From NCBI GenBank assembly GCA_963082975.1, contig OY720346.1, forward strand, positions 38,715,787 through 38,779,786: a stretch of DNA of 64,000 bases. The letters are read 5' to 3'. The notes below the pieces were generated by a model. That model was not told the DNA's origin and did not search any database. It saw only the letters and a program-made list of their open reading frames with translations. The DNA is from Labia minor (lineage: Eukaryota > Arthropoda > Insecta > Dermaptera > Spongiphoridae). This document shows positions 1 through 64,000 of the stretch, piece by piece. The position numbers and the translations under genes are program-made. Numbering within the stretch: the first letter of the stretch is position 1; each line of letters opens with the position of its first letter.

Positions 1-131
1 GTATGAATGTAAAAATTAAAGAAAAAAAATCGAGGAATTTTATGGTAGAACGAGTCCTACAAATAATATTTTATTTCTATTTCTATTATAATTTTTCATT
101 ATATATATATACTATTAATTATATATAGAGT

Positions 132-284
132 CAGCGCCCGCTCTAGCATTGACGACGCCAGGGCAAATGAATAAATTTGGGCCCCTATATTAGAAAATTA
201 ATTACATTCATAAACAAAATGCCGCTCTTCAGATTTTCCGCCCCGGACAAATGCCCGGTTTGCCGCCTTCTAGAGCCGGCCCTG
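132..284. mobile_element. hAT-like MITE, short
   Basis: This is a short island richer in G+C than its surroundings. The left end reads CAGCGCCCGCTCTAG and the right end, on the other strand, reads CAGGGCCGGCTCTAG, so the terminal inverted repeats match at about 13 of 15 bases. There is no coding capacity. The CAGGG start is typical of hAT-type non-autonomous elements. A clean 8-bp target duplication is not visible (the flanks only share a TAGAG-like core), so the superfamily call is by TIR only. Confidence 0.5.
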
Positions 285-962
285 TTAGAGGCCTTTTAAA
301 TTACATCAACAAACCTAAATGAAAAGATTTTCAAATACAAAAAGGAAAAAAAAAACATTTCTAGTAATAATAAATTCCATTTCATTTGTTTAGAATTAAT
401 TATTTTAATTAAGAAATTAGGTTAAAAATAAATTTAATTAAATTATAAAAATAACAGTAGACATTAGTTGTAACATTTTTAATAAATTTACCAAGACTAA
501 AATTGAACTTAAAATAATAAAATGTTTAATTTTATTTAATTAAAGATTAGTGTTTGAACAGCTGAACAAACCAATATACATGGTATTTAAGAAGTTGAAA
601 AAAAAGCATTTGATCGAAATGCGCATAAAGCAAATATAATATCAGTCATCTAGAAAACAGCACAGAGTGTTTTTATTCAAAGATTAATCTTATTAAATTT
701 GATATTTTTTAACTCAACTTATTATCATCATTTAATAATTTATTATTAAATGAAACTTTAGTAAAATATAATAATAATTCTTAACCATTAAATTATATTT
801 CAAATAGATAGTACTTATATCATTACCTATTTATTGTTATTTTTTTTAAATAAATTGATTTTCTACTATCTATATTGACCTTACAGTTAATGGGAAGAGA
901 CTATCATTAAGTAGACAAAATAACCCAGTTTTTCTTTGCTTAGAAAAACAATTTTCTTTTCC
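285..962. other. A+T-rich spacer
   Basis: I see no open frame, repeat end or RNA gene here. The stretch is low-complexity A+T-rich DNA. Confidence 0.6.
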
Positions 963-1600
963 TTTTTACCGATCGACGATAGTAAGGGAGGTATTGTTTT
1001 CACAACAAATTTCACATGTGGAGATTTTTACATATCTCCACGAATCATGCATTTTCTAAACAGAAAAAAGTATTTTTAGCATGTCTGTCCGTCCGTCCAT
1101 CCGTCCGTATAGATGTGTACAGCCTGAACGGCTCAACCGATTTTGATGAAATTTGGTATATTTACTTAATACATCAGTGGGATGAATTGATCAACTTTTG
1201 GTGCAAATCCGGAAACCGGAAGTGGTAGTATTAGCGATCGACGATAGGAAGGAAAGGGTTATTTTCACAGCAAATTTCACATGAGGAGATTTTTTCATAT
1301 ATCACCACGAATCATGCACTTTTTATTGGTTTTATCCTCGGGAAAATCATATTTATTAGTTTTTTCTTGATTTAAAATTATATGACGTCATCCAGCCATT
1401 CATGACGTCACAGCCTGGTCTTGCATATATATTATAAATAAAATAAAATTAAAAATGTTTATATTTATTATTTATGTATCCATATCTGTTTTTTATTACA
1501 TTAATAGATATATTAAAATTATTTGAAATTGTTTCTGTAGCTGCTAATTAATTTACTTCAAACCGTCGGTCGGTTCGGACCTGGCCACAGGTCAACTTAT
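963..1600 (+). mobile_element. Family A element (HINE-like), copy A1, full length
   Basis: A reference copy of family A. It begins TTTTTACCGATCGACGATAG and ends with an inverted copy of that motif (CCGTCGGTCGGTT) followed by the hairpin GGACCTGGCCACAGGTC and AACTTAT. Between them lie a GTCC microsatellite, the block around AACCGATTTTGATGAAATTT, GGAAACCGGAAGTGG, and two TGACGTCA palindromes 20 bp apart. The first roughly 90 bp are imperfectly repeated inside the element from about 1234 (GCGATCGACGATAGGAAGG). The 70-codon open frame here is not a gene; the same DNA is disrupted in other copies. Confidence 0.75.
1383..1410. promoter_or_regulatory. Paired TGACGTCA (CRE-like) sites in A1
   Basis: Two perfect 8-bp palindromes TGACGTCA lie at 1383-1390 and 1403-1410. 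The same pair with the same 20-bp spacing occurs at 7096/7116 and 23153/23173, and in most longer A copies. TGACGTCA is the consensus full CRE bound by CREB/ATF-type bZIP proteins. Whether these copies are bound is inference only. Confidence 0.4.
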
Positions 1601-1749
1601 TTCTCTAATGATAGCCACTCACCTTTTAAAGTAGAATTTGACATTTTTCAAAGTTTTGAGTATTTAATACCGATCGCTTCTTTAATAATAATATACTATT
1701 TATTTACAAGCTATCCACATTCATATTTATTTAAATATTTTATGAAAAA

Positions 1750-2532
1750 AATCTGGAGTGTCTCCACTCGACTATCTCGCAAATTTGAATTGGATTACTT
1801 AACATATATATATATATTTAAATGAATTAAATTATAAATTAAAATGAATAAATATTATTTATTAAACCAGCACGTGTTTGACTGTTAATGGCATCACGTC
1901 ACATCCTGGAGCGTGATGGTAGTCAATGAGCTAAAAAATTAATTCCGGTACTTTCAGGGATTCACAATCATGCTGAAATACTATATATAGCAGTTTTATA
2001 CAATTATTAATCATGTGAAAAACTATCTTTATTAACTATCTTATTTAACTATCTTTATTTTTACGGTCAGTTTAAAGGAAAAAAAAGCGGGAGTGTCCTC
2101 CCCTAGACTTTCCCGCATATAAATAGGTAATTAGGTTATTATTATTATGTTTTATCAACAATAAAAATAAACAAACCAATTAATTTAAATTATAAAGTAA
2201 AATGGTTTAACACTATTATATATATTTATAATTTACACCTAACGCTACTTGTATAGGTAAAATGTCACTTCCGGTAGTCAGATCATGATGAAATTTGGTA
2301 TCTCAATTTTTTTCATATTTTTAAATCTATATACAAAATATGAAGCAAATATCTCGAAGCAAACTGGTACTTTACTTGAAAGGTAAACGCAACCAGTGTA
2401 GGTAAAGTACCACTTCCGGTTAACCGATTTTGACGAAATTTTGATAGAAATCTACAAACTGTGAATAATATCGGTGTACCAAATTTCGAAGTCCTAGCTT
2501 GATTAGTTTTTGAGTAAATTTGCTTACAGACA

Positions 2533-2563
<31 letters not shown>

Positions 2564-2900
2564 CATACATACATACATACACACACAGACATAATTCGAA
2601 AAATGGTATTTTCCGACTCAGGGAGGTCTAAAACGTCAAGATCTATCGAAATCTCGAAGTCGAAATTTTTGACGATTCCAATACTTCCCTTATACGAAGT
2701 ATGCGGGAAAGTAAAAATGAAAACATGATAGGTAATGACCCTTTTCCGGATGAGGTGTATTTCCCAAAAGTTGATAGAAAACTACAATTTCATTATTCTA
2801 GTTCAAACCGTTTTTGCGTATGACTCAGGGACCTTCAAAACGTATAAAAACATCGAAAATTTTCGTGACCACAATACTATCTCTGGCGAGATACTAAAAA
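1750..2900 (-). mobile_element. Family C element (HINE-like), copy C1, split by B1
   Basis: On the minus strand this copy starts at about 2900 with TACTATCTCGC-like sequence (degraded here: the plus strand reads GGCGAGATACTAAAA) and ends near 1751 with GCGAGATAGTCGAGTGGAGACACTCC. The last part folds into a GAGTG/CACTC hairpin. It is interrupted at 2081-2716 by family B copy B1, which sits in the A-run that intact copies show after GGTCACTTTAGAGG. No coding capacity. Confidence 0.7.
2081..2716 (-). mobile_element. Family B element (HINE-like), copy B1, full length
   Basis: On the minus strand it begins TTTTTACTTTCCCGCATACT and ends ATGCGGGAAAGTCTAGGGGAGGACACTCCCGC, where GGGAG/CTCCC forms a terminal hairpin. 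The core is a TATG microsatellite (about 2537-2580 on the plus strand) followed by the shared GGTTAACCGGAAGTGG block. It is nested inside C1. The open frames across it on both strands are microsatellite artefacts. Confidence 0.75.
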
Positions 2901-2981
2901 TGTTTCTCTTAATATAAATATTATACGAGGTGTGTTCGAAAAGTAAGGTGACTTTGTATTTTTTTTAGAAAAAATATTTAT

Positions 2982-3774
2982 TTATTTATCAATATTTATA
3001 TTGTCCCCTTCAAAGTAATCCCCCTCAGATACAATACACTTATGCCAACGGTTTTTCCAATCCTCAAAGCACTTCTCATAAGCACTTTTCGGTATAGCCT
3101 TGAACTCTTCCAGTGATGCAGCCTTTATCTCCTCAATCGTTGCAAATCTCCGTCCTTTCATAGGTCTCTTTAGTTTTTATGTTTAGTTTTAGTTAATTTT
3201 TTAGTTATGACCCTTTTGAGTAAATCTGGGTCGTCGTTGACGTCATTCAACAGCTCTTGAGCGATGCTCATGCGACGGTTCTTTTGGTCAAAATGTAGCA
3301 ATTTTGGAACAAACTTCGCTGACACACGTCTCATACCCAAAACGTTAGAAAAAATTTCATGGCACGAGCCAAGCGATATACCGACATCCTCAGCAACTTC
3401 TCTGATAGTGATTCGACGATTTTCAAAAACAATTTCCTTCACTGCTTGAACGTTTTCATCAGTTGTTGACGTGCTTGGGTGACCAAAGCGAGGCTCGCCA
3501 TTGGCATCTTCCCAGCCATCTTGGAAGAGTTTGTACCACTTGTAAACATTTTTTTTACTCAGAACAGTTTCACCGTATGCCACTGTCAACATTTCAAGTG
3601 TTTCGGAGCACTTTATTTTATTTTTACTTTCCCGCATACTTCGTATAAGGGAAGTATTGGAATCGTCAAAAATTTCGACTTCGAGATTTCGATAGATCTT
3701 GGCATTTTAGACCTCCCTGAGTCGGAAAATACCATTTTTGGAATTATGTCTGTGTGTGTATGTATGTATGTATG

Positions 3775-3805
<31 letters not shown>

Positions 3806-4288
3806 TGTCTGTAAGCAAATTTACTCAAAAACTAATCAAGCTAGGACTTCGAAATTTGGTACACCGATATTATTCACAGTTTGTACATTTCTATCAAAAT
3901 TTCGTCAAAATCGGTTAACCGGAAGTGGTACTTTACCTACACTGGTTGCGTTTACTTTTCAAGTAAAGTACCAGTTTGCTTCGAGATATTTGCTTCATAT
4001 TTTGTATATAGATTTAAAAATATGAAAAAAATTCAGATACCAAATTTCATCATGATCTGACTACCGGAAGTGACATTTTACCTATACAAGTAGCGTTAGG
4101 TGTAAATTATAAATATATATAATAGTGTTAAACCATTTTACTTTATAATTTAAATTAATTGGTTTGTTTATTTTTATTGTTGATAAAACATAATAATAAT
4201 AACCTAATTACCTATTTATATGCGGGAAAGTCTAGGGGAGACACTCCCGCTTTTTTACACAAAATTTGATGCAAATCCTTTCATCCAT
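2982..4288 (-). pseudogene. mariner transposase relic (N- and C-terminal parts only)
   Basis: Read on the minus strand, the likely start codon is at 4288 (MDERICIKFC). The frame is broken by element B2 and resumes near 3620 at IKCSETLEML. From there about 145 codons show the helix-turn-helix DNA-binding half of a mariner transposase, including PSTSTTDEN, the second HTH around ITIREVAEDVGIS and the linker NDVNDDPDLLKRVIT. Immediately after this the frame runs into a T/A-rich filler (3160-3190) and stops. A second in-frame segment, 3158 to 2982, encodes the family's C-terminus (KNRWHKCIVSEGDYFEGDN) and a stop codon. The whole D,D34D catalytic region between the two parts is missing. Family assignment is secure; subfamily is not assigned. 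Confidence 0.85.
3621..4252 (+). mobile_element. Family B element (HINE-like), copy B2, nested in mariner M1
   Basis: Begins TTTTTACTTTCCCGCATACT, has a TATG microsatellite at about 3758-3803 and ends TGCGGGAAAGTCTAGGGGAG, ACACTCCCGC and a T-run. It interrupts the mariner transposase a dozen codons after its start, so it arrived after the mariner. No flanking duplication is evident; the insertion point is an A/T homopolymer run. It is nearly identical in layout to B1 in the opposite orientation. Confidence 0.75.
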
Positions 4289-4500
4289 AATTTTTAAATA
4301 GCAAAAAATCGCCGAGAACGCAAAACACTTATAACCTTTACGTCTCTCACAACCAAACAAAAAATGCTATACACTTGAAACTTGGTTCAGATGTTCGTGA
4401 AGTGTGTACCAACATAACAAAACAAAAAAATCGATAATCGTAAGTACGTTGCCCGCGAAATTTGAAAAGTCACCTTACTTTTCGAACACACCTCGTATAT

Positions 4501-5980
4501 TATTTAGTTATTTGACGCTTGTGCCCCTTGTTTATTGTCATTATGTATTATAATGTATTGTCATTGTGTATTATTATATTATTATATTACATTATCAGCT
4601 CATCCTATTTTTTTTTAATTATTTATTGATTTCATATATAATAACAAGTATTCCCCATTATTTTTTTGTACCCAGATGAATTTAAAAAAAAAATAGTTTA
4701 TTATTTGAATGTATAAAATACTTTTTATTTAAATTGAGGTGTTAAAATAATTTAACTTCAAGTCAAACAGACAAGATTTATTTAATTATTTTTTTTACGA
4801 TACACAACGTTGCTACTTTTAATTGTTTCATAGAGTTGGAATGGAGAGAATTTGTGAATCAATTATATAACATAAGGATTACAGAGTGAACTAACTCATC
4901 ATGGGAATCCAACTTAACTATTTACAAGCAGGAAATTGAATACTAGAGTTCAAAACACAAGAATAATTTATTTATTTTTATTTCTTCATTGATTTTTAAA
5001 TCATCATTTTTTAAACTATTCATTATATACTTTTATTTTGTATTTTTGGGATTTATTTTGATTGGATGTCCAGAAATTTATTTTTAAAAAGAATGAAGCG
5101 AAGAATAGTATGTATGTTGGAAGTGTGGGGACTTTAAATTCAAACCAATGGAAAAATAAAAGCTTAGAGAATAAACTTGAAATATCTTTATTTCATTTTG
5201 ATTTATAATAAAAGTTTAATTTATTTATTATAGGTATTAAATAGATATAAATTTAAAATATTCAATTTAAAAACAATTTCTATTTCTATTTATTACTCTA
5301 ATATTTGAATTAATTATTAATTAATATTTAAATTAAAAACTTTTCATTAAAATATAATCTTTATCATCTTAGGATAATTTTCCTCTACCTTTGATTAATA
5401 TTTTTATTATTTACTTAACAATCTCAGTTCTCCTTCTTATATATATATACATAGTATTTTTATATATAAGATATATATATGTATTTTTTATTTTTTTCCT
5501 ATCTTTGATAGGTATTATAAAATTTAATATTAATTATAAATTAAAAAAAAAATTCTGGCTGTAAAAGTATATAGATTTATATATACAATATATATTTGGT
5601 ATATTATTATATTCAACTTGAGCCTCTTCAGATAGCTCCTCTCCCTTCGATCACAAATTCTAAGATCACCTACAAATTTAATTATATGGTCTGATCTGAT
5701 AAGATTCTCTGGGGGTTAATTAAATATAAAAAAAATCCTTTATTTAGTTACAAAAAGAAAATCAATTTTTTTTTAAAAATTTATTTATGATTTTTTTAAC
5801 AGAATTATTTGAAATGTCTTTGTATAAGAAAGAATTATGAATATTTAATTAAAAAAGGAGATTGTTTTTAAATTACAGAGAAAAAATAAATAAATAAAGA
5901 ATTAAAATCAATTTCTTAGCAGGTATTAAAACAGCAAAAATAACTAAGACAAAATAATAAAAGGTTTTTTAATCAAAGTT
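4501..5980. other. A+T-rich spacer
   Basis: Long low-complexity A+T-rich sequence with short TA repeats (about 5440-5485). There is no supported gene or recognisable element end. Confidence 0.6.
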
Positions 5981-6199
5981 TTATTTATTTTCCTTTTTCT
6001 TAGTTTCAATATATTCTTTTGTTGATGTTGTTGTTGTTGTAATCATTTGTCCGTAGGGACCGATTGCTTTCTTGAGCGATCGCAATAGTAGTTCTTTTCG
6101 TTTGGAATCACGAACCCGATTTCTAAACTTGCTAACAAGCGTAGTAAGTTCAATATTCAATTTTCTAACACTTGTTGGATCGTTACAATCGATTAACGC
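5981..6199 (-). CDS. Unrecognised 72-codon open frame, no start codon
   Basis: On the minus strand an open frame runs from a GCG codon near 6199 to a TAA at 5981-5983. It opens with ALIDCNDPTSVRKLNIELTT, continues through a basic segment (KFRNRVRDSKRKELLLRSLK) and KAIGPYGQM, then a threonine run and a lysine-rich tail. The composition is markedly more gene-like than the flanks. A short upstream frame (MSNMTAKDQ then stop, near 6243) lies in a different frame. It could be the last exon of a host gene, a decayed gene, or a transposon fragment. I do not recognise the family. The ACA run encoding threonines is a plain microsatellite. Confidence 0.35.
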   Translation of the reverse strand, partial: ALIDCNDPTSVRKLNIELTTLVSKFRNRVRDSKRKELLLRSLKKAIGPYGQMITTTTTSTKEYIETKKKENK

Positions 6200-6915
6200 T
6201 TATTAACATGTCTTTATTGATCTTTTGCAGTCATATTACTCATCTTAAATATCGCATTTGTTGGAGGAAACCGGGAGTTATTGGGGGGAACGAGAAGGTG
6301 GTGGTGAAGGTGGGAGGAGGTCAGAGGATGTAATTTAATGCTACATTATTAAAGGAAACATGTCCGTTTCACTTTGACGTTTTTGCATCTATAATTCACA
6401 GAATTTTATAAAGAATTTTTTTTTTAACTTGTCATTATAATTATAAACTCGCCTCCTCCCTCTCCTCAAAAGGGGAAGGGGGGGGGGCTTCGAAAAATGT
6501 AGAATATTTCAGTGTATCATTCTTAAAATAATTTGTAATGATGCAGTATTAATAAAGTTAAAGAGAAATTGTTGATATAAAATTTATTTGCATAAATAGC
6601 TGCTACCTATGCTAATTTTACGTAAACATTTAAAAATAGCCGTACCTATATAAATTATTATTTATATTATTATTATAAAACCAAAATTAAAATATTGAAT
6701 TAAAAAGTTAAATCTTATTTTAAAGAGGAAGGGGGGAGAGACTACAACTGTATACCTAAATATCCATTAAAGAATCCATAAAGAGGTTAATAAGTGAAAA
6801 AATTCAATTCAATTTTTCAAAAATAAATCTCACTTCTTCCATAATAAGATAAAGATTTTCTCAACCAATAAGATTTCTTAAAAAAGGTTCACTATCGTAT
6901 TGGATTATATCTTAA
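6200..6915. other. Spacer with G-rich patches
   Basis: A G-rich patch at about 6265-6330 (GGTGGTGGTGAAGGTGGGAG) and a second at 6448-6487 with a run of ten or so G stand out from A+T-rich flanks. They have G-quadruplex-forming potential. There is no supported gene. The patches sit just upstream of the minus-strand open frame at 5981-6199, so a promoter or 5' leader is possible but unproven. Confidence 0.35.
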
Positions 6916-7555
6916 ATAAGTTGACCTGTGGCCAGGTCTGAACCGACCGACAGTTTGAAATAAATTAATTTCCAGCTACAGAAACAATTTCAAATAATTT
7001 TAATATATCTATTAATGTAATAAAAAACAGATAGGCATATAACATAAATATTTTTAATTTTATTTTATTTATAATATATATGTAAGAACAGGCTGTGACG
7101 TCATGAATGGCTGGATGACGTCATATAATTTTAAATTAAGAAAAAAACTAATAAAGATGATTTTTCTCGAAGATAAAACAAATACAAAGTGAATGATTCG
7201 TGATAATATGTGAAAAATCTCCTCATGTGAAATTTGCTGTGAAAATAACCCTTTCCTTCCTATCGTCGATCGCTAATACTACCACTTCCGGTTTCCGGAT
7301 TTGCACCAAAAGTTGATCAATTCATCCCACTGATGCATTAAGTAAATATACCAAATTTCATCAAAATCGGTTGAGCCGTTCAGGCTGTACACATCTATAC
7401 GGACAGACCGACGGACGGACGGACGGACAGACATCATGCTAAAAATACTTTTTTCTGTTTAGAAAATGCATGATTCGTGGAGATATGTAAAAATCTCCAC
7501 ATGTGAAATTTGGTGTGAAAACAATACCTCCCTTACTATCGTCGGTCGGTAAAAA
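6916..7555 (-). mobile_element. Family A element (HINE-like), copy A2, full length
   Basis: The terminal hairpin ATAAGTTGACCTGTGGCCAG is on the left and the 5' motif GTCGGTCGGTAAAAA on the right. It carries the GGAC microsatellite near 7401-7430 and paired TGACGTCA sites at 7096 and 7116. The structure is complete. Confidence 0.75.
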
Positions 7556-7728
7556 TGGTAATATATTTATTTAATTATATATACTTGTATTCAAATATAA
7601 TATAAAAATATCAATTTAAAAGTAGATTTATTATTAAATAGAAAATTAAAATTTCTAATATTTCTTTTGTTAAGTATTAAAACTTATGATTGTTTTCATT
7701 TTCAGTTTTTCTAAAAAATACAATTATA

Positions 7729-8115
7729 ATAAGTTGACCTGTGGCAAGGCACAGATCCGATTGACGGTATGAAATAAATTAATTTCCAGCTACTTTTCGC
7801 TTTAGTGTGAAAATAACCCTTCCCTTCCTAACGTCGATCGGTAATTCTACCACTTCCGGTTTCCGGATATACACCAAAAGTTGATCAATTCATCATACTG
7901 ATGCATTAAGTAAATATGCCAAATTTTATCAAAATCCGTTGAGCCGTTCAAGCTGTACACAACTAGACGGACACACAGCGGATGGACGGACAGACATCAT
8001 GCTAAAATACTTTTTTCTTTTAATAAAATGCATGATTCGTTGAGATATTTAAAAATCTCCACATGTGAATTTTGATGTGAAAACAATACCTCCCTTAATA
8101 TCGTCGGTCAATAAA
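7729..8115 (-). mobile_element. Family A element, copy A3, internally deleted
   Basis: The hairpin end (ATAAGTTGACCTGTGG, degraded partner) is on the left and TCGTCGGTCA on the right. The segment carrying the paired TGACGTCA sites is missing: the sequence jumps from CCAGCTACTTTTCG directly to GTGTGAAAATAACCC. It is more diverged than A2. Confidence 0.65.
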
Positions 8116-8463
8116 AAAAAGACAGAATTTACAAATTATTTTAATAATAATATATCTATATTATGATTTATCAATTAATAATTATTAAGTTAATAAATAT
8201 CAAATTGTTTTTTTATTTAATTTTGTCATCATCTTTTCAATATACTATTTATTAGTCCCTTTTTTACTTTCCCGCATACTTCGTATAAGGGAAGTATTGG
8301 AATCGTCAAAAATTTCGACTTCGAGATTTCGATAGATCTTGACGTTTTAGACCTCCCTGAGTCGGAAAATACCATTTTTCGAATTATGTCTGTGTGTGTG
8401 TATGTATGTATGTATGTATGTATGTATGTATGTATGTATATATGTATGTATGTATGTATGTAT

Positions 8464-9222
8464 TGTCGTATATAAAATATAAGGGGGTTGGTATTTTATA
8501 AGAAAATATGGATTATAAAATTAGTTTAATTAATTGGTAGCACTCTGGATGAATTTTGGATAATTAAATGGGTTATTGAATCCGCGTAGGTTGATATGGG
8601 AAATATAAAATTGAATAGGTTCAATATGAAAAATGCTTATATAAAATTACAACTAAAATTATTTATTTAATAAAACTATAAGAATTTAGGTTCCAATTGA
8701 TAACAAAAGAAATTAAGATGAAATAGAATAATTGAATGGTACCGTAAAAAAAATATAAATATAAATTAAAAGAACTTTAATTTATATTTAAGCAATTGCA
8801 ATGTTAATTAATTAATTGTTAAGTATAAAAGTGTTAACACTTAGCATGAAAGAAAGGAATGGAGAGTTCATTGGAGACTTTGAGTCTTGATTGTCTTCCT
8901 GCGGATTTAGCTGGAACACCTCGTATGCAACGGCATCTCTCAACAAAAGGGGTTGGCCGCGGATGTCCTTCCTGCCAGGAAAAATGTCTCACTTCTCTCA
9001 AACCTTGATCAAGACTAACTAAATATTCATTTTCACTAATAAGGAAAACTTCGTTCCTTTCCCCCACCTTGAACACATGGATGGGTCTCTGTACATGTGC
9101 AGACACATGTCCCATGACCAATCGTCTTTTTCTTCAATTTAGCACGTGTTCAAAAATGAAAGTTCTAGCTTTCGAACCCTTATATACATAAAAAATGTAT
9201 TTTTTTATGATTATATATTACA
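8464..9222 (-). repeat. LTR (3' LTR in coding direction)
   Basis: 759-bp long terminal repeat. On the minus strand a TATATAAGGG TATA-like box lies at about 9187-9177, only about 36 bp from the LTR edge, and an AATAAA-type signal lies near 8664. Compared in long stretches with the copy at 10999-11757, I saw no differences. Confidence 0.85.
8834..9121 (-). CDS. 95-codon open frame inside the LTR
   Basis: A clean frame starting MVMGHVSAHVQRP and ending SIPFFHAKC, duplicated exactly at 11369-11656 because it lies in the LTR. Its base composition is far richer in G+C than the A+T-rich rest of the LTR. The start codon is about 55 bp downstream of the TATA-like box, so in a genomic transcript from the right-hand LTR this would be the first long ORF in the leader. 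No domain is recognised: no signal peptide, zinc knuckle or protease motif. It could be a real leader protein, captured host sequence, or a chance frame; identity of the two copies says nothing about selection. Confidence 0.4.
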   Translation of the reverse strand: MVMGHVSAHVQRPIHVFKVGERNEVFLISENEYLVSLDQGLREVRHFSWQEGHPRPTPFVERCRCIRGVPAKSAGRQSRLKVSNELSIPFFHAKC

Positions 9223-9404
9223 TCCTTTAGTTTATGGAAAAAAAAAAAAAAATTTAAATGAAATGCATAATTTTTTTTTTTTTTTTTTATATATAATTAT
9301 TAAACACAATGTTTTTCACTTAAGTATCTTAGACAAAAATTATTATTTAATATCACTGCACTGAACACAAACACTTAAATTTTCACGTAACAATAACAGT
9401 AATT

Positions 9405-9442
<38 letters not shown>

Positions 9443-9687
9443 TTACATCAAATGGTTTAATTTTCTTATTTAATTTTTTTTGAAATTCTATTTCTTATAA
9501 ATTTAAGCAAATTGTTTTTATTTTTATTTTTATTTTTTTTTTTATTAATTATCAAATCGAATTTATTTGGATTACCTTTGTGGTCGGTGGATATCGAAAA
9601 GGAATTTATAACAATTAATACAATTTTGCACTCTTTCTAATTATTAAGGTACCTCCTAAAACTAATAGAGAAAAAAAAAAAAATAAC
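9223..9687. other. LTR element internal non-coding part
   Basis: Contains a run of more than 30 T at about 9406-9439 and several other T runs, which read as poly-A downstream of the 314-codon frame on the coding strand. The few purines adjoining 9222 (AAAGGA on the minus strand) are a weak polypurine-tract candidate. Confidence 0.5.
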
Positions 9688-10632
9688 TTATATTATAATA
9701 TGCCGAAATAAAACAAATTTATACAATTTAAATTTAAATTTTGTCCACGCCCGTCTTAAATGATATTTCCATTTCTTTGATATCTTTCTCCTTATCTTAT
9801 TAATGTGTGGAGAAAGTGACGGGGCTATTTGCCATGATCTAATATAATTTACTAACACAATATGATATTTAATTTTGAATACCAATACGAATTGATTTAT
9901 ATAAAAAAATTTGGGAGGTTTGCATTGCTTCGAACGCCTCGAACCGTGCGACGTCATGTTTCCATTATATATTTTTATTAAAAATTTCGTTGATTTTACG
10001 CCCGTGAATTTTTTGGAGGAGATTTTTAAGGAATTATAGTTGTTATTTACCCTAATATAAATGGGCCTAAGGGGGGTGTGGGTTTTCACTTTATCAATTG
10101 CCTTATTTGCACTTTTTATTTTTAGTTTCTTTTGTATTTCTTTGCTGGACACTACTCCTACAATAACAATAGGCATATCCTTCCAATGGCTTATCTGTGC
10201 TGGCTCTATGGAAATTATCTTTAATGGGTCAACTATCATCTTTTTCTTTGTAAATTCTTTTATCGGGACACTGGGAATTATTTTCATGCATGTGTCAATT
10301 TTTTCTTTCAATTTTCTCAACTCTGGTCCCTCCTCTATTGTTTCTATATTTTCTTTGTTATCCCTATTTGAACTTTTTGAAATTTGAATATTGCTAATAG
10401 ACATTGCCTCCGGGGCCTGGTCAATGCTTTCTTTTAAATTTTGCCTATTTGCGCTTGCCTCCCCTGTTCGGTTTAAATTATCATCCTGTTTATGCATACA
10501 TGCTATATCTCTCTGTTTACCCGCTTCTACGTTTGGATACATTAGGTCCAGAATTTGTTGGAGCATTTCCTTTGCACTAAGATCATTAACCGTTTCCATT
10601 TTATTATTATTATTATTATTACTTTTATTCAT
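9688..10632 (-). CDS. 314-codon protein of the LTR element, possible Gag-like
   Basis: The only long frame in the internal region. It starts MNKSNNNNNNKMETVNDLSA (the asparagine run is an ATT microsatellite), has a predicted helical, charged middle (ELRKLKEKIDTC) and a very basic C-terminal third rich in K, F, Y and I. I see no CCHC zinc knuckle, no aspartic protease DTG/DSG and no reverse transcriptase YxDD. By position between the primer-binding-like site and the 3' LTR it would be Gag or a Gag remnant, but this rests on position only. The last 100 residues, increasingly A+T-driven, may be read-through of non-coding DNA. Confidence 0.45.
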   Translation of the reverse strand: MNKSNNNNNNKMETVNDLSAKEMLQQILDLMYPNVEAGKQRDIACMHKQDDNLNRTGEASANRQNLKESIDQAPEAMSISNIQISKSSNRDNKENIETIEEGPELRKLKEKIDTCMKIIPSVPIKEFTKKKMIVDPLKIISIEPAQISHWKDMPIVIVGVVSSKEIQKKLKIKSANKAIDKVKTHTPLRPIYIRVNNNYNSLKISSKKFTGVKSTKFLIKIYNGNMTSHGSRRSKQCKPPKFFYINQFVLVFKIKYHIVLVNYIRSWQIAPSLSPHINKIRRKISKKWKYHLRRAWTKFKFKLYKFVLFRHIII

Positions 10633-10984
10633 TAATAATCAGAAAGGCATGAAAAATTGTATCAATTTTTTACTGCGACAAAAATTGAATATTATAAACA
10701 CTAGGCAATTTGCTTTTAATTTTTCAGAAATAGAATCCCGCAAAATCAATTACTATAATAAGTCAAAATCAAATAAATCCGATAAAAATTCAATAAAACA
10801 GACAAAAAACATTTTTTTATTTTTTTTTTTTTTTTTTAAATAATAAAAAAAATTTAAATTGAATTTTTCACAAAAAGAGAGAAAAAAAAAAAAATTTCAA
10901 ACTATTAAAATTTTAATATATAAACTGAACGTATCCAACTTTATTTTGCCAAATCAACCATTTCCAGTTTTAATTCAATTCGAG

Positions 10985-10998
10985 GTGGAAGACCTCCA
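10985..10998 (-). promoter_or_regulatory. Primer-binding-site-like sequence
   Basis: On the minus strand TGGAGGTCTTCC directly follows the LTR end ACGACA. A TGG immediately inside the 5' LTR is what a tRNA primer ending CCA would pair with. The tRNA is not identified. Confidence 0.5.
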
Positions 10999-11757
10999 TG
11001 TCGTATATAAAATATAAGGGGGTTGGTATTTTATAAGAAAATATGGATTATAAAATTAGTTTAATTAATTGGTAGCACTCTGGATGAATTTTGGATAATT
11101 AAATGGGTTATTGAATCCGCGTAGGTTGATATGGGAAATATAAAATTGAATAGGTTCAATATGAAAAATGCTTATATAAAATTACAACTAAAATTATTTA
11201 TTTAATAAAACTATAAGAATTTAGGTTCCAATTGATAACAAAAGAAATTAAGATGAAATAGAATAATTGAATGGTACCGTAAAAAAAATATAAATATAAA
11301 TTAAAAGAACTTTAATTTATATTTAAGCAATTGCAATGTTAATTAATTAATTGTTAAGTATAAAAGTGTTAACACTTAGCATGAAAGAAAGGAATGGAGA
11401 GTTCATTGGAGACTTTGAGTCTTGATTGTCTTCCTGCGGATTTAGCTGGAACACCTCGTATGCAACGGCATCTCTCAACAAAAGGGGTTGGCCGCGGATG
11501 TCCTTCCTGCCAGGAAAAATGTCTCACTTCTCTCAAACCTTGATCAAGACTAACTAAATATTCATTTTCACTAATAAGGAAAACTTCGTTCCTTTCCCCC
11601 ACCTTGAACACATGGATGGGTCTCTGTACATGTGCAGACACATGTCCCATGACCAATCGTCTTTTTCTTCAATTTAGCACGTGTTCAAAAATGAAAGTTC
11701 TAGCTTTCGAACCCTTATATACATAAAAAATGTATTTTTTTATGATTATATATTACA
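10999..11757 (-). repeat. LTR (5' LTR in coding direction)
   Basis: 759-bp copy of the repeat at 8464-9222. Its minus-strand TATA-like box at about 11722-11712 would start transcription near 11685, reading leftwards into the element. Confidence 0.85.
11369..11656 (-). CDS. Second copy of the 95-codon LTR open frame
   Basis: Identical to the frame at 8834-9121. In this LTR it lies downstream of the presumed promoter and upstream of the primer-binding-like site, so this is the copy that would be in the leader of a full-length transcript. Confidence 0.4.
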   Translation of the reverse strand: MVMGHVSAHVQRPIHVFKVGERNEVFLISENEYLVSLDQGLREVRHFSWQEGHPRPTPFVERCRCIRGVPAKSAGRQSRLKVSNELSIPFFHAKC

Positions 11758-11766
11758 GTATGTATG

Positions 11767-11797
<31 letters not shown>

Positions 11798-12092
11798 TGT
11801 CTGTAAGCAAATTTATTCAAAAACTAATCAAGCTAGGACTTTGAAATTTGGTACACCGATATTATTCACAGTTTGTAGATTTCTATCAAAATTTCGTCAA
11901 AATCGGTTAACCGGAAGTGGTACTTTACCTACACTGGTTGCGTTTACCTTTCAAGTAAAGTACCAGTTTGCTTCGAGATATTTGCTTCATATTTTGTATA
12001 TAGATTTAAAAATATGAAAAAAATTGAGATACCAAATTTCATCATGATCTGACTACCGGAAGTGACATTTTACCTATACAAGTAGCGTTTCT

Positions 12093-12630
12093 TTTTTACC
12101 GACCGACGATAGTAAGGGAGGTATTGTTTTCACACCAAATTTCACCTATGGATATTTTTAGGTACATATCTCCACGAATCATGCATTTTCTTAACAGAAA
12201 AAAGTATTTTTAGCATGATGTCTGTCCGTCCGTCCGTCCGTCTGTCCGTACGTCCGTATAGATGTATACAGCCTGAACGGCTCAACGGATTTTGATGAAA
12301 TTTGGTATATTTACTTAATACATCAGTAGGATGAATTGATCAACTTTTAGTGCAAATCCGGAAACCGGAAGTGCTAGAATTGCCGATCGAAGAGAGGAAG
12401 TGAAGGGTTATTTTCATATCAAATTTCACGTGAGGACCTATCTCCACGTGTTATGCACTTTGTATTGGTTTTATCCTCGAGAAAAATCATCTTCATTAGT
12501 TTTTTCTTAATTTAAAATTATATGACGTCACCCAGCACTTCATGACGTCACAGCCAGCCCTTATATATTATAAATAAAATAAAATTAAAAATATTTATAT
12601 TATATCCATATCTGTTTTTTTTACATTTAA
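12093..12630 (+). mobile_element. Family A element, copy A4, 3'-truncated, nested in B3
   Basis: Begins CTTTTTTACCGACCGACGATAG and runs through the GTCC microsatellite, GGAAACCGGAAGTGC and the paired TGACGTCA sites, but stops after CATATCTGTTTTTT without the inverted motif or the hairpin. Family B sequence resumes beyond it. Confidence 0.65.
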
Positions 12631-12738
12631 AATATCAGTTAACCGGAAGTAGCACTTTATTACATTCTAAATATTCATTCACAACTCTTTATACCTATTT
12701 ATATGCGGGAAAGTCTAGGGGAGGACACTCCCGCTTAT

Positions 12739-13035
12739 TTTATATGTTAACAGTATGATGTGTGTGGAAAAAATAATTACATTGAAAAAAAAATTAAATC
12801 ATTCAAATGAACAAAAGAAATTTAAATGATATATTCGATAAAAGTTAAAATATAATATAATATAATAATAATAAAAAGAATAAAATAAAATAAATATATA
12901 GATATGATATATATTTTATTTTCTAGCAAAATATCAAATATTCCTTTTAAATGTTTTTTTAATAATAATAACAATTAAAATAATATTTGAAATGAAATTG
13001 AACAAAAAAAAAATTCAAAATTCAATAATTGTTTA
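12739..13035. other. A+T-rich spacer
   Basis: Low-complexity A+T DNA with AATA and ATA repeats. Nothing recognisable. Confidence 0.6.
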
Positions 13036-13662
13036 ATTTTTACTATCTCGCCAGAGATAGTATTGCGATCACGAAAATTTTGGATGTTAAGATTTTTTAG
13101 TTTTTTATACGTTTTGAAGGTGAATCATTGAATCATTTTCACTAAGGTTGAGAAAAATGTCTGTCTCTGTGTGAGTATGTGTGTGTGTATATGTATGTAT
13201 GTAGACAAGATTATGCAAAAACGGTTTGAGCTAGAATAATGAAATTTGGTACATGGACATTATTCAAAATTCGTAGTTTTCTATCAACTTTTGAGAAATG
13301 TAGCTCAACAGGAACTTACAACGTTTTGATTTTGTTTCTTCAAAAGTGACCGTAAAAATAAAGATATGTGTTTGATAATTTTTCACATGATTAAAAATTG
13401 TATAAAACTGCTATATATAGAATTACAGCTTGATTGAATCGCTGAAAGTACGAGAGAATTTATTTTTTAATACTGCAAATCTCAGGCGCCAACACGTGAC
13501 TTGGTGCCATAAACAAAGAGCCAAACATGCGCTAGTTTAATACATATTATTTATTAATTTTAATTTTAATTTATAATTAATTAAATTTAATTTAAATATA
13601 ATATATTATGTTATTTAATCCAATTCAAATTGCGAGATAGTCGAGTTCAGACTCTCCAGCTA
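13036..13662 (+). mobile_element. Family C element (HINE-like), copy C2, full length
   Basis: Starts TTTTTACTATCTCGCCAGAG, has a TG/TATG microsatellite near 13168-13202, the AAAACGGTTTGAGCTAGAAT block shared with other C copies, and ends TGCGAGATAGTCGAGTTCAG, ACTCTCCAGCTAA. The terminal hairpin is slightly degraded. Confidence 0.75.
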
Positions 13663-13715
13663 ATTTATTATGTTTTCTTAGTTTTAAATTATTTATTAAA
13701 CCTATTAGTAAGGGA

Positions 13716-14345
13716 AATAAGTTATCCTGTAGCCAGGCGCATAACCGACCGACTGTATGAAATAAATTAATTTCCTGATACAGAAACAATATCAACTAAT
13801 TTAAATTTATCTATTAATGCAATAAAAAACAGATATGGATATAACATAAATATTTTTAATTTTATTTTATTTATAATATATAAGTAGGAGCTGGCTGTGA
13901 CGTCATGAAGAGCTAGGTGACGTCATATAATTTTAAATTAAGACAAAACTAATGAAGATGACTTTTCCCGAGGATAAAACCAATACAAAGTGCATGATTG
14001 GAGTGGAGATATGTAAAAAATCTCTTCATGTGAAATTTGGTGTGAAAATAACCCTTCCCTTCCCATCGTCGATCGGTAATAGTACCACATCCCGTTTCCG
14101 GATATACACCAAAAGTTGATCAATTCATCATACTGATGCATTAAGTAAATACACCAAATTTCATGAAAATCCGTGAGCCGTTCAAGCTGTACACATCTAT
14201 ACGGACGTACAAATGGACAGACATCATGGTAAAAATACTTTTTTCTGTTAAGAAAATGCATGATTCGTGCAGATATGTAAAAATCTCCACATGTGATATT
14301 TGATGTGAAAACAATACCTCCCTTACTATCGTCGGTCGGTAAAAA
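13716..14345 (-). mobile_element. Family A element, copy A5, diverged full length
   Basis: The left hairpin is degraded (AAGTTATCCTGTAGCCAGGC), the inverted motif AACCGACCGACTG follows, and the right end is GTCGGTCGGTAAAAA. The microsatellite is short here. The 173-codon minus-strand frame running across its right end is fortuitous: it spans element and spacer. Confidence 0.7.
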
Positions 14346-15112
14346 GAAGAAAAAGAGAAAGAAAAAAATGTAAAAATTAAATCGTTTTAAATCTTTGATA
14401 TATGTATATATATATACATATAAGTATAAAACCACTGATAAATAATTTATAAAAAACATTTTTTTAAATTATTATTCTTATTGTGATTTAGCTCATAATT
14501 TGTTTCTTATAGAAATGAAATAGGTTTAATTTTGTCACAAGGGTGTACGAGTACAATTTCAAATAATAACCTATCTTTAAATCTACCACCTGACAAACAA
14601 CCTGATTTATAGGTGTCAGGGTCACAAATATCATGTTACAAAAGAACAGGGGAGAAAAAAGAAAAAAAAAAGAATGACAGATAGAAAAATACCATCCGAA
14701 AACAAAGTGATTAGGAGATGATTTCTTAAGCTCTGTTTGCAACAAAAAAACGTCAGAATTTTCTTTTCCATCTTTGAAAACTCTTATATATAAAAAGAAT
14801 TCTACCATTATTTTTTATAGTATACTTATAACAAGATAATGCTCATATCAAATTTATTACTTGCATTAATAGATACTTACTAAAAATTAATTTCACAAAA
14901 AAAAATTATCTCAGAAATTTACAATTCAATTAACTTTTAATTCTTTTTCTTTTTTTTACTAATCAAAATTATAATGTATTTTATTTAAATAATATTATTT
15001 AGTAAGAAGTTATAGCGATGATATTTGAAAAATATTAAAAATTCAAAAAGCACTTTCTAGATATAGATATTTTAAAAATATAGATTTATGAATTGTGGCA
15101 CCTGGTTAATAT
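14346..15112. other. A+T-rich spacer
   Basis: No supported gene. A minus-strand frame of 106 codons (14488-14808) lacks any recognisable motif and could arise by chance in a window this size. Confidence 0.5.
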
Positions 15113-15113
15113 T

Positions 15114-15885
15114 CGAGGTCAGGTCAATAAGTCAGTGACTTTTTGAATAAGAGACAGCAGTGATGTATTGGTCAAATAAGAAGTAAGGAACGCTTAATGG
15201 GAGCAAAAAAAGTCATATTTCCAGCAAACTATTTTTTTCCATATAAGTTTTTATTTTTTCTTATTCTTGCTATACAAAATATTAATGAACACAAAAAAAG
15301 AAATTCTAACAGTAGATTTAAGCGAGAGTTGTCGGGACATGAAAAAGTACTGGAAAAAGTACGTTCCAGTTCTGAAAAAAGGCAAGGGAACGTCGTCCCC
15401 TTCCAATACACCACTTACAGGTTTTTGGATAAAAAATTTTATTTTTCAATCTAGTCTCCTTTGAGCGCTATGCACTTAGTCCAACATTTCTCCAATTTTT
15501 TAATCCCTTCCAAAAAATAAGATTTGTCAAGAACATCAAAATAGATTTATTTGTGAGATGATTTCATCTTTTTCAGTCGAGCCATTTTTTCAGGTTTGGA
15601 AACAAGAAATACCCACTCGGGGATAAATCCGGAGAATAGGGTGGATGAGGGTGCAATTCGTATTCCAATTCATGGATTTTCATGGAAATTCACTTTTTTC
15701 CATTTTCTTCTCCAATCTTGAGGTAGTCTGCTATTAATGAATGTCATACAAAAACTAAAAGACCCAGTTGGTTCAAATTTCGACAGGAGTCAGCGGTAAG
15801 TTGCCTGCTGACAAGAGCAATGTTGTCATTTCATTTAAGAGTCAGGATATTCAAAAAGTCAACGACTTATTGACCTCCCTTCATA
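15114..15885 (-). mobile_element. mariner element M2, internally deleted, with nested MITE
   Basis: The left end CGAGGTCAGGTCAATAAGTC and the right end GACTTATTGACCTCCCT are inverted repeats shared with M4. The minus strand encodes a transposase relic: an N-terminal MEKSEF stub fused directly to the end of the catalytic domain (HPPYSPDLSPSGYFLF). The third catalytic Asp of the D,D34D triad, expected before YFLF, is replaced by Gly. A separate 260-bp element is inserted at about 15160-15421. Confidence 0.75.
15160..15421. mobile_element. Unclassified MITE (family D) nested in mariner M2
   Basis: Interrupts M2: the mariner sequence GAATAAGAGACAG is separated from GTTTTTGGATAAAAAA by this insert. 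The ends are imperfect inverted repeats (CAGTGATGTATTGG at left; AGTGGTGTATTGGAAG on the opposite strand at right). The left 190 bp recur at 52001-52192. No transposase is recognised; short frames inside are not convincing. The target duplication looks like ACAG but is not certain. Confidence 0.5.
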
Positions 15886-15887
15886 TA

Positions 15888-17580
15888 ATATTATAATTGT
15901 AATCTTATTCTAGTAAAATACTTAACTACTCTCATAAAAATGAAAAGTTAAATTGATCTTTTGACAAAAACTGGAAAAAGCGAGTTTGTTTTTTAAAAAT
16001 AATAAATTTTATCAAGGCTACTTGAAAAGTGTAATAATCATATACACATATATGTATTTATAAATAACAATTGTATTTGAACAATATTTGAATATATATT
16101 TTATTGATCATTTGTATGATCGAGCGTTGAAACCAATGCTTATATTAAAGATTCCATCTTGATTTGTTCGTGCTCGTACCTACCTATAAAAAAAGATTAC
16201 ATGTGGAAGATAACAAGCCTCAAGGCTTAAACAGAAAAAATATAAAAAAAAAACAAAACAAAATTTGTTAAATATCTAAAATATATGTAAATTATAAGTT
16301 AACTTTATAAATCCCTACGACAAAAGTGCAATTATATATCTAAAACCTTTTTTTTAAACTAAACTATTATATTATAGTTATATTATATATTATTAAATTT
16401 TTTGTATTTTTTGCAAAGAGTAATAAAATTATTGCAAAATTTGATTTGTGATTTTCTTTAATAAAAAATTAAATTATTTATTGATTTTTCCTTATTAAAA
16501 ATTTCTATTCAAAATCATCATTACTAACGTTAAATGAAAACAAATTATATAATTCGATGCTGATGCTTCATAAGAAACTCTTAGAATATAAATATTAGAA
16601 TGTTCATTTTATCGTCAAATTTTAAGAGAAAGAAAATTTATAATTTTCGTATTCAAAACATTTGAATTATGATTTATGATTAAAATATTCACAGTTAAAT
16701 AAATATTCCCTCAGGGAAATTACAAACAAAACAAAATAAAATAAAATATAAATTAATTTTGAAAATTAAAATAAATAAATATTACTTAATTGGAAAACTC
16801 CCCTCATTGGATTATAAATAAAGTTGATTCTATCTAGTAACAAAATTCAAATATTTAATTTGTTTATTTTTGAAACAAAAATCAAATTAAATGTTCAACC
16901 TCATCATCATTCGAAGAGAGAGTATATATACCTATATATAAATATTTATGAATATATGATTTGTACAAATAGAGAGATTAATATTACGGTGTGTTAACAT
17001 AATATTACTTTCGAGATTAATTTAAGACAATTATTTATAAATGTTAAATTGCTTTCTAAATGGTAGAAAGATAATCCGAAACATTGGACCATTTGAAAAC
17101 CGTGAGAAATAAATTCTAACATAAAAAATTTTGAATAAGAATAATTTGTGGTCTTGATCTTATTTCTTTTTTTTTCTCATGTCGGAAAATCAAATATATC
17201 TTATTAAAGGATAAAAAAAAACAATTCTATGCATTTTTATTTACTATTTATTCAAATTGTTATACAATTTTTTTTTTTTATTTTTGCTCATTTAAATATC
17301 ATATCTAATTTTGAATGAATTTTATGTAATTTGAAATAAAGCGAGTATTAATTTATACAAATTAATAAATAATTAAATAAACAGGTTACAAATTTTTTTT
17401 TTTTAATTAAATGATAATACAATTTTTTATTATTTATTTATTTGCATTATATTGTGCCAATTAAAAAATCTCTGCGGTTTTTTGTCACTAGATGGTGCTG
17501 ATGCATATATAGAATATGTATATCAGGCAACACTCACCCGATTGTCTCAAACGAACAAATAATATTCAAAAATATATTAA
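15888..17580. other. A+T-rich spacer
   Basis: Low-complexity A+T DNA, with nothing recognisable up to a slightly more complex stretch at 17470-17580 just ahead of the small frame at 17583. Confidence 0.6.
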
Positions 17581-17582
17581 AA

Positions 17583-18066
17583 ATGGTGAATGATTCTCGA
17601 GCAATTTACTCGATTCCGGACATCGTCGATTTCAAAGATCCACCTCGCTTTAGTTGGAGAGTCACTGAAAAATTCGATGAAATTTCATCAATTATTGGAG
17701 TCTCTAGACCAGGGATGTCCAACTCGCGGTCCGCGGGCCGCATTGCGGCCCACTCAAAGTTTTGATGCGGCCCACTATCTACTCATTTTGGAGTTACTTA
17801 CGCTCCTGCGTCTGTGTGTATTTAGTTATGCTTAACCTTATCTGAAGATCAGTGTACGCTATCTTGAATTAATCCCTTCTGGCAGCCATTCAAAGTCGTT
17901 TTGAGACATTCACTAGCTAGGCTTAACATATTCTGGTAATTTTGCGGCCCAGTTAAATATTTAAGTTTGCGATGTGGCCCATTAAATTAAAAGGTTGGAC
18001 ATCCCTGCTCTAGACCCTATACAAATTATCTTGAAAGAGCAAAAGCACTAAATATCAATCAAATGA
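17583..18066 (+). pseudogene. Small open frame interrupted by a hAT MITE
   Basis: An ATG at 17583 opens a frame starting MVNDSRAIYSIPDIVDFKDP that is more complex and less A+T-biased than its surroundings. After about 42 codons it meets a hAT MITE (17710-18007) flanked by perfect 8-bp duplications. Past the MITE the same frame would carry on for about 18 codons to a TAA, making about 61 codons in all before the insertion. I do not recognise the product. It might be a small host gene, an exon, or a relic. No splice donor or poly-A signal is clearly placed. Confidence 0.35.
17710..18007. mobile_element. hAT MITE, 298 bp, with 8-bp target duplication
   Basis: The left end CAGGGATGTCCAAC and the right end GTTGGACATCCCTG are perfect inverted repeats. 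Both sides are flanked by CTCTAGAC (17702-17709 and 18008-18015). The 8-bp duplication and CAGGG start define the hAT superfamily. The interior includes GCGGGCCGCATTGCGGCCCA-type sequence, related to the MITE ends at 51978 and 60933. Perfect ends suggest a fairly recent insertion. Confidence 0.9.
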
Positions 18067-19483
18067 CAGTTTAAAATCTTTTGAAAAGTAAGGCTACAAA
18101 ATGAATCTCAATATTTGGTAGTGTTTGCAAAGAGATTATAGTATATTTATTTTAAAACATATTAATAATTATAAATTATTTACTTAATTGTTGACAACAA
18201 TTCAATTCTTTTTCTATTTTTCAAAAATCGTTATACTAATTGATTTAAACTTTTGTCGCCTTAGTAACATGTTTATTATTTAAACTGTTCTATTTTTTTT
18301 ATTTTCATTTTAATGATTTTATTTAATTATACCCTTAAAAGATTGAAAATAGAAAAAAGATTGCATTTGTTAACATTTTTATATTTAACTTATATTTATG
18401 ATAAATTTTAATAATAAAGTATTTTGACTTATAATTATTACTATTATAATGTATACCGATAATTTAGAATGATTATATACTGAATTATTGATAATTTTTT
18501 TTTATTTTTTTATTTTAAATGAGGAGCTGAATTATGGTTAATGGATAGCGAATGGTGAGTTCTCTATTATTAAGATAATAATCACCCATAGAAGTTTTTT
18601 TTTTTTAGGAAATTATGTGATTCACACATCCGAGACATTTTAGTGACAAAAGAGAGAATAAAGATAATTTTTTGAAATGTTTTTAATAAACAAATTTTAT
18701 TGTAACAGTTTATATATTTGAATTAAATTAAACATCATATATCTTTGTTTTGTAAATAAATTATTGGTTAGAATATTAAATTTTCTCTTCAGGTTTTTTA
18801 AAATTTAAAATTACTCAAGATTTGAAATTTTTTTTAGCAAATATAATTGAAAACAAAAATTATAATTAATCGTCTTCCTTTCCATATGATCACACAAAAA
18901 TAGCTAAGATATATATTGAAGTTAAAAACTTAAAATTTCTTTGTCTATCTCTGAATTCGAAAGCAGCAACCACATTCCATCAATCATCTCAATAATGAGC
19001 CACACCCATTGATTTTTATAAATTAGGAGTAATTATTTAACTTTGAAATCTGATGAGGCTTAATTTCTTCTATTAGTCGATTTATTTTCTTGATTTAAAA
19101 AAAATATTTATTAAATATTAATAATGACTAATTTTAAGTAAATTAAAATATTTCAAATAATATAAAGATATTTTCATATATTTTTTTTTAATTTAGAATT
19201 AATTAATTAATTAGTTTAAAATTTAAAATTAAGAAAACATACCATGAAAGATGAAATGATATTAAGTGATAATACTATTGGATCAAATAATAATAATATA
19301 AATATTGATTTTATATTAATAATAATTCTTCCAATATATCCTAGTCAAATATTGTCCTACAATCCACTTTCTCAGGTTCATTTACATATTAAACCTAAAC
19401 TCACAACGTCGTTTTAATACCATCATCGATCCTTGGGCATAACGCACTTGGATCCTTACCTGTTAGCTTCATAAACATTAAAA
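18016..19483. other. A+T-rich spacer
   Basis: Mostly low-complexity A+T DNA. A slightly more complex stretch at 19390-19470 is not assignable. Confidence 0.55.
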
Positions 19484-19893
19484 AATCTGGAGTGTCTCTA
19501 CTCGACTATTACGAAAATTTGAATTGAATTAATTAACACATATTTTATATTTAAATTAAATTAAATTCATTATCAATTATTAATTAAAATTAAATAATGT
19601 GTTTGGCTCTTTGTTGATGGCTTCATCTCACCTGCTGGCGCGTGATTGCTATTCAACGCTTTAACAAATTAATCCGGGTACTTTAAGCGATACAATCAAG
19701 CTGAAATCTATATATAGCAATTTTATACAATTTTTAATCATGTGAAAAATTATCAAACATATATCTTTATTTTTACGGTCAGTTTAGAAGTTTAGAGGGA
19801 AAAAATTGAAAACGTGGTAGGTAATGGTCCTCAAAATCTCGACATCGAAAATTTTCGCGATCACAATACTATCTCTGTCGAGATAGTAAAAAA
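19484..19893 (-). mobile_element. Family C element, copy C3, internally deleted
   Basis: Left end AATCTGGAGTGTCTCTACTC (hairpin side), right end GAGATAGTAAAAAA. The microsatellite and the AAACGGTTTGAGCTAG block are missing: the sequence jumps from GGTAATGGTCC to CAAAATCTCGACATCG. Confidence 0.7.
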
Positions 19894-21334
19894 TGATAAC
19901 CAGCATTAATGCTAAACCTATATTCTTAAATATTGGTTGTTTTTATTTTTTTTTAATTTTTTACAACCGCACTACACTCTTTTATCATTCATAAATACGT
20001 ATGAAAATCCTTAACTTATTTTCAATTTTATAATAGGTTTAATTATAATCATCCATATATGATACATATTCATAATATCTATTCATTGATGGCAAAAGTA
20101 AAAATTTGAATATACAAAGGGCACTGTTTTGACTCAGATTTTATGATATCATGCACTTCATTTCCATTGCAAAGGAATAAATTATAACAATGTTGAATGT
20201 TTTATTGAAATGTGACATTTATTATATTTAAAAAGTATTTCCAATATGGACCATTTGAACCATTGACCTTAAAGACATAAACCAGCTGGTTATTATATTC
20301 GTAATCTTAAGAAAATAATTTATGTTAATATATCAGTAATTTTATTGGATTTTTTTTTTATTTTTGAATATTTTTATTTCAAGACTTTTGAAATTTTATA
20401 AGATAGAATATGTAATCAACAAAATTAAATTCTTTAAGTGGATGTTTTTATGATGTAAATACATATTTATATAATGGACATACATATTTAATAGTATACT
20501 AGAATGTAAATTGTTATAAATTTTTTTTAAAAAGTATTTAAGTATTGATTATTCTTCTTGATTAGGTGCTAATATATATAATATATAAAATGGAAATCAC
20601 ACGAAAAGCTCATGTATAAATGTCAGAGGTTATCATTACATCAATTTGGTTGATTTAAATCAAGATTTTAACATCGATCTCAATTTATTCAAATGTAAAT
20701 AAATAATAAATAAATTAATCGACTTCAAAGAGATTATGAGGTGAATAAAAAAAATATATAATTTATATTTGCATATAAATATAAATGAATTCTTATATAA
20801 GAATAAAATTTAGATTAGTTGAATACTTTTTCCAAAATAGTTGAGCATTGTTCTATGAATATTTCAACAAATGTGAAATTATAATAATATGATATTACCT
20901 TTTGAAGTTGGAATGTTGTTATAAATATTTATCAACTTCTATTAAACACTTCCAATCGATTTTTAGATTTAGCAATATTTTTAATATTTTCCAATGAGTT
21001 TTTGAACTTCTGATTTGTGAAATTTTTTTTTTTTCATTAACCCTCCGCACTCTCTCTTTACACATATCACTTTATCTTTTGTTTTCAAAATAAAATTGTT
21101 TTATAATATTATATTATTATAACATTTTTAAAACGTTTTTCTCAACTTCACTTGGCGTCTGTCTCTCTGTCTGACTGTCTGTTCGGTATTTTGACAAATT
21201 GGAATTGATTTTTCATCATCTTAATATTGAGATAGACTTTTGAAAATTTTTATAGATATTTCAATGTATAAAAGGTATAGAAGAAATATAATTGAATTAT
21301 AATTAATTAATTGTAATTAATTAGCGATTTATTG
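19894..21334. other. A+T-rich spacer
   Basis: No gene or element end recognised. A short stretch near 21120-21185 (TCTCAACTTCACTTGGCGTC, TGTCTCTCTGTCTG) resembles the flank of a family C microsatellite and may be a decayed relative. Confidence 0.5.
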
Positions 21335-21342
21335 CTTTAATA

Positions 21343-21798
21343 CAGTGTTTTTCAACCTTTTTCATTGAATGGCACCCCTGACGGGAAATTAAAAAATCGC
21401 GGCACCCTTAAATGTAAAAGAAAGAATAATGGCAGTCAATTTATTTTTTAAATGTAGTTTTATTATGAAGTCTGTACTTTATGATTGAAGTACATACAAT
21501 GCGACGCTTTTTAATAGATATAAGTATATAGAAGACAAGTGTGCATATCATTCTTCGTTGATTGGCATAGTACTGTGCAACTGTGAATCAAGAATCACTC
21601 GTCTAACTCTCCCACTCAAATTCGGGCGAACTCGACTTACGCCGTGCGCATACATAACATCGAACCTTATATCAAACAAAATATCTAATAATTACTATAT
21701 TGAAACTATTATCCATCTAGAAATATTTTGTGGTGTCTATTGCAGGATCTCGCGGCACCCCAAGCGTGGCGTTGAGGCACCCCGGTTGAAAAACACTG
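21343..21798. mobile_element. hAT MITE, 456 bp, with 8-bp target duplication
   Basis: Ends CAGTGTTTTTCAACC and GGTTGAAAAACACTG are perfect inverted repeats, flanked by CTTTAATA at 21335-21342 and 21799-21806. The GGCACCCC motif follows the left end and precedes the right end, extending the imperfect repeat. The 111-codon frame over it is not a gene. It belongs to a different family from the MITE at 17710. Confidence 0.9.
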
Positions 21799-21806
21799 CT
21801 TTAATA

Positions 21807-22276
21807 TTTGAATTTTCAAGTAGGAGTAGGTTTCCCCTCAAACGGCATATGTATATATATATGTACCGGAGAGAAAATAAAATAAAGCAATAAAAGAAAA
21901 CCTTTTTTTATGAAGATAATATGAGTACAATATCCTATATACATTTATAAAATCTCTTATTTATAAATATAATATAATAATTATTATTCAATAATAACAT
22001 TTAGTTAACATAAATACATAAAATGAGTTTTAGGAGAATAATATTTTCTTTTTGTTTTATTCATTTTGCAAATTTTCGTATAACATCATCTTTTCTATTT
22101 CTCTTGTTATATTAAATAAAGTTATCAAATTAAAATTGCATTAAAAAGAATAAAATAATATAAATATAAAAAATTTTACTAAATGCGCCCAACGCATTTG
22201 ATAATCGGTGTAGTGAATCTGTTTTCTAAACTAATAACATTTTTTAACTTAACATGAAGCAATTCATCCATTAACT
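21807..22276. other. A+T-rich spacer
   Basis: Low-complexity A+T DNA without recognised features. Confidence 0.55.
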
Positions 22277-22287
22277 TTGTCAGAGTC

Positions 22288-22462
22288 GGCACTGGACGCT
22301 CGGACAGTGCAGTCGCTTGATAATAATTGCGAAGTGGCAATCGAAAAGTTGTGTATTTTTTTGAATAAATTTACAATAAAAAATATCAATATATGGTTTT
22401 ATTTACAAAATTCCCTTATAAATAAAAACAGCCACCAAAGCTTTAATAATTTAACTTTGTCA
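22288..22462 (+). repeat. Penelope-like terminus with hammerhead-like hairpin, copy 1
   Basis: Contains GCAGTCGCTTGATAATAATT, then a short hairpin (ATTGC GAAGTG GCAAT) followed by CGAAAAGTTGTG, then a shared tail ending in CCACCAAAGCTTTAATAATT. The same arrangement recurs at 28231-28413 on this strand and at 24263-24430 and 48525-48680 on the other. A TGATAA, hairpin, CGAAAC layout resembles hammerhead ribozyme cores reported in Penelope-like retroelement termini. The core is degenerate here, so the ribozyme call is tentative. Confidence 0.45.
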
Positions 22463-22706
22463 GGCTTCTAGAAAAATTATTTTATTCTTTTAGTCTATGA
22501 AAAAAATGTTATTTTATAAATTTTTTTTTTATATTTATATTATTTTAAATTTATAATCTAATTACGTTGTCATAATGCATAGAGAATATGTGTGTGTGTA
22601 ATATTATTAAGTTTATTAATAAATACATTCGCAGTCATTTATTTGATTTAAATTATATTTCACCAAAAATTTAAAACACTTATTCTCATTAAAAATAAAC
22701 ATATTC

Positions 22707-23370
22707 ATTTTTTACCGACCGACGATAGTAATGGATAGTAAGGGAGGTATTGTTTTCACACCAAATTTCACATGTGGAGATTTTTACATATCTCCACGAA
22801 TCATGCATTTTCTAAACAGAAAAAAGTATTTTTAGCATGATGTCTGTCCGTCTGTCCGTCCGTCCGTCTGTCCGTCTGTCCGTCCGTATAGATGTGTACA
22901 GCCTGAACGGCTCAACCGATTTTGATGAAATTTGGTATATTTACTTAATGCATCAGTGGGATGAATTGATCAACTTTTGGTGCAATTCCGGAAACCGGAA
23001 GTGGTAGTATTAGCGATCGACGATAGGAAGGAAAGGGTTATTTTCACACCAAAGGAGATTTTTTTATATATCACCACGAATCATGCACTTTGTATTGGTT
23101 TTATCCTCGAGAAAAATCATATTTATTAGTTTTTTCTTGATTTAAAATTATATGACGTCATCCAGCCATTCATGACGTCACAGCCTGGTCTTGCATATAT
23201 ATTATAAATAAAATAAAATTAAAAATGTTTATATTTATTATTTATGTATCCATATCTGTTTTTTATTACATTAATAGATATATGAAAATTATTTGAAGTT
23301 GTTTCTGTAGCTAGAAATTAATTTATTTCAAACCGTCGGTCGGTTCGGACCTGGCCACAGGTCAACTTAT
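22707..23370 (+). mobile_element. Family A element (HINE-like), copy A6, full length
   Basis: Begins TTTTTACCGACCGACGATAG and ends GGACCTGGCCACAGGTCAAC, TTAT. It has a small duplication (ATAGTAATGGATAGTAAGGG) in the 5' motif, a long GTCC microsatellite and paired TGACGTCA sites at 23153 and 23173. Confidence 0.8.
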
Positions 23371-23692
23371 TACAAGTCAATATTAATTACTACTAGTTTT
23401 TTATTATTTCAGATTACAGAGTCTATTTTATATTTGTTTTAAGGCCGGTCCAGACGCTCCGTTTTGCACAACGTTTTGTCTCCGCAGTTCAAGACGTTGC
23501 AGACAAAACGTTGCGTGTGGACCGGAAAACTGCGCAGTTTTGAGTCCGTCGGGAGGACTGCACAGTTGCATCGATAACTGAGCTCGTGAGCTCTGAAAAC
23601 CGTGACCTGCGCAGACATGTCGTTGCGTGTGGACACTTACTCCGTTTTCCAATCCGTTTTGTTCCTCAGTTTTCTCTAATCATGATCTCTAA

Positions 23693-23957
23693 ACTGACCG
23701 TAAAAATAAAGATATATATTTGATAGTTTTTCACTTGATTAAAAATGGTATAAAACTGCTATATATAGAATTTCAGCTTGATTGAATCGCTGAAAGTACC
23801 GAAATTAATTTTTTAACACTGCAATTCACGCGCCAATAACAAAGAGCCAAATACGCGCTGGTTTAATAAATATCATTTATTAATTTTAATTTAAAAATAT
23901 AATATATATTATTTAATCCAATTCAAATTGCGAGGTAGTCCAGTGGAGACACTCCAT
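23693..23957 (+). mobile_element. Family C element, copy C4, 5'-truncated
   Basis: Only the 3' part from TGACCGTAAAAATAAAGATA to the terminal hairpin (GTGGAGACACTCC) remains, nested in the Harbinger-like element. Confidence 0.65.
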
Positions 23958-24262
23958 CTTATTTTTTTTATAAATGTGAGTTTTCTACTTTATTTATTTA
24001 TTTATTCTTTAGTGGATATAACATAAATATTATTAATTTTATTTTATTTAAAACTAGCTGCTCAGAGAATAATAATAAATAATTAATTTTTCCTTTACAA
24101 TTAAATAAAAATCAATCTTTTTCTAACAATTTTTAAATTTAATATTTTATTCATAAACATCTAAAAAGGTATACACCTAGTTTTTTCTCACAGAAAATAT
24201 TAAAATACTTCTTTAAGTATTTGCACAATAAATAAATTATTTATTTAACGTTATTAAGTTAT

Positions 24263-24430
24263 CACTAATTTATTTTTTAAAACTTTTGTAGTTTTTGTTA
24301 TAATTATTATATGGATTTTCATTTAAAGACCACATTATTTGTAAATATTATAATTATTATATTTATTAAATTAAAATAATAATTGTACAATGTTTCGATT
24401 GCTTATTCTCCAATCGTTCTCAAGTACTGT
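24263..24430 (-). repeat. Penelope-like terminus with hammerhead-like hairpin, copy 3
   Basis: On the minus strand it reads TTGAGAACGATTGGAGAATA, AGCAATCGAAACATTGTACA: the halves CGATTG and CAATCG can pair, followed by AAAC. The tail ATTATTATTTTAATTTAATA matches the copy at 48525-48680. Confidence 0.45.
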
Positions 24431-24592
24431 ATTTCACATTTAACATTTCCATATGTAAAAGGGAACAACGGACAAAATAGCGTTAAATTTGACGAAGCAC
24501 AATCAGGTTAACATTTAAATCATACATACAAATATCCTCTCTTACCTCAAATATAAAAGATAGAATAAAAATGAAAATAAGAAGTATATAAG

Positions 24593-24677
24593 GTAATTTG
24601 TGAATGTGATAAAGTATACATTGGTGAAACCAGTAGAAAGATCTCGACAAGAATGTCTGAGAATGTTTCGCCAATCA
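24593..24677 (+). pseudogene. GIY-YIG endonuclease fragment, Penelope-like
   Basis: The frame CECDKVYIGETSRKISTRM continues SENVSPIIRFVT to a stop at 24675-24677. The VYIGET...R...I..R pattern is the YIG half of a GIY-YIG nuclease as found at the C-terminus of Penelope-like retroelements. Only about 28 codons are recognisable; no reverse transcriptase precedes it. It lies inside the Harbinger-like element. Confidence 0.6.
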
Positions 24678-24994
24678 TTAGGTTCGTCACGTAATTCACG
24701 CAATAATCTTATATGGGAAAAGTCCCGCATTTTTAAAAGCCATTTCCGTGACCATTTTGAACGAACAGTTCCTCTGATGTGTTCCAATCTTTTTTTTTTA
24801 CAATACAGCAGGCGAAAATTGACCACAGGAGAACCTCCTCCATGGCGATATCACACAAACCTGAGCGGAAAATACAAGACTGCACCGTCAAGACTGTACC
24901 GTCTGGACGCTCAAAGTTGCAACGGTTTCATTCCGTCTTAAAACTGCGCGGATTTAAAACGTTGTGCAAAACGGAGCGTCTGGACCGGCCTTTA

Positions 24995-26947
24995 TGATCT
25001 TATCTAGTAATTACATTTTTCAAATTTAAGAAAGAGTAAGATTAATAACTATCTAATTAATTAATTAATTAATTAAAACAAAATAATATATGAAATCATT
25101 TATTTGCAGTAGTAATTTTATTTATTATGATTCCTTGAACAATTTTTTTTTTCTACTCCTATGTATTTATAAAAGTAAATTATACCTATAATATTTCTAA
25201 TTATTTTTGTTTCATTGCGTGCATTATAAAAATATAGATATATGTTTATAAATGTATGACATAATAATAATTTATCATTTCTAAAGCATAACTTTTCTCT
25301 TTTAATATTTATAATTATCATACTAATATCATTTATTATTTGAATAATTCATGCAATTATTAATGAACGATTTTTCAATTAGCTAAGCTATTAATAATAA
25401 TCGAAAGGCAAAAACCCATAAAAATATCTATTATAATTATATTACCAATTGATTTTTCCCCTTTTATTTAAACCACTTCCAAGGCTATTATAATCGATTT
25501 TAAATGAAAATGAAGTAATCATTCGAATGAAAGAAATTATTTGTCTTTTATATATATATATATATAAATAAACAAACTATAACTTAATTAATTAAAAGTT
25601 TACAATGGAAAATATCGATCTATATAACTAGATATCGATTTTATTGCTAATAAAAATGTTAACGAAGTATTTAGTTTAGAAAACAGACTCACTATACCGA
25701 TTATCAATATTTATTTTTCATCTAGTTTTTATCTAATTATTCTTATTATTTCTTTTATTAATTTTAAAAGTATATATTGTAAATTATCCACTAATCGACG
25801 CTAATTCAATCAAATTCTTTATCACATTTTTTTTTATAAATTCAATTTTATGTCATATATTTATTTTATAAATTTATTTTCATAAAATAACTTGCAAATT
25901 CATAGTAGTAAAACGTAGTAATAAGTACTTGTCATTTTTAGGTTATAATGGTAAGATCACGTGGTCAATGGTTATCTAAGGAAAATTTGTAGAGTAAAAA
26001 TAAATGCTGCTTGGTAGCTGCCGAATTTTCTTCTGAAATAATATATCAAGAATTGACATTGAATTGAAATTATTTAGATCAAAATTTAATTTATGCGTCC
26101 CATTTTAATAATTATATATTGGATAAATGAATAATTAACTTTATCAAGACTTATCTATACTTTATTTTAACATAATATAATTTATTCTAAACACACACAC
26201 ACATATAATGAAATTTTAAAATATAAAATTTTCTATTTTTAATAATTTAAATAAAATTATAAATATATTTTTATATAATTTTTTACTTTATTTATATTTA
26301 TAGGTTATGTTTCTTTTTTTTATTATCATTGGTATTCACTCTTTTATTAATTTTCTTTATTACAAAAGAACAACTTTTTCAAATATGGTAATAATTTATG
26401 CCTGCTAATTTTTTGATTACCTTCATTACCATTTCGAACCCGACTGTTGGCATGCATGCATATACATTTTGCTTTTAGAATTTTACACGCATGGGAATAT
26501 TACGCCTGGGGCTATCATCCCTCTGGTACTTTACACCTCTCTAAATAAAGATTTAATCTTCAAATCCCATTTCCGGATATACTTAACATGTTTCAATTCA
26601 ACATTAGGATTATCATTTCTCTTGAAATCAATATCCTTAAATCATGTTTGAATTTCAACAATGCACTTCACCAAGAATTCAAAATTTATAATAATAATCA
26701 AATATAACCAACAGATATTTTTTTCTGTGAAAATAATTTCAAATTTATTCTAAACATATAATCAAATTTAAAAATATAACATCACCTATTTTTAATATTT
26801 TATATAAAAAAAATTAATAAAATCATTCTCTATAGTTTTTCATAATAGTTTATTTTAAAACTATTTAATACTATTCTTAACAATAAATTAAAAAATAATT
26901 TTTTTTTTCACAAAATTAAAATTGTATGAATTAAAATAATTTGAATG
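24995..26947. other. A+T-rich spacer
   Basis: Mainly low-complexity A+T DNA with an ATTA run near 25052 and a TA run near 25550. A more complex stretch at 26430-26660 carries a 60-codon frame without recognisable motifs. Confidence 0.55.
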
Positions 26948-27582
26948 TTTTTTACTATCTCGCCAGAGATAGTATTGCGATCACGAAAATTTTCGATGTT
27001 GAGATTTTGATGATTTTATACGTTTTGAAGGTTCTTGAATCATTTTCACTAAGGTTGAGAAAAATGTCTGTGTGTGTGTGTGTGTGTCTATGTGTATGTG
27101 TGTATGTGTGTATGTATGTAGGCAAGATTACGCAAAAACGGTTTGAGCTAGAATGATGAAATTTGGTACATGGACATTATTCAAAATTCATAGTTTTCTA
27201 TCAACTTTTGAGAGATGTAGCTCAACCGGAAGAGGGTCATTACCTACAACGTTTTGATTTTTTTTCCTCTAAAGTGACCGTAAAAATAAAGATATATGTT
27301 TGATAATTTTTCACATGATTAATAATTGTATAAAACTGCTATATATAGAATTTCAGCTTGATTGATTCGCTGAAATTACCAGAATTAAATTTTTAACACT
27401 GCAAATCTCACGCGCCAACACGTGACGTGGTGCCATCAACAAAAAGCCAAACATGCGCTGGTTTAATATTTATTATTTATTATTTATAATTTATAATTAA
27501 TTAAATTTAATTTAAATATAATATATTATGTTATTTAATCCAATTCAAATTGCGAGATAGTCGTGTGGAGACACTCCAGCTA
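26948..27582 (+). mobile_element. Family C element (HINE-like), copy C5, full length
   Basis: Best preserved C copy. It begins TTTTTTACTATCTCGCCAGA, has a TG microsatellite near 27070-27118 and the AAAACGGTTTGAGCTAGAAT block, and ends TGCGAGATAGTCGTGTGGAG, ACACTCC. The hairpin GTGGAGAC-type end is followed by AGCTAATT. Confidence 0.8.
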
Positions 27583-27938
27583 ATTTTCATTTTTCGTCAT
27601 GGTTCTCTTTCATACAATTTATTTTTTTTCTCTCTAACGTATTTTCAAAAATAAACGAAATTAAGTGAATTTTTAAATAACTAAATAAAAAAAAGACAAA
27701 ATACACAAAAAATATTAAATATACTCATACATGGTTTTCATTACATTTATTATTATACTCAAATCCATTTGATAAAAATGCTCAATGAAAAATACTTTTT
27801 TGTTATTATATTAAAAGAATTGTTTTAAACAATATGTAAATAAAAATATTTTTATGAATTTTTTTTTAAAAATAAGAAATAAAAAACCTTCTCTGAAAAT
27901 ATATCTCAAAATCTTTATTAAAAATTCTTGATTAAAAG

Positions 27939-27988
<50 letters not shown>

Positions 27989-28220
27989 TTATGAATAAAT
28001 TGAGTTCTTTAATTTTACATTAATTACATTTATTATTCAATTTGAGTTCTTTAATTTTACATTAACTCAATTTATTCATAAAATAATTGTTGCTCACGTT
28101 TTGTTTATAATTTTTAATTTAATTGTTTAAGAATAATTATTTTTTCTCCTGTAATTTTGAATTTGTCAGCACGTTCAAAGCGCCATCTGGTTGGTGTCTT
28201 CGGTCTTATATTAATGATCG
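27583..28220. repeat. Spacer with long (TA)n tract
   Basis: A TA dinucleotide run of about 45 bp lies at 27941-27985. Beyond it the motif TTGAGTTCTTTAATTTTACA occurs twice (28001 and 28042), making a short direct repeat, with an inverted ATTTTATGAATAAATTGAG/CTCAATTTATTCATAAAAT around it. Confidence 0.6.
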
Positions 28221-28230
28221 TTGGTCACTT

Positions 28231-28413
28231 GTCACTGGACGCTCGAACAGTGCAGTCGCTTGATAACGATTGCAGAAGTAGCAATCGAAACGTTGTGTAT
28301 ATGTTTGTATTTTTTGAATAAATTTACAATAATAAATCTCAATATGTGGTTTAATTTACAAAATTCCGTTATAAATAAAAACAACCACCAAAGCTTTAAT
28401 AATTTAATTATAA
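28231..28413 (+). repeat. Penelope-like terminus with hammerhead-like hairpin, copy 2
   Basis: Best preserved of the four. GCAGTCGCTTGATAACGATT is followed by GCAGAAGTAGCAATCGAAAC: CGATTGC and GCAATCG form a perfect 7-bp stem with a 7-nt loop, framed by TTGATAA and AAAC. The layout matches a hammerhead stem II between its CUGAUGA-like and GAAA boxes, with changes in the first box. The tail AACCACCAAAGCTTTAATAA is shared with copy 1. Confidence 0.5.
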
Positions 28414-28918
28414 ATTAATAAATAATATTTATTAAACCATCGCATGTTTGGCTCTTTGTTGATGGCATCACGTCACGTGTTGGCGCGTAAGATTTGCAGT
28501 ATTAAAAAATTAATTCTGGTACTTTCAAGCTGAAATTCTATATATAGCAGTTCTATACAATTTTTAATCATGTGAAAAATTATCAAACATATATCTTTAT
28601 TTTAACGGTCACTTTAGAAGAAAAAAAATCAAAACGCTGTAGGTAATGACCCTCTTTCGGTTGAGCTACATTTCTCAAAAGTTGATAGAAAACTACGAAT
28701 TTTGAATAATGCCCATGTACCAAATTTCATGATTTTAGCTCAAACCGTTTTTGCGTAATCTTGTCTACATACACACACACACACACACATACACATACAG
28801 ACATTTTTCTCAACCTTAGTGAAAATGATTCAGGAACCTTCAAAACACTTAAAAACATCAAAATCTCAACATCGAAAATTTTCGTGATCGCAATACTATT
28901 TATGGCGAGATAGTAAAA
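28400..28918 (-). mobile_element. Family C element, copy C6, lacking its hairpin end
   Basis: The minus-strand 5' end (TACTATCTCGCC, degraded; plus strand GGCGAGATAGTAAAAAG) abuts mariner M3 sequence at 28919. The left side stops in AATATTTATTAAACCATCGC without the inverted motif or hairpin, next to Penelope-like copy 2. Confidence 0.65.
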
Positions 28919-29250
28919 AGTGAATTTCCATGAAAATCCATAAATTGTGATACGAAGTGTTTTCTCATCCGCCCTATTCTCCGGATTTAGCCTCGAGGGA
29001 CTATTTCTTATTTAAATATCTGAAGAAATGGCTCGGCGGAAAGAGTTTTGACTCCAATGATGATATCTTCTCACAATAAAAATCAATTTTAATGTCCTCG
29101 ACACGACAAATCTTATTTTTTGAAAAGGTTAAAAAAAATTGGAGAAAAGTTAGACAAATTATTTAGAGCTCAAAGGAAACTACGTTGAAAAATAAAATAA
29201 TTTTTTATCCAAAAAATCACGGACTTATTGACCAGATCCTCGTATTTCAC
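28919..29250 (+). mobile_element. mariner element M3, right half only
   Basis: Picks up the M4-type mariner exactly at GTGAATTTCCATGAAAATCC, encodes HPPYSPDL-like sequence (here HPPYSPDLASRDYFLF, retaining the Asp) and ends GGACTTATTGACCAGATCCT. The left half is replaced by element C6, which lies in the A-run that M4 shows at this point (GGAAAAAAGTG). Confidence 0.7.
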
Positions 29251-31560
29251 ATTATTAAAATAATAATTTAATAGGGGTTTGGAGAAGAGATAACTTTAAT
29301 AACTAAATGGATTTTTACTTATTTTTCATTAAACTCTTAGTTTTAGCTATAAGAATGAAGTTTTAATAAATTAAATAATCATAGGGTTTGAAAAGTTTAT
29401 TCTTTTAAGGGTGTTTTTGTTTCAATAGCCTATTATTACGCCAGCTTATTCATTCATTTGTTTAGAGATCATATTAAAAAGCGAAAAAGTGAAAATATAA
29501 TAAATATAAAAATGAAATATTTTTTTTTAAATTTCTTTATTAATAAATAATGAAAAATAAACTTGAAAATATTATTTATTTTGTTTTTTTTTGTTTGGGA
29601 TATTGAAAAAAAGCCTAGGTACTAAATTTATTCTTCCCCTATGATTAGGAAGGAAAGGGGGGAAGGTGTCGATGGTGCACACGCGTGTACAGTTAACATC
29701 TGTCAAACGAAAGAGGCAACACCCTTCACCGAGGGGTGTTTTTTTTGTTTATTGTCCCTTTTCCTATCCACTCTTCTACATATTGATCAGAATATATTCG
29801 AGTGGATAATAATTTTCTCCCTCCTAGATATTTTCAAAACCGACTAAGTATAATTAAATGGGATCACTAAAAATACATATGTATACTCCCACCACTTTTG
29901 AATATTTGAATGGCCTTAATTATACATCCAAACCGTTATATCAGTTATATTTTTAGTTAATAATTTCCTGATAACATAAAATTAATTAAATTTTCTTTAC
30001 ATAATATAATTTTTAATTATTTTTTTTTATTTTATGTTTTATTCTTTATGCAGTTATAAAAACTAGATTGATTTTTAAATAATATTCTAATTACTAATAT
30101 TAATAATAATTAAAAGAATTTTTGACTGTCAGTGTTTTTACACATAGTCTCACTTACTGATATTTATTATTTATTTTTCTATATATTTATTTATTATTGT
30201 CTTTTTTTACTGATGGCTCTAAAAGTGGTATTAGGTCAGCCCGGATTCTTAGAGCATAGACAATTTATAAAATAGAAGGTGCTAAATGACTAAACTATCT
30301 AATAATAATAAAAAATAAAAATAAAACACTATGAATATAAATACAAAACAACACTGATGCAAATATTAATCAAAATTAAGACAATAATATTATTAAAAAT
30401 AATAATTAAAAAAATAAGTATATAAGTTATTTTTCATTTTTCTTTTGTTAATTAAACTGTTATTCTATTTTTTAGATAAATTATCTACGGTTATTATTTT
30501 ATTTATTTATAGAACTGATCTTTATTTAATATACTACCTTATTTCAAATTAGTACACATTTCATGAAATATTCCTGACAAATTATATTATATAATTTTTG
30601 TTTACAGAATATTCTCTCCTTAAAAATATCCTAATTTTCATCAAAATCAAAAAACAATTCTCATGCTTTTTTATTACATTAAAATTCTATTTTTTTATTT
30701 CTCACGGATTTATATTATTTTCCCTTCTATTTCCATATTTTTAAAAACATCTCGAACATTTTCTGTTTATAATAATTTAATTAACAAAATAAATGCATAG
30801 AATATAAATAAAAAATCGAAATATGAAATGTTTTAAACTAACCTATAAAAATATTGAATATAATATAGAAAAATTAAATAAAAATATTTTATTTACATCA
30901 ATTTATCTTATCACATTTTAAAATCTTTACATCGTTGTGTTATATATACTAATATTCTTTAATATTTTAATTATTTAATGGTTTCTTTCCCATGCGTGTT
31001 GAAATATTTACTTGAATTTTCATAAAATATTTGTATATTTAATATTTCAATTAACATATTAATTAAATAATATTAAAAAAACACTTATATTAATTAAAAA
31101 ATATATATATATAATTTAATTTAGGATCAAAACTAGAGTTTAGTATTACATAAATTTTCTTATAGAATATTAACTAATATAATACACTTACTTATTTTTT
31201 ATAGATTAAGTTTAAAATTAAAAATTTAGTAGAAGAAACTTACACAAATAAAATATGTATTTTTTTAAATGTATAGTCAAGAAATAGAATAAACTCAGTT
31301 CTATATCTAATCACGTGCAATAAAATATATCAGAGTTTGGATATTCTTATAACTAAATACCTAAAAAATATATATGGAAATTAATTTTTTCTTTTAATAT
31401 AATGATAATAAATCATTTTTATTGTATGCAGTATACATTTATGAAATTAGAAGAAAGGTTAGCCTTATTTTTAAATTAAATTTGATTAATATTGTAATGA
31501 AGTTGATTGAAAACAAATCACATAATTAATTTTTATTTATTAATCTGATGATTAATTTAT
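29251..31560. other. A+T-rich spacer with one complex island
   Basis: Mostly low-complexity. An island at 29630-29830 is richer in G+C (GGTGCACACGCGTGTACAGT) and carries a 68-codon frame with no recognised motif. It may be conserved non-coding or an old repeat. Confidence 0.5.
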
Positions 31561-31619
31561 TGTGTTGTTGTTGTTGTTGTTTATTACATATTTAATGAAA
31601 AAAACCTGGCCCTTTGAGA

Positions 31620-32110
31620 AGATAATAAACCTGACAAGTATTCAAAGTTAGATGGGAATCTGGAGCTGCCCAGGGAGTGTTGTATGTTTGAGCTTTAGTA
31701 GACGATGACAAGGTGCATGAGGGCAACAAAGCAGGAAAGGGAGAGAAGGAAGAAAGATAATAGAGAACGGGCTTTCAATGGCTGGGGAATGAGAGAGAAA
31801 AGAAAGATGAAAAGAATGAGATGGAGAAAGGCTCGTTGGTTGGATGACAACGAGCAGAGGAAATACAGGGGCTCTGAAAAGTCCTATCTATTTTTATTTC
31901 ACTTGGGGAGAATAGTAGGAAAGCGGGATTGGGGAAGAGAGAGGAAAGGGGGTGAGTAGAGAGAAGAGGAAGAATGAAAGAATTATGCCACCAAGGAACA
32001 AATCGATCCTTCCCGAGAAAAGAAGATAAGAGAAAGAGGCTGGAAGTGGTGGAGGGAGGGGGAAAGGGAGAAAATAAAGAGAAAAAATCTGGACGAGAAG
32101 TGGTTTCGAA
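31620..32110 (+). other. Strongly purine-biased segment
   Basis: From about 31720 to 32110 the plus strand is dominated by A and G (for example GAAAGGGAGAGAAGGAAGAA-type runs), with few pyrimidines. An 84-codon frame (31705-31959) of mostly K, R, E and M follows directly from this composition and is probably not a gene. The DNA could form triplex (H-DNA) structures. It may also be the degraded 3' portion of an RTE-type element, because RWLDDNE resembles the RWLDN motif seen in those proteins. Confidence 0.4.
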
Positions 32111-32342
32111 ATTTGATGGGGTAATTGGGCTAAGAAAATAAGCCCAAAGAAAATAAACAGATTATCTCCAAGAAGGAAAAAAAACGATTCGTATAAATTT
32201 TACATTTTGCTAGTGGATTGTTGTTCCTTGAGTTCAATTTAAGAACTTTGCCCATCCTAATCATTTTTCAAATAATTCCAATAAAATATTGTGTGTCTAA
32301 CCTTACCAAAAACGCCTAAAAATTATATGGAAATTACTAAAA

Positions 32343-32987
32343 AATAAGTTGACCTGTGGCCAGGTCCGAACCGACCGACTGTTTGAAATAAATTAATTTC
32401 CAGCTACAGAAACAATTTCAAATAATTTTAATATATCTATTAATGTAATAAAAAACAGATATGGATACATAAATAATAAATATAAACATTTTTAATTTTA
32501 TTTTATTTATAATATATATGCAAGACCAGGCTGTGACGTCATGAATGGCTGGATGACGTCATATAATTTTAAATCAAGAAAAAACTAATAAATATGATTT
32601 TTCTCGAGGATAAAACCAAAACAAAGTGCATGATTCGTGGTGATATATAAAAAAATCTCCTTTGGTGTGAAAATAACCCTTCCCTTCCTATCGTCGATCG
32701 CTAATACTACCACTTCCGGTTTCTGGATTTGCACCAAAAGTTGATCAATTCATCCCACTGATGCATTAAGTAAATATACCAAATTTCATCAAAATCGGTT
32801 GAGCCGTTCAGGCTGTACACATCTATACGGACGGACAGACGGACGGACAGACGGACGGACAGACATCATGCTAAAAATACTTTTTTCTGTTTAGAAAATG
32901 CATGATTCGTGGAGATATGTAAAAATCTCCACATGTGAAATTTGGTGTGAAAACAATACCTCCCTTACTATCGTCGGTCGGTAAAAA
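32343..32987 (-). mobile_element. Family A element (HINE-like), copy A7, full length
   Basis: Left ATAAGTTGACCTGTGGCCAG hairpin, right GTCGGTCGGTAAAAA, GGAC microsatellite at about 32828-32862, paired TGACGTCA sites near 32536 and 32556. Close to A6 in sequence, including loss of the same few bases before GGTGTGAAAATAACCC. Confidence 0.8.
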
Positions 32988-33068
32988 TTGTCCAAATAAT
33001 TTCATATTAATTTTAAAGAAACTGTTACTCAAAAATTAAAACAATGCAAAAACTGATAATATATATAT

Positions 33069-33470
33069 TAGGTTGTTCGAAAAGTAATTTTGCTTATTCC
33101 TGACAAAGGGTTAATTAGTATTTTTTGGTACCTAACTTCACACTTAAGCTGTATAACCATTATATATTTTGAGAGCTGATATAACAAGAGTTCTGGGTGA
33201 AGAAACTCAAATAATTTTACGAAATAGTTTTTTAGTTTAAATATGGAGAACAATAAGCAGGATTTTCGCCATATTTTACTTTTACTTCAATTGAAGATGT
33301 CAAAAATCACCTGGGTCAGTTATTTGCCAACAAGGAGCGTGGAATCATGCCACTACCTGAAAGATGGCAAGGGTGTTGGACCATAAGGGTCAATATATAA
33401 TTTAATAAAATATTTATTCATTATTCGAAAATGGTATTTCATTTTCACAAAAACAATAAAATGACCTATA
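33069..33470 (+). mobile_element. mariner element M5, internally deleted, right end lost
   Basis: The left end TTAGGTTGTTCGAAAAGTAA is a mariner-type TIR preceded by TA. An ATG at 33243 begins MENNKQDFRHILLLL, the N-terminus of a mariner transposase, and after a deletion the relic resumes as VKNHLGQLFANKERGIMPLP, its C-terminus. The HTH and catalytic regions are gone and the two parts are in different frames. No matching right TIR is found. This is a third mariner lineage, different from M1 and from M2-M4. Confidence 0.75.
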
Positions 33471-35369
33471 TATATATAGTAGTTAAAAAATTATTCATTT
33501 AAATTGTTAAATTAAATTAGTAGCAAATTTTATTGAAAAAGAAATCAATGAAAAAATTTATATATATAACAGTATAGTGTTTGGCTAAGAGAGTTACTCT
33601 CACCAATAAATAATACAAACAATAAAAAGCTAATAATAGGTGTTCAATGAAAAATCAAGTTCATTTAAATAAATCTGCGATTATTTAATCTTTATTTAAT
33701 ATTATAAAGCAGAATACAGAACGATTCACAAATTATTTCTCACATATAAAACATATAAATTCTTAAAATACTTCTTAATATATTTAACTTATATAAGATA
33801 AATAAATAGTAATTAAATCATTATATAAAAATAAATAAGTAATAATAATAATAATAAAATATGTTTTCCAATAAATATAAAATTTTTTAACTTTTAAATT
33901 TGACAATAATGAACAAAGAATGTATTTAAATTAATATAATATGGTGGACATCTGCCTGCGTGAACATTATGCATTCAAAAGTTACTTTTTTGAATTATTA
34001 TTATTATTAAAAATAATATGCATATACTAGTATACAAATTCTAAGATGATTTCGAAGTTTTATTTAAATAAAATAAATGTATTAATAATAATTCAGATCA
34101 TTTTTGTCATTTAAATTTTTTATTAATTGATCGTTTTCGCATTCTAACAAAATCTTTTAGAAAAATAAAAAGTCAATTTCAAATCAAATCAGTCAAGTGT
34201 ACTAAAGAAATTGACTTTTCTCCTCCACAAATTATCGAATTGTTTCTCAGGCTAGTAATCTTTGTCAAAAAGCTTTATACACCTATATAAAAAACAAACA
34301 AACTTATACAATCAATCGTAAAATAAAAAAATCCTTTCTTTCCAAGATAAATCATGTTGAAATGACATTTCTTTCTCGTCTTGAATTTTATAGTATATTT
34401 GTTTTTTTCCTATATTTAATTTGTTTTTAAAAATTATATTTTTATTTAGTATTATAGACCTTTAGTAAAAACTTCAATTCATAACTCTTCCAATATATAT
34501 ATATTTTTAAAATTTTATTTATATTTAATATGACAAGTAAATATTACTCGAAAGCTATTTTTATAATAATATTTACATAGAAAATACAATTTATATCTGT
34601 TTAAGAATTTATTTTTTTCTTTATTTATGACTAGCTAGACAATTTTTTATGTGACTTTTAGGTTAACTTGTTTGTCTGTGCCCCAGCATAGACAACTCTA
34701 TACTATTAATAGGATCTTCGTTAAGAAATAAAGAATAAATTTTTATTAAGTAAATTTAATTTATAATAAATGATGAATTATGGATAGTCTAACAATTTGA
34801 ATCAATTAATAATGTTAATAGTGAACATCGGAACCTTCAATTAATATTTCTATCATTATAAATTATATAGTATTATTTCACAATAAAATATTTTTTCATT
34901 TAATATATTTTCGTTTAATATCTTATCAATAAATGATGTTTATTTATCAATCATGATGTTATCAAACATTTGAGCAAAATAAAAATTTAAAAATATCTTT
35001 TAGTACCGATTGTTTATTTGTTTTCTCTATTTTTTTTTGTTATAGTATCCATTGATGTTGACTTGTTTATACATTATGCATGTGGTATAGTCTTCGCTTT
35101 TTAAATGAATATATACTTTGGTTTTCAAGTTGATACGATGAATTTTAAAAATATATTCTTTAAATCACCATATCCTGGATTTCAGTAGATTATATATATG
35201 TTGTAGTATATGATATTATAATTATTTATATTTGTTGCTAAGTTTATATTATAAATTTATTAAAATTAATTTTTAGTACAATTCAATTTACTTAAATAGA
35301 ATAAATGAAAATATATATTATTTATTACAATAATGCCAAAAAACCCTATCAAAATCAAATTATATTATA
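33471..35369. other. A+T-rich spacer
   Basis: Low-complexity A+T DNA; nothing recognisable. Confidence 0.6.
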
Positions 35370-35498
35370 CTAGCAGGCCAATGCGAAAATTTCGCACTTA
35401 TATAGTAATGAATAACCGCGTATTAAAATAGTTTAAATCTACTATTTTTTAATGATATTTTCAACGAATACAAAGAAACAAAATATGTCAACAAATAA
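35370..35498 (-). mobile_element. Helitron 3' terminus (family H-a), partial
   Basis: On the minus strand the segment ends GTGCGAAATTTTCGCATTGG, CCTGCTAG followed by T. A palindrome (TGCGAAATTTTCGCA) lies about a dozen bases before CTAG. Hairpin, then CTRR, then host T is the canonical Helitron 3' end. A related + strand copy ends at 53658. Confidence 0.65.
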
Positions 35499-36041
35499 AT
35501 CTATATATATAAAAGGCAATGTCTGTGTTTCTGTGTGTCTGTCAAATACTCAAAAACTACCCGTCCGATTACGGTGAACCTTTCAGGGATTGTTGTGGGC
35601 ATCCCAGGGAAGGTTTTAGTGTAGTTAATTCCAAAATTAATTTATCTAAAATTAATTTAATTAGTAATATTTTGTTAAAAGTCTGTAGCGTCACAAAACT
35701 ATCGACAGATGGCGCTACATAAAAACTTAAACATTCAAATATTTGTAATTTTTTTTAAACTGTCAAAAATAACATACCCATAATAACAGTTGTAATAAAA
35801 ATATAAATATAAATCACAATGTAAGTAAAATATTGAATCGTTTTATTTATATTGTTTCAATTATTGTTTGAATATTTATTAAATTTATATATAGATTTAT
35901 TAATTATAATAATTCCATTTACTTTCTTCAAATTTTTTTAATTTTTTATTTAAAAGTATATTCAGCATTGAATTGCCATTAAATATGCAGGTAATTGGAA
36001 CTCCAACATGTAATATTAGCAAATATTCTGGGATGGGAAAA

Positions 36042-36160
36042 ATACTAAGATCATGTCATGTCCTATTAAATATTTTGAATTTTATTAATCAATCTAATAT
36101 AATGAAAATAAATTAATACTAAGATCATGTCATGTCCTATTAAATATTTTGAATTTTATT
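36042..36160. repeat. 45-bp direct repeat in Helitron-like element
   Basis: ATACTAAGATCATGTCATGT, CCTATTAAATATTTTGAATT occurs at 36042 and again at 36116, separated by about 30 bp of A+T-rich DNA. This looks like a local duplication. Confidence 0.75.
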
Positions 36161-36373
36161 TTGAATCATACTATGGTAATGAAATATTGTAGGTAGACTT
36201 TTGAGACAAACAATAAAAATCTCTATAAAATAAGAGAATATACTTATTCCGAAAACTGTTAATTAAAATGTAATAACTATTAACAATTAATAAAGTAGAA
36301 ATAATTTTCGAACAAATAAAAATGTAATAATTATTAACAAAAAAAATAAAAAATAAAAATAAATTATTAACAA

Positions 36374-36688
36374 AATAAGTTGACCTGTAGCCAGGTCCGA
36401 ACCGACCGACGGTTTGAAGTAAATTAATTTCCAGCTACAGAAACAATTTCAAATAATTTTAATATATCTATTAATGTAATAATAAAACAGATATGGACAT
36501 AACATAAATATTTTTAATTTTATTTTATTTGTAATATATATGTAAGACCAGGCTGTGACGTCATGAATGGCTGGGTGATGTCATATAATTTTAAATTAAG
36601 AAATATTCGTGGAGATATGTAAAAATCTCCACATGTGAAATTTGGTGTGAAAACAATACCTCCCTTACTATCGTCGGTCGGTAAAAAA
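36374..36688 (-). mobile_element. Family A element, copy A8, internally deleted
   Basis: Both ends are present (left hairpin ATAAGTTGACCTGTAGCCAG, right GTCGGTCGGTAAAAA) but the middle, including the microsatellite and CCGGAAGTGG block, is missing. One TGACGTCA has become TGATGTCA. It is nested in the Helitron-like element. Confidence 0.7.
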
Positions 36689-37084
36689 TAAAAATAAAAA
36701 TGTAATAATAAAAAATAAAATTTCAATTATATTAATTTAATAAATTATTATTATTATTATTATTATTATTATTTTCACGTATTAAACGGTATATTATTAT
36801 TATTATTATTATTTGTAATAATTCCAATAAAAATAAATAAAAATAAAAACCAAAAAAAAAGTGCAATTAAAACTAAAATTTCAATTATATTCATTTAATA
36901 CATTATTATTATTATTATTAAGTGTTCAGTTATCATATACGTAGATATGTATACAGACACACATGCAAAAGCGAAGCTTTTCCGGGTCTGCTATTATTAT
37001 AATAGGCGTTTACTTCGTCATTATTATTAAACATTCGCTTTAATCGTTATCATGTTTTATACATATATATGTAAAATAAAGAGC

Positions 37085-37275
37085 CACAAATATTGGGAAA
37101 CATCCGGTGGAAGACCAAAGATCAAGGTGGTTGGACAATGAAGGAAGGGACATGGGAGAGATGGGACAGGGTAGGATTTGGTTGTAGCTCAGGATATAGG
37201 AACTCTTAGAGAAAAGTGGATGCTGCGGCTAAGAACTTTCGAAAACTGTATAGACACAGAGTTAGATAAATATAA
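37085..37275 (+). pseudogene. RTE-type LINE 3' fragment
   Basis: The frame contains GRPKIRWLDNEGRDMGEM, similar to the GRPRTRWLDNV segment near the C-terminus of RTE-type LINE ORF2 proteins, then stops and frameshifts. Only this C-terminal trace remains, next to Helitron terminus H1. Confidence 0.5.
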
Positions 37276-37282
37276 CATATAC

Positions 37283-37496
37283 AATAATAATATATAATTA
37301 GTTTACTGATTAAATTAAAATATATTTTCCAAGAAAACAAATATATGTCTTATCTACTTATACTGATTGAAACAAAATGGATGAAAACCTTTTACATACA
37401 GACTTTCAACCAAATACTATGTATCACTCGGGGGTACAGGGGGCGGAGCCCCCGTCTAGGTGTGAAGAGCGCCTGGAAGGCGCTCGGAGCAGCTAG
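37283..37496 (+). mobile_element. Helitron 3' terminus (family H-c), copy H1
   Basis: Ends with a strong 8-bp-stem hairpin GAGCGCCTGGAAGGCGCTC at 37467-37485, then GGAGCAGCTAG and host T. A second palindrome GGGGCGGAGCCCC lies just upstream. The same 170 bp, including GATTAAATTAAAATATATTT and ATGGATGAAAACCTTTTAC, recurs at 52556-52731. This is a textbook Helitron 3' end. No Rep/helicase is present. Confidence 0.75.
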
Positions 37497-38518
37497 TAAT
37501 TCTATAAAATAGGTGTATAAAGAAAATAGCAATTCACAATATCATCAACAAAAATATACACACAGACTTATTTTACTTTTTTCGTGATAAACATCGTGCC
37601 CTTCTTTCTTTAGTCAATCGTTGTCTCTCATTTGTATCTTAGTTTTCACTAAAATGTGCAAATTGTACAATTTTTCAAAATATAAATTTAAATATTAATA
37701 AATTAGGAGTGATATTCAACTTAATTTAATTTTACTTTTAATAATTTAGAATATTAGAACTTAAAATAAAAATTTAAATATTATAAACATTCTTTGTAAT
37801 GGAAGTTCTAGAATTAATAATTTTATTTTGTGTGTCAACTTCTTAACTGAGCCACCAGAGAAGCCACATGGAGCGTTGTTTATTTGGGTTGGGTTGGTTT
37901 TTTGTACATAACTCTTTAGAACGGATCAACGTTTTTGAAATTTTCAACCTTATATCTTATCCTTGGGACATGACGGTTCTAATGATACCTGAACCATTAA
38001 GATCCATAAAGCCGTTTAGAAGGAGTTTAGGATTGCGTAGTCGTTTTATATAGATATTAAATTATACTAAAGGGAAAATTATCATTCATTTTTCTGAAAA
38101 TAGAAATTAAAAATAAAATATAATTTTTAATTCACATCAATTGATCATTTTAATTTTAAATTTCAATTATATATAAATATAAATATATTGTATATATATA
38201 TATGTATATATAGAATTATATAATACCTTAAGTATAAAATATTTAAATTTATGTAAAATTAAGTTGACTTTAGAATATTTATTAATTTACACGATTAGAT
38301 TTAATAAATGAAGTATTAAAAATTTATTTGCATAAAAATATTGTATATATAATTGAAAGTAGAGAATAAAAATATATTTTCTTGTCTATCTTTTATTATT
38401 AATTAAATATAGTTAATGTAAAAATAAAAATTATATAATAATATAATTACGAAAAATAAATTGCTTTTATCTTGAATTAAATGTTTTAAATCTAAAATAC
38501 ATTGATTTTAATTTCCCC

Positions 38519-38550
<32 letters not shown>

Positions 38551-39560
38551 GTGTGTATATATATATATCCATTAATTTAATGTTATTCCACTCTCTTTCT
38601 CTTGACTATACATTTATTATATCTTTTATAATTATTTCTGTTTATCTCTTTTGACATTTGCAAAATAAGATTTAATATTCTTAAACAAAGTTACAATTAG
38701 GAGAGACTAATTATATGTCATTTATTTTTTTTTTAATGACATTAATTAATTTTATTTACTGACTTTGTGTTTTCTTCTTTTCCTCTTTTCTTTAAATATT
38801 TCTCTCGAACAACCAAAACGATTCATTTATTTATTTTCAAATGTAATTCGAATTGTAGAAATTAAATAATTCTGACTTTTCACATGGTGTTTTTTTTTGT
38901 CCTTCATTAAACCCTAAGTTTTATTTTATTGTTTAATTTAGTGTTGAAATAACTTTTAAACTTATTCTTATTGTTTATCTATTAAAGAATGAGTGATAAA
39001 AACAAATCTTAATAATGAATTAAAAATATCTATAACCATAATTTATAATACTTTTTCTAGAAAAGAGCACATTATTAATAATTTTATATTTTTATTTGAG
39101 GCTTCGCAAAATCTAGTTAAAATTTTACATTATATAGGTAGAAATTTATAAGATATTAATAGAGAATATAGATAAACATAATATCAAATAAACTAAATAA
39201 TATATTCAAATTATATTGTATTTATTTTAATTTTTTATTTTGTCAAAAAAAGAATTTAAATTCAGAAAATGATCTATAAAAAACTTTCAACAGTGGATCT
39301 CTAATAAATTTATTTTAATTCGATTTAAAGATAGTACTGACAGATCTCATTGAAACATTGTATCTATTTGGAAATTTGACCTGAAATTTTTTTTAACAAT
39401 TTTCAATTTATAAATGGAATGGAAATTAATAATAAAATCAATTTGTTAAAGGCAAGTTATTAAAAACATACTTTTTAGTTTCAAAAGATTAAGAATTTTT
39501 ATTAAACTTTATGATTATTTAGAGATTTAGACAGTTTCGCCATCATCTGAGGTTTGGACT
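37497..39560. other. Spacer, mostly A+T-rich
   Basis: A more complex stretch at 37840-38050 carries a 61-codon frame (37868) and an AACGGATCAACGTTTTTGAA motif reminiscent of repeat blocks elsewhere in the window. The rest is low-complexity, with TC and TA runs at 38519-38570. Confidence 0.5.
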
Positions 39561-39605
39561 ATATTCTACTTCTACTTCTACTTCTACTTATACTTGTACT
39601 TGCAA
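39561..39605 (+). repeat. CTACTT hexanucleotide microsatellite
   Basis: Short tandem run (TTCTACTTCTACTTCTACTT) that decays into related units. Confidence 0.8.
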
Positions 39606-39794
39606 GTTATTAATCAATTAATAGAGAAAAGTATTGAATATCAAATACATATATTTTTTGCATTTCTGGACACTACACACACTACATTACACTATAGAAC
39701 AAAGCTATATATCCATGCTCTCTCAAGAGATTAATCCAAACTAAATCTCAATAATCTAAAATATTTACCCAAGTTCCAAGGCATGAATAAACCT

Positions 39795-40106
39795 AGATCA
39801 GAATGGACCTTACTTCCCAATTAATAGAGGTGTTAAACAGATCCCTTATCACCGGCACTGTTCAACTGTACCCTCGAAAACATGTTCAGAAATCTAAATT
39901 GGGCTAATAAAGGAATCAAAATTGATGGAAAATATTTAAACAATCTTAGATTCGCCGATGATCTTGTTCTATTAGCATCTTCAAAGGAACAACTAAGAGA
40001 AATGATAATTGATATTAATATTAAAAGTAAAGCGATTGGGCTAGAAATTAATTATAAAAAATCGGCATTTATTTCAATATTGAGCTCAAACATGGTCGAT
40101 TACTGA
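39795..40106 (+). pseudogene. RTE-type LINE reverse transcriptase fragment
   Basis: After RGVKQ the frame shifts (about 4 bases of the expected G-D codons are lost) and resumes as DPLSPALFNCTLENMF, NLNW, GIKIDGKYLNNLRFADDLVL and SKAIGLEINYKKS. The GVKQ(G)DPLSP and FADD motifs are reverse transcriptase motifs B and C of a non-LTR retrotransposon, and the spacing and wording fit the RTE clade. It stops at 40106. The upstream endonuclease and downstream C-terminus are absent here. Confidence 0.8.
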
Positions 40107-40136
40107 AAAAAAATACTAATAAACTAGAGACTATAC

Positions 40137-40429
40137 TTATACTAAACTTTATGATCATTTAGACAGTTTCGTCATCAACCTCTGATGATGGCGAAAAAAA
40201 AATTTCCGGTTAAATTTCCAAATGTATTTTATTTTCTTATTCCCTCTTCAACACTCTTGTTATTCACTATACAAATATTGAAATAAAATAAAGTTAAAAA
40301 TAATAAATTAGTTCTATTTTCCAACATTTCAAATAATTAATAGATATAATACATTATATTATATTATAGATAGAGAGAGGGAGAGAGCGAGAGAAGGGAG
40401 AGAGTACATATAATTGTAAATTGCTATTA
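40137..40429. other. Spacer after LINE fragment with an inverted TGATGATGGCGAAA motif
   Basis: AGTTTCGTCATCAACCTCTG, ATGATGGCGAAA forms a near-palindrome at about 40165-40196. A related AGTTTCGCCATCATCTGAGG lies at 39533-39552, on the other side of the LINE fragment. An AG-rich microsatellite follows at 40368-40410. Confidence 0.5.
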
Positions 40430-40830
40430 AAGCCATATCATCTTTATGAATATTAGTCTCTCGTAGAGATAGATCATCTCTTACGGGAGTGGAAAGTAAT
40501 TATTTCTAGTACAACTCCCTGTGTGCATAATTTGCAGCTGTTAGATATTTGAATACAAAGTTGAGTTGAGTCAGTTTGTCTTCCAGTCTTGGTATGATAA
40601 GAGATGACGTGAGGGAATCTAATCTGCTTAAGCACAAATATATATTCTGAAGTTTGAGTCAGCTTAGTGACAATCATTTGCATAAAGCACCTATTGTATT
40701 TACTACCCCCACTCCCACCCCTATCCGCCCACCAGTACCTCGCTCGATCACTTTGTTTATTTGTTGATCCCTCACTCTTCGAAGCATTAATCAGCAAGGA
40801 TCGATCTCATTACCTGCTTTCACTGATCCC
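40430..40830. other. Complex, non-repetitive island, function unknown
   Basis: About 400 bp of balanced composition in an A+T desert, with ACTACCCCCACTCCCACCCC near 40700 and several TGACG/TGAGTCAG-like motifs. A 107-codon minus-strand frame (40474-40797) crosses it but has no recognised domain. Candidate for conserved non-coding DNA or a host exon. Confidence 0.35.
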
Positions 40831-41858
40831 ATTAATGTTTATATAATTAATAAATTGAAAGACACTATTGAAATTTCGTAATAGTGTTTAAATAAACATT
40901 TCCAACCGCGTTCCATATATCATTCTAGTCAGATGTTATTTGAAAAATAATGTTGACAGTCATTAATTTTAATAAAATATCGAAAATATTGCTAACACCT
41001 GTTTATTTTTATAATAAAATAAATTTCAACTGGCATACATATGTACAACATAGACATATTTAAAATCTTTAATATCAATATACATATATATAAGTAAAAC
41101 TATTTTGAAACCTATAATATCTCTTATTAAAAACCAACATTTAAAACCCATATTTTCATAATAAATATTTTTTTTTCAACTATTTAATAATTTAATATTT
41201 ATCTAAACTAATATATTTAAAAAATTGAAATAGTATCATAATAAAATGATTTCCTTTTTTATTTAGAAATTTCAAATCAATATGACAGATTACGATTTCC
41301 TCTATTCTTAGATTATGTCAATCAAATGTCATGACATATTGACGGACAAATTTCGTTGATGGTAATCTAATTTCATTTTATTTTCAATGAAAAGTTTTTG
41401 ACAAATAAATGTTATTTTATAGAAGTTATTTATTTGTAGTGTCGATATTTTTATAAAATTATAAAAAAACATTTATAAATAGCATAAATAAAATATAAAT
41501 ATAATGAATATAGTATATATAAATATTAAATATTAATACTATTTATATGTAACTTTGAATTTAAAAAAAATAACATAAATACTTATTTAAACAGAGGTAG
41601 TTAAGTATATTTTTTTTTAATATAAAGTATTACACTATAATTTATACTAATAGGAATAATTGAATAACTACACAATTAATCATCTTGGTGAGAAATGTTA
41701 ATATTTTTAATTCATAATTTATAAAAATGTTTAATTCATAAATGAAAATAAAATATTCATCTACGAATTACTTATATAATAATAAAAATTTAATTATATT
41801 AGCTATTATTTAATGAGAAGGATATTTATTAGTTAAAAAATTTCAATAAATAGCTAGG
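40831..41858. other. A+T-rich spacer
   Basis: Low-complexity A+T DNA; nothing recognisable. Confidence 0.6.
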
Positions 41859-41860
41859 TA

Positions 41861-41981
41861 TGTATTGACAAAAAAGTAATCACCAGGGGCGCTGCTGACG
41901 GTCAATCAACCGGTTGAGAAGGTGCATTATCATTGCCTGACAACAGCGCCAATCTGGCGTTTACTTTTTTCCGTCACTGTA
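41861..41981. mobile_element. Short Tc1/mariner-type MITE
   Basis: About 120 bp with imperfect inverted ends: AAAAAAGTAATCACCAGGGG, CGCTG at left against AAAAAAGTAAACGCCAGATT, GGCGCTG on the opposite strand at right. The outer right end reads ACAGTGACGG on the opposite strand, a Tc1-like start next to TA. The left outer end is degraded. No coding capacity. Confidence 0.6.
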
Positions 41982-43443
41982 TTTTATTTTTTATTTCTAA
42001 TAAACATTTTTTTTTATTCTCTTAATGTCAAAATGCAACTAGTCCATTATAATAATTATGAATGAGATCTATCATCAACTATTTTGTTATTTTACCAAAA
42101 TTTAGACAAGAAAATTGACTGACAATCATTCCTTCCCTTCAAGATTATCATTTAAAAAATATATTTTCAAGAACGAATTATCAAAACAAAATTGAATTTT
42201 GAAATGAATAACAAGTTATTTGCTAAAAGTATCTAAAAATATTTATTTTATTTTTAAGTGGTGTCTAATAGGTGTGTATGAGTAGGTGGATGGTAGAGTG
42301 GTGGGAATAATTCCCTTTTAAATTATCCATCAAGCAAGACAGATGGTACGTGCGGTTATGCATGAATTCACAGGGAATTAGTTGAATTATTACATGGATA
42401 AATATTGAGATTTTAACTCATTATAGCTACTTCAAATATATTATCATAGACCGTTACTATTTATTTAATACTAGACATTCATTTTGAATATACACATAGA
42501 TATTATGCCAAAGACAATTATATCAATTTTCTTTTTGGTCAGAATATTTTAATTTTATAATTATTATTTCAATTTATTGATTAAATTACTATTATTAATT
42601 ATTTTTTTTTATTGTGAACAATTCAAAATATTAAGTAATATTATAGGCCAACTCATAGTTCACCAATAAACAATTTAAACAGAATTTACATAACAACTTT
42701 TAGGTAATTGATTGCATTTTAGAATACAAAAATTGAAAAATATAAAAAAATAGCTTTAGATTGATCCATCGGAACCAGCAGGGGAGTTACAATTCTCTTT
42801 CTACAAATAGAAAAAGGAAATGTAGAAATGTGAATTTCCTGTCAAGGAAAGCTATAGATGAAATATTGCAAAGAGATATTCAAGTTTTCTTCCAAGTTTG
42901 TTTGATTTTTTTTTTTTTTATTGCAAGAATAAACTTCAACTCTGTTAAAATTGGGACAATGAAAAAAAAATGCATAAACATATTTTAAGAGGTGTATTAA
43001 TATGTTATTAGCTAAATTTTTTTGCACAAAATCCTCTTTTCTTAAGATTAAAAAAAATATTTAATACCAATATACTTGAAAGTTCAAAATGTAATTGAGA
43101 ATAAGAGGAATATTGTGTACCTTTTCGATATAATTTTTATATAAATTGAAATTTATAATCAATATCAAAGGCACTAGTGACAATAAATTTATAGATTTCA
43201 TTCTTTATTTCATTATTTATTTATTTTTTTCTTTCATAAAGTTCTTAGATTTTATTTTACTTTAGTAATAATTGATCAAAATTGCATAAGTTTATATTGG
43301 AAAGAAAGAGAGATAAAATAGTAATAGTAATAGTAACCGAAAAGAATACACAAAATCTTAAAATTGAAAATATGGAATTTGCAAAATATAGAATACACAG
43401 GGACACAAATATTCGAAAAATGAATTTAATGAAATTTTTCTAT
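41982..43443. other. Spacer, mostly A+T-rich
   Basis: A mildly more complex stretch at 42250-42390 (AGGTGTGTATGAGTAGGTGG) is unassigned. The short frames at 42761 and 43282 show no motifs. Confidence 0.5.
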
Positions 43444-43587
43444 TTTTTACTATCTCACAGAAGATAGTATTGCGATCATGAAAATTTTCTATTTCGAGAT
43501 TTTGATGTTTTTATACGTTTTGAAGGTTCATGAATCATTTTCACTAAGGTTTAGAAAAATGTCTGTGTGTGTATGTATATATATACG

Positions 43588-43653
<66 letters not shown>

Positions 43654-44106
43654 GACAAGATTACGCAAAAACGGTTTGAGCTAGATTTATGAAATTTGGT
43701 ATACGGGCATTATTCATAATTCGTAGTTTTCTCTTAACTTTTGAGAAATGTAGCTGAACCGGAAGAGGGTCCTTACCTACAACGTTTTGATTTTTTTCCT
43801 CTAAATTGACCGTAAAAATAAAGATATATGTTTGATAGTTTTTCACATGATTAAAAATTGTATAAAACTGCTATATATAGAATTTCAGCTTGATCGAATC
43901 GCTGAAAGTACCAGAATTATTTTTTAGCAGTCCAAATCACGCGCCAACACGTGATGTGTTTTTTTCCATCAACAAAGAGCCAAACACGCGCTGGTTTAAA
44001 AATTATTATTTATTAATTTTAATTTATTAAATTTAATTTTAATATAATATATGTGTTAATTAATCCAATTCAAATTTGAGAGATAGTCGAGTTGAGACAA
44101 TCAAGA
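43444..44106 (+). mobile_element. Family C element, copy C7, diverged full length
   Basis: Starts TTTTTTACTATCTCACAGAA and ends GAGAGATAGTCGAGTTGAGA, CAATCAAG. The microsatellite is long (TA then TG, about 43574-43650). The terminal hairpin is decayed. Confidence 0.7.
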
Positions 44107-44889
44107 TTTTTTTTTATGTTCAATAGATACACAAATCTCCTGTTTCTACTAAAAAAAAGTTTAAAATTTTAATTTTAACTGTTACTACATATATGAGATT
44201 AAATACTAATTTCAAATATAACATATTTTATTTTAATAAATGAGTAAATAGACAAAATATTTTTATTATTTAGTTTTGTTTTTGATTTTTTTTTCAAATA
44301 ATAAATTGATTATCAATCAAACAATTTAATAAAAATAATTCTATGATATATAATTTATTCTATTTACATATTCATTATAAACAAAATTTAAAATTAAGTT
44401 TATTACAACAAATTAGTAGGATTAGAATTTTTAAAGAAAAGGGTATTATGTTCATATGGTATACATCCATCACTTGATAAATCATTTGTTAAAATTTCAT
44501 AAAACTATCATTAATCATTAAAAATAAATAATAATAATAAACATCAAGACTGTTTATACAAAGATATCGAATTTATAGTGCAGAGAGAGATGAGTTTCTA
44601 ATTTTGTGAAATTAGAATAGATTTAAAATCATTGTGACAACATTAAATAGAATTATTTATTTTTTTATTTCACTAATTATATAAAATTTTAATTTATTTA
44701 TTATCATACACTAAAGTTTGAACCATTTAAAAAGAACATAAACAATTAAAATAAATAAATAAAACATACTATTCTAATAATAAGTCAACTATGTTTGTTG
44801 TGTTATACAAGTTCTGTTTATTTTTCTTTTTAATTAAAATTTATTATCAATATTATTATATTATTTGTTCGTATATTATAACTTTTCTA
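44107..44889. other. A+T-rich spacer
   Basis: Low-complexity A+T DNA without recognised features. Confidence 0.6.
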
Positions 44890-45640
44890 TCTATCTATGT
44901 AGCTCTACGGGACTGGAAAGTTCTTGGCAACAGCAACCACATTTCTCCAAACATCTCCCTATTCTAACCTCCCATCCAACTCTTTTTCTCCCATTTCTCT
45001 TACGTTTCTTCTTAAATTGTCTGCCTACCGAGTCCTTGGTCTTCTAATCGGTCTATTCACAATCGGTCTCCCCACAAATATAGACTTTTCGCCAGACTTT
45101 CCTCCCTCATTCGTGCCACGTCCCCTTTCCATTGCAACCTTCTCGATTTTTTACCCTAACTATGTCTGTAAATGCATAGAGTTCATGCAATTTCTCTTTA
45201 TGCAGTCTGCCATTCCCCGATGGCCTCATCTTTCTTTGACCCATAAAAGCTGCGAACAATCCTATTTTCAAATACTCTAAATCTACTCTCGTCTTCTAAG
45301 GTCATAGACCACGTCCTAAACCCGTAATAGGCTAAATAATGGATTTATATATTTTAATTTTGATTCCAATTTAATAATAATTTTGACGAGATAGGTCCCT
45401 TTACTACCCCGGTTCACCGACCGCTGCTTTACTGCATGATATCAGGCTTTGCCCAATTTCAAACACGATTTAAATTCTTCTCGAATATTATTAATTTCTG
45501 TGATTATAGAACCTAAGTATTTAAATTTTTCTACATTTTCGAATTCTATGTTTTGTATGTTAAGATTTTGTGTATTAATAATTATATACCTATACCTATA
45601 CCCTATATTTATAATGTAATAATAACAACAAATATTGATC
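44890..45640 (-). pseudogene. RTE-type LINE C-terminal relic
   Basis: Read on the minus strand, it starts with FENVEKFKYLGSIITE and REEFKSCLKLGKA (about 45567-45445), continues after frameshifts to a YGF(R)TWSMTLEDESRFRVFEN-type segment, NRIVRSFYGSKKDEAIGEWQ, then VARMREESLAKSLYLWG, and trails off near 44900. This is the order found downstream of the reverse transcriptase in RTE-type LINE proteins. Several stops and frameshifts make it a pseudogene. It may be the same family as the fragment at 39795-40106. The plus-strand frames here are shadows. Confidence 0.7.
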
Positions 45641-46640
45641 ACATTATCTTCTTTATTCATCTATTCATGTTATCTTCAAAAATTAAATCATCCATAAAAT
45701 TGAAAACAAATTTTAATTCCCAATGGATAAAACAAATGGAAATATCCTTTTTAAACTTTATTAATACAACCTAGAAAAAGAGCTTAAAAGGACTTTGAGT
45801 GTCGGAGAATAATATCGTTTATAGTAAAAAGTACCTGGAGCACCGAGCTATCGCTTAAAGCTTTAACAAATTTATACAATTTTTAAACTTAAAAATTATT
45901 CAATTATTAAATTATTATATAAATTATTCAAGTATTATATATGTTTAATAATGATCTAATTAGACACACAATCACACACTATTTCTATTTTGATAATTCT
46001 TGAATGACTTAAAATATTTAAAATAAAAAAAAATGATTAATCCAATCTTAATTAAAAAAGAATTTGATGGGAGCAGTCGCCCTGATAATTCAAGAAATAT
46101 ATAATTTTTTCTTTTTATTTATAATATTCAAAAATCATTTATATTATTTATAGTTCATTCTAAAAGACTCATTTTATTTTAATTAATATAATATGATATA
46201 ATATTATTATATCGAATTTATTCAACAATTTATTTGAAAAAAGATATTATTTTATAATCATTTTCAATGGAAATCAATTAAAGATAGATATTGTATATAC
46301 TTACAATGTTTGAATAATAAGATAAATTTTAGATTAATATATAAATTTTAAACTACCAAGCCGTATTTATATAAAGGAAAAATCAGTTTATTATCTCAAA
46401 ACCCCAGAAATCTTTTAGTATAAAACATTTTATAAGAATTTAATAAAAGCTCCTCGCAGTTCATTCAATGCCTTTTTAAATAAAATAAATTTTTAAAGTT
46501 TCTTCATTTATAATTGTTCATATCTATTATTATGTTGCTAACTTCATGAATATTTTTTTAATGGGTGGGAGAATGATAAATCTATTTCGTAATTTGATTC
46601 TAAAATTTTATTAAAATAAATATTTTTATATTAAAAATTA
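45641..46640. other. A+T-rich spacer
   Basis: Low-complexity A+T DNA; no features. Confidence 0.55.
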
Positions 46641-46649
46641 TTAATACAA

Positions 46650-46765
46650 TGCTGATGTCCTTGTTGTGACGTCATTTAAAATTACTATTTTTTTAATAAG
46701 AAAAAACTAACAAGGAAGATTTTTCAGGAGGTTGAAGCCAATACAGATTGATTTCTCTTTATAAA
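46650..46765 (+). repeat. Decayed family A fragment
   Basis: TTGTGACGTCATTTAAAATT, then AATAAGAAAAAACTAACAAG and GAAGCCAATACAGATTGATT resemble the TGACGTCA to CCAATACAAAGTGCATGATT part of family A, with many changes. Confidence 0.4.
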
Positions 46766-48524
46766 AATTCTTTATTGTATGAATTTAAAAAAACCTTAGC
46801 AGGATAAAATATCTCTAAAATATACAAATTTATATATACAATTTTGGCTACTATAATAAGATAAGATATAAAGAAAAAAAAGAGAGAGAAGAGGCATTTA
46901 ATGTCATTTTCAAATTGAATTCTGTCTCATATCTATAGTATATATTTTCCTATAAAAAAAAAACAATCTCCCAGTGAAACGACTATATCGAATTTTTCAC
47001 GTTTTGGATTCCCATCATTTCAGAGAGTGCATGCCAATTCCTACGTATTTGATTTGTCTCACTAGTCAGTTTAACCATTTCTTTCATTAACAGAAAAAAT
47101 AAATAAAATGTCGTTAAAATAAAAATAAATAAATAAATAAAATAACTTGGCTGGAAATGTCAAATAAAATTTCTTTCATTTTCATATTCATATCATCGGG
47201 CCGGTTTTACATGGAAATGAAGAAGATGATAGGTTGTTATGTTTATTTTGTGCAAAAGCAAATGACCTCTGCTTCTGCTCTCATGCTGGGTTGTATTTAT
47301 AGCTCCAATTCCAAAACCTAGTTCTCCATCTGTTTTTATTCTTATACTTAGTGTTTAGGCGATACAATAAGCTCAGTGGGTGTTTTGTGTGTATTCTGGA
47401 TTAAAAATAACTTTTCTTTTTTTTTACACTCATTGCCCTTAAATACTTGTTTACATTGTAGAATGAATTATAAATACAGTAGTGAGAAGTTTTTTTTCCA
47501 CTGTTTATTTAAAGTGTAAAATTTGCATTATCTTGAATATTTATATAAGATACATAAATCCAAATTTGAGGAATCATAAAAAAATTCTAAAATATTCTCA
47601 CTTTATAATAAAAATAAAAGGTAAATGAGAAAAAAATTAAATAGTTAAAGAGAGAGAGTAAATTAAATTTACTAAATCAAAAATATTAAAATATTATATC
47701 ACTTAAATTACAATTATTTATTTACTTGCACATTTTTATTCTGTGAATTATTTTTTTTTTTAGTTTTCATTTAAAATATTTTTATTATAAAATTAATCTT
47801 CATTTTCTATTATTATTTTATTTTAAACTTTATAGTAACATTCTAACTCTGTAAATCTTTGTATAAGCCACCGGGAAAAAAGTAGTCATCTCTGGAGAAA
47901 TCATGCAAACTCCCCCTCTGGGCATCATAACCACTTGGATATGTTTTGGTAGTGAATCCACAATGTTTTTCAGGTACGATGCGTTCAGTGTAAGTAATAA
48001 ATTGAGGATTTATAAGAGCAAATCTACCAAATTACGAAGATGATAATTTCGGTATTCTACTACTTTCTTAAATTAATTTATAGTTTCTTGAACTTTACTG
48101 TTGTCATCTTCAAAATCAGGAGATCAAGAATACCTGATCGTCTAGAAACTTAACATAAACATGTTTGTAATGGTAATAATTTTCTCAATGAACAGAAACA
48201 ATCAGAAACACACCCCAAAATACCTACGACTTGAATCAGCCCTTGAACACAATCAGGATAAAATAAACCCACGGTGAACCCAACAGCGTCCATCATGTGA
48301 AACAAAATGACATAAACGTGATTCATCCGACCACACACATAACATTCCACCATTCAATTACTGTTCATTAACGGTGATTTCAAATTCATTGAAGACGCAT
48401 AGTTTTCTGTGTCTGTGTGAGGAATAATCCCTTGAAAAGTGACCGACTCTCCATGTTCATTCCTTGCAGTCTTCATCACGATTTTCTGTAGCAATCAAAC
48501 CGGTTGAGATAATTATCTCTAATA
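46766..48524. other. Spacer with two complex islands
   Basis: Islands at about 47150-47400 and 47860-48520 have balanced composition in A+T-rich surroundings. The second carries a minus-strand frame (48353-48150) reading MVECYVCGRMNHVYVILFHM and further transposase-like hydrophobic text, preceded on the same strand by ARNEHGESVTFQ in another frame. It may be a decayed DNA transposon protein, but I cannot name a family. The first island has no long frame. Confidence 0.35.
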
Positions 48525-48680
48525 TATTTATTAAAACTTTTGTGGTTTTATTATTAAATTTATTTATTTATTTATTAAATTAAAATAATAATTGTACAAC
48601 GTTTCGATTGTAATGGCCATTTGCAGTTAACGAGTAAGCGCACAGTACTTGAGAACGTTTGCAGAATAAGAAACCGAAAC
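48525..48680 (-). repeat. Penelope-like terminus with hammerhead-like hairpin, copy 4
   Basis: On the minus strand: GTTCTCAAGTACTGTGCGCT, then CAATCGAAACGTTGTACAAT and TATTATTTTAATTTAATAAA, ending with AAACCACAAAAGTTTTAATA. The CAATCGAAACGTTGTACAAT block is shared with copy 3, and the AAAACCAC...AAAG tail with all copies. The pairing half of the stem is changed here. Confidence 0.45.
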
Positions 48681-49379
48681 TCTTAACAGGAATTTGTCTT
48701 CAGGAACAATTCTAACTTTTTGTTTTTACAGTGCTCTTTAGGCTGGTGCTTTATTGATATATGAAGAAGTTAATAAAAGTTCATCGATTCACAATCTTGG
48801 TAATCTACGTCAAAAGTTATAAAATATCAACTATTGAGTTATTCAAAACCTATTATAAACGTATTTTAGATTTACCTCCACCAGAGTGAAAAAATTGTTT
48901 CAAGAATTAGTTCAAACTCGTGCAAAAGTGTTTTTGTTTTGATGTTGATGGAGAGAGAATATTTTGAAAGGCAATTTGATCATAAGTAAAATTTGTTTTT
49001 TCAGGTCAGCAATATAAATAGCAACCCTGGTATACGTGTTATAATCACAGTATTGAAACAACATGTAGTTTAGTTTATATGTCATGTTCCCCCCTCCCCT
49101 TCTGCATCTAATTTAATATGACTGACATGACACTGACATTGCAATCAAGTAAACAATATATATATATATATATATATATACATAAAGAAATATATCTAAG
49201 TATATAAAATATATAAAGAAACTTAATTGCTATTTAAACATTTCTTGATTTTATTTACATAAAAATCTATTACAGCAAAATACATATACATAATTATCAT
49301 TTATTTAAAAATGAACTTTAAACATAGAATAAATTATCAATCTCCTCTTCATCCCCCTCTTCTTTCCTACTGTTTTTAA

Positions 49380-49413
<34 letters not shown>

Positions 49414-50195
49414 ATTGCTACAAAAGTTAATTATTCACTGTTTATATATATATGAAAAAGATTATAATATTAAGTTATCGCACTCGTTTTTATTTAACAT
49501 ACTATATTAATTAACAGCGTGGCAGAGAAAATTTCATTAATATGTCATAAGCAAACTCATATATCATCATCAATTAATCATTCCTTTCCAATCGATTTCA
49601 TATATAATCTTTAGTATAAATAAAAAATATTACATTAATATTTATGAGTATATCATAAAAACTGATTATCGTATATCTTAATAAATTTTCCTGATTGAAA
49701 TCGATTTAGATTAATAACAATTTCAATTATATATTTATAATATTTGTCATCGTAAGAATATAGTCATTTTTTTTATATATAAAATTTACTATCTATTTTC
49801 GATATTTATTTAAGATTAACAAAAATTTGAATAATGTAATATGTAATTTGAATATAATCAATTGTGAATAAGTCTTCTCATGGTATGAAGTAATAACGGA
49901 TTTACTATGAAATGTGTAATATTTTTATTATGGTCTTTGTAATGTAAATTTTTTTTTTATTATAAATAGTTTATGATCATATTGTAGTTATAATTGACAC
50001 CACACTTTGAGCACCAATTATCCCATAGATTATAAATAATTAATGTTAATATAAACATTATACTCATTAATCATCCTAGCAAGAAAAGAACAATACACAG
50101 TAATTGAAAAACAATAAAAATAATAGATTCAAGTTAAAAAAATCTTATCTTATTATGCTAGCTAAAATTGTATATATCTATAACCATTGGTTCTC
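48681..50195. other. Spacer, mostly A+T-rich
   Basis: TA runs at 49158-49182 and 49383-49408. A moderately complex stretch at 48690-49130 is unassigned. Confidence 0.55.
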
Positions 50196-51060
50196 AAAAA
50201 CCGCTCTAACGATTTTTTTCAAATTCACACTAGATATAGTATTTATAAATAAAAATTGTGTTTTATTGATCACATCTCTTGAAACTTACAGCTTCATTAT
50301 TAATTTCTTAATTAAAAATTATATATGGGTGACGTCAGAAATGGCATCCATTTTGAAATTTTACTCCGCCTTTTTTTAAAAAATTTTTTAAAGGATATTG
50401 TATTAATATTTTTTTTATATTTAAAATATTTTAAAATTTATTATTTAATTTCGAAATAAAATTAAAAATATTTATTTTTAATAAAATATATATATATTTA
50501 TTAATCTCTCTCAAAAAAAACAACAACAAAACAAATAAATGTCTTTGAAAGATGGTAAAAATATCTTTTTAATTATTAAAATATCATAGACCAATGGTAA
50601 GAACAATTGTTTTTACTCCCTGAGTTCGAAGGATCGAAACTCGCCGCGTGCATTTTTTTTTTTATCTATTTTCGTGATTTATTTATTCATTGTTCTTTTA
50701 TTAAATTTAATTTATTTTATTTTATTTTATTAATTAAAATGATGCAACATTTAATAATTGTAATATTGTAATAAAAAAACCGGAGGAAAATAATTTTTTT
50801 TTTTTTTTTTTTTATCTATTATTTTTTAATAAATTACTATTTTATATTTATTTATTCATTGTTCTTTTATTAAATTTAAATATTTATTAATATTATTTAT
50901 TATTAATTTATATATCGATGACATATGACATTCATATTGAAATTTGACTCCCGCCTTTTTTTAAAAGATATATATTTTTTATATTTAAAATATTTTAAAA
51001 TTGTTTATTTAATTTCGAAATAAAATTAAAAATATATATTTTAATAATATTTTATAATTA
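50196..51060 (+). repeat. Diverged repeat present twice (50320-50500 and 50925-51060)
   Basis: ATTTTGAAATTTTACTCCGC, CTTTTTTTAAAA and the following ATATTTAAAATATTTTAAAA, TTTCGAAATAAAATTAAAAA recur about 600 bp downstream with substitutions. TTATTTATTCATTGTTCTTT is also repeated (50680 and 50850). The 91-codon frame at 50104-50379 lies over the first copy and shows no domain. Confidence 0.5.
50590..50665 (+). repeat. Possible tRNA-derived SINE remnant
   Basis: GAGTTCGAAGGATCGAAACT resembles an RNA polymerase III B box (GTTCGA-type), preceded about 35 bp upstream by an AGACCAATGG A-box-like stretch and followed by a T-run terminator. Weak evidence; no second copy was found in the window. Confidence 0.25.
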
Positions 51061-51211
51061 TAAATTACGATATATATTTATCATTCTTCCAATAAAAAAA
51101 AAATATTCATGCACTTAGAAACATACCTACCTCAAGTTCCATTCATTTTAATCAGATTGATGCAATGATGCAACATTTAATAATTGTAATAAATATTTAA
51201 AGAATTGTATA

Positions 51212-51557
51212 TCAGCTCGGTGTCCCAAGTATTAATATTACCAGCCAAACCCAATATAATAATGAATTATTTTTTTTTAACTTAATTACCTAGCCGAGGC
51301 TCGGGGTCCCGGTGTGATCTTAATATATTGTCAGAATTAGATAAATAATGTAGAGAGAAAAATTATTTAAAAATAGATATTTATTTAAATGAAATAAAAT
51401 TATTTAATTTACAGAATGAAAATGACTATAATAATGTCTAAACATTTTTTCGAGCGACAGCTCGGTATCCCAGGTATTAATATTATCAGCCAAACCCAAT
51501 AATAATGAATCATTTTTTTTAACTTAAGTACCGAGCCGAGGCTCGGGGTCCCGGTAC
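51212..51557 (+). repeat. Short repeat family G, two copies
   Basis: Copies at about 51212-51313 and 51458-51557 share CAGCTCGGT(G/A)TCCCA at the start, ATTAATATTA(C/T)CAGCCAAAC in the middle, and GCCGAGGCTCGGGGTCCCGG at the end. The end forms a CCGAG/CTCGG hairpin. At about 100 bp each with a terminal hairpin they look like tiny non-autonomous elements. Class is unknown. Confidence 0.55.
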
Positions 51558-51579
51558 TATAAATTAAATGGTAAAATAA

Positions 51580-51830
51580 TTTTACCGACAGATGATAGGA
51601 AGGGAAGGTATTGTTTTCACATGTGGAGATTTTTACATATCTTCACGAATCATGCAATTTGTTAACAGAAAAAAGTATTTCTAGCATGATGTCTGTCCGT
51701 CCGTCTGTCCATTGTGTGCCGTTAAACCAAAACGGCTCAACAGATTTTGATAAAATTTGATATAGTTACTTAATTAGTAGCATTAATTCATCAACTTTTG
51801 GAGGATATTCAAAACCCTAGTAGTAGATTA
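51580..51830 (+). mobile_element. Family A element, copy A9, 5' half, diverged
   Basis: Starts TTTACCGACAGATGATAGGA and runs through the GTCC microsatellite and CGGCTCAACAGATTTTGATA, then decays around CAAAACCCTAGTAG. No 3' end. Confidence 0.6.
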
Positions 51831-52000
51831 CAAAGTATTAATTATTCTCCTAATTGAATAATATTTTCTGAAACAAAGTACGTAATATTTTTCATATTTA
51901 AATTTACATTTTAATAAATTGTGCAATTTGCAAATTTGAATGGAAACAAAGATCCAAATGAGAGAAAACGTTTATAGCAGGCCTGGCCAACCCAAATGAC

Positions 52001-52192
52001 CAGTGATGTATATTGGTAAAATAAGAAGTAAGGGAACGTACAGAGGAAGAAAAAAAAGCCCTATTTTCAGCAAACTATTTTTTCCATATAAATTTTTATT
52101 TTTTCTTATTCTTACTATTCAAAGTATTAACGAACACAATAAAAGAAATTCTAACAGTAGATTTAAGTGGGAGTTGTCGGGACATGAAAAAG
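52001..52192. mobile_element. Family D MITE fragment
   Basis: CAGTGATGTATATTGGTAAA and about 190 bp onward match the left part of the element at 15160-15421. The right end is lost. Confidence 0.5.
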
Positions 52193-52555
52193 TTTATTTT
52201 ATTATTTTTCGGCTACTTTTTTTTTAAATCAAAATAATAATAACAATTTAAAATAAAAAATATATTCTCTATAAATCAATATATTTATAAGACAGTTCTA
52301 TCACATACTCCTCCTAAACGACTTATGAGATTTGGGCCATTCCAATGCCGTTTGATAGCCCTCGGGTTAATCTCTATTAATAGCGTGAAACCCATTGGAA
52401 AACAATAAATACTTTTTGAGAAAAGTGAAAAAGTAATTTTTTTCTTACTTTTTATTATTTTTGACGTCATTTGTGACGTCACATCCAGTGCCTCTTATAT
52501 CTTATATTTTTCAATCTTTTGCGTTTCAATTTCTTTGCGTCTGAGGGATCTCACA

Positions 52556-52731
52556 CTGGTATATAATTAATTTACTGATTAAATTAAAATATATTTTAAA
52601 TGTTTTATGTAATATACTGATTGAAGCAAAATGGATGAAAACCTTTTACTACTTTCAACCAAATACTATGTACCACTCGGGGGTACAGGGGGCGTAGCCC
52701 CCGTCTAGGTGTGAAGAGCGCCGGAGGCTAG
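52556..52731 (+). mobile_element. Helitron 3' terminus (family H-c), copy H2
   Basis: Shares TTTACTGATTAAATTAAAAT, TATGTACCACTCGGGGGTAC and GGGGGCGTAGCCCCC with H1 and ends AGAGCGCCGGAGGCTAG then T. The final hairpin has lost part of one arm compared with H1. The sequence ATACTGATTGAATCAAAATG near 53420 is a further fragment of this family. Confidence 0.7.
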
Positions 52732-53078
52732 TTACTATTATTTCTAATTTTTTCTTCCTATTTATGGAATCAAATATGTAGTTTAAAAATTGTAGGATAT
52801 ATTTTAAATAAAAAAATGAATTAATTAAAATTATTTCAATTATATTCTGTTTTTGAATATACAGACGAGAAATGAAAGTACAAAAGAAATATAAAGTTAA
52901 CTGACGGGCCGCACAATTTTTCACGGTGGGCCGCGGATTGGCCAGGCCTGGCTTATTGACTAAATAAAGAAGGGCACGATGGTTATCTCGAAAAAAGTAA
53001 AATAAGTATATAAAAAAAAATAAAATATATTTTTGTTGATGAAATTGAATTGCTATTTTCTTTATAAACATATTTTAT

Positions 53079-53658
53079 AGAATTATTTATTTCTTGACAT
53101 ATTTTGTTACTTTGTATTCGTTGCAAATATCACTAAAGAGTAGTAGTAAAAATGTATGAGGTAGCTCATTTTGTTTAATTTTATCAAATATTTTTTTTAA
53201 CTAAGATGTCCTATGATGATATAAATTAAACATTGGTTTATTAAACCATGTTCATTTTTCTGAGGACATACAGATATATTCATAAAATAATAGAACGTGT
53301 TGTCATTATTAATATGGTATATAAACAATTTAAAAGGCGAAAAAAGATAATATGCTACTCAAAAGTGATCAACAAAGGAGTTCTATACATCGAACCCCGT
53401 CGTGGATATGAATATTTTAATATACTGATTGAATCAAAATGAATTAAAACCTTTCTCATACTGACTTACAACAAATTATTATGTATTAAATAATAATTTA
53501 AACTTGCTTCACTTATATTTACCGACCGACGATAGTAAGGGAGGTATTGTTTCTTTGCTTAATGTCTTTAATTAAAAAGATATGAAATAATTTGACTGTT
53601 TTAATACGCGTTTATTGATTACTATATCGGTGCGAAATATTCGCATTGGCCAGCTAGT
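53079..53658 (+). mobile_element. Helitron terminus (family H-a), broken copy
   Basis: TTTATTTCTTGACATATTTT at the left and TTTAATACGCGTTTATTGAT, TGCGAAATATTCGCATTGGC, CAGCTAG at the right match the element at 35370-35498 on the opposite strand. Between them lie family H-c sequence and a 36-bp family A fragment (53517-53553, ACCGACCGACGATAGTAAGG). Confidence 0.6.
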
Positions 53659-53669
53659 AGAGATAATAT

Positions 53670-53727
53670 TGTTTGTAAATTAATTTATTTCAAATCGTAG
53701 GTCGGTTCTGTCCTGTCCACAGCTCAT
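53670..53727 (+). mobile_element. Family A 3' end fragment, diverged
   Basis: AATTAATTTATTTCAAATCG, TAGGTCGGTTCTGTCCTGTC, CACAGCTCATT is the 3' inverted motif and hairpin of family A with several changes. It directly precedes the 5' end of A11, so two A elements are head-to-tail here. Confidence 0.55.
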
Positions 53728-55042
53728 TTTTACCGACCGACGACCCGTAAGGGAGGTATTGTTTTCACACCAAATTTCACATGTGGAGATTTTTACATAT
53801 CTCCACGAATCATGCATTTTCTTAACAGAAATAAGTTGACCTGTGGCCAGGTCCGAACCGACCGACGGTTTGAAGTAAATTAATTTCCAGCTACAGAAAC
53901 AATTTCAAATAATTTTAATATATCTATTAATGTAATAAAAAACATATAGGCATATAACATAAAAATTTTTAATTTTATTTTATTTATAATATATGTATAT
54001 ATTTATATGTAAGACCAGGCTGTGACGTCATGAATGGCTGGATGATGTCATATAATTTTAAATCAAGAAAAAACTAATAAATATGATTTTCCCGAGGATA
54101 AAACCAATACAAAGTGCATGATTCGTGGTGATATATAAAAAAATCTCCTCATGTGAAATTTGGTGTGAAAATAACCCTTCCCTTCCTATCGTCGATCGCT
54201 AATACTACCACTTCCGGTTCACGGATTTGCACCAAAAGTTGATCAATTCATCCCACTGATGCATTAAGTAAATATACCAATTTTCATCAAAATCGGTTGA
54301 GCCGTTCAGGCTGTACACATCTATACGGACGGACAGACGGACAGACGGACGGACAGACGGACGGACAGACGGACAGACGGACAGACGGACGGACAGACAT
54401 CATGCTAAAAATACTTTTTTCTGTTTAGAAAATGCATGATTCGTGGAGATATGTAAAAATCTCCACATGTGAAATTTGGTGTGAAAACAATACCTCCCTT
54501 ACTATCGTCGGTCGGTAAAAAGTATTTTTAGCATGATGTCTGTCCGTCTGTCCGTCCGTCCGTATAGATGTGTACAGCCTGAACGGCTCAACGGATTTTG
54601 ATGAAATTTGGTATATTTACTTAATGCATCAGTAGGATGAATTGATCAACTTTTGGCGCAAATCCGGAAACCGGAAGTGGTAGTATTAGCGATCGACGAT
54701 AGGAAGGCAAGGGTTATTTTCACACAAAATTTCACATGAGATTTTTTACATATCACCACGAATCATGCACTTTGTATTGGTTTTATCCTCGATAAAAATC
54801 ATCTTTATTAGATTTTTCTTAATTTAAAATAATATGACGTCATCTAACCATTCATGAAGTCACAGCCTGGTCTTACATATATATTATAAATAAAATAAAA
54901 TTAAAAATATTTATGTTATATCCATATCTGTTTTTTATTACATTAATAGATATATTAAAATTATTTGAAATTGTTTCTGTAGCTGGAATTTAATTTACTT
55001 CAAACCGTCGGTCGGTTCGGACCTGGCCACAGGTCAACTTAT
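53728..55042 (+). mobile_element. Family A element, copy A11, split by A12
   Basis: Starts TTTTACCGACCGACGACCCG at 53728 and stops at CTTAACAGAA (53830); resumes at 54518 with AAAAGTATTTTTAGCATGAT and ends GGACCTGGCCACAGGTCAAC, TTATT. Intact copies read CAGAAAAAAGTATTTTTAGC at the break, so A12 inserted into an A-run, with no duplicated target. Confidence 0.75.
53831..54520 (-). mobile_element. Family A element, copy A12, full length, nested in A11
   Basis: Left ATAAGTTGACCTGTGGCCAG, right GTCGGTCGGTAAAA. It has the longest GGAC microsatellite of the family here (about 54327-54392). One TGACGTCA has become TGATGTCA. Both ends are intact, so this copy defines the element boundaries. Confidence 0.8.
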
Positions 55043-55383
55043 TATGAAATATATTTACATTAAATTAAAATTATATCACATTCGGCAAACAATTTTAAAT
55101 TTAAATTGAACCATTTACATTAATACGCCACCTCCTTGTTTTGTTTTTTTTTTTCAAAATATGATAATTTCATTAATGAACTTCTTACTGATATATTTAT
55201 AATTTTTTTTTTAAATTTTCATTAAGATCTTTGAATAACATTAAGCTTAATGATTTAATAGAATTAATAGAATTAAACTTATTGATTCGATTTAAGATGT
55301 ATTCTAACACCACTAATTTTAAAAATGAATATTTGTTTATTTTATTTTATTTTAATATGTATTTTATTTGAAATAATTTGCAG
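55043..55383. other. A+T-rich spacer
   Basis: Low-complexity DNA ending in ATTTGAAATAATTTGCAG, a splice-acceptor-like sequence before the island that follows. Confidence 0.45.
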
Positions 55384-55495
55384 TAGAGCGCTCACCTCTG
55401 CACTCCCCGCTCGCCCCTCTCCTAGCCCCTCCGCCGCCAGGCCTCACCTCCGCCTGCCGTCCGGCCGAGTTGAACGTATTAGTTCCCCTTCCCTG
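55384..55495 (+). other. G+C-rich island, candidate host exon
   Basis: The most C+G-rich stretch of the window (CCCCTCCGCCGCCAGGCCTC) in an A+T desert. It is bounded by a TTTGCAG acceptor-like site and a CCCTG/GTGAGTG donor-like site. One plus-strand frame is open throughout, reading a low-complexity S/P/A/R-rich stretch (PARPSPSPSAARP). On the minus strand an acceptor-like CACTCACCAG and donor-like GAG/GTGAGC also exist, so strand is unsettled. It could be a coding exon, a 5' UTR exon or a CpG-rich promoter fragment. The frame does not join directly to that of the candidate exon at 56626. Confidence 0.35.
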
Positions 55496-56251
55496 GTGAG
55501 TGTGAGACCCTGAACGGCCCCTCCACTGAAATCATCCCTTAATCAGTCGCTAATCAAGAATTAATTGTAATTTTATTATTTATTTTTATGAATTAAAAGG
55601 AAGATTAGTGAACTTTAAAAAAAAAATATTTCAATAAAAATTAAATTTTATAAAGTGCATTTTTATAATTTTTTATTCATATACCCAAATAAATTTATAA
55701 ATTTTTAATTCAAATCTTTGAAAAGAATTAATCTTAAATATTCTATCAGATCTCATTAATTAAATTTTATTAAAAGTTAAATTAAAATTATTTAAAAATT
55801 AAAAAATCATATACAAAATTTTATTTTTCTTTAAATATATTTATTGAAATATTTTTTAAATTTCAATATATATATTAATCCTATTAAAACTTATTTATTT
55901 AAAAATATGAAGATGTGCTGATTATTTTCAAAATTCATATAATATAATTATAAATCAAAAAAATATAAATTGCTTATATTCATATAGGAATATATATTCT
56001 TTCTAATCTCATTATCGCTCACACCGTTCCTTTCAAATCTCATATGAATATTGTTTTGTCAATTTCATATTATTATAACACTTTTGAAAAATGAATAATA
56101 TTTCTATTACCTATATATCAATTAAACAAAATAAAATCTTCGTGAAATTAATAATATAATCATAATTAGTTTTCTGATGTTTTCTAAGATATTTTTATTA
56201 TATGTCTATTAAATGCGTATTATAACTTATTATAACCATGGTTCTATATAG
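55496..56251. other. A+T-rich spacer
   Basis: Contains at 55934-55985 the source-like copy of the 48-bp sequence later found in the loop of the foldback element at 56252. Confidence 0.5.
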
Positions 56252-56445
56252 CAGTGCTCCGCAACCGGTGTGACGCGGCACACTGGTTTGCCTTAAAGGA
56301 GATACAGGTGTGCCGCCGCGATCAAATGAAACTTAGAAATCCGCATATAATATAATTATAAATCAAAAAAATATAAATTTCTTATATTCATGTATCTCCT
56401 TTAAGGCAAACCAGTGTGCCGCGTCACACCGGTTGCGGAGCACTG
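56252..56445. mobile_element. Foldback hAT MITE, 194 bp
   Basis: Inverted arms of about 56 bp (starting CAGTGCTCCGCAACCGGTGT and running to GGAGATACA) are flanked by CTATATAG at 56244-56251 and 56446-56453, a perfect 8-bp hAT duplication. The loop (about 56343-56390) is nearly identical to host DNA at 55934-55985, which is not expected of element sequence. Confidence 0.85.
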
Positions 56446-56625
56446 CTATATAGGATGTAAAATAATTTTAGTATTTTAATATTACAGAAATAAGATGATA
56501 TTTTTAAAAATCTATACACTTTTTAAATCCTATTAATATTATTTATTTATATATTTATATCTTATTTTTTTATTTCCTGTATATAATATAAATATCTAAT
56601 CTTAATTATTTTTTTCTTTATCGAG

Positions 56626-56711
56626 GCGAGAGTGATGGACATCAATTCAACTCTATGAGCTGTTCTTCGAGTTTAACCTGCGAGAAATATCAACCCTTTA
56701 TTAACTCCGAG
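56626..56711 (+). other. Candidate host coding exon, 86 bp
   Basis: Preceded by a pyrimidine tract and AG (TTTTTTTCTTTATCGAG) and followed by the donor-like GAG/GTCAGT. One frame is open across it (ESDGHQFNSMSCSSSLTCEK and on to NSE), with codon-like composition unlike its flanks. A 10-bp stretch at 56888-56897 between TACAG and GTAAGT could be a micro-exon. I do not recognise the protein. Evidence is splice-site shape and composition only. Confidence 0.35.
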
Positions 56712-58549
56712 GTCAGTATTTATTATTAATTTTATTTTTAATTCAATTTAAATTTATTGATTATAAACTAATAAGTTATTTTTCTTCTTCTATTTCATAT
56801 TTCAACTCCGTTCCTGCTACTGAATGTTGATTTGAATTCTTGATTATCTTCTCCATCCTTCATGACGATGAAATGATTGAAATACAGCTCTCCAAATGTA
56901 AGTAATAATCGTTATTTATTTAGCATGGTGCACTTTAAAATAGAAAATGTAAATATAATATTTAAAGTAAAGTTTAATATAATATAGAAAGTAATTAGAA
57001 TTAAATTACAATGATTTTTTGCATTTGATAATATTCATTAGGAGATTATAGAGAAATATATTAAATTATACGACAGAATTTAGTGAGATTAGGGAATTTC
57101 AGAGTACATCTTTCAAGAAGAAGCATTGATAAAGGAGGCAGAAGAGACAAAGGTATTTTTAGAATTAGTAGGTTTCGATTCGTTATACTGGGAGGGTGGC
57201 TATTTTTTGATATATATATATATATATATATAGTTGTTAGGAATTTTCAGGTGGTTGCCTCCTACATCCATGCATGTTCTCATCATACTAATTTATAGAT
57301 TAGATTAGAATTAATAAATAAATAAAATGTGGGTGGATAAAACAAATGCCATGCTATTATTTAAGGGATGGATTGCATGAATTGCATGTCAGGTCTGAAT
57401 TGTGCCATTTTGTATTACTGAGAGTGTATTTGAGGTGGATTGGATGAACGGGAATTCGGGAAGGTAATTCAGCACAGTTCCAAAATGGGATTAGCCTGAA
57501 CAGGAACAAATTGTTGGTTACCTTTTGAGCGCAGGGCTTTTTCGATTAGCATGGGCCTTCCATGCCTATTGATGGAGGCTATGCACTCCCTTACTAGGTA
57601 GGTTTTATTTCAGGTTGCCCCGAATGTCGCGATTTCATTTCGAAATCCAAAAAATCAAAGGCACTCTCAGCTGATTCAAAGAGGCTACAGACCAAACGCC
57701 TTATTTTTTTTAATCTTTTTTTTAAGGCAAACTTTCTTTATTATTACTTTTTCTAAATTTCGGAAGGCGAGGCTTGGAAGGGCTAATTTATGGGGAGAGG
57801 AGGAGGCCCTATTAAATATTCAATTGTTTTTTTTTAATTTAATTAATAATAAAAAAATAATTGAATATCGCGATTATTTTCTTTAACTTTTTATTTTCAT
57901 TTTGAAATATACAATTTCATAATTTAAACTTTGATATATTTTAAATATTTTACTATATATAGGTAGAATTAATTAATTAATTAATTAATTAATTTCTCAA
58001 TTTAAAATTAAAATGCAAAAATCAAAAAAAAATCATATATATTCTAAAAATATAACTCTTTTTCATTATTATGTCTTTTTATCTTACCAAATATAAAAAT
58101 ATTTTATTTTTTTTATTATGGAAATTATTTCAAATGAATATAAATATATTGTAATCGAATATATCTATACTCAATAATAATTTAATATTAAAAAATTATA
58201 AAAATTTTGTCTTATCATTGTACTGATAAATCATATTTGGAAAGAAATAAAATATAGTTAAGCTTATTTAAAAAATTAACTTAATGTATAATTTTTGTTA
58301 ATTATAAACATGTGGTACAACTTATTTTAAATAAATAAATAAAATTAGATCTCCTAATAATTTTTTTAATTTTGATAGATCAAATATTCTTATTCTTTTG
58401 CTGACTTACAAATCCCATACCATCATTTTGCTTATTCTTATGTGTATTCTGTGTGTCCCAGTTTCCCCGCAAAAATTCTCCGGGAGATAAAAATGTCTCG
58501 GTTTACATAAATAATAATATCATCCATGAATAAACCCAATATTATTCAA
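56712..58549. other. Spacer with a complex island at 57070-57690
   Basis: The island has balanced composition and many GGATGGATTGCATGAATTGC-type motifs, but no long frame beyond 71 codons (57083). It may be conserved intronic or regulatory DNA. The remainder is low-complexity, with an ATTA run at 57968-57993. Confidence 0.4.
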
Positions 58550-59165
58550 TTTTTACCGACCGACGACAGTAAGGGAGGTATTGTTTTCACACCAAATTTC
58601 ATATGGGGAGATATTTACATATCTCCACGAATCATGCATTTTGCATTGGTTTTATCCTCGGGAAAAATCATCTTCATTAGTTTTTTCTTAATTTTAAATT
58701 ATATGACGTCACCCAGCCCTTCATGACGTCACCCAGCCCTTCATGACGTCACAGCCAGCTACTAATATATTCTAAATAAAATAAAATTAAAAATATTATA
58801 AAAATAGTATTAGCGATCGACGATAGGAAGGGAAGGGTTATTTTCACACAAATTTCACATGAGATTTTTTACATATCACCACGAATCATGCACTTTGTAT
58901 TGGTTTTATCCTCGAGAAAAATCATCTTTATTAGTTTTTTCTTAATTTAAAATTATATGACGTCATCTAACCATTCATGAAGTCACAGCCTGGTCTTACA
59001 TATATATTATAAATAAAATAAAATTAAAAATATTTATGTTATATCCATATCTGTTTTTTATTACATTAATAGATATATTAAAATTATTTGAAAATGTTTC
59101 TGTAGCTGGAAATTAATTTACTTCAAACCGTCGGTCGGTTCGGACCTGGCCACAGGTCAACTTAT
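58550..59165 (+). mobile_element. Family A composite, copy A13
   Basis: Two partial A copies in the same orientation are joined near 58800. The first (58550-58798) has the 5' end, then an internal deletion, and three TGACGTCA-type sites because CACCCAGCCCTTCATGACGT is tandemly repeated. The second starts at TAGTATTAGCGATCGACGAT (58806) and runs to the complete 3' hairpin end. It may reflect recombination between two copies. Confidence 0.7.
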
Positions 59166-60107
59166 TTAAATATGTTTATTAAAAATTTTATAAATATTTT
59201 TATCGATCATATAATAGATTTAATTTATTTTTCATTGATTAATAATTTCGAAATTTGATGAATATTTATTTTGTTGTTGATAAAAAAAAATCTACATTTC
59301 TGGTTGTGAGTGTGTGAAGTGGTATGGTTGGTAGAGCAGGGGTGGAAGTGGGATGAAATGAATTTTAAATGGCGCGTTTGTGTAAATTTGAATAATGGGA
59401 AAATATTCGGAGAATGTGAACTGTTACCGATTTTAATTCCATCATAGATAATTAATCAAAAGTGGCCTTAATGAAGGGGCGGAGTGTCTCTTAAATGAAT
59501 TATCAAACGGCTCGCATTTCATAGACCATGTCAAAGAGAATCAAATTAAGGTTTGTGTTGTAAATGGAATGAATTTATTAAATAATAAATTCATATTTGA
59601 GATGAGAGGTAGAGGAGGGATGAACGGAGTATTTCCAAGAATATCTCTCTCGCTCCCTTCATTGCTATTCAGAGGCAATCCTCCATTCAGCTCCCCTTTG
59701 CGGGACTTACCTACTCCCTTTGCGCCCTTTTATATATTTAAACCCCCCTCGAAAGGTTTCTTCATCATAAATGTACACCCACACTCATATATATATATAT
59801 ATATCGATTTTTATTTTACCTCTTTCCATTATAAAATTATATAATCATATTACAATTATTAAACATAACATTTTATTATTTTACTAAAAAAACAGCAATG
59901 ATATTTAGAATATATAAATTGCTTTTATTAAAAATGTATATAAAACACAAAACAAAAAATCTCTTAAATAAATTGAGAAATGAATTTTTATTAGTGATTT
60001 TATTTTTGTTAATATTGAATTTAAAAAAATAAAAATAAATAAAAAATTAAATATATTGAAAATTATTTTGTCTCATTAATAAAATTCAAATATTGTATTA
60101 TTTATTA
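59166..60107. other. Spacer with complex island 59290-59770
   Basis: The island contains TTAATGAAGGGGCGGAGTGT, CTCCCCTTTGCGGGACTTAC and similar balanced sequence, plus a 91-codon frame (59569-59844) without a recognised domain. It may be host regulatory or intronic DNA. The rest is A+T-rich. Confidence 0.4.
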
Positions 60108-60351
60108 TTAACCGTTTGGCCGCTACGCAGCGCCGTCGCGCTTAGATATATCGTCTCCAATATAGCTACGCGGCGCGGTAGCGCTGTCATTTTAGTGCCA
60201 GTTTGTCGGTCGCCATGGGAGGTTGTTTCTTGCCGCTCGTGTGTTTTTTAAATAAAAGTGTTCTTTCTCAAGCCTAAAGAGTACGATACATCAGTTTTTA
60301 TTTTATAAATATTTTTTTTTATATTTTTTTTTCGCATTGAAAAACGTAGCC

Positions 60352-61623
60352 ATGTCGAGTGATGATAATATTTCGGACTCTGAATTGAGTTCTAATTTCA
60401 CATCTGAGAATAAATCTTTGGACACGATTGATGTAAGCAGTGATGACGATAGTGTAGTTGGTCATAGAAAGAAAAGATTGAGAGTGGAAAGTAAATCTTC
60501 AGAATCGTCTTCTTCTTCTTCTTCTTCAGAAACGGAAGATCTAACATTCATACCCATTCCACCAACAAAAACATTATTTTACAATGCTTGTCAAACACGC
60601 TAATACAGTTTTTCACCAGCATTATGTACCACATCAACAACTATCTATTGATGAATCACTGGTTGGTACACACTGCGATTCATCAATAAAGCAGTATCTT
60701 CCCAGTAAAAAGCATCATAAATGGGGAATAAAATTCTGGATGTTGTGCGACTCAATAACAAAATACTGCTTAGGATTTTTCTGTTACAAAGGAGCCAATA
60801 ATGCAGAAGACAGGGATATAATAAAAAAAGACGGACTAGGATTTTCAGTGGTAGAAAAGTTATTGTCAGTTGGAAATTATCTACATAAAGGTTATCATTT
60901 ATTTTTGGAAGGATGGTGTTGAATGGCTATATCAGAGGTGGCCATCCCAAATGATCTTGCGGGCCACTTTGGAAATGCATCATAACTTCGCGGGCCGCAT
61001 ATAAAATTATACATACCCATATTAGATTTAGACCCATTATAGATATTGTTTGGTGTGACAAATTGAAAAATATTGAATTTTTATTATGTTTACTATTATT
61101 TTTACATATAAACATATATAATATAATAATAATGATGATACTGAATGCACATTGTAAAAAATATATAATACTAAAAATTAAAAAAGAAACAACGAAATAA
61201 AAAAAATGAAATCATATTTATTTCACTAGTGCGATATTTGTTTCGTGAGGGCGCAGAATAGAAAAGTGTGATGAATCTCGCGGGCCGCAAAAATGTTTAC
61301 GGCGGGCTACATGCGGCCCGCGGGTTGGCCACCCCTGGGCTATATCCTATACAAATCTAACCACAGAAAAAAAAATGTCCCGGCTGCAATTCACATCCGC
61401 TATTATTGGACAAATCGAAGAAGAATGGATGACCTTTAGAAATATGGAAAATGAAGCATCAACTTCAAGCCCAAAATTTGCTTTGGAAAAACTACCTGGA
61501 CGCAATTTACGGCAGTGTGCGGTCTGCAGTAATAGGAGGACTGGAATAAAACGTTCCAATCTTATCTGTTGCCGTTGCAAGAAGGGGTTACATGGAATTT
61601 GCGCAGCAAAACATAAATGTTAA
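60352..61623 (+). pseudogene. piggyBac-like transposase relic
   Basis: The ATG at 60352 opens an 83-codon acidic, serine-rich N-terminus (MSSDDNISDSELSSNF, then a poly-Ser run), ending at 60603. Overlapping in another frame, 60584-60922 encodes HYVPHQQLSIDESLVGT, SIKQYLPSKKHHKWGIKFWM and YHLFLEGW, the start of the piggyBac DDE domain with its first Asp in SIDES. The N-terminal dimerisation domain and the rest of the catalytic domain, including the second Asp expected just after YHLF, are deleted. After the MITE, 61375-61623 encodes SRLQFTSAIIGQIEEEW and a Cys-rich finger (CAVC...CCRCKKGLHGICAAKHKC). Non-functional. Confidence 0.85.
60933..61337. mobile_element. hAT MITE, 405 bp, nested in piggyBac
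   Basis: Ends CAGAGGTGGCCATCCC and GGTTGGCCACCCCTG are imperfect inverted repeats, flanked by a perfect 8-bp duplication GGCTATAT (60925-60932 and 61338-61345). Subterminal GCGGGCCGC sequences occur at both ends. It disrupts the already deleted transposase reading frame. Confidence 0.9.
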
Positions 61624-61886
61624 ACTTTTTTTTTTAATTTTTATTTGGCTTTCCATTTTTTTTTATAACATACTACTTGTATATCATTTAATTGCCTTCA
61701 ACAGTTGTTTCCATTAATTCTTTATCTACAAAATGTTAAAAGTTTTATGTAAATCGATGTAAAATTGGAGAAGTTATAAAGTTTTAAGTAGATATATATT
61801 TTTTATTTATTTTATACCAAAATTTCCTTTAGCGGTTTTGGAATGTATTAGCATTTTCATAGATAGCTGCCAAACGGTTAAATATA

Positions 61887-62408
61887 CGAGGGCAGGTCAA
61901 TAAGTCAGTGACTTTTTGAATTTTTGATCTCTTAAATGAAATGACAACACTGCTCCAGTCATCGGGAAACCATCAGCTGACTCCTGTCAAAATTTGAACC
62001 AGCTGGGTCTTTTAGTTTTTGTTTGAATTTCATTAATAGCAGACTACATCGTGATTGGAGAAGAAAATGGAAAAAAGTGAATTTCCATGAAAATCCATGA
62101 ATTGGAATACGAATTGCACCCTCATCCACCCTATTCTCCGGATTTATCCCCGAGTGACTATTTCTTGTTTCCAAACCTGAAGAAATATCTCGGCGAAAAG
62201 AGATTAGACTCCAGGGCTGAAATCATCTCACAAACAAATCTATTTTGATATCCTCAACAAATCTATGTTTTAGAAGGGATTTAAAATTGGAGAAACTTTG
62301 GACAAAGTTTATAGAGCTCAAAGGAGACTACTTTGAAAAATAAAATAAATTTTTATCTAAAAACCTGTGTTTCATTCAAAAAGTCACGGACTTATTGACC
62401 TACCCTCA
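61887..62408 (+). mobile_element. mariner element M4, internally deleted
   Basis: Left CGAGGGCAGGTCAATAAGTC, right GACTTATTGACCTACCCTCA, flanked by TA. The relic begins MEKSEF (near 62069) and then jumps straight to the end of the catalytic domain, HELEYELHPHPPYSPDLSPS, DYFLF, with the third Asp retained, followed by a degraded C-terminus. It starts 9 bp after the piggyBac end. The deletion joint is the same as in M2 and M3. Confidence 0.8.
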
Positions 62409-62830
62409 TATCTATAGAAGTATCATTCTTTCAAATTTAATTTATATGATAGAATTGCCCAGAACCGTATCAAGACAAAACTAAACCCGATACGAAAAAC
62501 ACAATGTAGGCCTCCCCCATTCCATTATCCAAAATTTTACTAAAATTATTTAAATTGGAGCTCACTAAAATATGTCGTTCGATATAATATTAATATTTCA
62601 ATTTGTATTTCAAATTTTTTTTTTATTTTAAATAAATTCTATAAAAATTGTAAATTGTAAAATTTTCTAAATTTGTAGCTAACTTCATAATGCTACAGAC
62701 ATTTCATACATACATAGGGAATCATATATATTGATGATGATAATGATGAAATTATTTAATTTATCAAATATTAGATAATTATTATTGTTTTATGCATCAT
62801 AATTATTCCGATTAGTTAATTTTTCTTATA
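62409..62830. other. A+T-rich spacer
   Basis: Low-complexity DNA without recognised features. Confidence 0.6.
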
Positions 62831-63444
62831 TTTTTACTATCTCGCCACAGATAGTATTGCGATCACGAAAATTTTCGATGTCGAAATTTTGATGTTTTTA
62901 TTCGTTTTGAAGGTTTCTGAATCATTTTCACTAAGGGTGAGAAAAATGTATGTGTGTGTGTATGTATGTAGACAAGATGTTTATGCAAAAACGCAAAAAC
63001 GGTTTGAGCTAGAATTATGAAATTTGGTACACTGGCATTATTCAAAATTCGTAGTTTTTTTGAGAAATGTAGCTCAACCGGAAGAAGGCCATTACCTACA
63101 ACGTTTTGATTTTTTTTCCTCTAAAGTGACCGTTAAAATAAAGATGAATGTTTGATAGTTTTTCACATCATTAAAAATTGTATAAAACTGCTATATATAG
63201 AATTTCAGCTTGATTAAATCGCTGAAAGTACCAGAATTAATTTTTTAACACTGCAAATCTCACACGCCAACACGTAACGTGGTGCCATCAACAAAGAACC
63301 AAACATAGGCTGGTTTAATAAATATTATTTATTGATTTTAATTTATAATTTATCATTAATTAAATTTATTTTAAATATAATATATTATGTTATTTAATCC
63401 AATTCAAATTTGCGAGATAGTCGAGTGGAGACACTCCAGCTTTT
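62831..63444 (+). mobile_element. Family C element (HINE-like), copy C8, full length
   Basis: Starts TTTTTACTATCTCGCCACAG, has a short TG/TATG microsatellite at 62951-62970, carries a small tandem duplication (GCAAAAACGCAAAAACGG) and ends TGCGAGATAGTCGAGTGGAG, ACACTCCAGCT with a perfect GAGTG/CACTC hairpin. Confidence 0.8.
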
Positions 63445-64000
63445 TCTCATTTCGGAAAGGGAAAGCTATAATGTATATTCTCATTAATTTATATTATTTT
63501 ACATTATGGTGTGGAGATGTGAAAGAATTGATTTTCATTTTAAAAAGTATCTAACGTTAATAATATTAAATATTTAGAGATAGGGTAGAATACCTTTTTA
63601 TATTTTTAATAAATAGTCCTATCTCTTGATTTGAAACAGTTTTTGTATAAATATGAAAATATATTTAAGAAAGAATCAATATGATTTTACTAACTCATAT
63701 AACGTATTCTCCTTCTCCTACCTCACCTAATGATACCATTAATATTACATTTTCATTTCTCTATTTATAATCTAGAATCCATTGAAATTTATTAACATCA
63801 TTAGTTTGTGCCGTTTTCTTATAATGCATATAATATCTTTCTTTTTTTTTTTTTTGATAAATTATCTCAATTTTATCAAATTTCGAAATATAATATATAC
63901 TCTTTCTAGGTCATTATTTTTATGTATATGCAATAGATATTATTTATATATATGACATGTTATATTTTAAAATAAAATAATAATCTACTCTATCTCTCTT
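63445..64000. other. A+T-rich spacer to window end
   Basis: No recognised features. Confidence 0.6.

Follow-up and report, generated by a model that had tools for sequence, protein, structure and literature searches.

Three abundant repeat families, A, B and C, found in a 64,000 bp stretch of the Labia minor genome (the window; contig OY720346.1, positions 38,715,787 to 38,779,786) are, with high confidence, non-autonomous Helentrons (HINEs) whose helpers descend from one Helentron lineage. A Helentron-like interpretation had been proposed from the window sequence alone, and it is now supported by partner Helentrons in the same genome. Each family matches the first ~510–560 bp of its own Helentron, B and C also match theirs at the 3' end, and internal deletion of that Helentron is the most likely origin of each, judging from these alignments. 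Under such a plan, a leader (5' subterminal repeat, microsatellite seed and core) would have been joined to a short 3' tail (inverted repeat copy, hairpin and last bases), and three helpers from one Helentron lineage would each have yielded a HINE family likewise. In this genome a helper was found for each of the three HINE families, and the deletion plan is similar in every case. What A, B and C all retain, namely a long 5' leader containing an invariant core and a short 3' hairpin tail, is therefore a good candidate for the DNA signals needed by Helentron proteins. Which helper moves which repeat, and the enzymology of transposition, we infer as follows: the Rep/helicase protein of the Helentron would nick the 5' end after a T run, one strand would be peeled off until a halt at the 3' hairpin, and this strand would be inserted at a new T-rich site, with no duplication of the target.

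Repeat families and their copies in the window

Families A, B and C are confirmed as real, bounded repeats. Searches of the AT-rich assembly (604 Mb, 71 contigs) found the exact 5' 15-mer of A at 27,192 places (reversed-pattern control, 1) and the last 15 bases of A at 22,926, while the exact 31-base 5' end of B occurred 2,955 times and a 30-base 5' pattern of C 7,690 times (reversed-pattern controls, 0 for both). Family A starts with ACCGACCGACG and finishes with a hairpin followed by AACTTATT; B starts with ACTTTCCCGCAT and finishes with a GGGAG/CTCCC hairpin, mostly followed by TTATTT; and C starts with ACTATCTCGC and finishes with GGAGACACTCCAGCT and an AT tail. Examination of the window bore out the positions given in the original prediction for the 5' motifs, the microsatellites, the core and the inverted motif. 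Matches to the three families, from a permissive BLAST search with family copies as queries, cover 14,243 of the 64,000 bases (22%), counting pieces of at least 60 bp and with A, B and C matches overlapping one another. When mismatches were allowed, the 3' ends in the window numbered 9 for A, 3 for B and 7 for C, the last figure excluding one of eight listed (4249), where the end of the B copy at 3626 was misread as C. The list of A 5' ends from the mismatch search of the window includes an internal motif copy found in most A copies.

Many of the family copies in the window are truncated, nested or without one end. Complete copies of HINE-A lie at 968–1601 (+ strand; 5' motif with one mismatch, 3' hairpin ending at 1593, tail AACTTATT), 6915–7550 (−), 22714–23371 (+) and 32343–32982 (−). 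Further A copies have a decayed 3' hairpin (13716–14340, −), are internally deleted (36374–36682, −), are short forms by internal deletion (53521–53731, +) or are internally rearranged (58555–59166, +), and one at 53732–55043 (+) is interrupted by a second HINE-A at 53830–54516 (−), which provides a clean empty site. HINE-B is complete at 3626–4252 (+) and at 2085–2712 (−), the latter nested inside and interrupting a HINE-C at 1753–2895 (−; bounded by a C 3' end at 1753 and, with at most five mismatches, a C 5' end at 2895), and is represented by a 5' fragment with its TATG array at 8266–8454 (+). Complete copies of HINE-C are located at 13042–13661, 26954–27581 and 62836–63441 (all +), and others at 19487–19887 (−), 28326–28914 (−; without a 3' end) and 43449–44105 (+; decayed 3' hairpin).

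A 3' hairpin had been predicted for all three families. Folded as DNA, with one stretch taken for each, the hairpins of A and B were equalled in stability by none of 200 shuffles, whereas that of C was equalled by 14 of 200 and so is not clearly above chance in this fold test; the prediction holds for A and B, and the C hairpin is no firmer than shuffled sequence. For the 5' ends (again one stretch each), 68 of 200 shuffles were as stable for A, 1 for B and 0 for C. The subterminal inverted repeats measure 11 bp in A, 12 bp in B and 10 bp in C, the HINE family rule being at least 11 identical bp.

Helentrons that carry the family ends

A profile search of the genome returned 104 matches to Helitron_like_N. 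From 30 of these loci, the longest frame of each fetched stretch carried the GLPH pattern of canonical Helitrons in 19, the GSPH pattern of Helentrons in 4 (L034–L037) and neither pattern in 7. The clearest helper is a C-type Helentron on contig C1 (47862611–47874777), which carries a C end at each terminus. The 5' one (L071, oriented position 1224) matches a window HINE-C over 515 bp at 96%, the 3' one over 39 bp at 97%. Between them is an open frame of 2,181 aa with DUF6570, Helitron_like_N and PIF1 domains. Viewed from the repeat, bases 1–511 of the 628 in HINE-C match the C-type leader at 96%, and the last 39 bases match its 3' end at 97%. A match to the endonuclease PF14529 has an E-value of 0.0013 in the whole protein and of 4e-5 in a piece of it, where its 23.9 bits lie below the Pfam cut-off of 27.4. 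Nested in the leader is an A piece of ~2.1 kb that carries an A 5' end and no A 3' end; the leader after the C 5' end and the leader before the frame, on its two sides, match each other at 89% over 311 bp. One stretch of this element (L041) suggested a Helentron that joins an A 5' end to a C 3' end, a reading rejected when the C 5' end was found further upstream, the A piece being nested in the leader.

Other C-type copies are less complete. The alignment of a second copy (L045) to the first stops 7 bases past the 3' end. In a third, on contig C10 (L048), a C 5' end lies ~1.4 kb ahead of the frame, and the leader does not match that of the first copy; no C 3' end was found in the 2.1 kb downstream (L047). 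For a copy on contig C60, 4.5 kb of upstream sequence contained no A, B or C end.

The B-type Helentron (contig C1, 44692855–44706630) has a B 5' end, a Rep/helicase gene broken by stops, and a nested, 5'-truncated C-type Helentron. Bases 1–561 of the 627 in HINE-B match its leader at 91%, and bases 584–624 match its 3' end (42 aligned bases, 95%). This B 3' end, found past the nested element and further inserted DNA, is probably the Helentron's own, although its position beyond other insertions means that a different B element could be its source. The A-type Helentron begins at position 55785337 of contig C1 with an A 5' end and leader, and carries a Rep/helicase with few stops and an OTU protease domain; its reading frame begins ~1.8 kb past the A 5' end. 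Bases 1–527 of the 633 in HINE-A match this leader at 93%, and the tail of HINE-A (~106 bp) is so far without a helper match. The search for its A 3' end, which reached position 55813300 and covered 15 kb of downstream sequence with intervening LTR elements, found none, and 17.9 kb at the other A-type copy, on contig C2 (L042/L056), contained no A end. The search for a Helentron with matching termini, proposed alongside the original prediction, thus yielded both ends for C, a 5' and a probable 3' end for B, and the 5' end for A, whose 3' end was not found.

All three helper proteins share the Rep motif GSPHEH. The Rep signs given for Helentrons by Thomas et al. (PMC4067079) are GSPH and (F/Y)(w/l/y/k)R; for the second, YER, YSR and YER were seen, so that the outer residues fit and the middle one does not. 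A Pfam scan of the C- and A-type proteins detected the PIF1 helicase domain (PF05970) in both. A tree was built from 14 Rep regions of the genome (484 of 2,291 columns retained; the C-type row, of 2,102 residues, is widened by weak matches). It groups the A-, B- and C-type proteins in a single clade (99/99), with B and C as sisters (94/93). Midpoint rooting of this tree splits canonical Helitrons from Helentrons.

The B-type helper has one close copy only, which also contains stops. When all 62 candidates were scored, this broken copy was the only close match to the B-type Rep piece; the next long matches were C-type copies (59–60% over nearly the full length), and three short fragments matched at 65%. 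The B repeats may now depend on the C-type protein; among the three helpers, an open, full-length frame was seen in the C-type alone. Trans-mobilisation of B, and perhaps of A, by the C-type Helentron is a possibility to be kept in mind, although on balance an unlikely one. The 5' ends and 3' hairpins of B and C are similar, and a composite repeat with B ends is present at many places. In this composite HINE, ~1.1 kb long, a B leader is followed by an A piece truncated on its 3' side and then by a B 3' end; in the window it is 5'-truncated and occupies 11733–12736 (+), with the A piece running from 12098 to ~12635. Among the best 40 of 680 candidates scored, its 220–221 bp junction was found at 100% (rounded) identity at no fewer than 40 places in the genome, including that of the window, and the same set of matches also contains one 45 bp piece at 98%. 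Of 12 loci fetched, 11 had a B end at either side, and the segment at 12098–12736, which could be taken for a swap of an A 5' end to a B 3' end, was rejected as such, since B ends flank a nested A piece in those 11 loci. Eleven composite copies diverge by 0.8–3.8% from their own majority sequence, so their spread may date from a time when the B helper was still intact, and as the places were ranked by similarity, the composite family overall may be older. The composite B 3' ends, moreover, read GGAGGACACTCC, unlike the C form.

Core, leader blocks and probable common descent

The original prediction also described a related core in all three families. The best local alignment scores of the core were 36.5 for B–C and 26.5 for A–B, neither of which was reached by any of 2000 dinucleotide shuffles, and 15.0 for A–C, which 19 of 2000 shuffles reached (10 of 500 for whole elements). 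The relationship therefore stands for B–C and A–B, whereas the A–C match is weak by itself, and A and C are connected mainly via B. The order of core similarity, B–C > A–B > A–C, agrees with the Rep tree, A,(B,C).

When the helper leaders were aligned, the blocks GTATTG, GAGATTT, ATGTCTGT, GAAATTTGGTA and AACCGGAAG were found to be common to them, in the same order. ATGTCTGT is the start of the microsatellite in A, B and C, and from its place at the beginning of all three arrays we infer that the different microsatellites would have grown from one conserved seed word. An origin of this kind would explain why such elements have differing arrays. The leader blocks are invariant though the A-, B- and C-type proteins are only ~50–60% identical, which suggests that the blocks are a DNA signal under selection, while later exchange between elements may also have played a part. 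A more specific proposal, conceivable but rather doubtful, is that GTATTG, ATGTCTGT, GAAATTTGGTA and AACCGGAAG would be a selected, cis-acting transposition signal, that the C-type Helentron would move both C and B by means of these blocks and the similar 3' hairpins, and that the microsatellite would arise incidentally, through slippage at the fixed ATGTCTGT seed.

The plan common to A, B and C could instead have come from exchange of segments between elements, and A pieces do occur inside the B composite and inside the leader of the C-type Helentron. Such an origin is improbable, as the core similarity follows the protein tree, the leader blocks keep their order, and the apparent end swaps proved to be nested insertions. 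Descent from one Helentron lineage, the preferred reading, also bears on the original suggestion that the three parallel families represent a notable radiation. There are indeed three families; however, they cannot be counted as independent, given that the helpers belong to a single Helentron clade and the leaders share blocks in the same order, and several HINE families per genome are ordinary, seven being described from one mite (PMC4067079).

The core was not found in the examined pieces of other Helentrons (L039, L040 and L053–L055), and core matches in L043 were judged by eye to be chance. At the mismatch levels used, A, B and C ends were absent from L039, L040, L043 and L053–L055 apart from one chance A-like 15-mer in L043, and viral contigs gave no match to a 24-base A end or to a 20-base core pattern. 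A literature search covering few subscription journals returned, for the 11-base core, only papers unrelated by title, and no match for Helentron combined with Ulp1.

Target sites and comparison with known elements

Insertion of A, B and C is mostly after a T run. Genome-wide, TTTT immediately precedes 23,695 of the 27,192 A 5' motifs, and in the window and other fetched DNA at least TT precedes all of the 5' ends of A (24/24), B (15/15) and C (8/8), with duplicates removed by their flanks and ends less than 40 bases from the end of a stretch left out. Three nested empty sites were available: A in A (window 53830–54516), B in C (2085–2712) and a B composite in C (L062). They come from a screen that used joint-crossing matches only, several of which were AT-rich chance matches, and in which many of the 32 automatic end pairs were wrong, the A start having been placed at the internal motif. 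The cleanest, at 53830–54516, has 5 T before and 1 T after the element if the tail is AACTTATT, where three further A copies show 6 T. At the B-in-C site, 5 + 8 T (13) stand against 8 T in an intact C copy, so that this insertion added T only. A fixed target duplication, which the original prediction had regarded as evidence against a Helentron, was not seen beyond the T run at any of the three nested sites, a short TT duplication within T runs being indistinguishable from none.

An alternative reading of A, B and C, as MITEs that depend on a cut-and-paste DDE transposon, is extremely improbable: the repeats are short, non-coding, furnished with inverted motifs and of very high copy number, and the window contains frames that we take to be mariner- and piggyBac-like, but the ends are asymmetric, the three nested sites have no fixed target duplication, the C ends enclose a Rep/PIF1 frame where a DDE transposase would have contradicted the original prediction, and the partners found are Rep/helicase elements. 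DINE-1 itself, an element with a similar layout, is termed a MITE in PMC2374699.

The structure, target and helper relation of A, B and C are those of known HINEs and Helentrons, as these are described in PMC4067079, and the families may already be catalogued in repeat databases. That paper deals with HINEs of mite and mosquito, which it presents as deletion derivatives of Helentrons encoding Rep, helicase and endonuclease. The features in common are subterminal inverted repeats, a 3' palindrome, an unmodified T-rich target and, most likely for A, B and C, derivation from Helentrons by deletion. Set against the descriptions of the mite HINEs, the C repeats are shorter (10 bp, compared with 12 to 15) and the 3' repeat lies closer to the A 3' end (~27 bp, compared with ~38–60). 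In layout, which was the sole basis of comparison, the families also resemble Drosophila DINE-1/INE-1, with subterminal repeats, microsatellite, core and TT target; the account of DINE-1 in PMC2374699 gives a GTCY-rich microsatellite within the 5' block, a conserved core of ~90 bp and a TT target. Here, unlike the DINE-1 described there, three families with three microsatellites occur in one genome. Canonical Helitrons of the same genome (for example, L015–L023) are likewise Rep/helicase transposons, but their Rep motif is GLPH rather than GSPH, and the five canonical rows form a separate branch of the Rep tree.

C-terminal region of the C-type Helentron protein

The 2,181-aa protein of the C-type Helentron, a Rep/helicase element with ends matching those of the HINE-C repeats, is encoded at C1:47863894-47870436 (locus L041) and carries a putative endonuclease region followed, at the C-terminus, by a Ulp1/C48-like protease tail, the match of which to PF02902 (20.3 bits) lies below the cut-off of 20.7. 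In the A-type Helentron, by contrast, this place is taken by an OTU domain. A literature search for the combination of a Helentron with Ulp1 found no paper. Downstream of the A-type Helentron frame is an LTR retrotransposon-like element (L058/L072, C1:55803741-55809773), the two LTRs of which are 99.5% identical.

Canonical Helitrons and degenerate Rep matches

Eight canonical Helitron loci of the same genome (L015-L021 and L023) have almost the same Rep match scores and retain open frames of 1,537-1,655 aa, and from these features the element looks to have been recently active. Degenerate Helitron Rep matches recur at C5:46739897-46792979, several of them ~5.7 or ~9.8 kb apart, a spacing that resembles that of a tandem array.

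Other repeats in the window

Three frames in the window (3170-3706, 60545-60922 and 61249-61623) are, by appearance, what we take to be mariner- and piggyBac-like remnants, and no connection between them and the ends of families A, B and C was seen. Within a HINE-A copy there is a perfect 20-bp tandem repeat of 2.5 copies (window positions 58703-58752).
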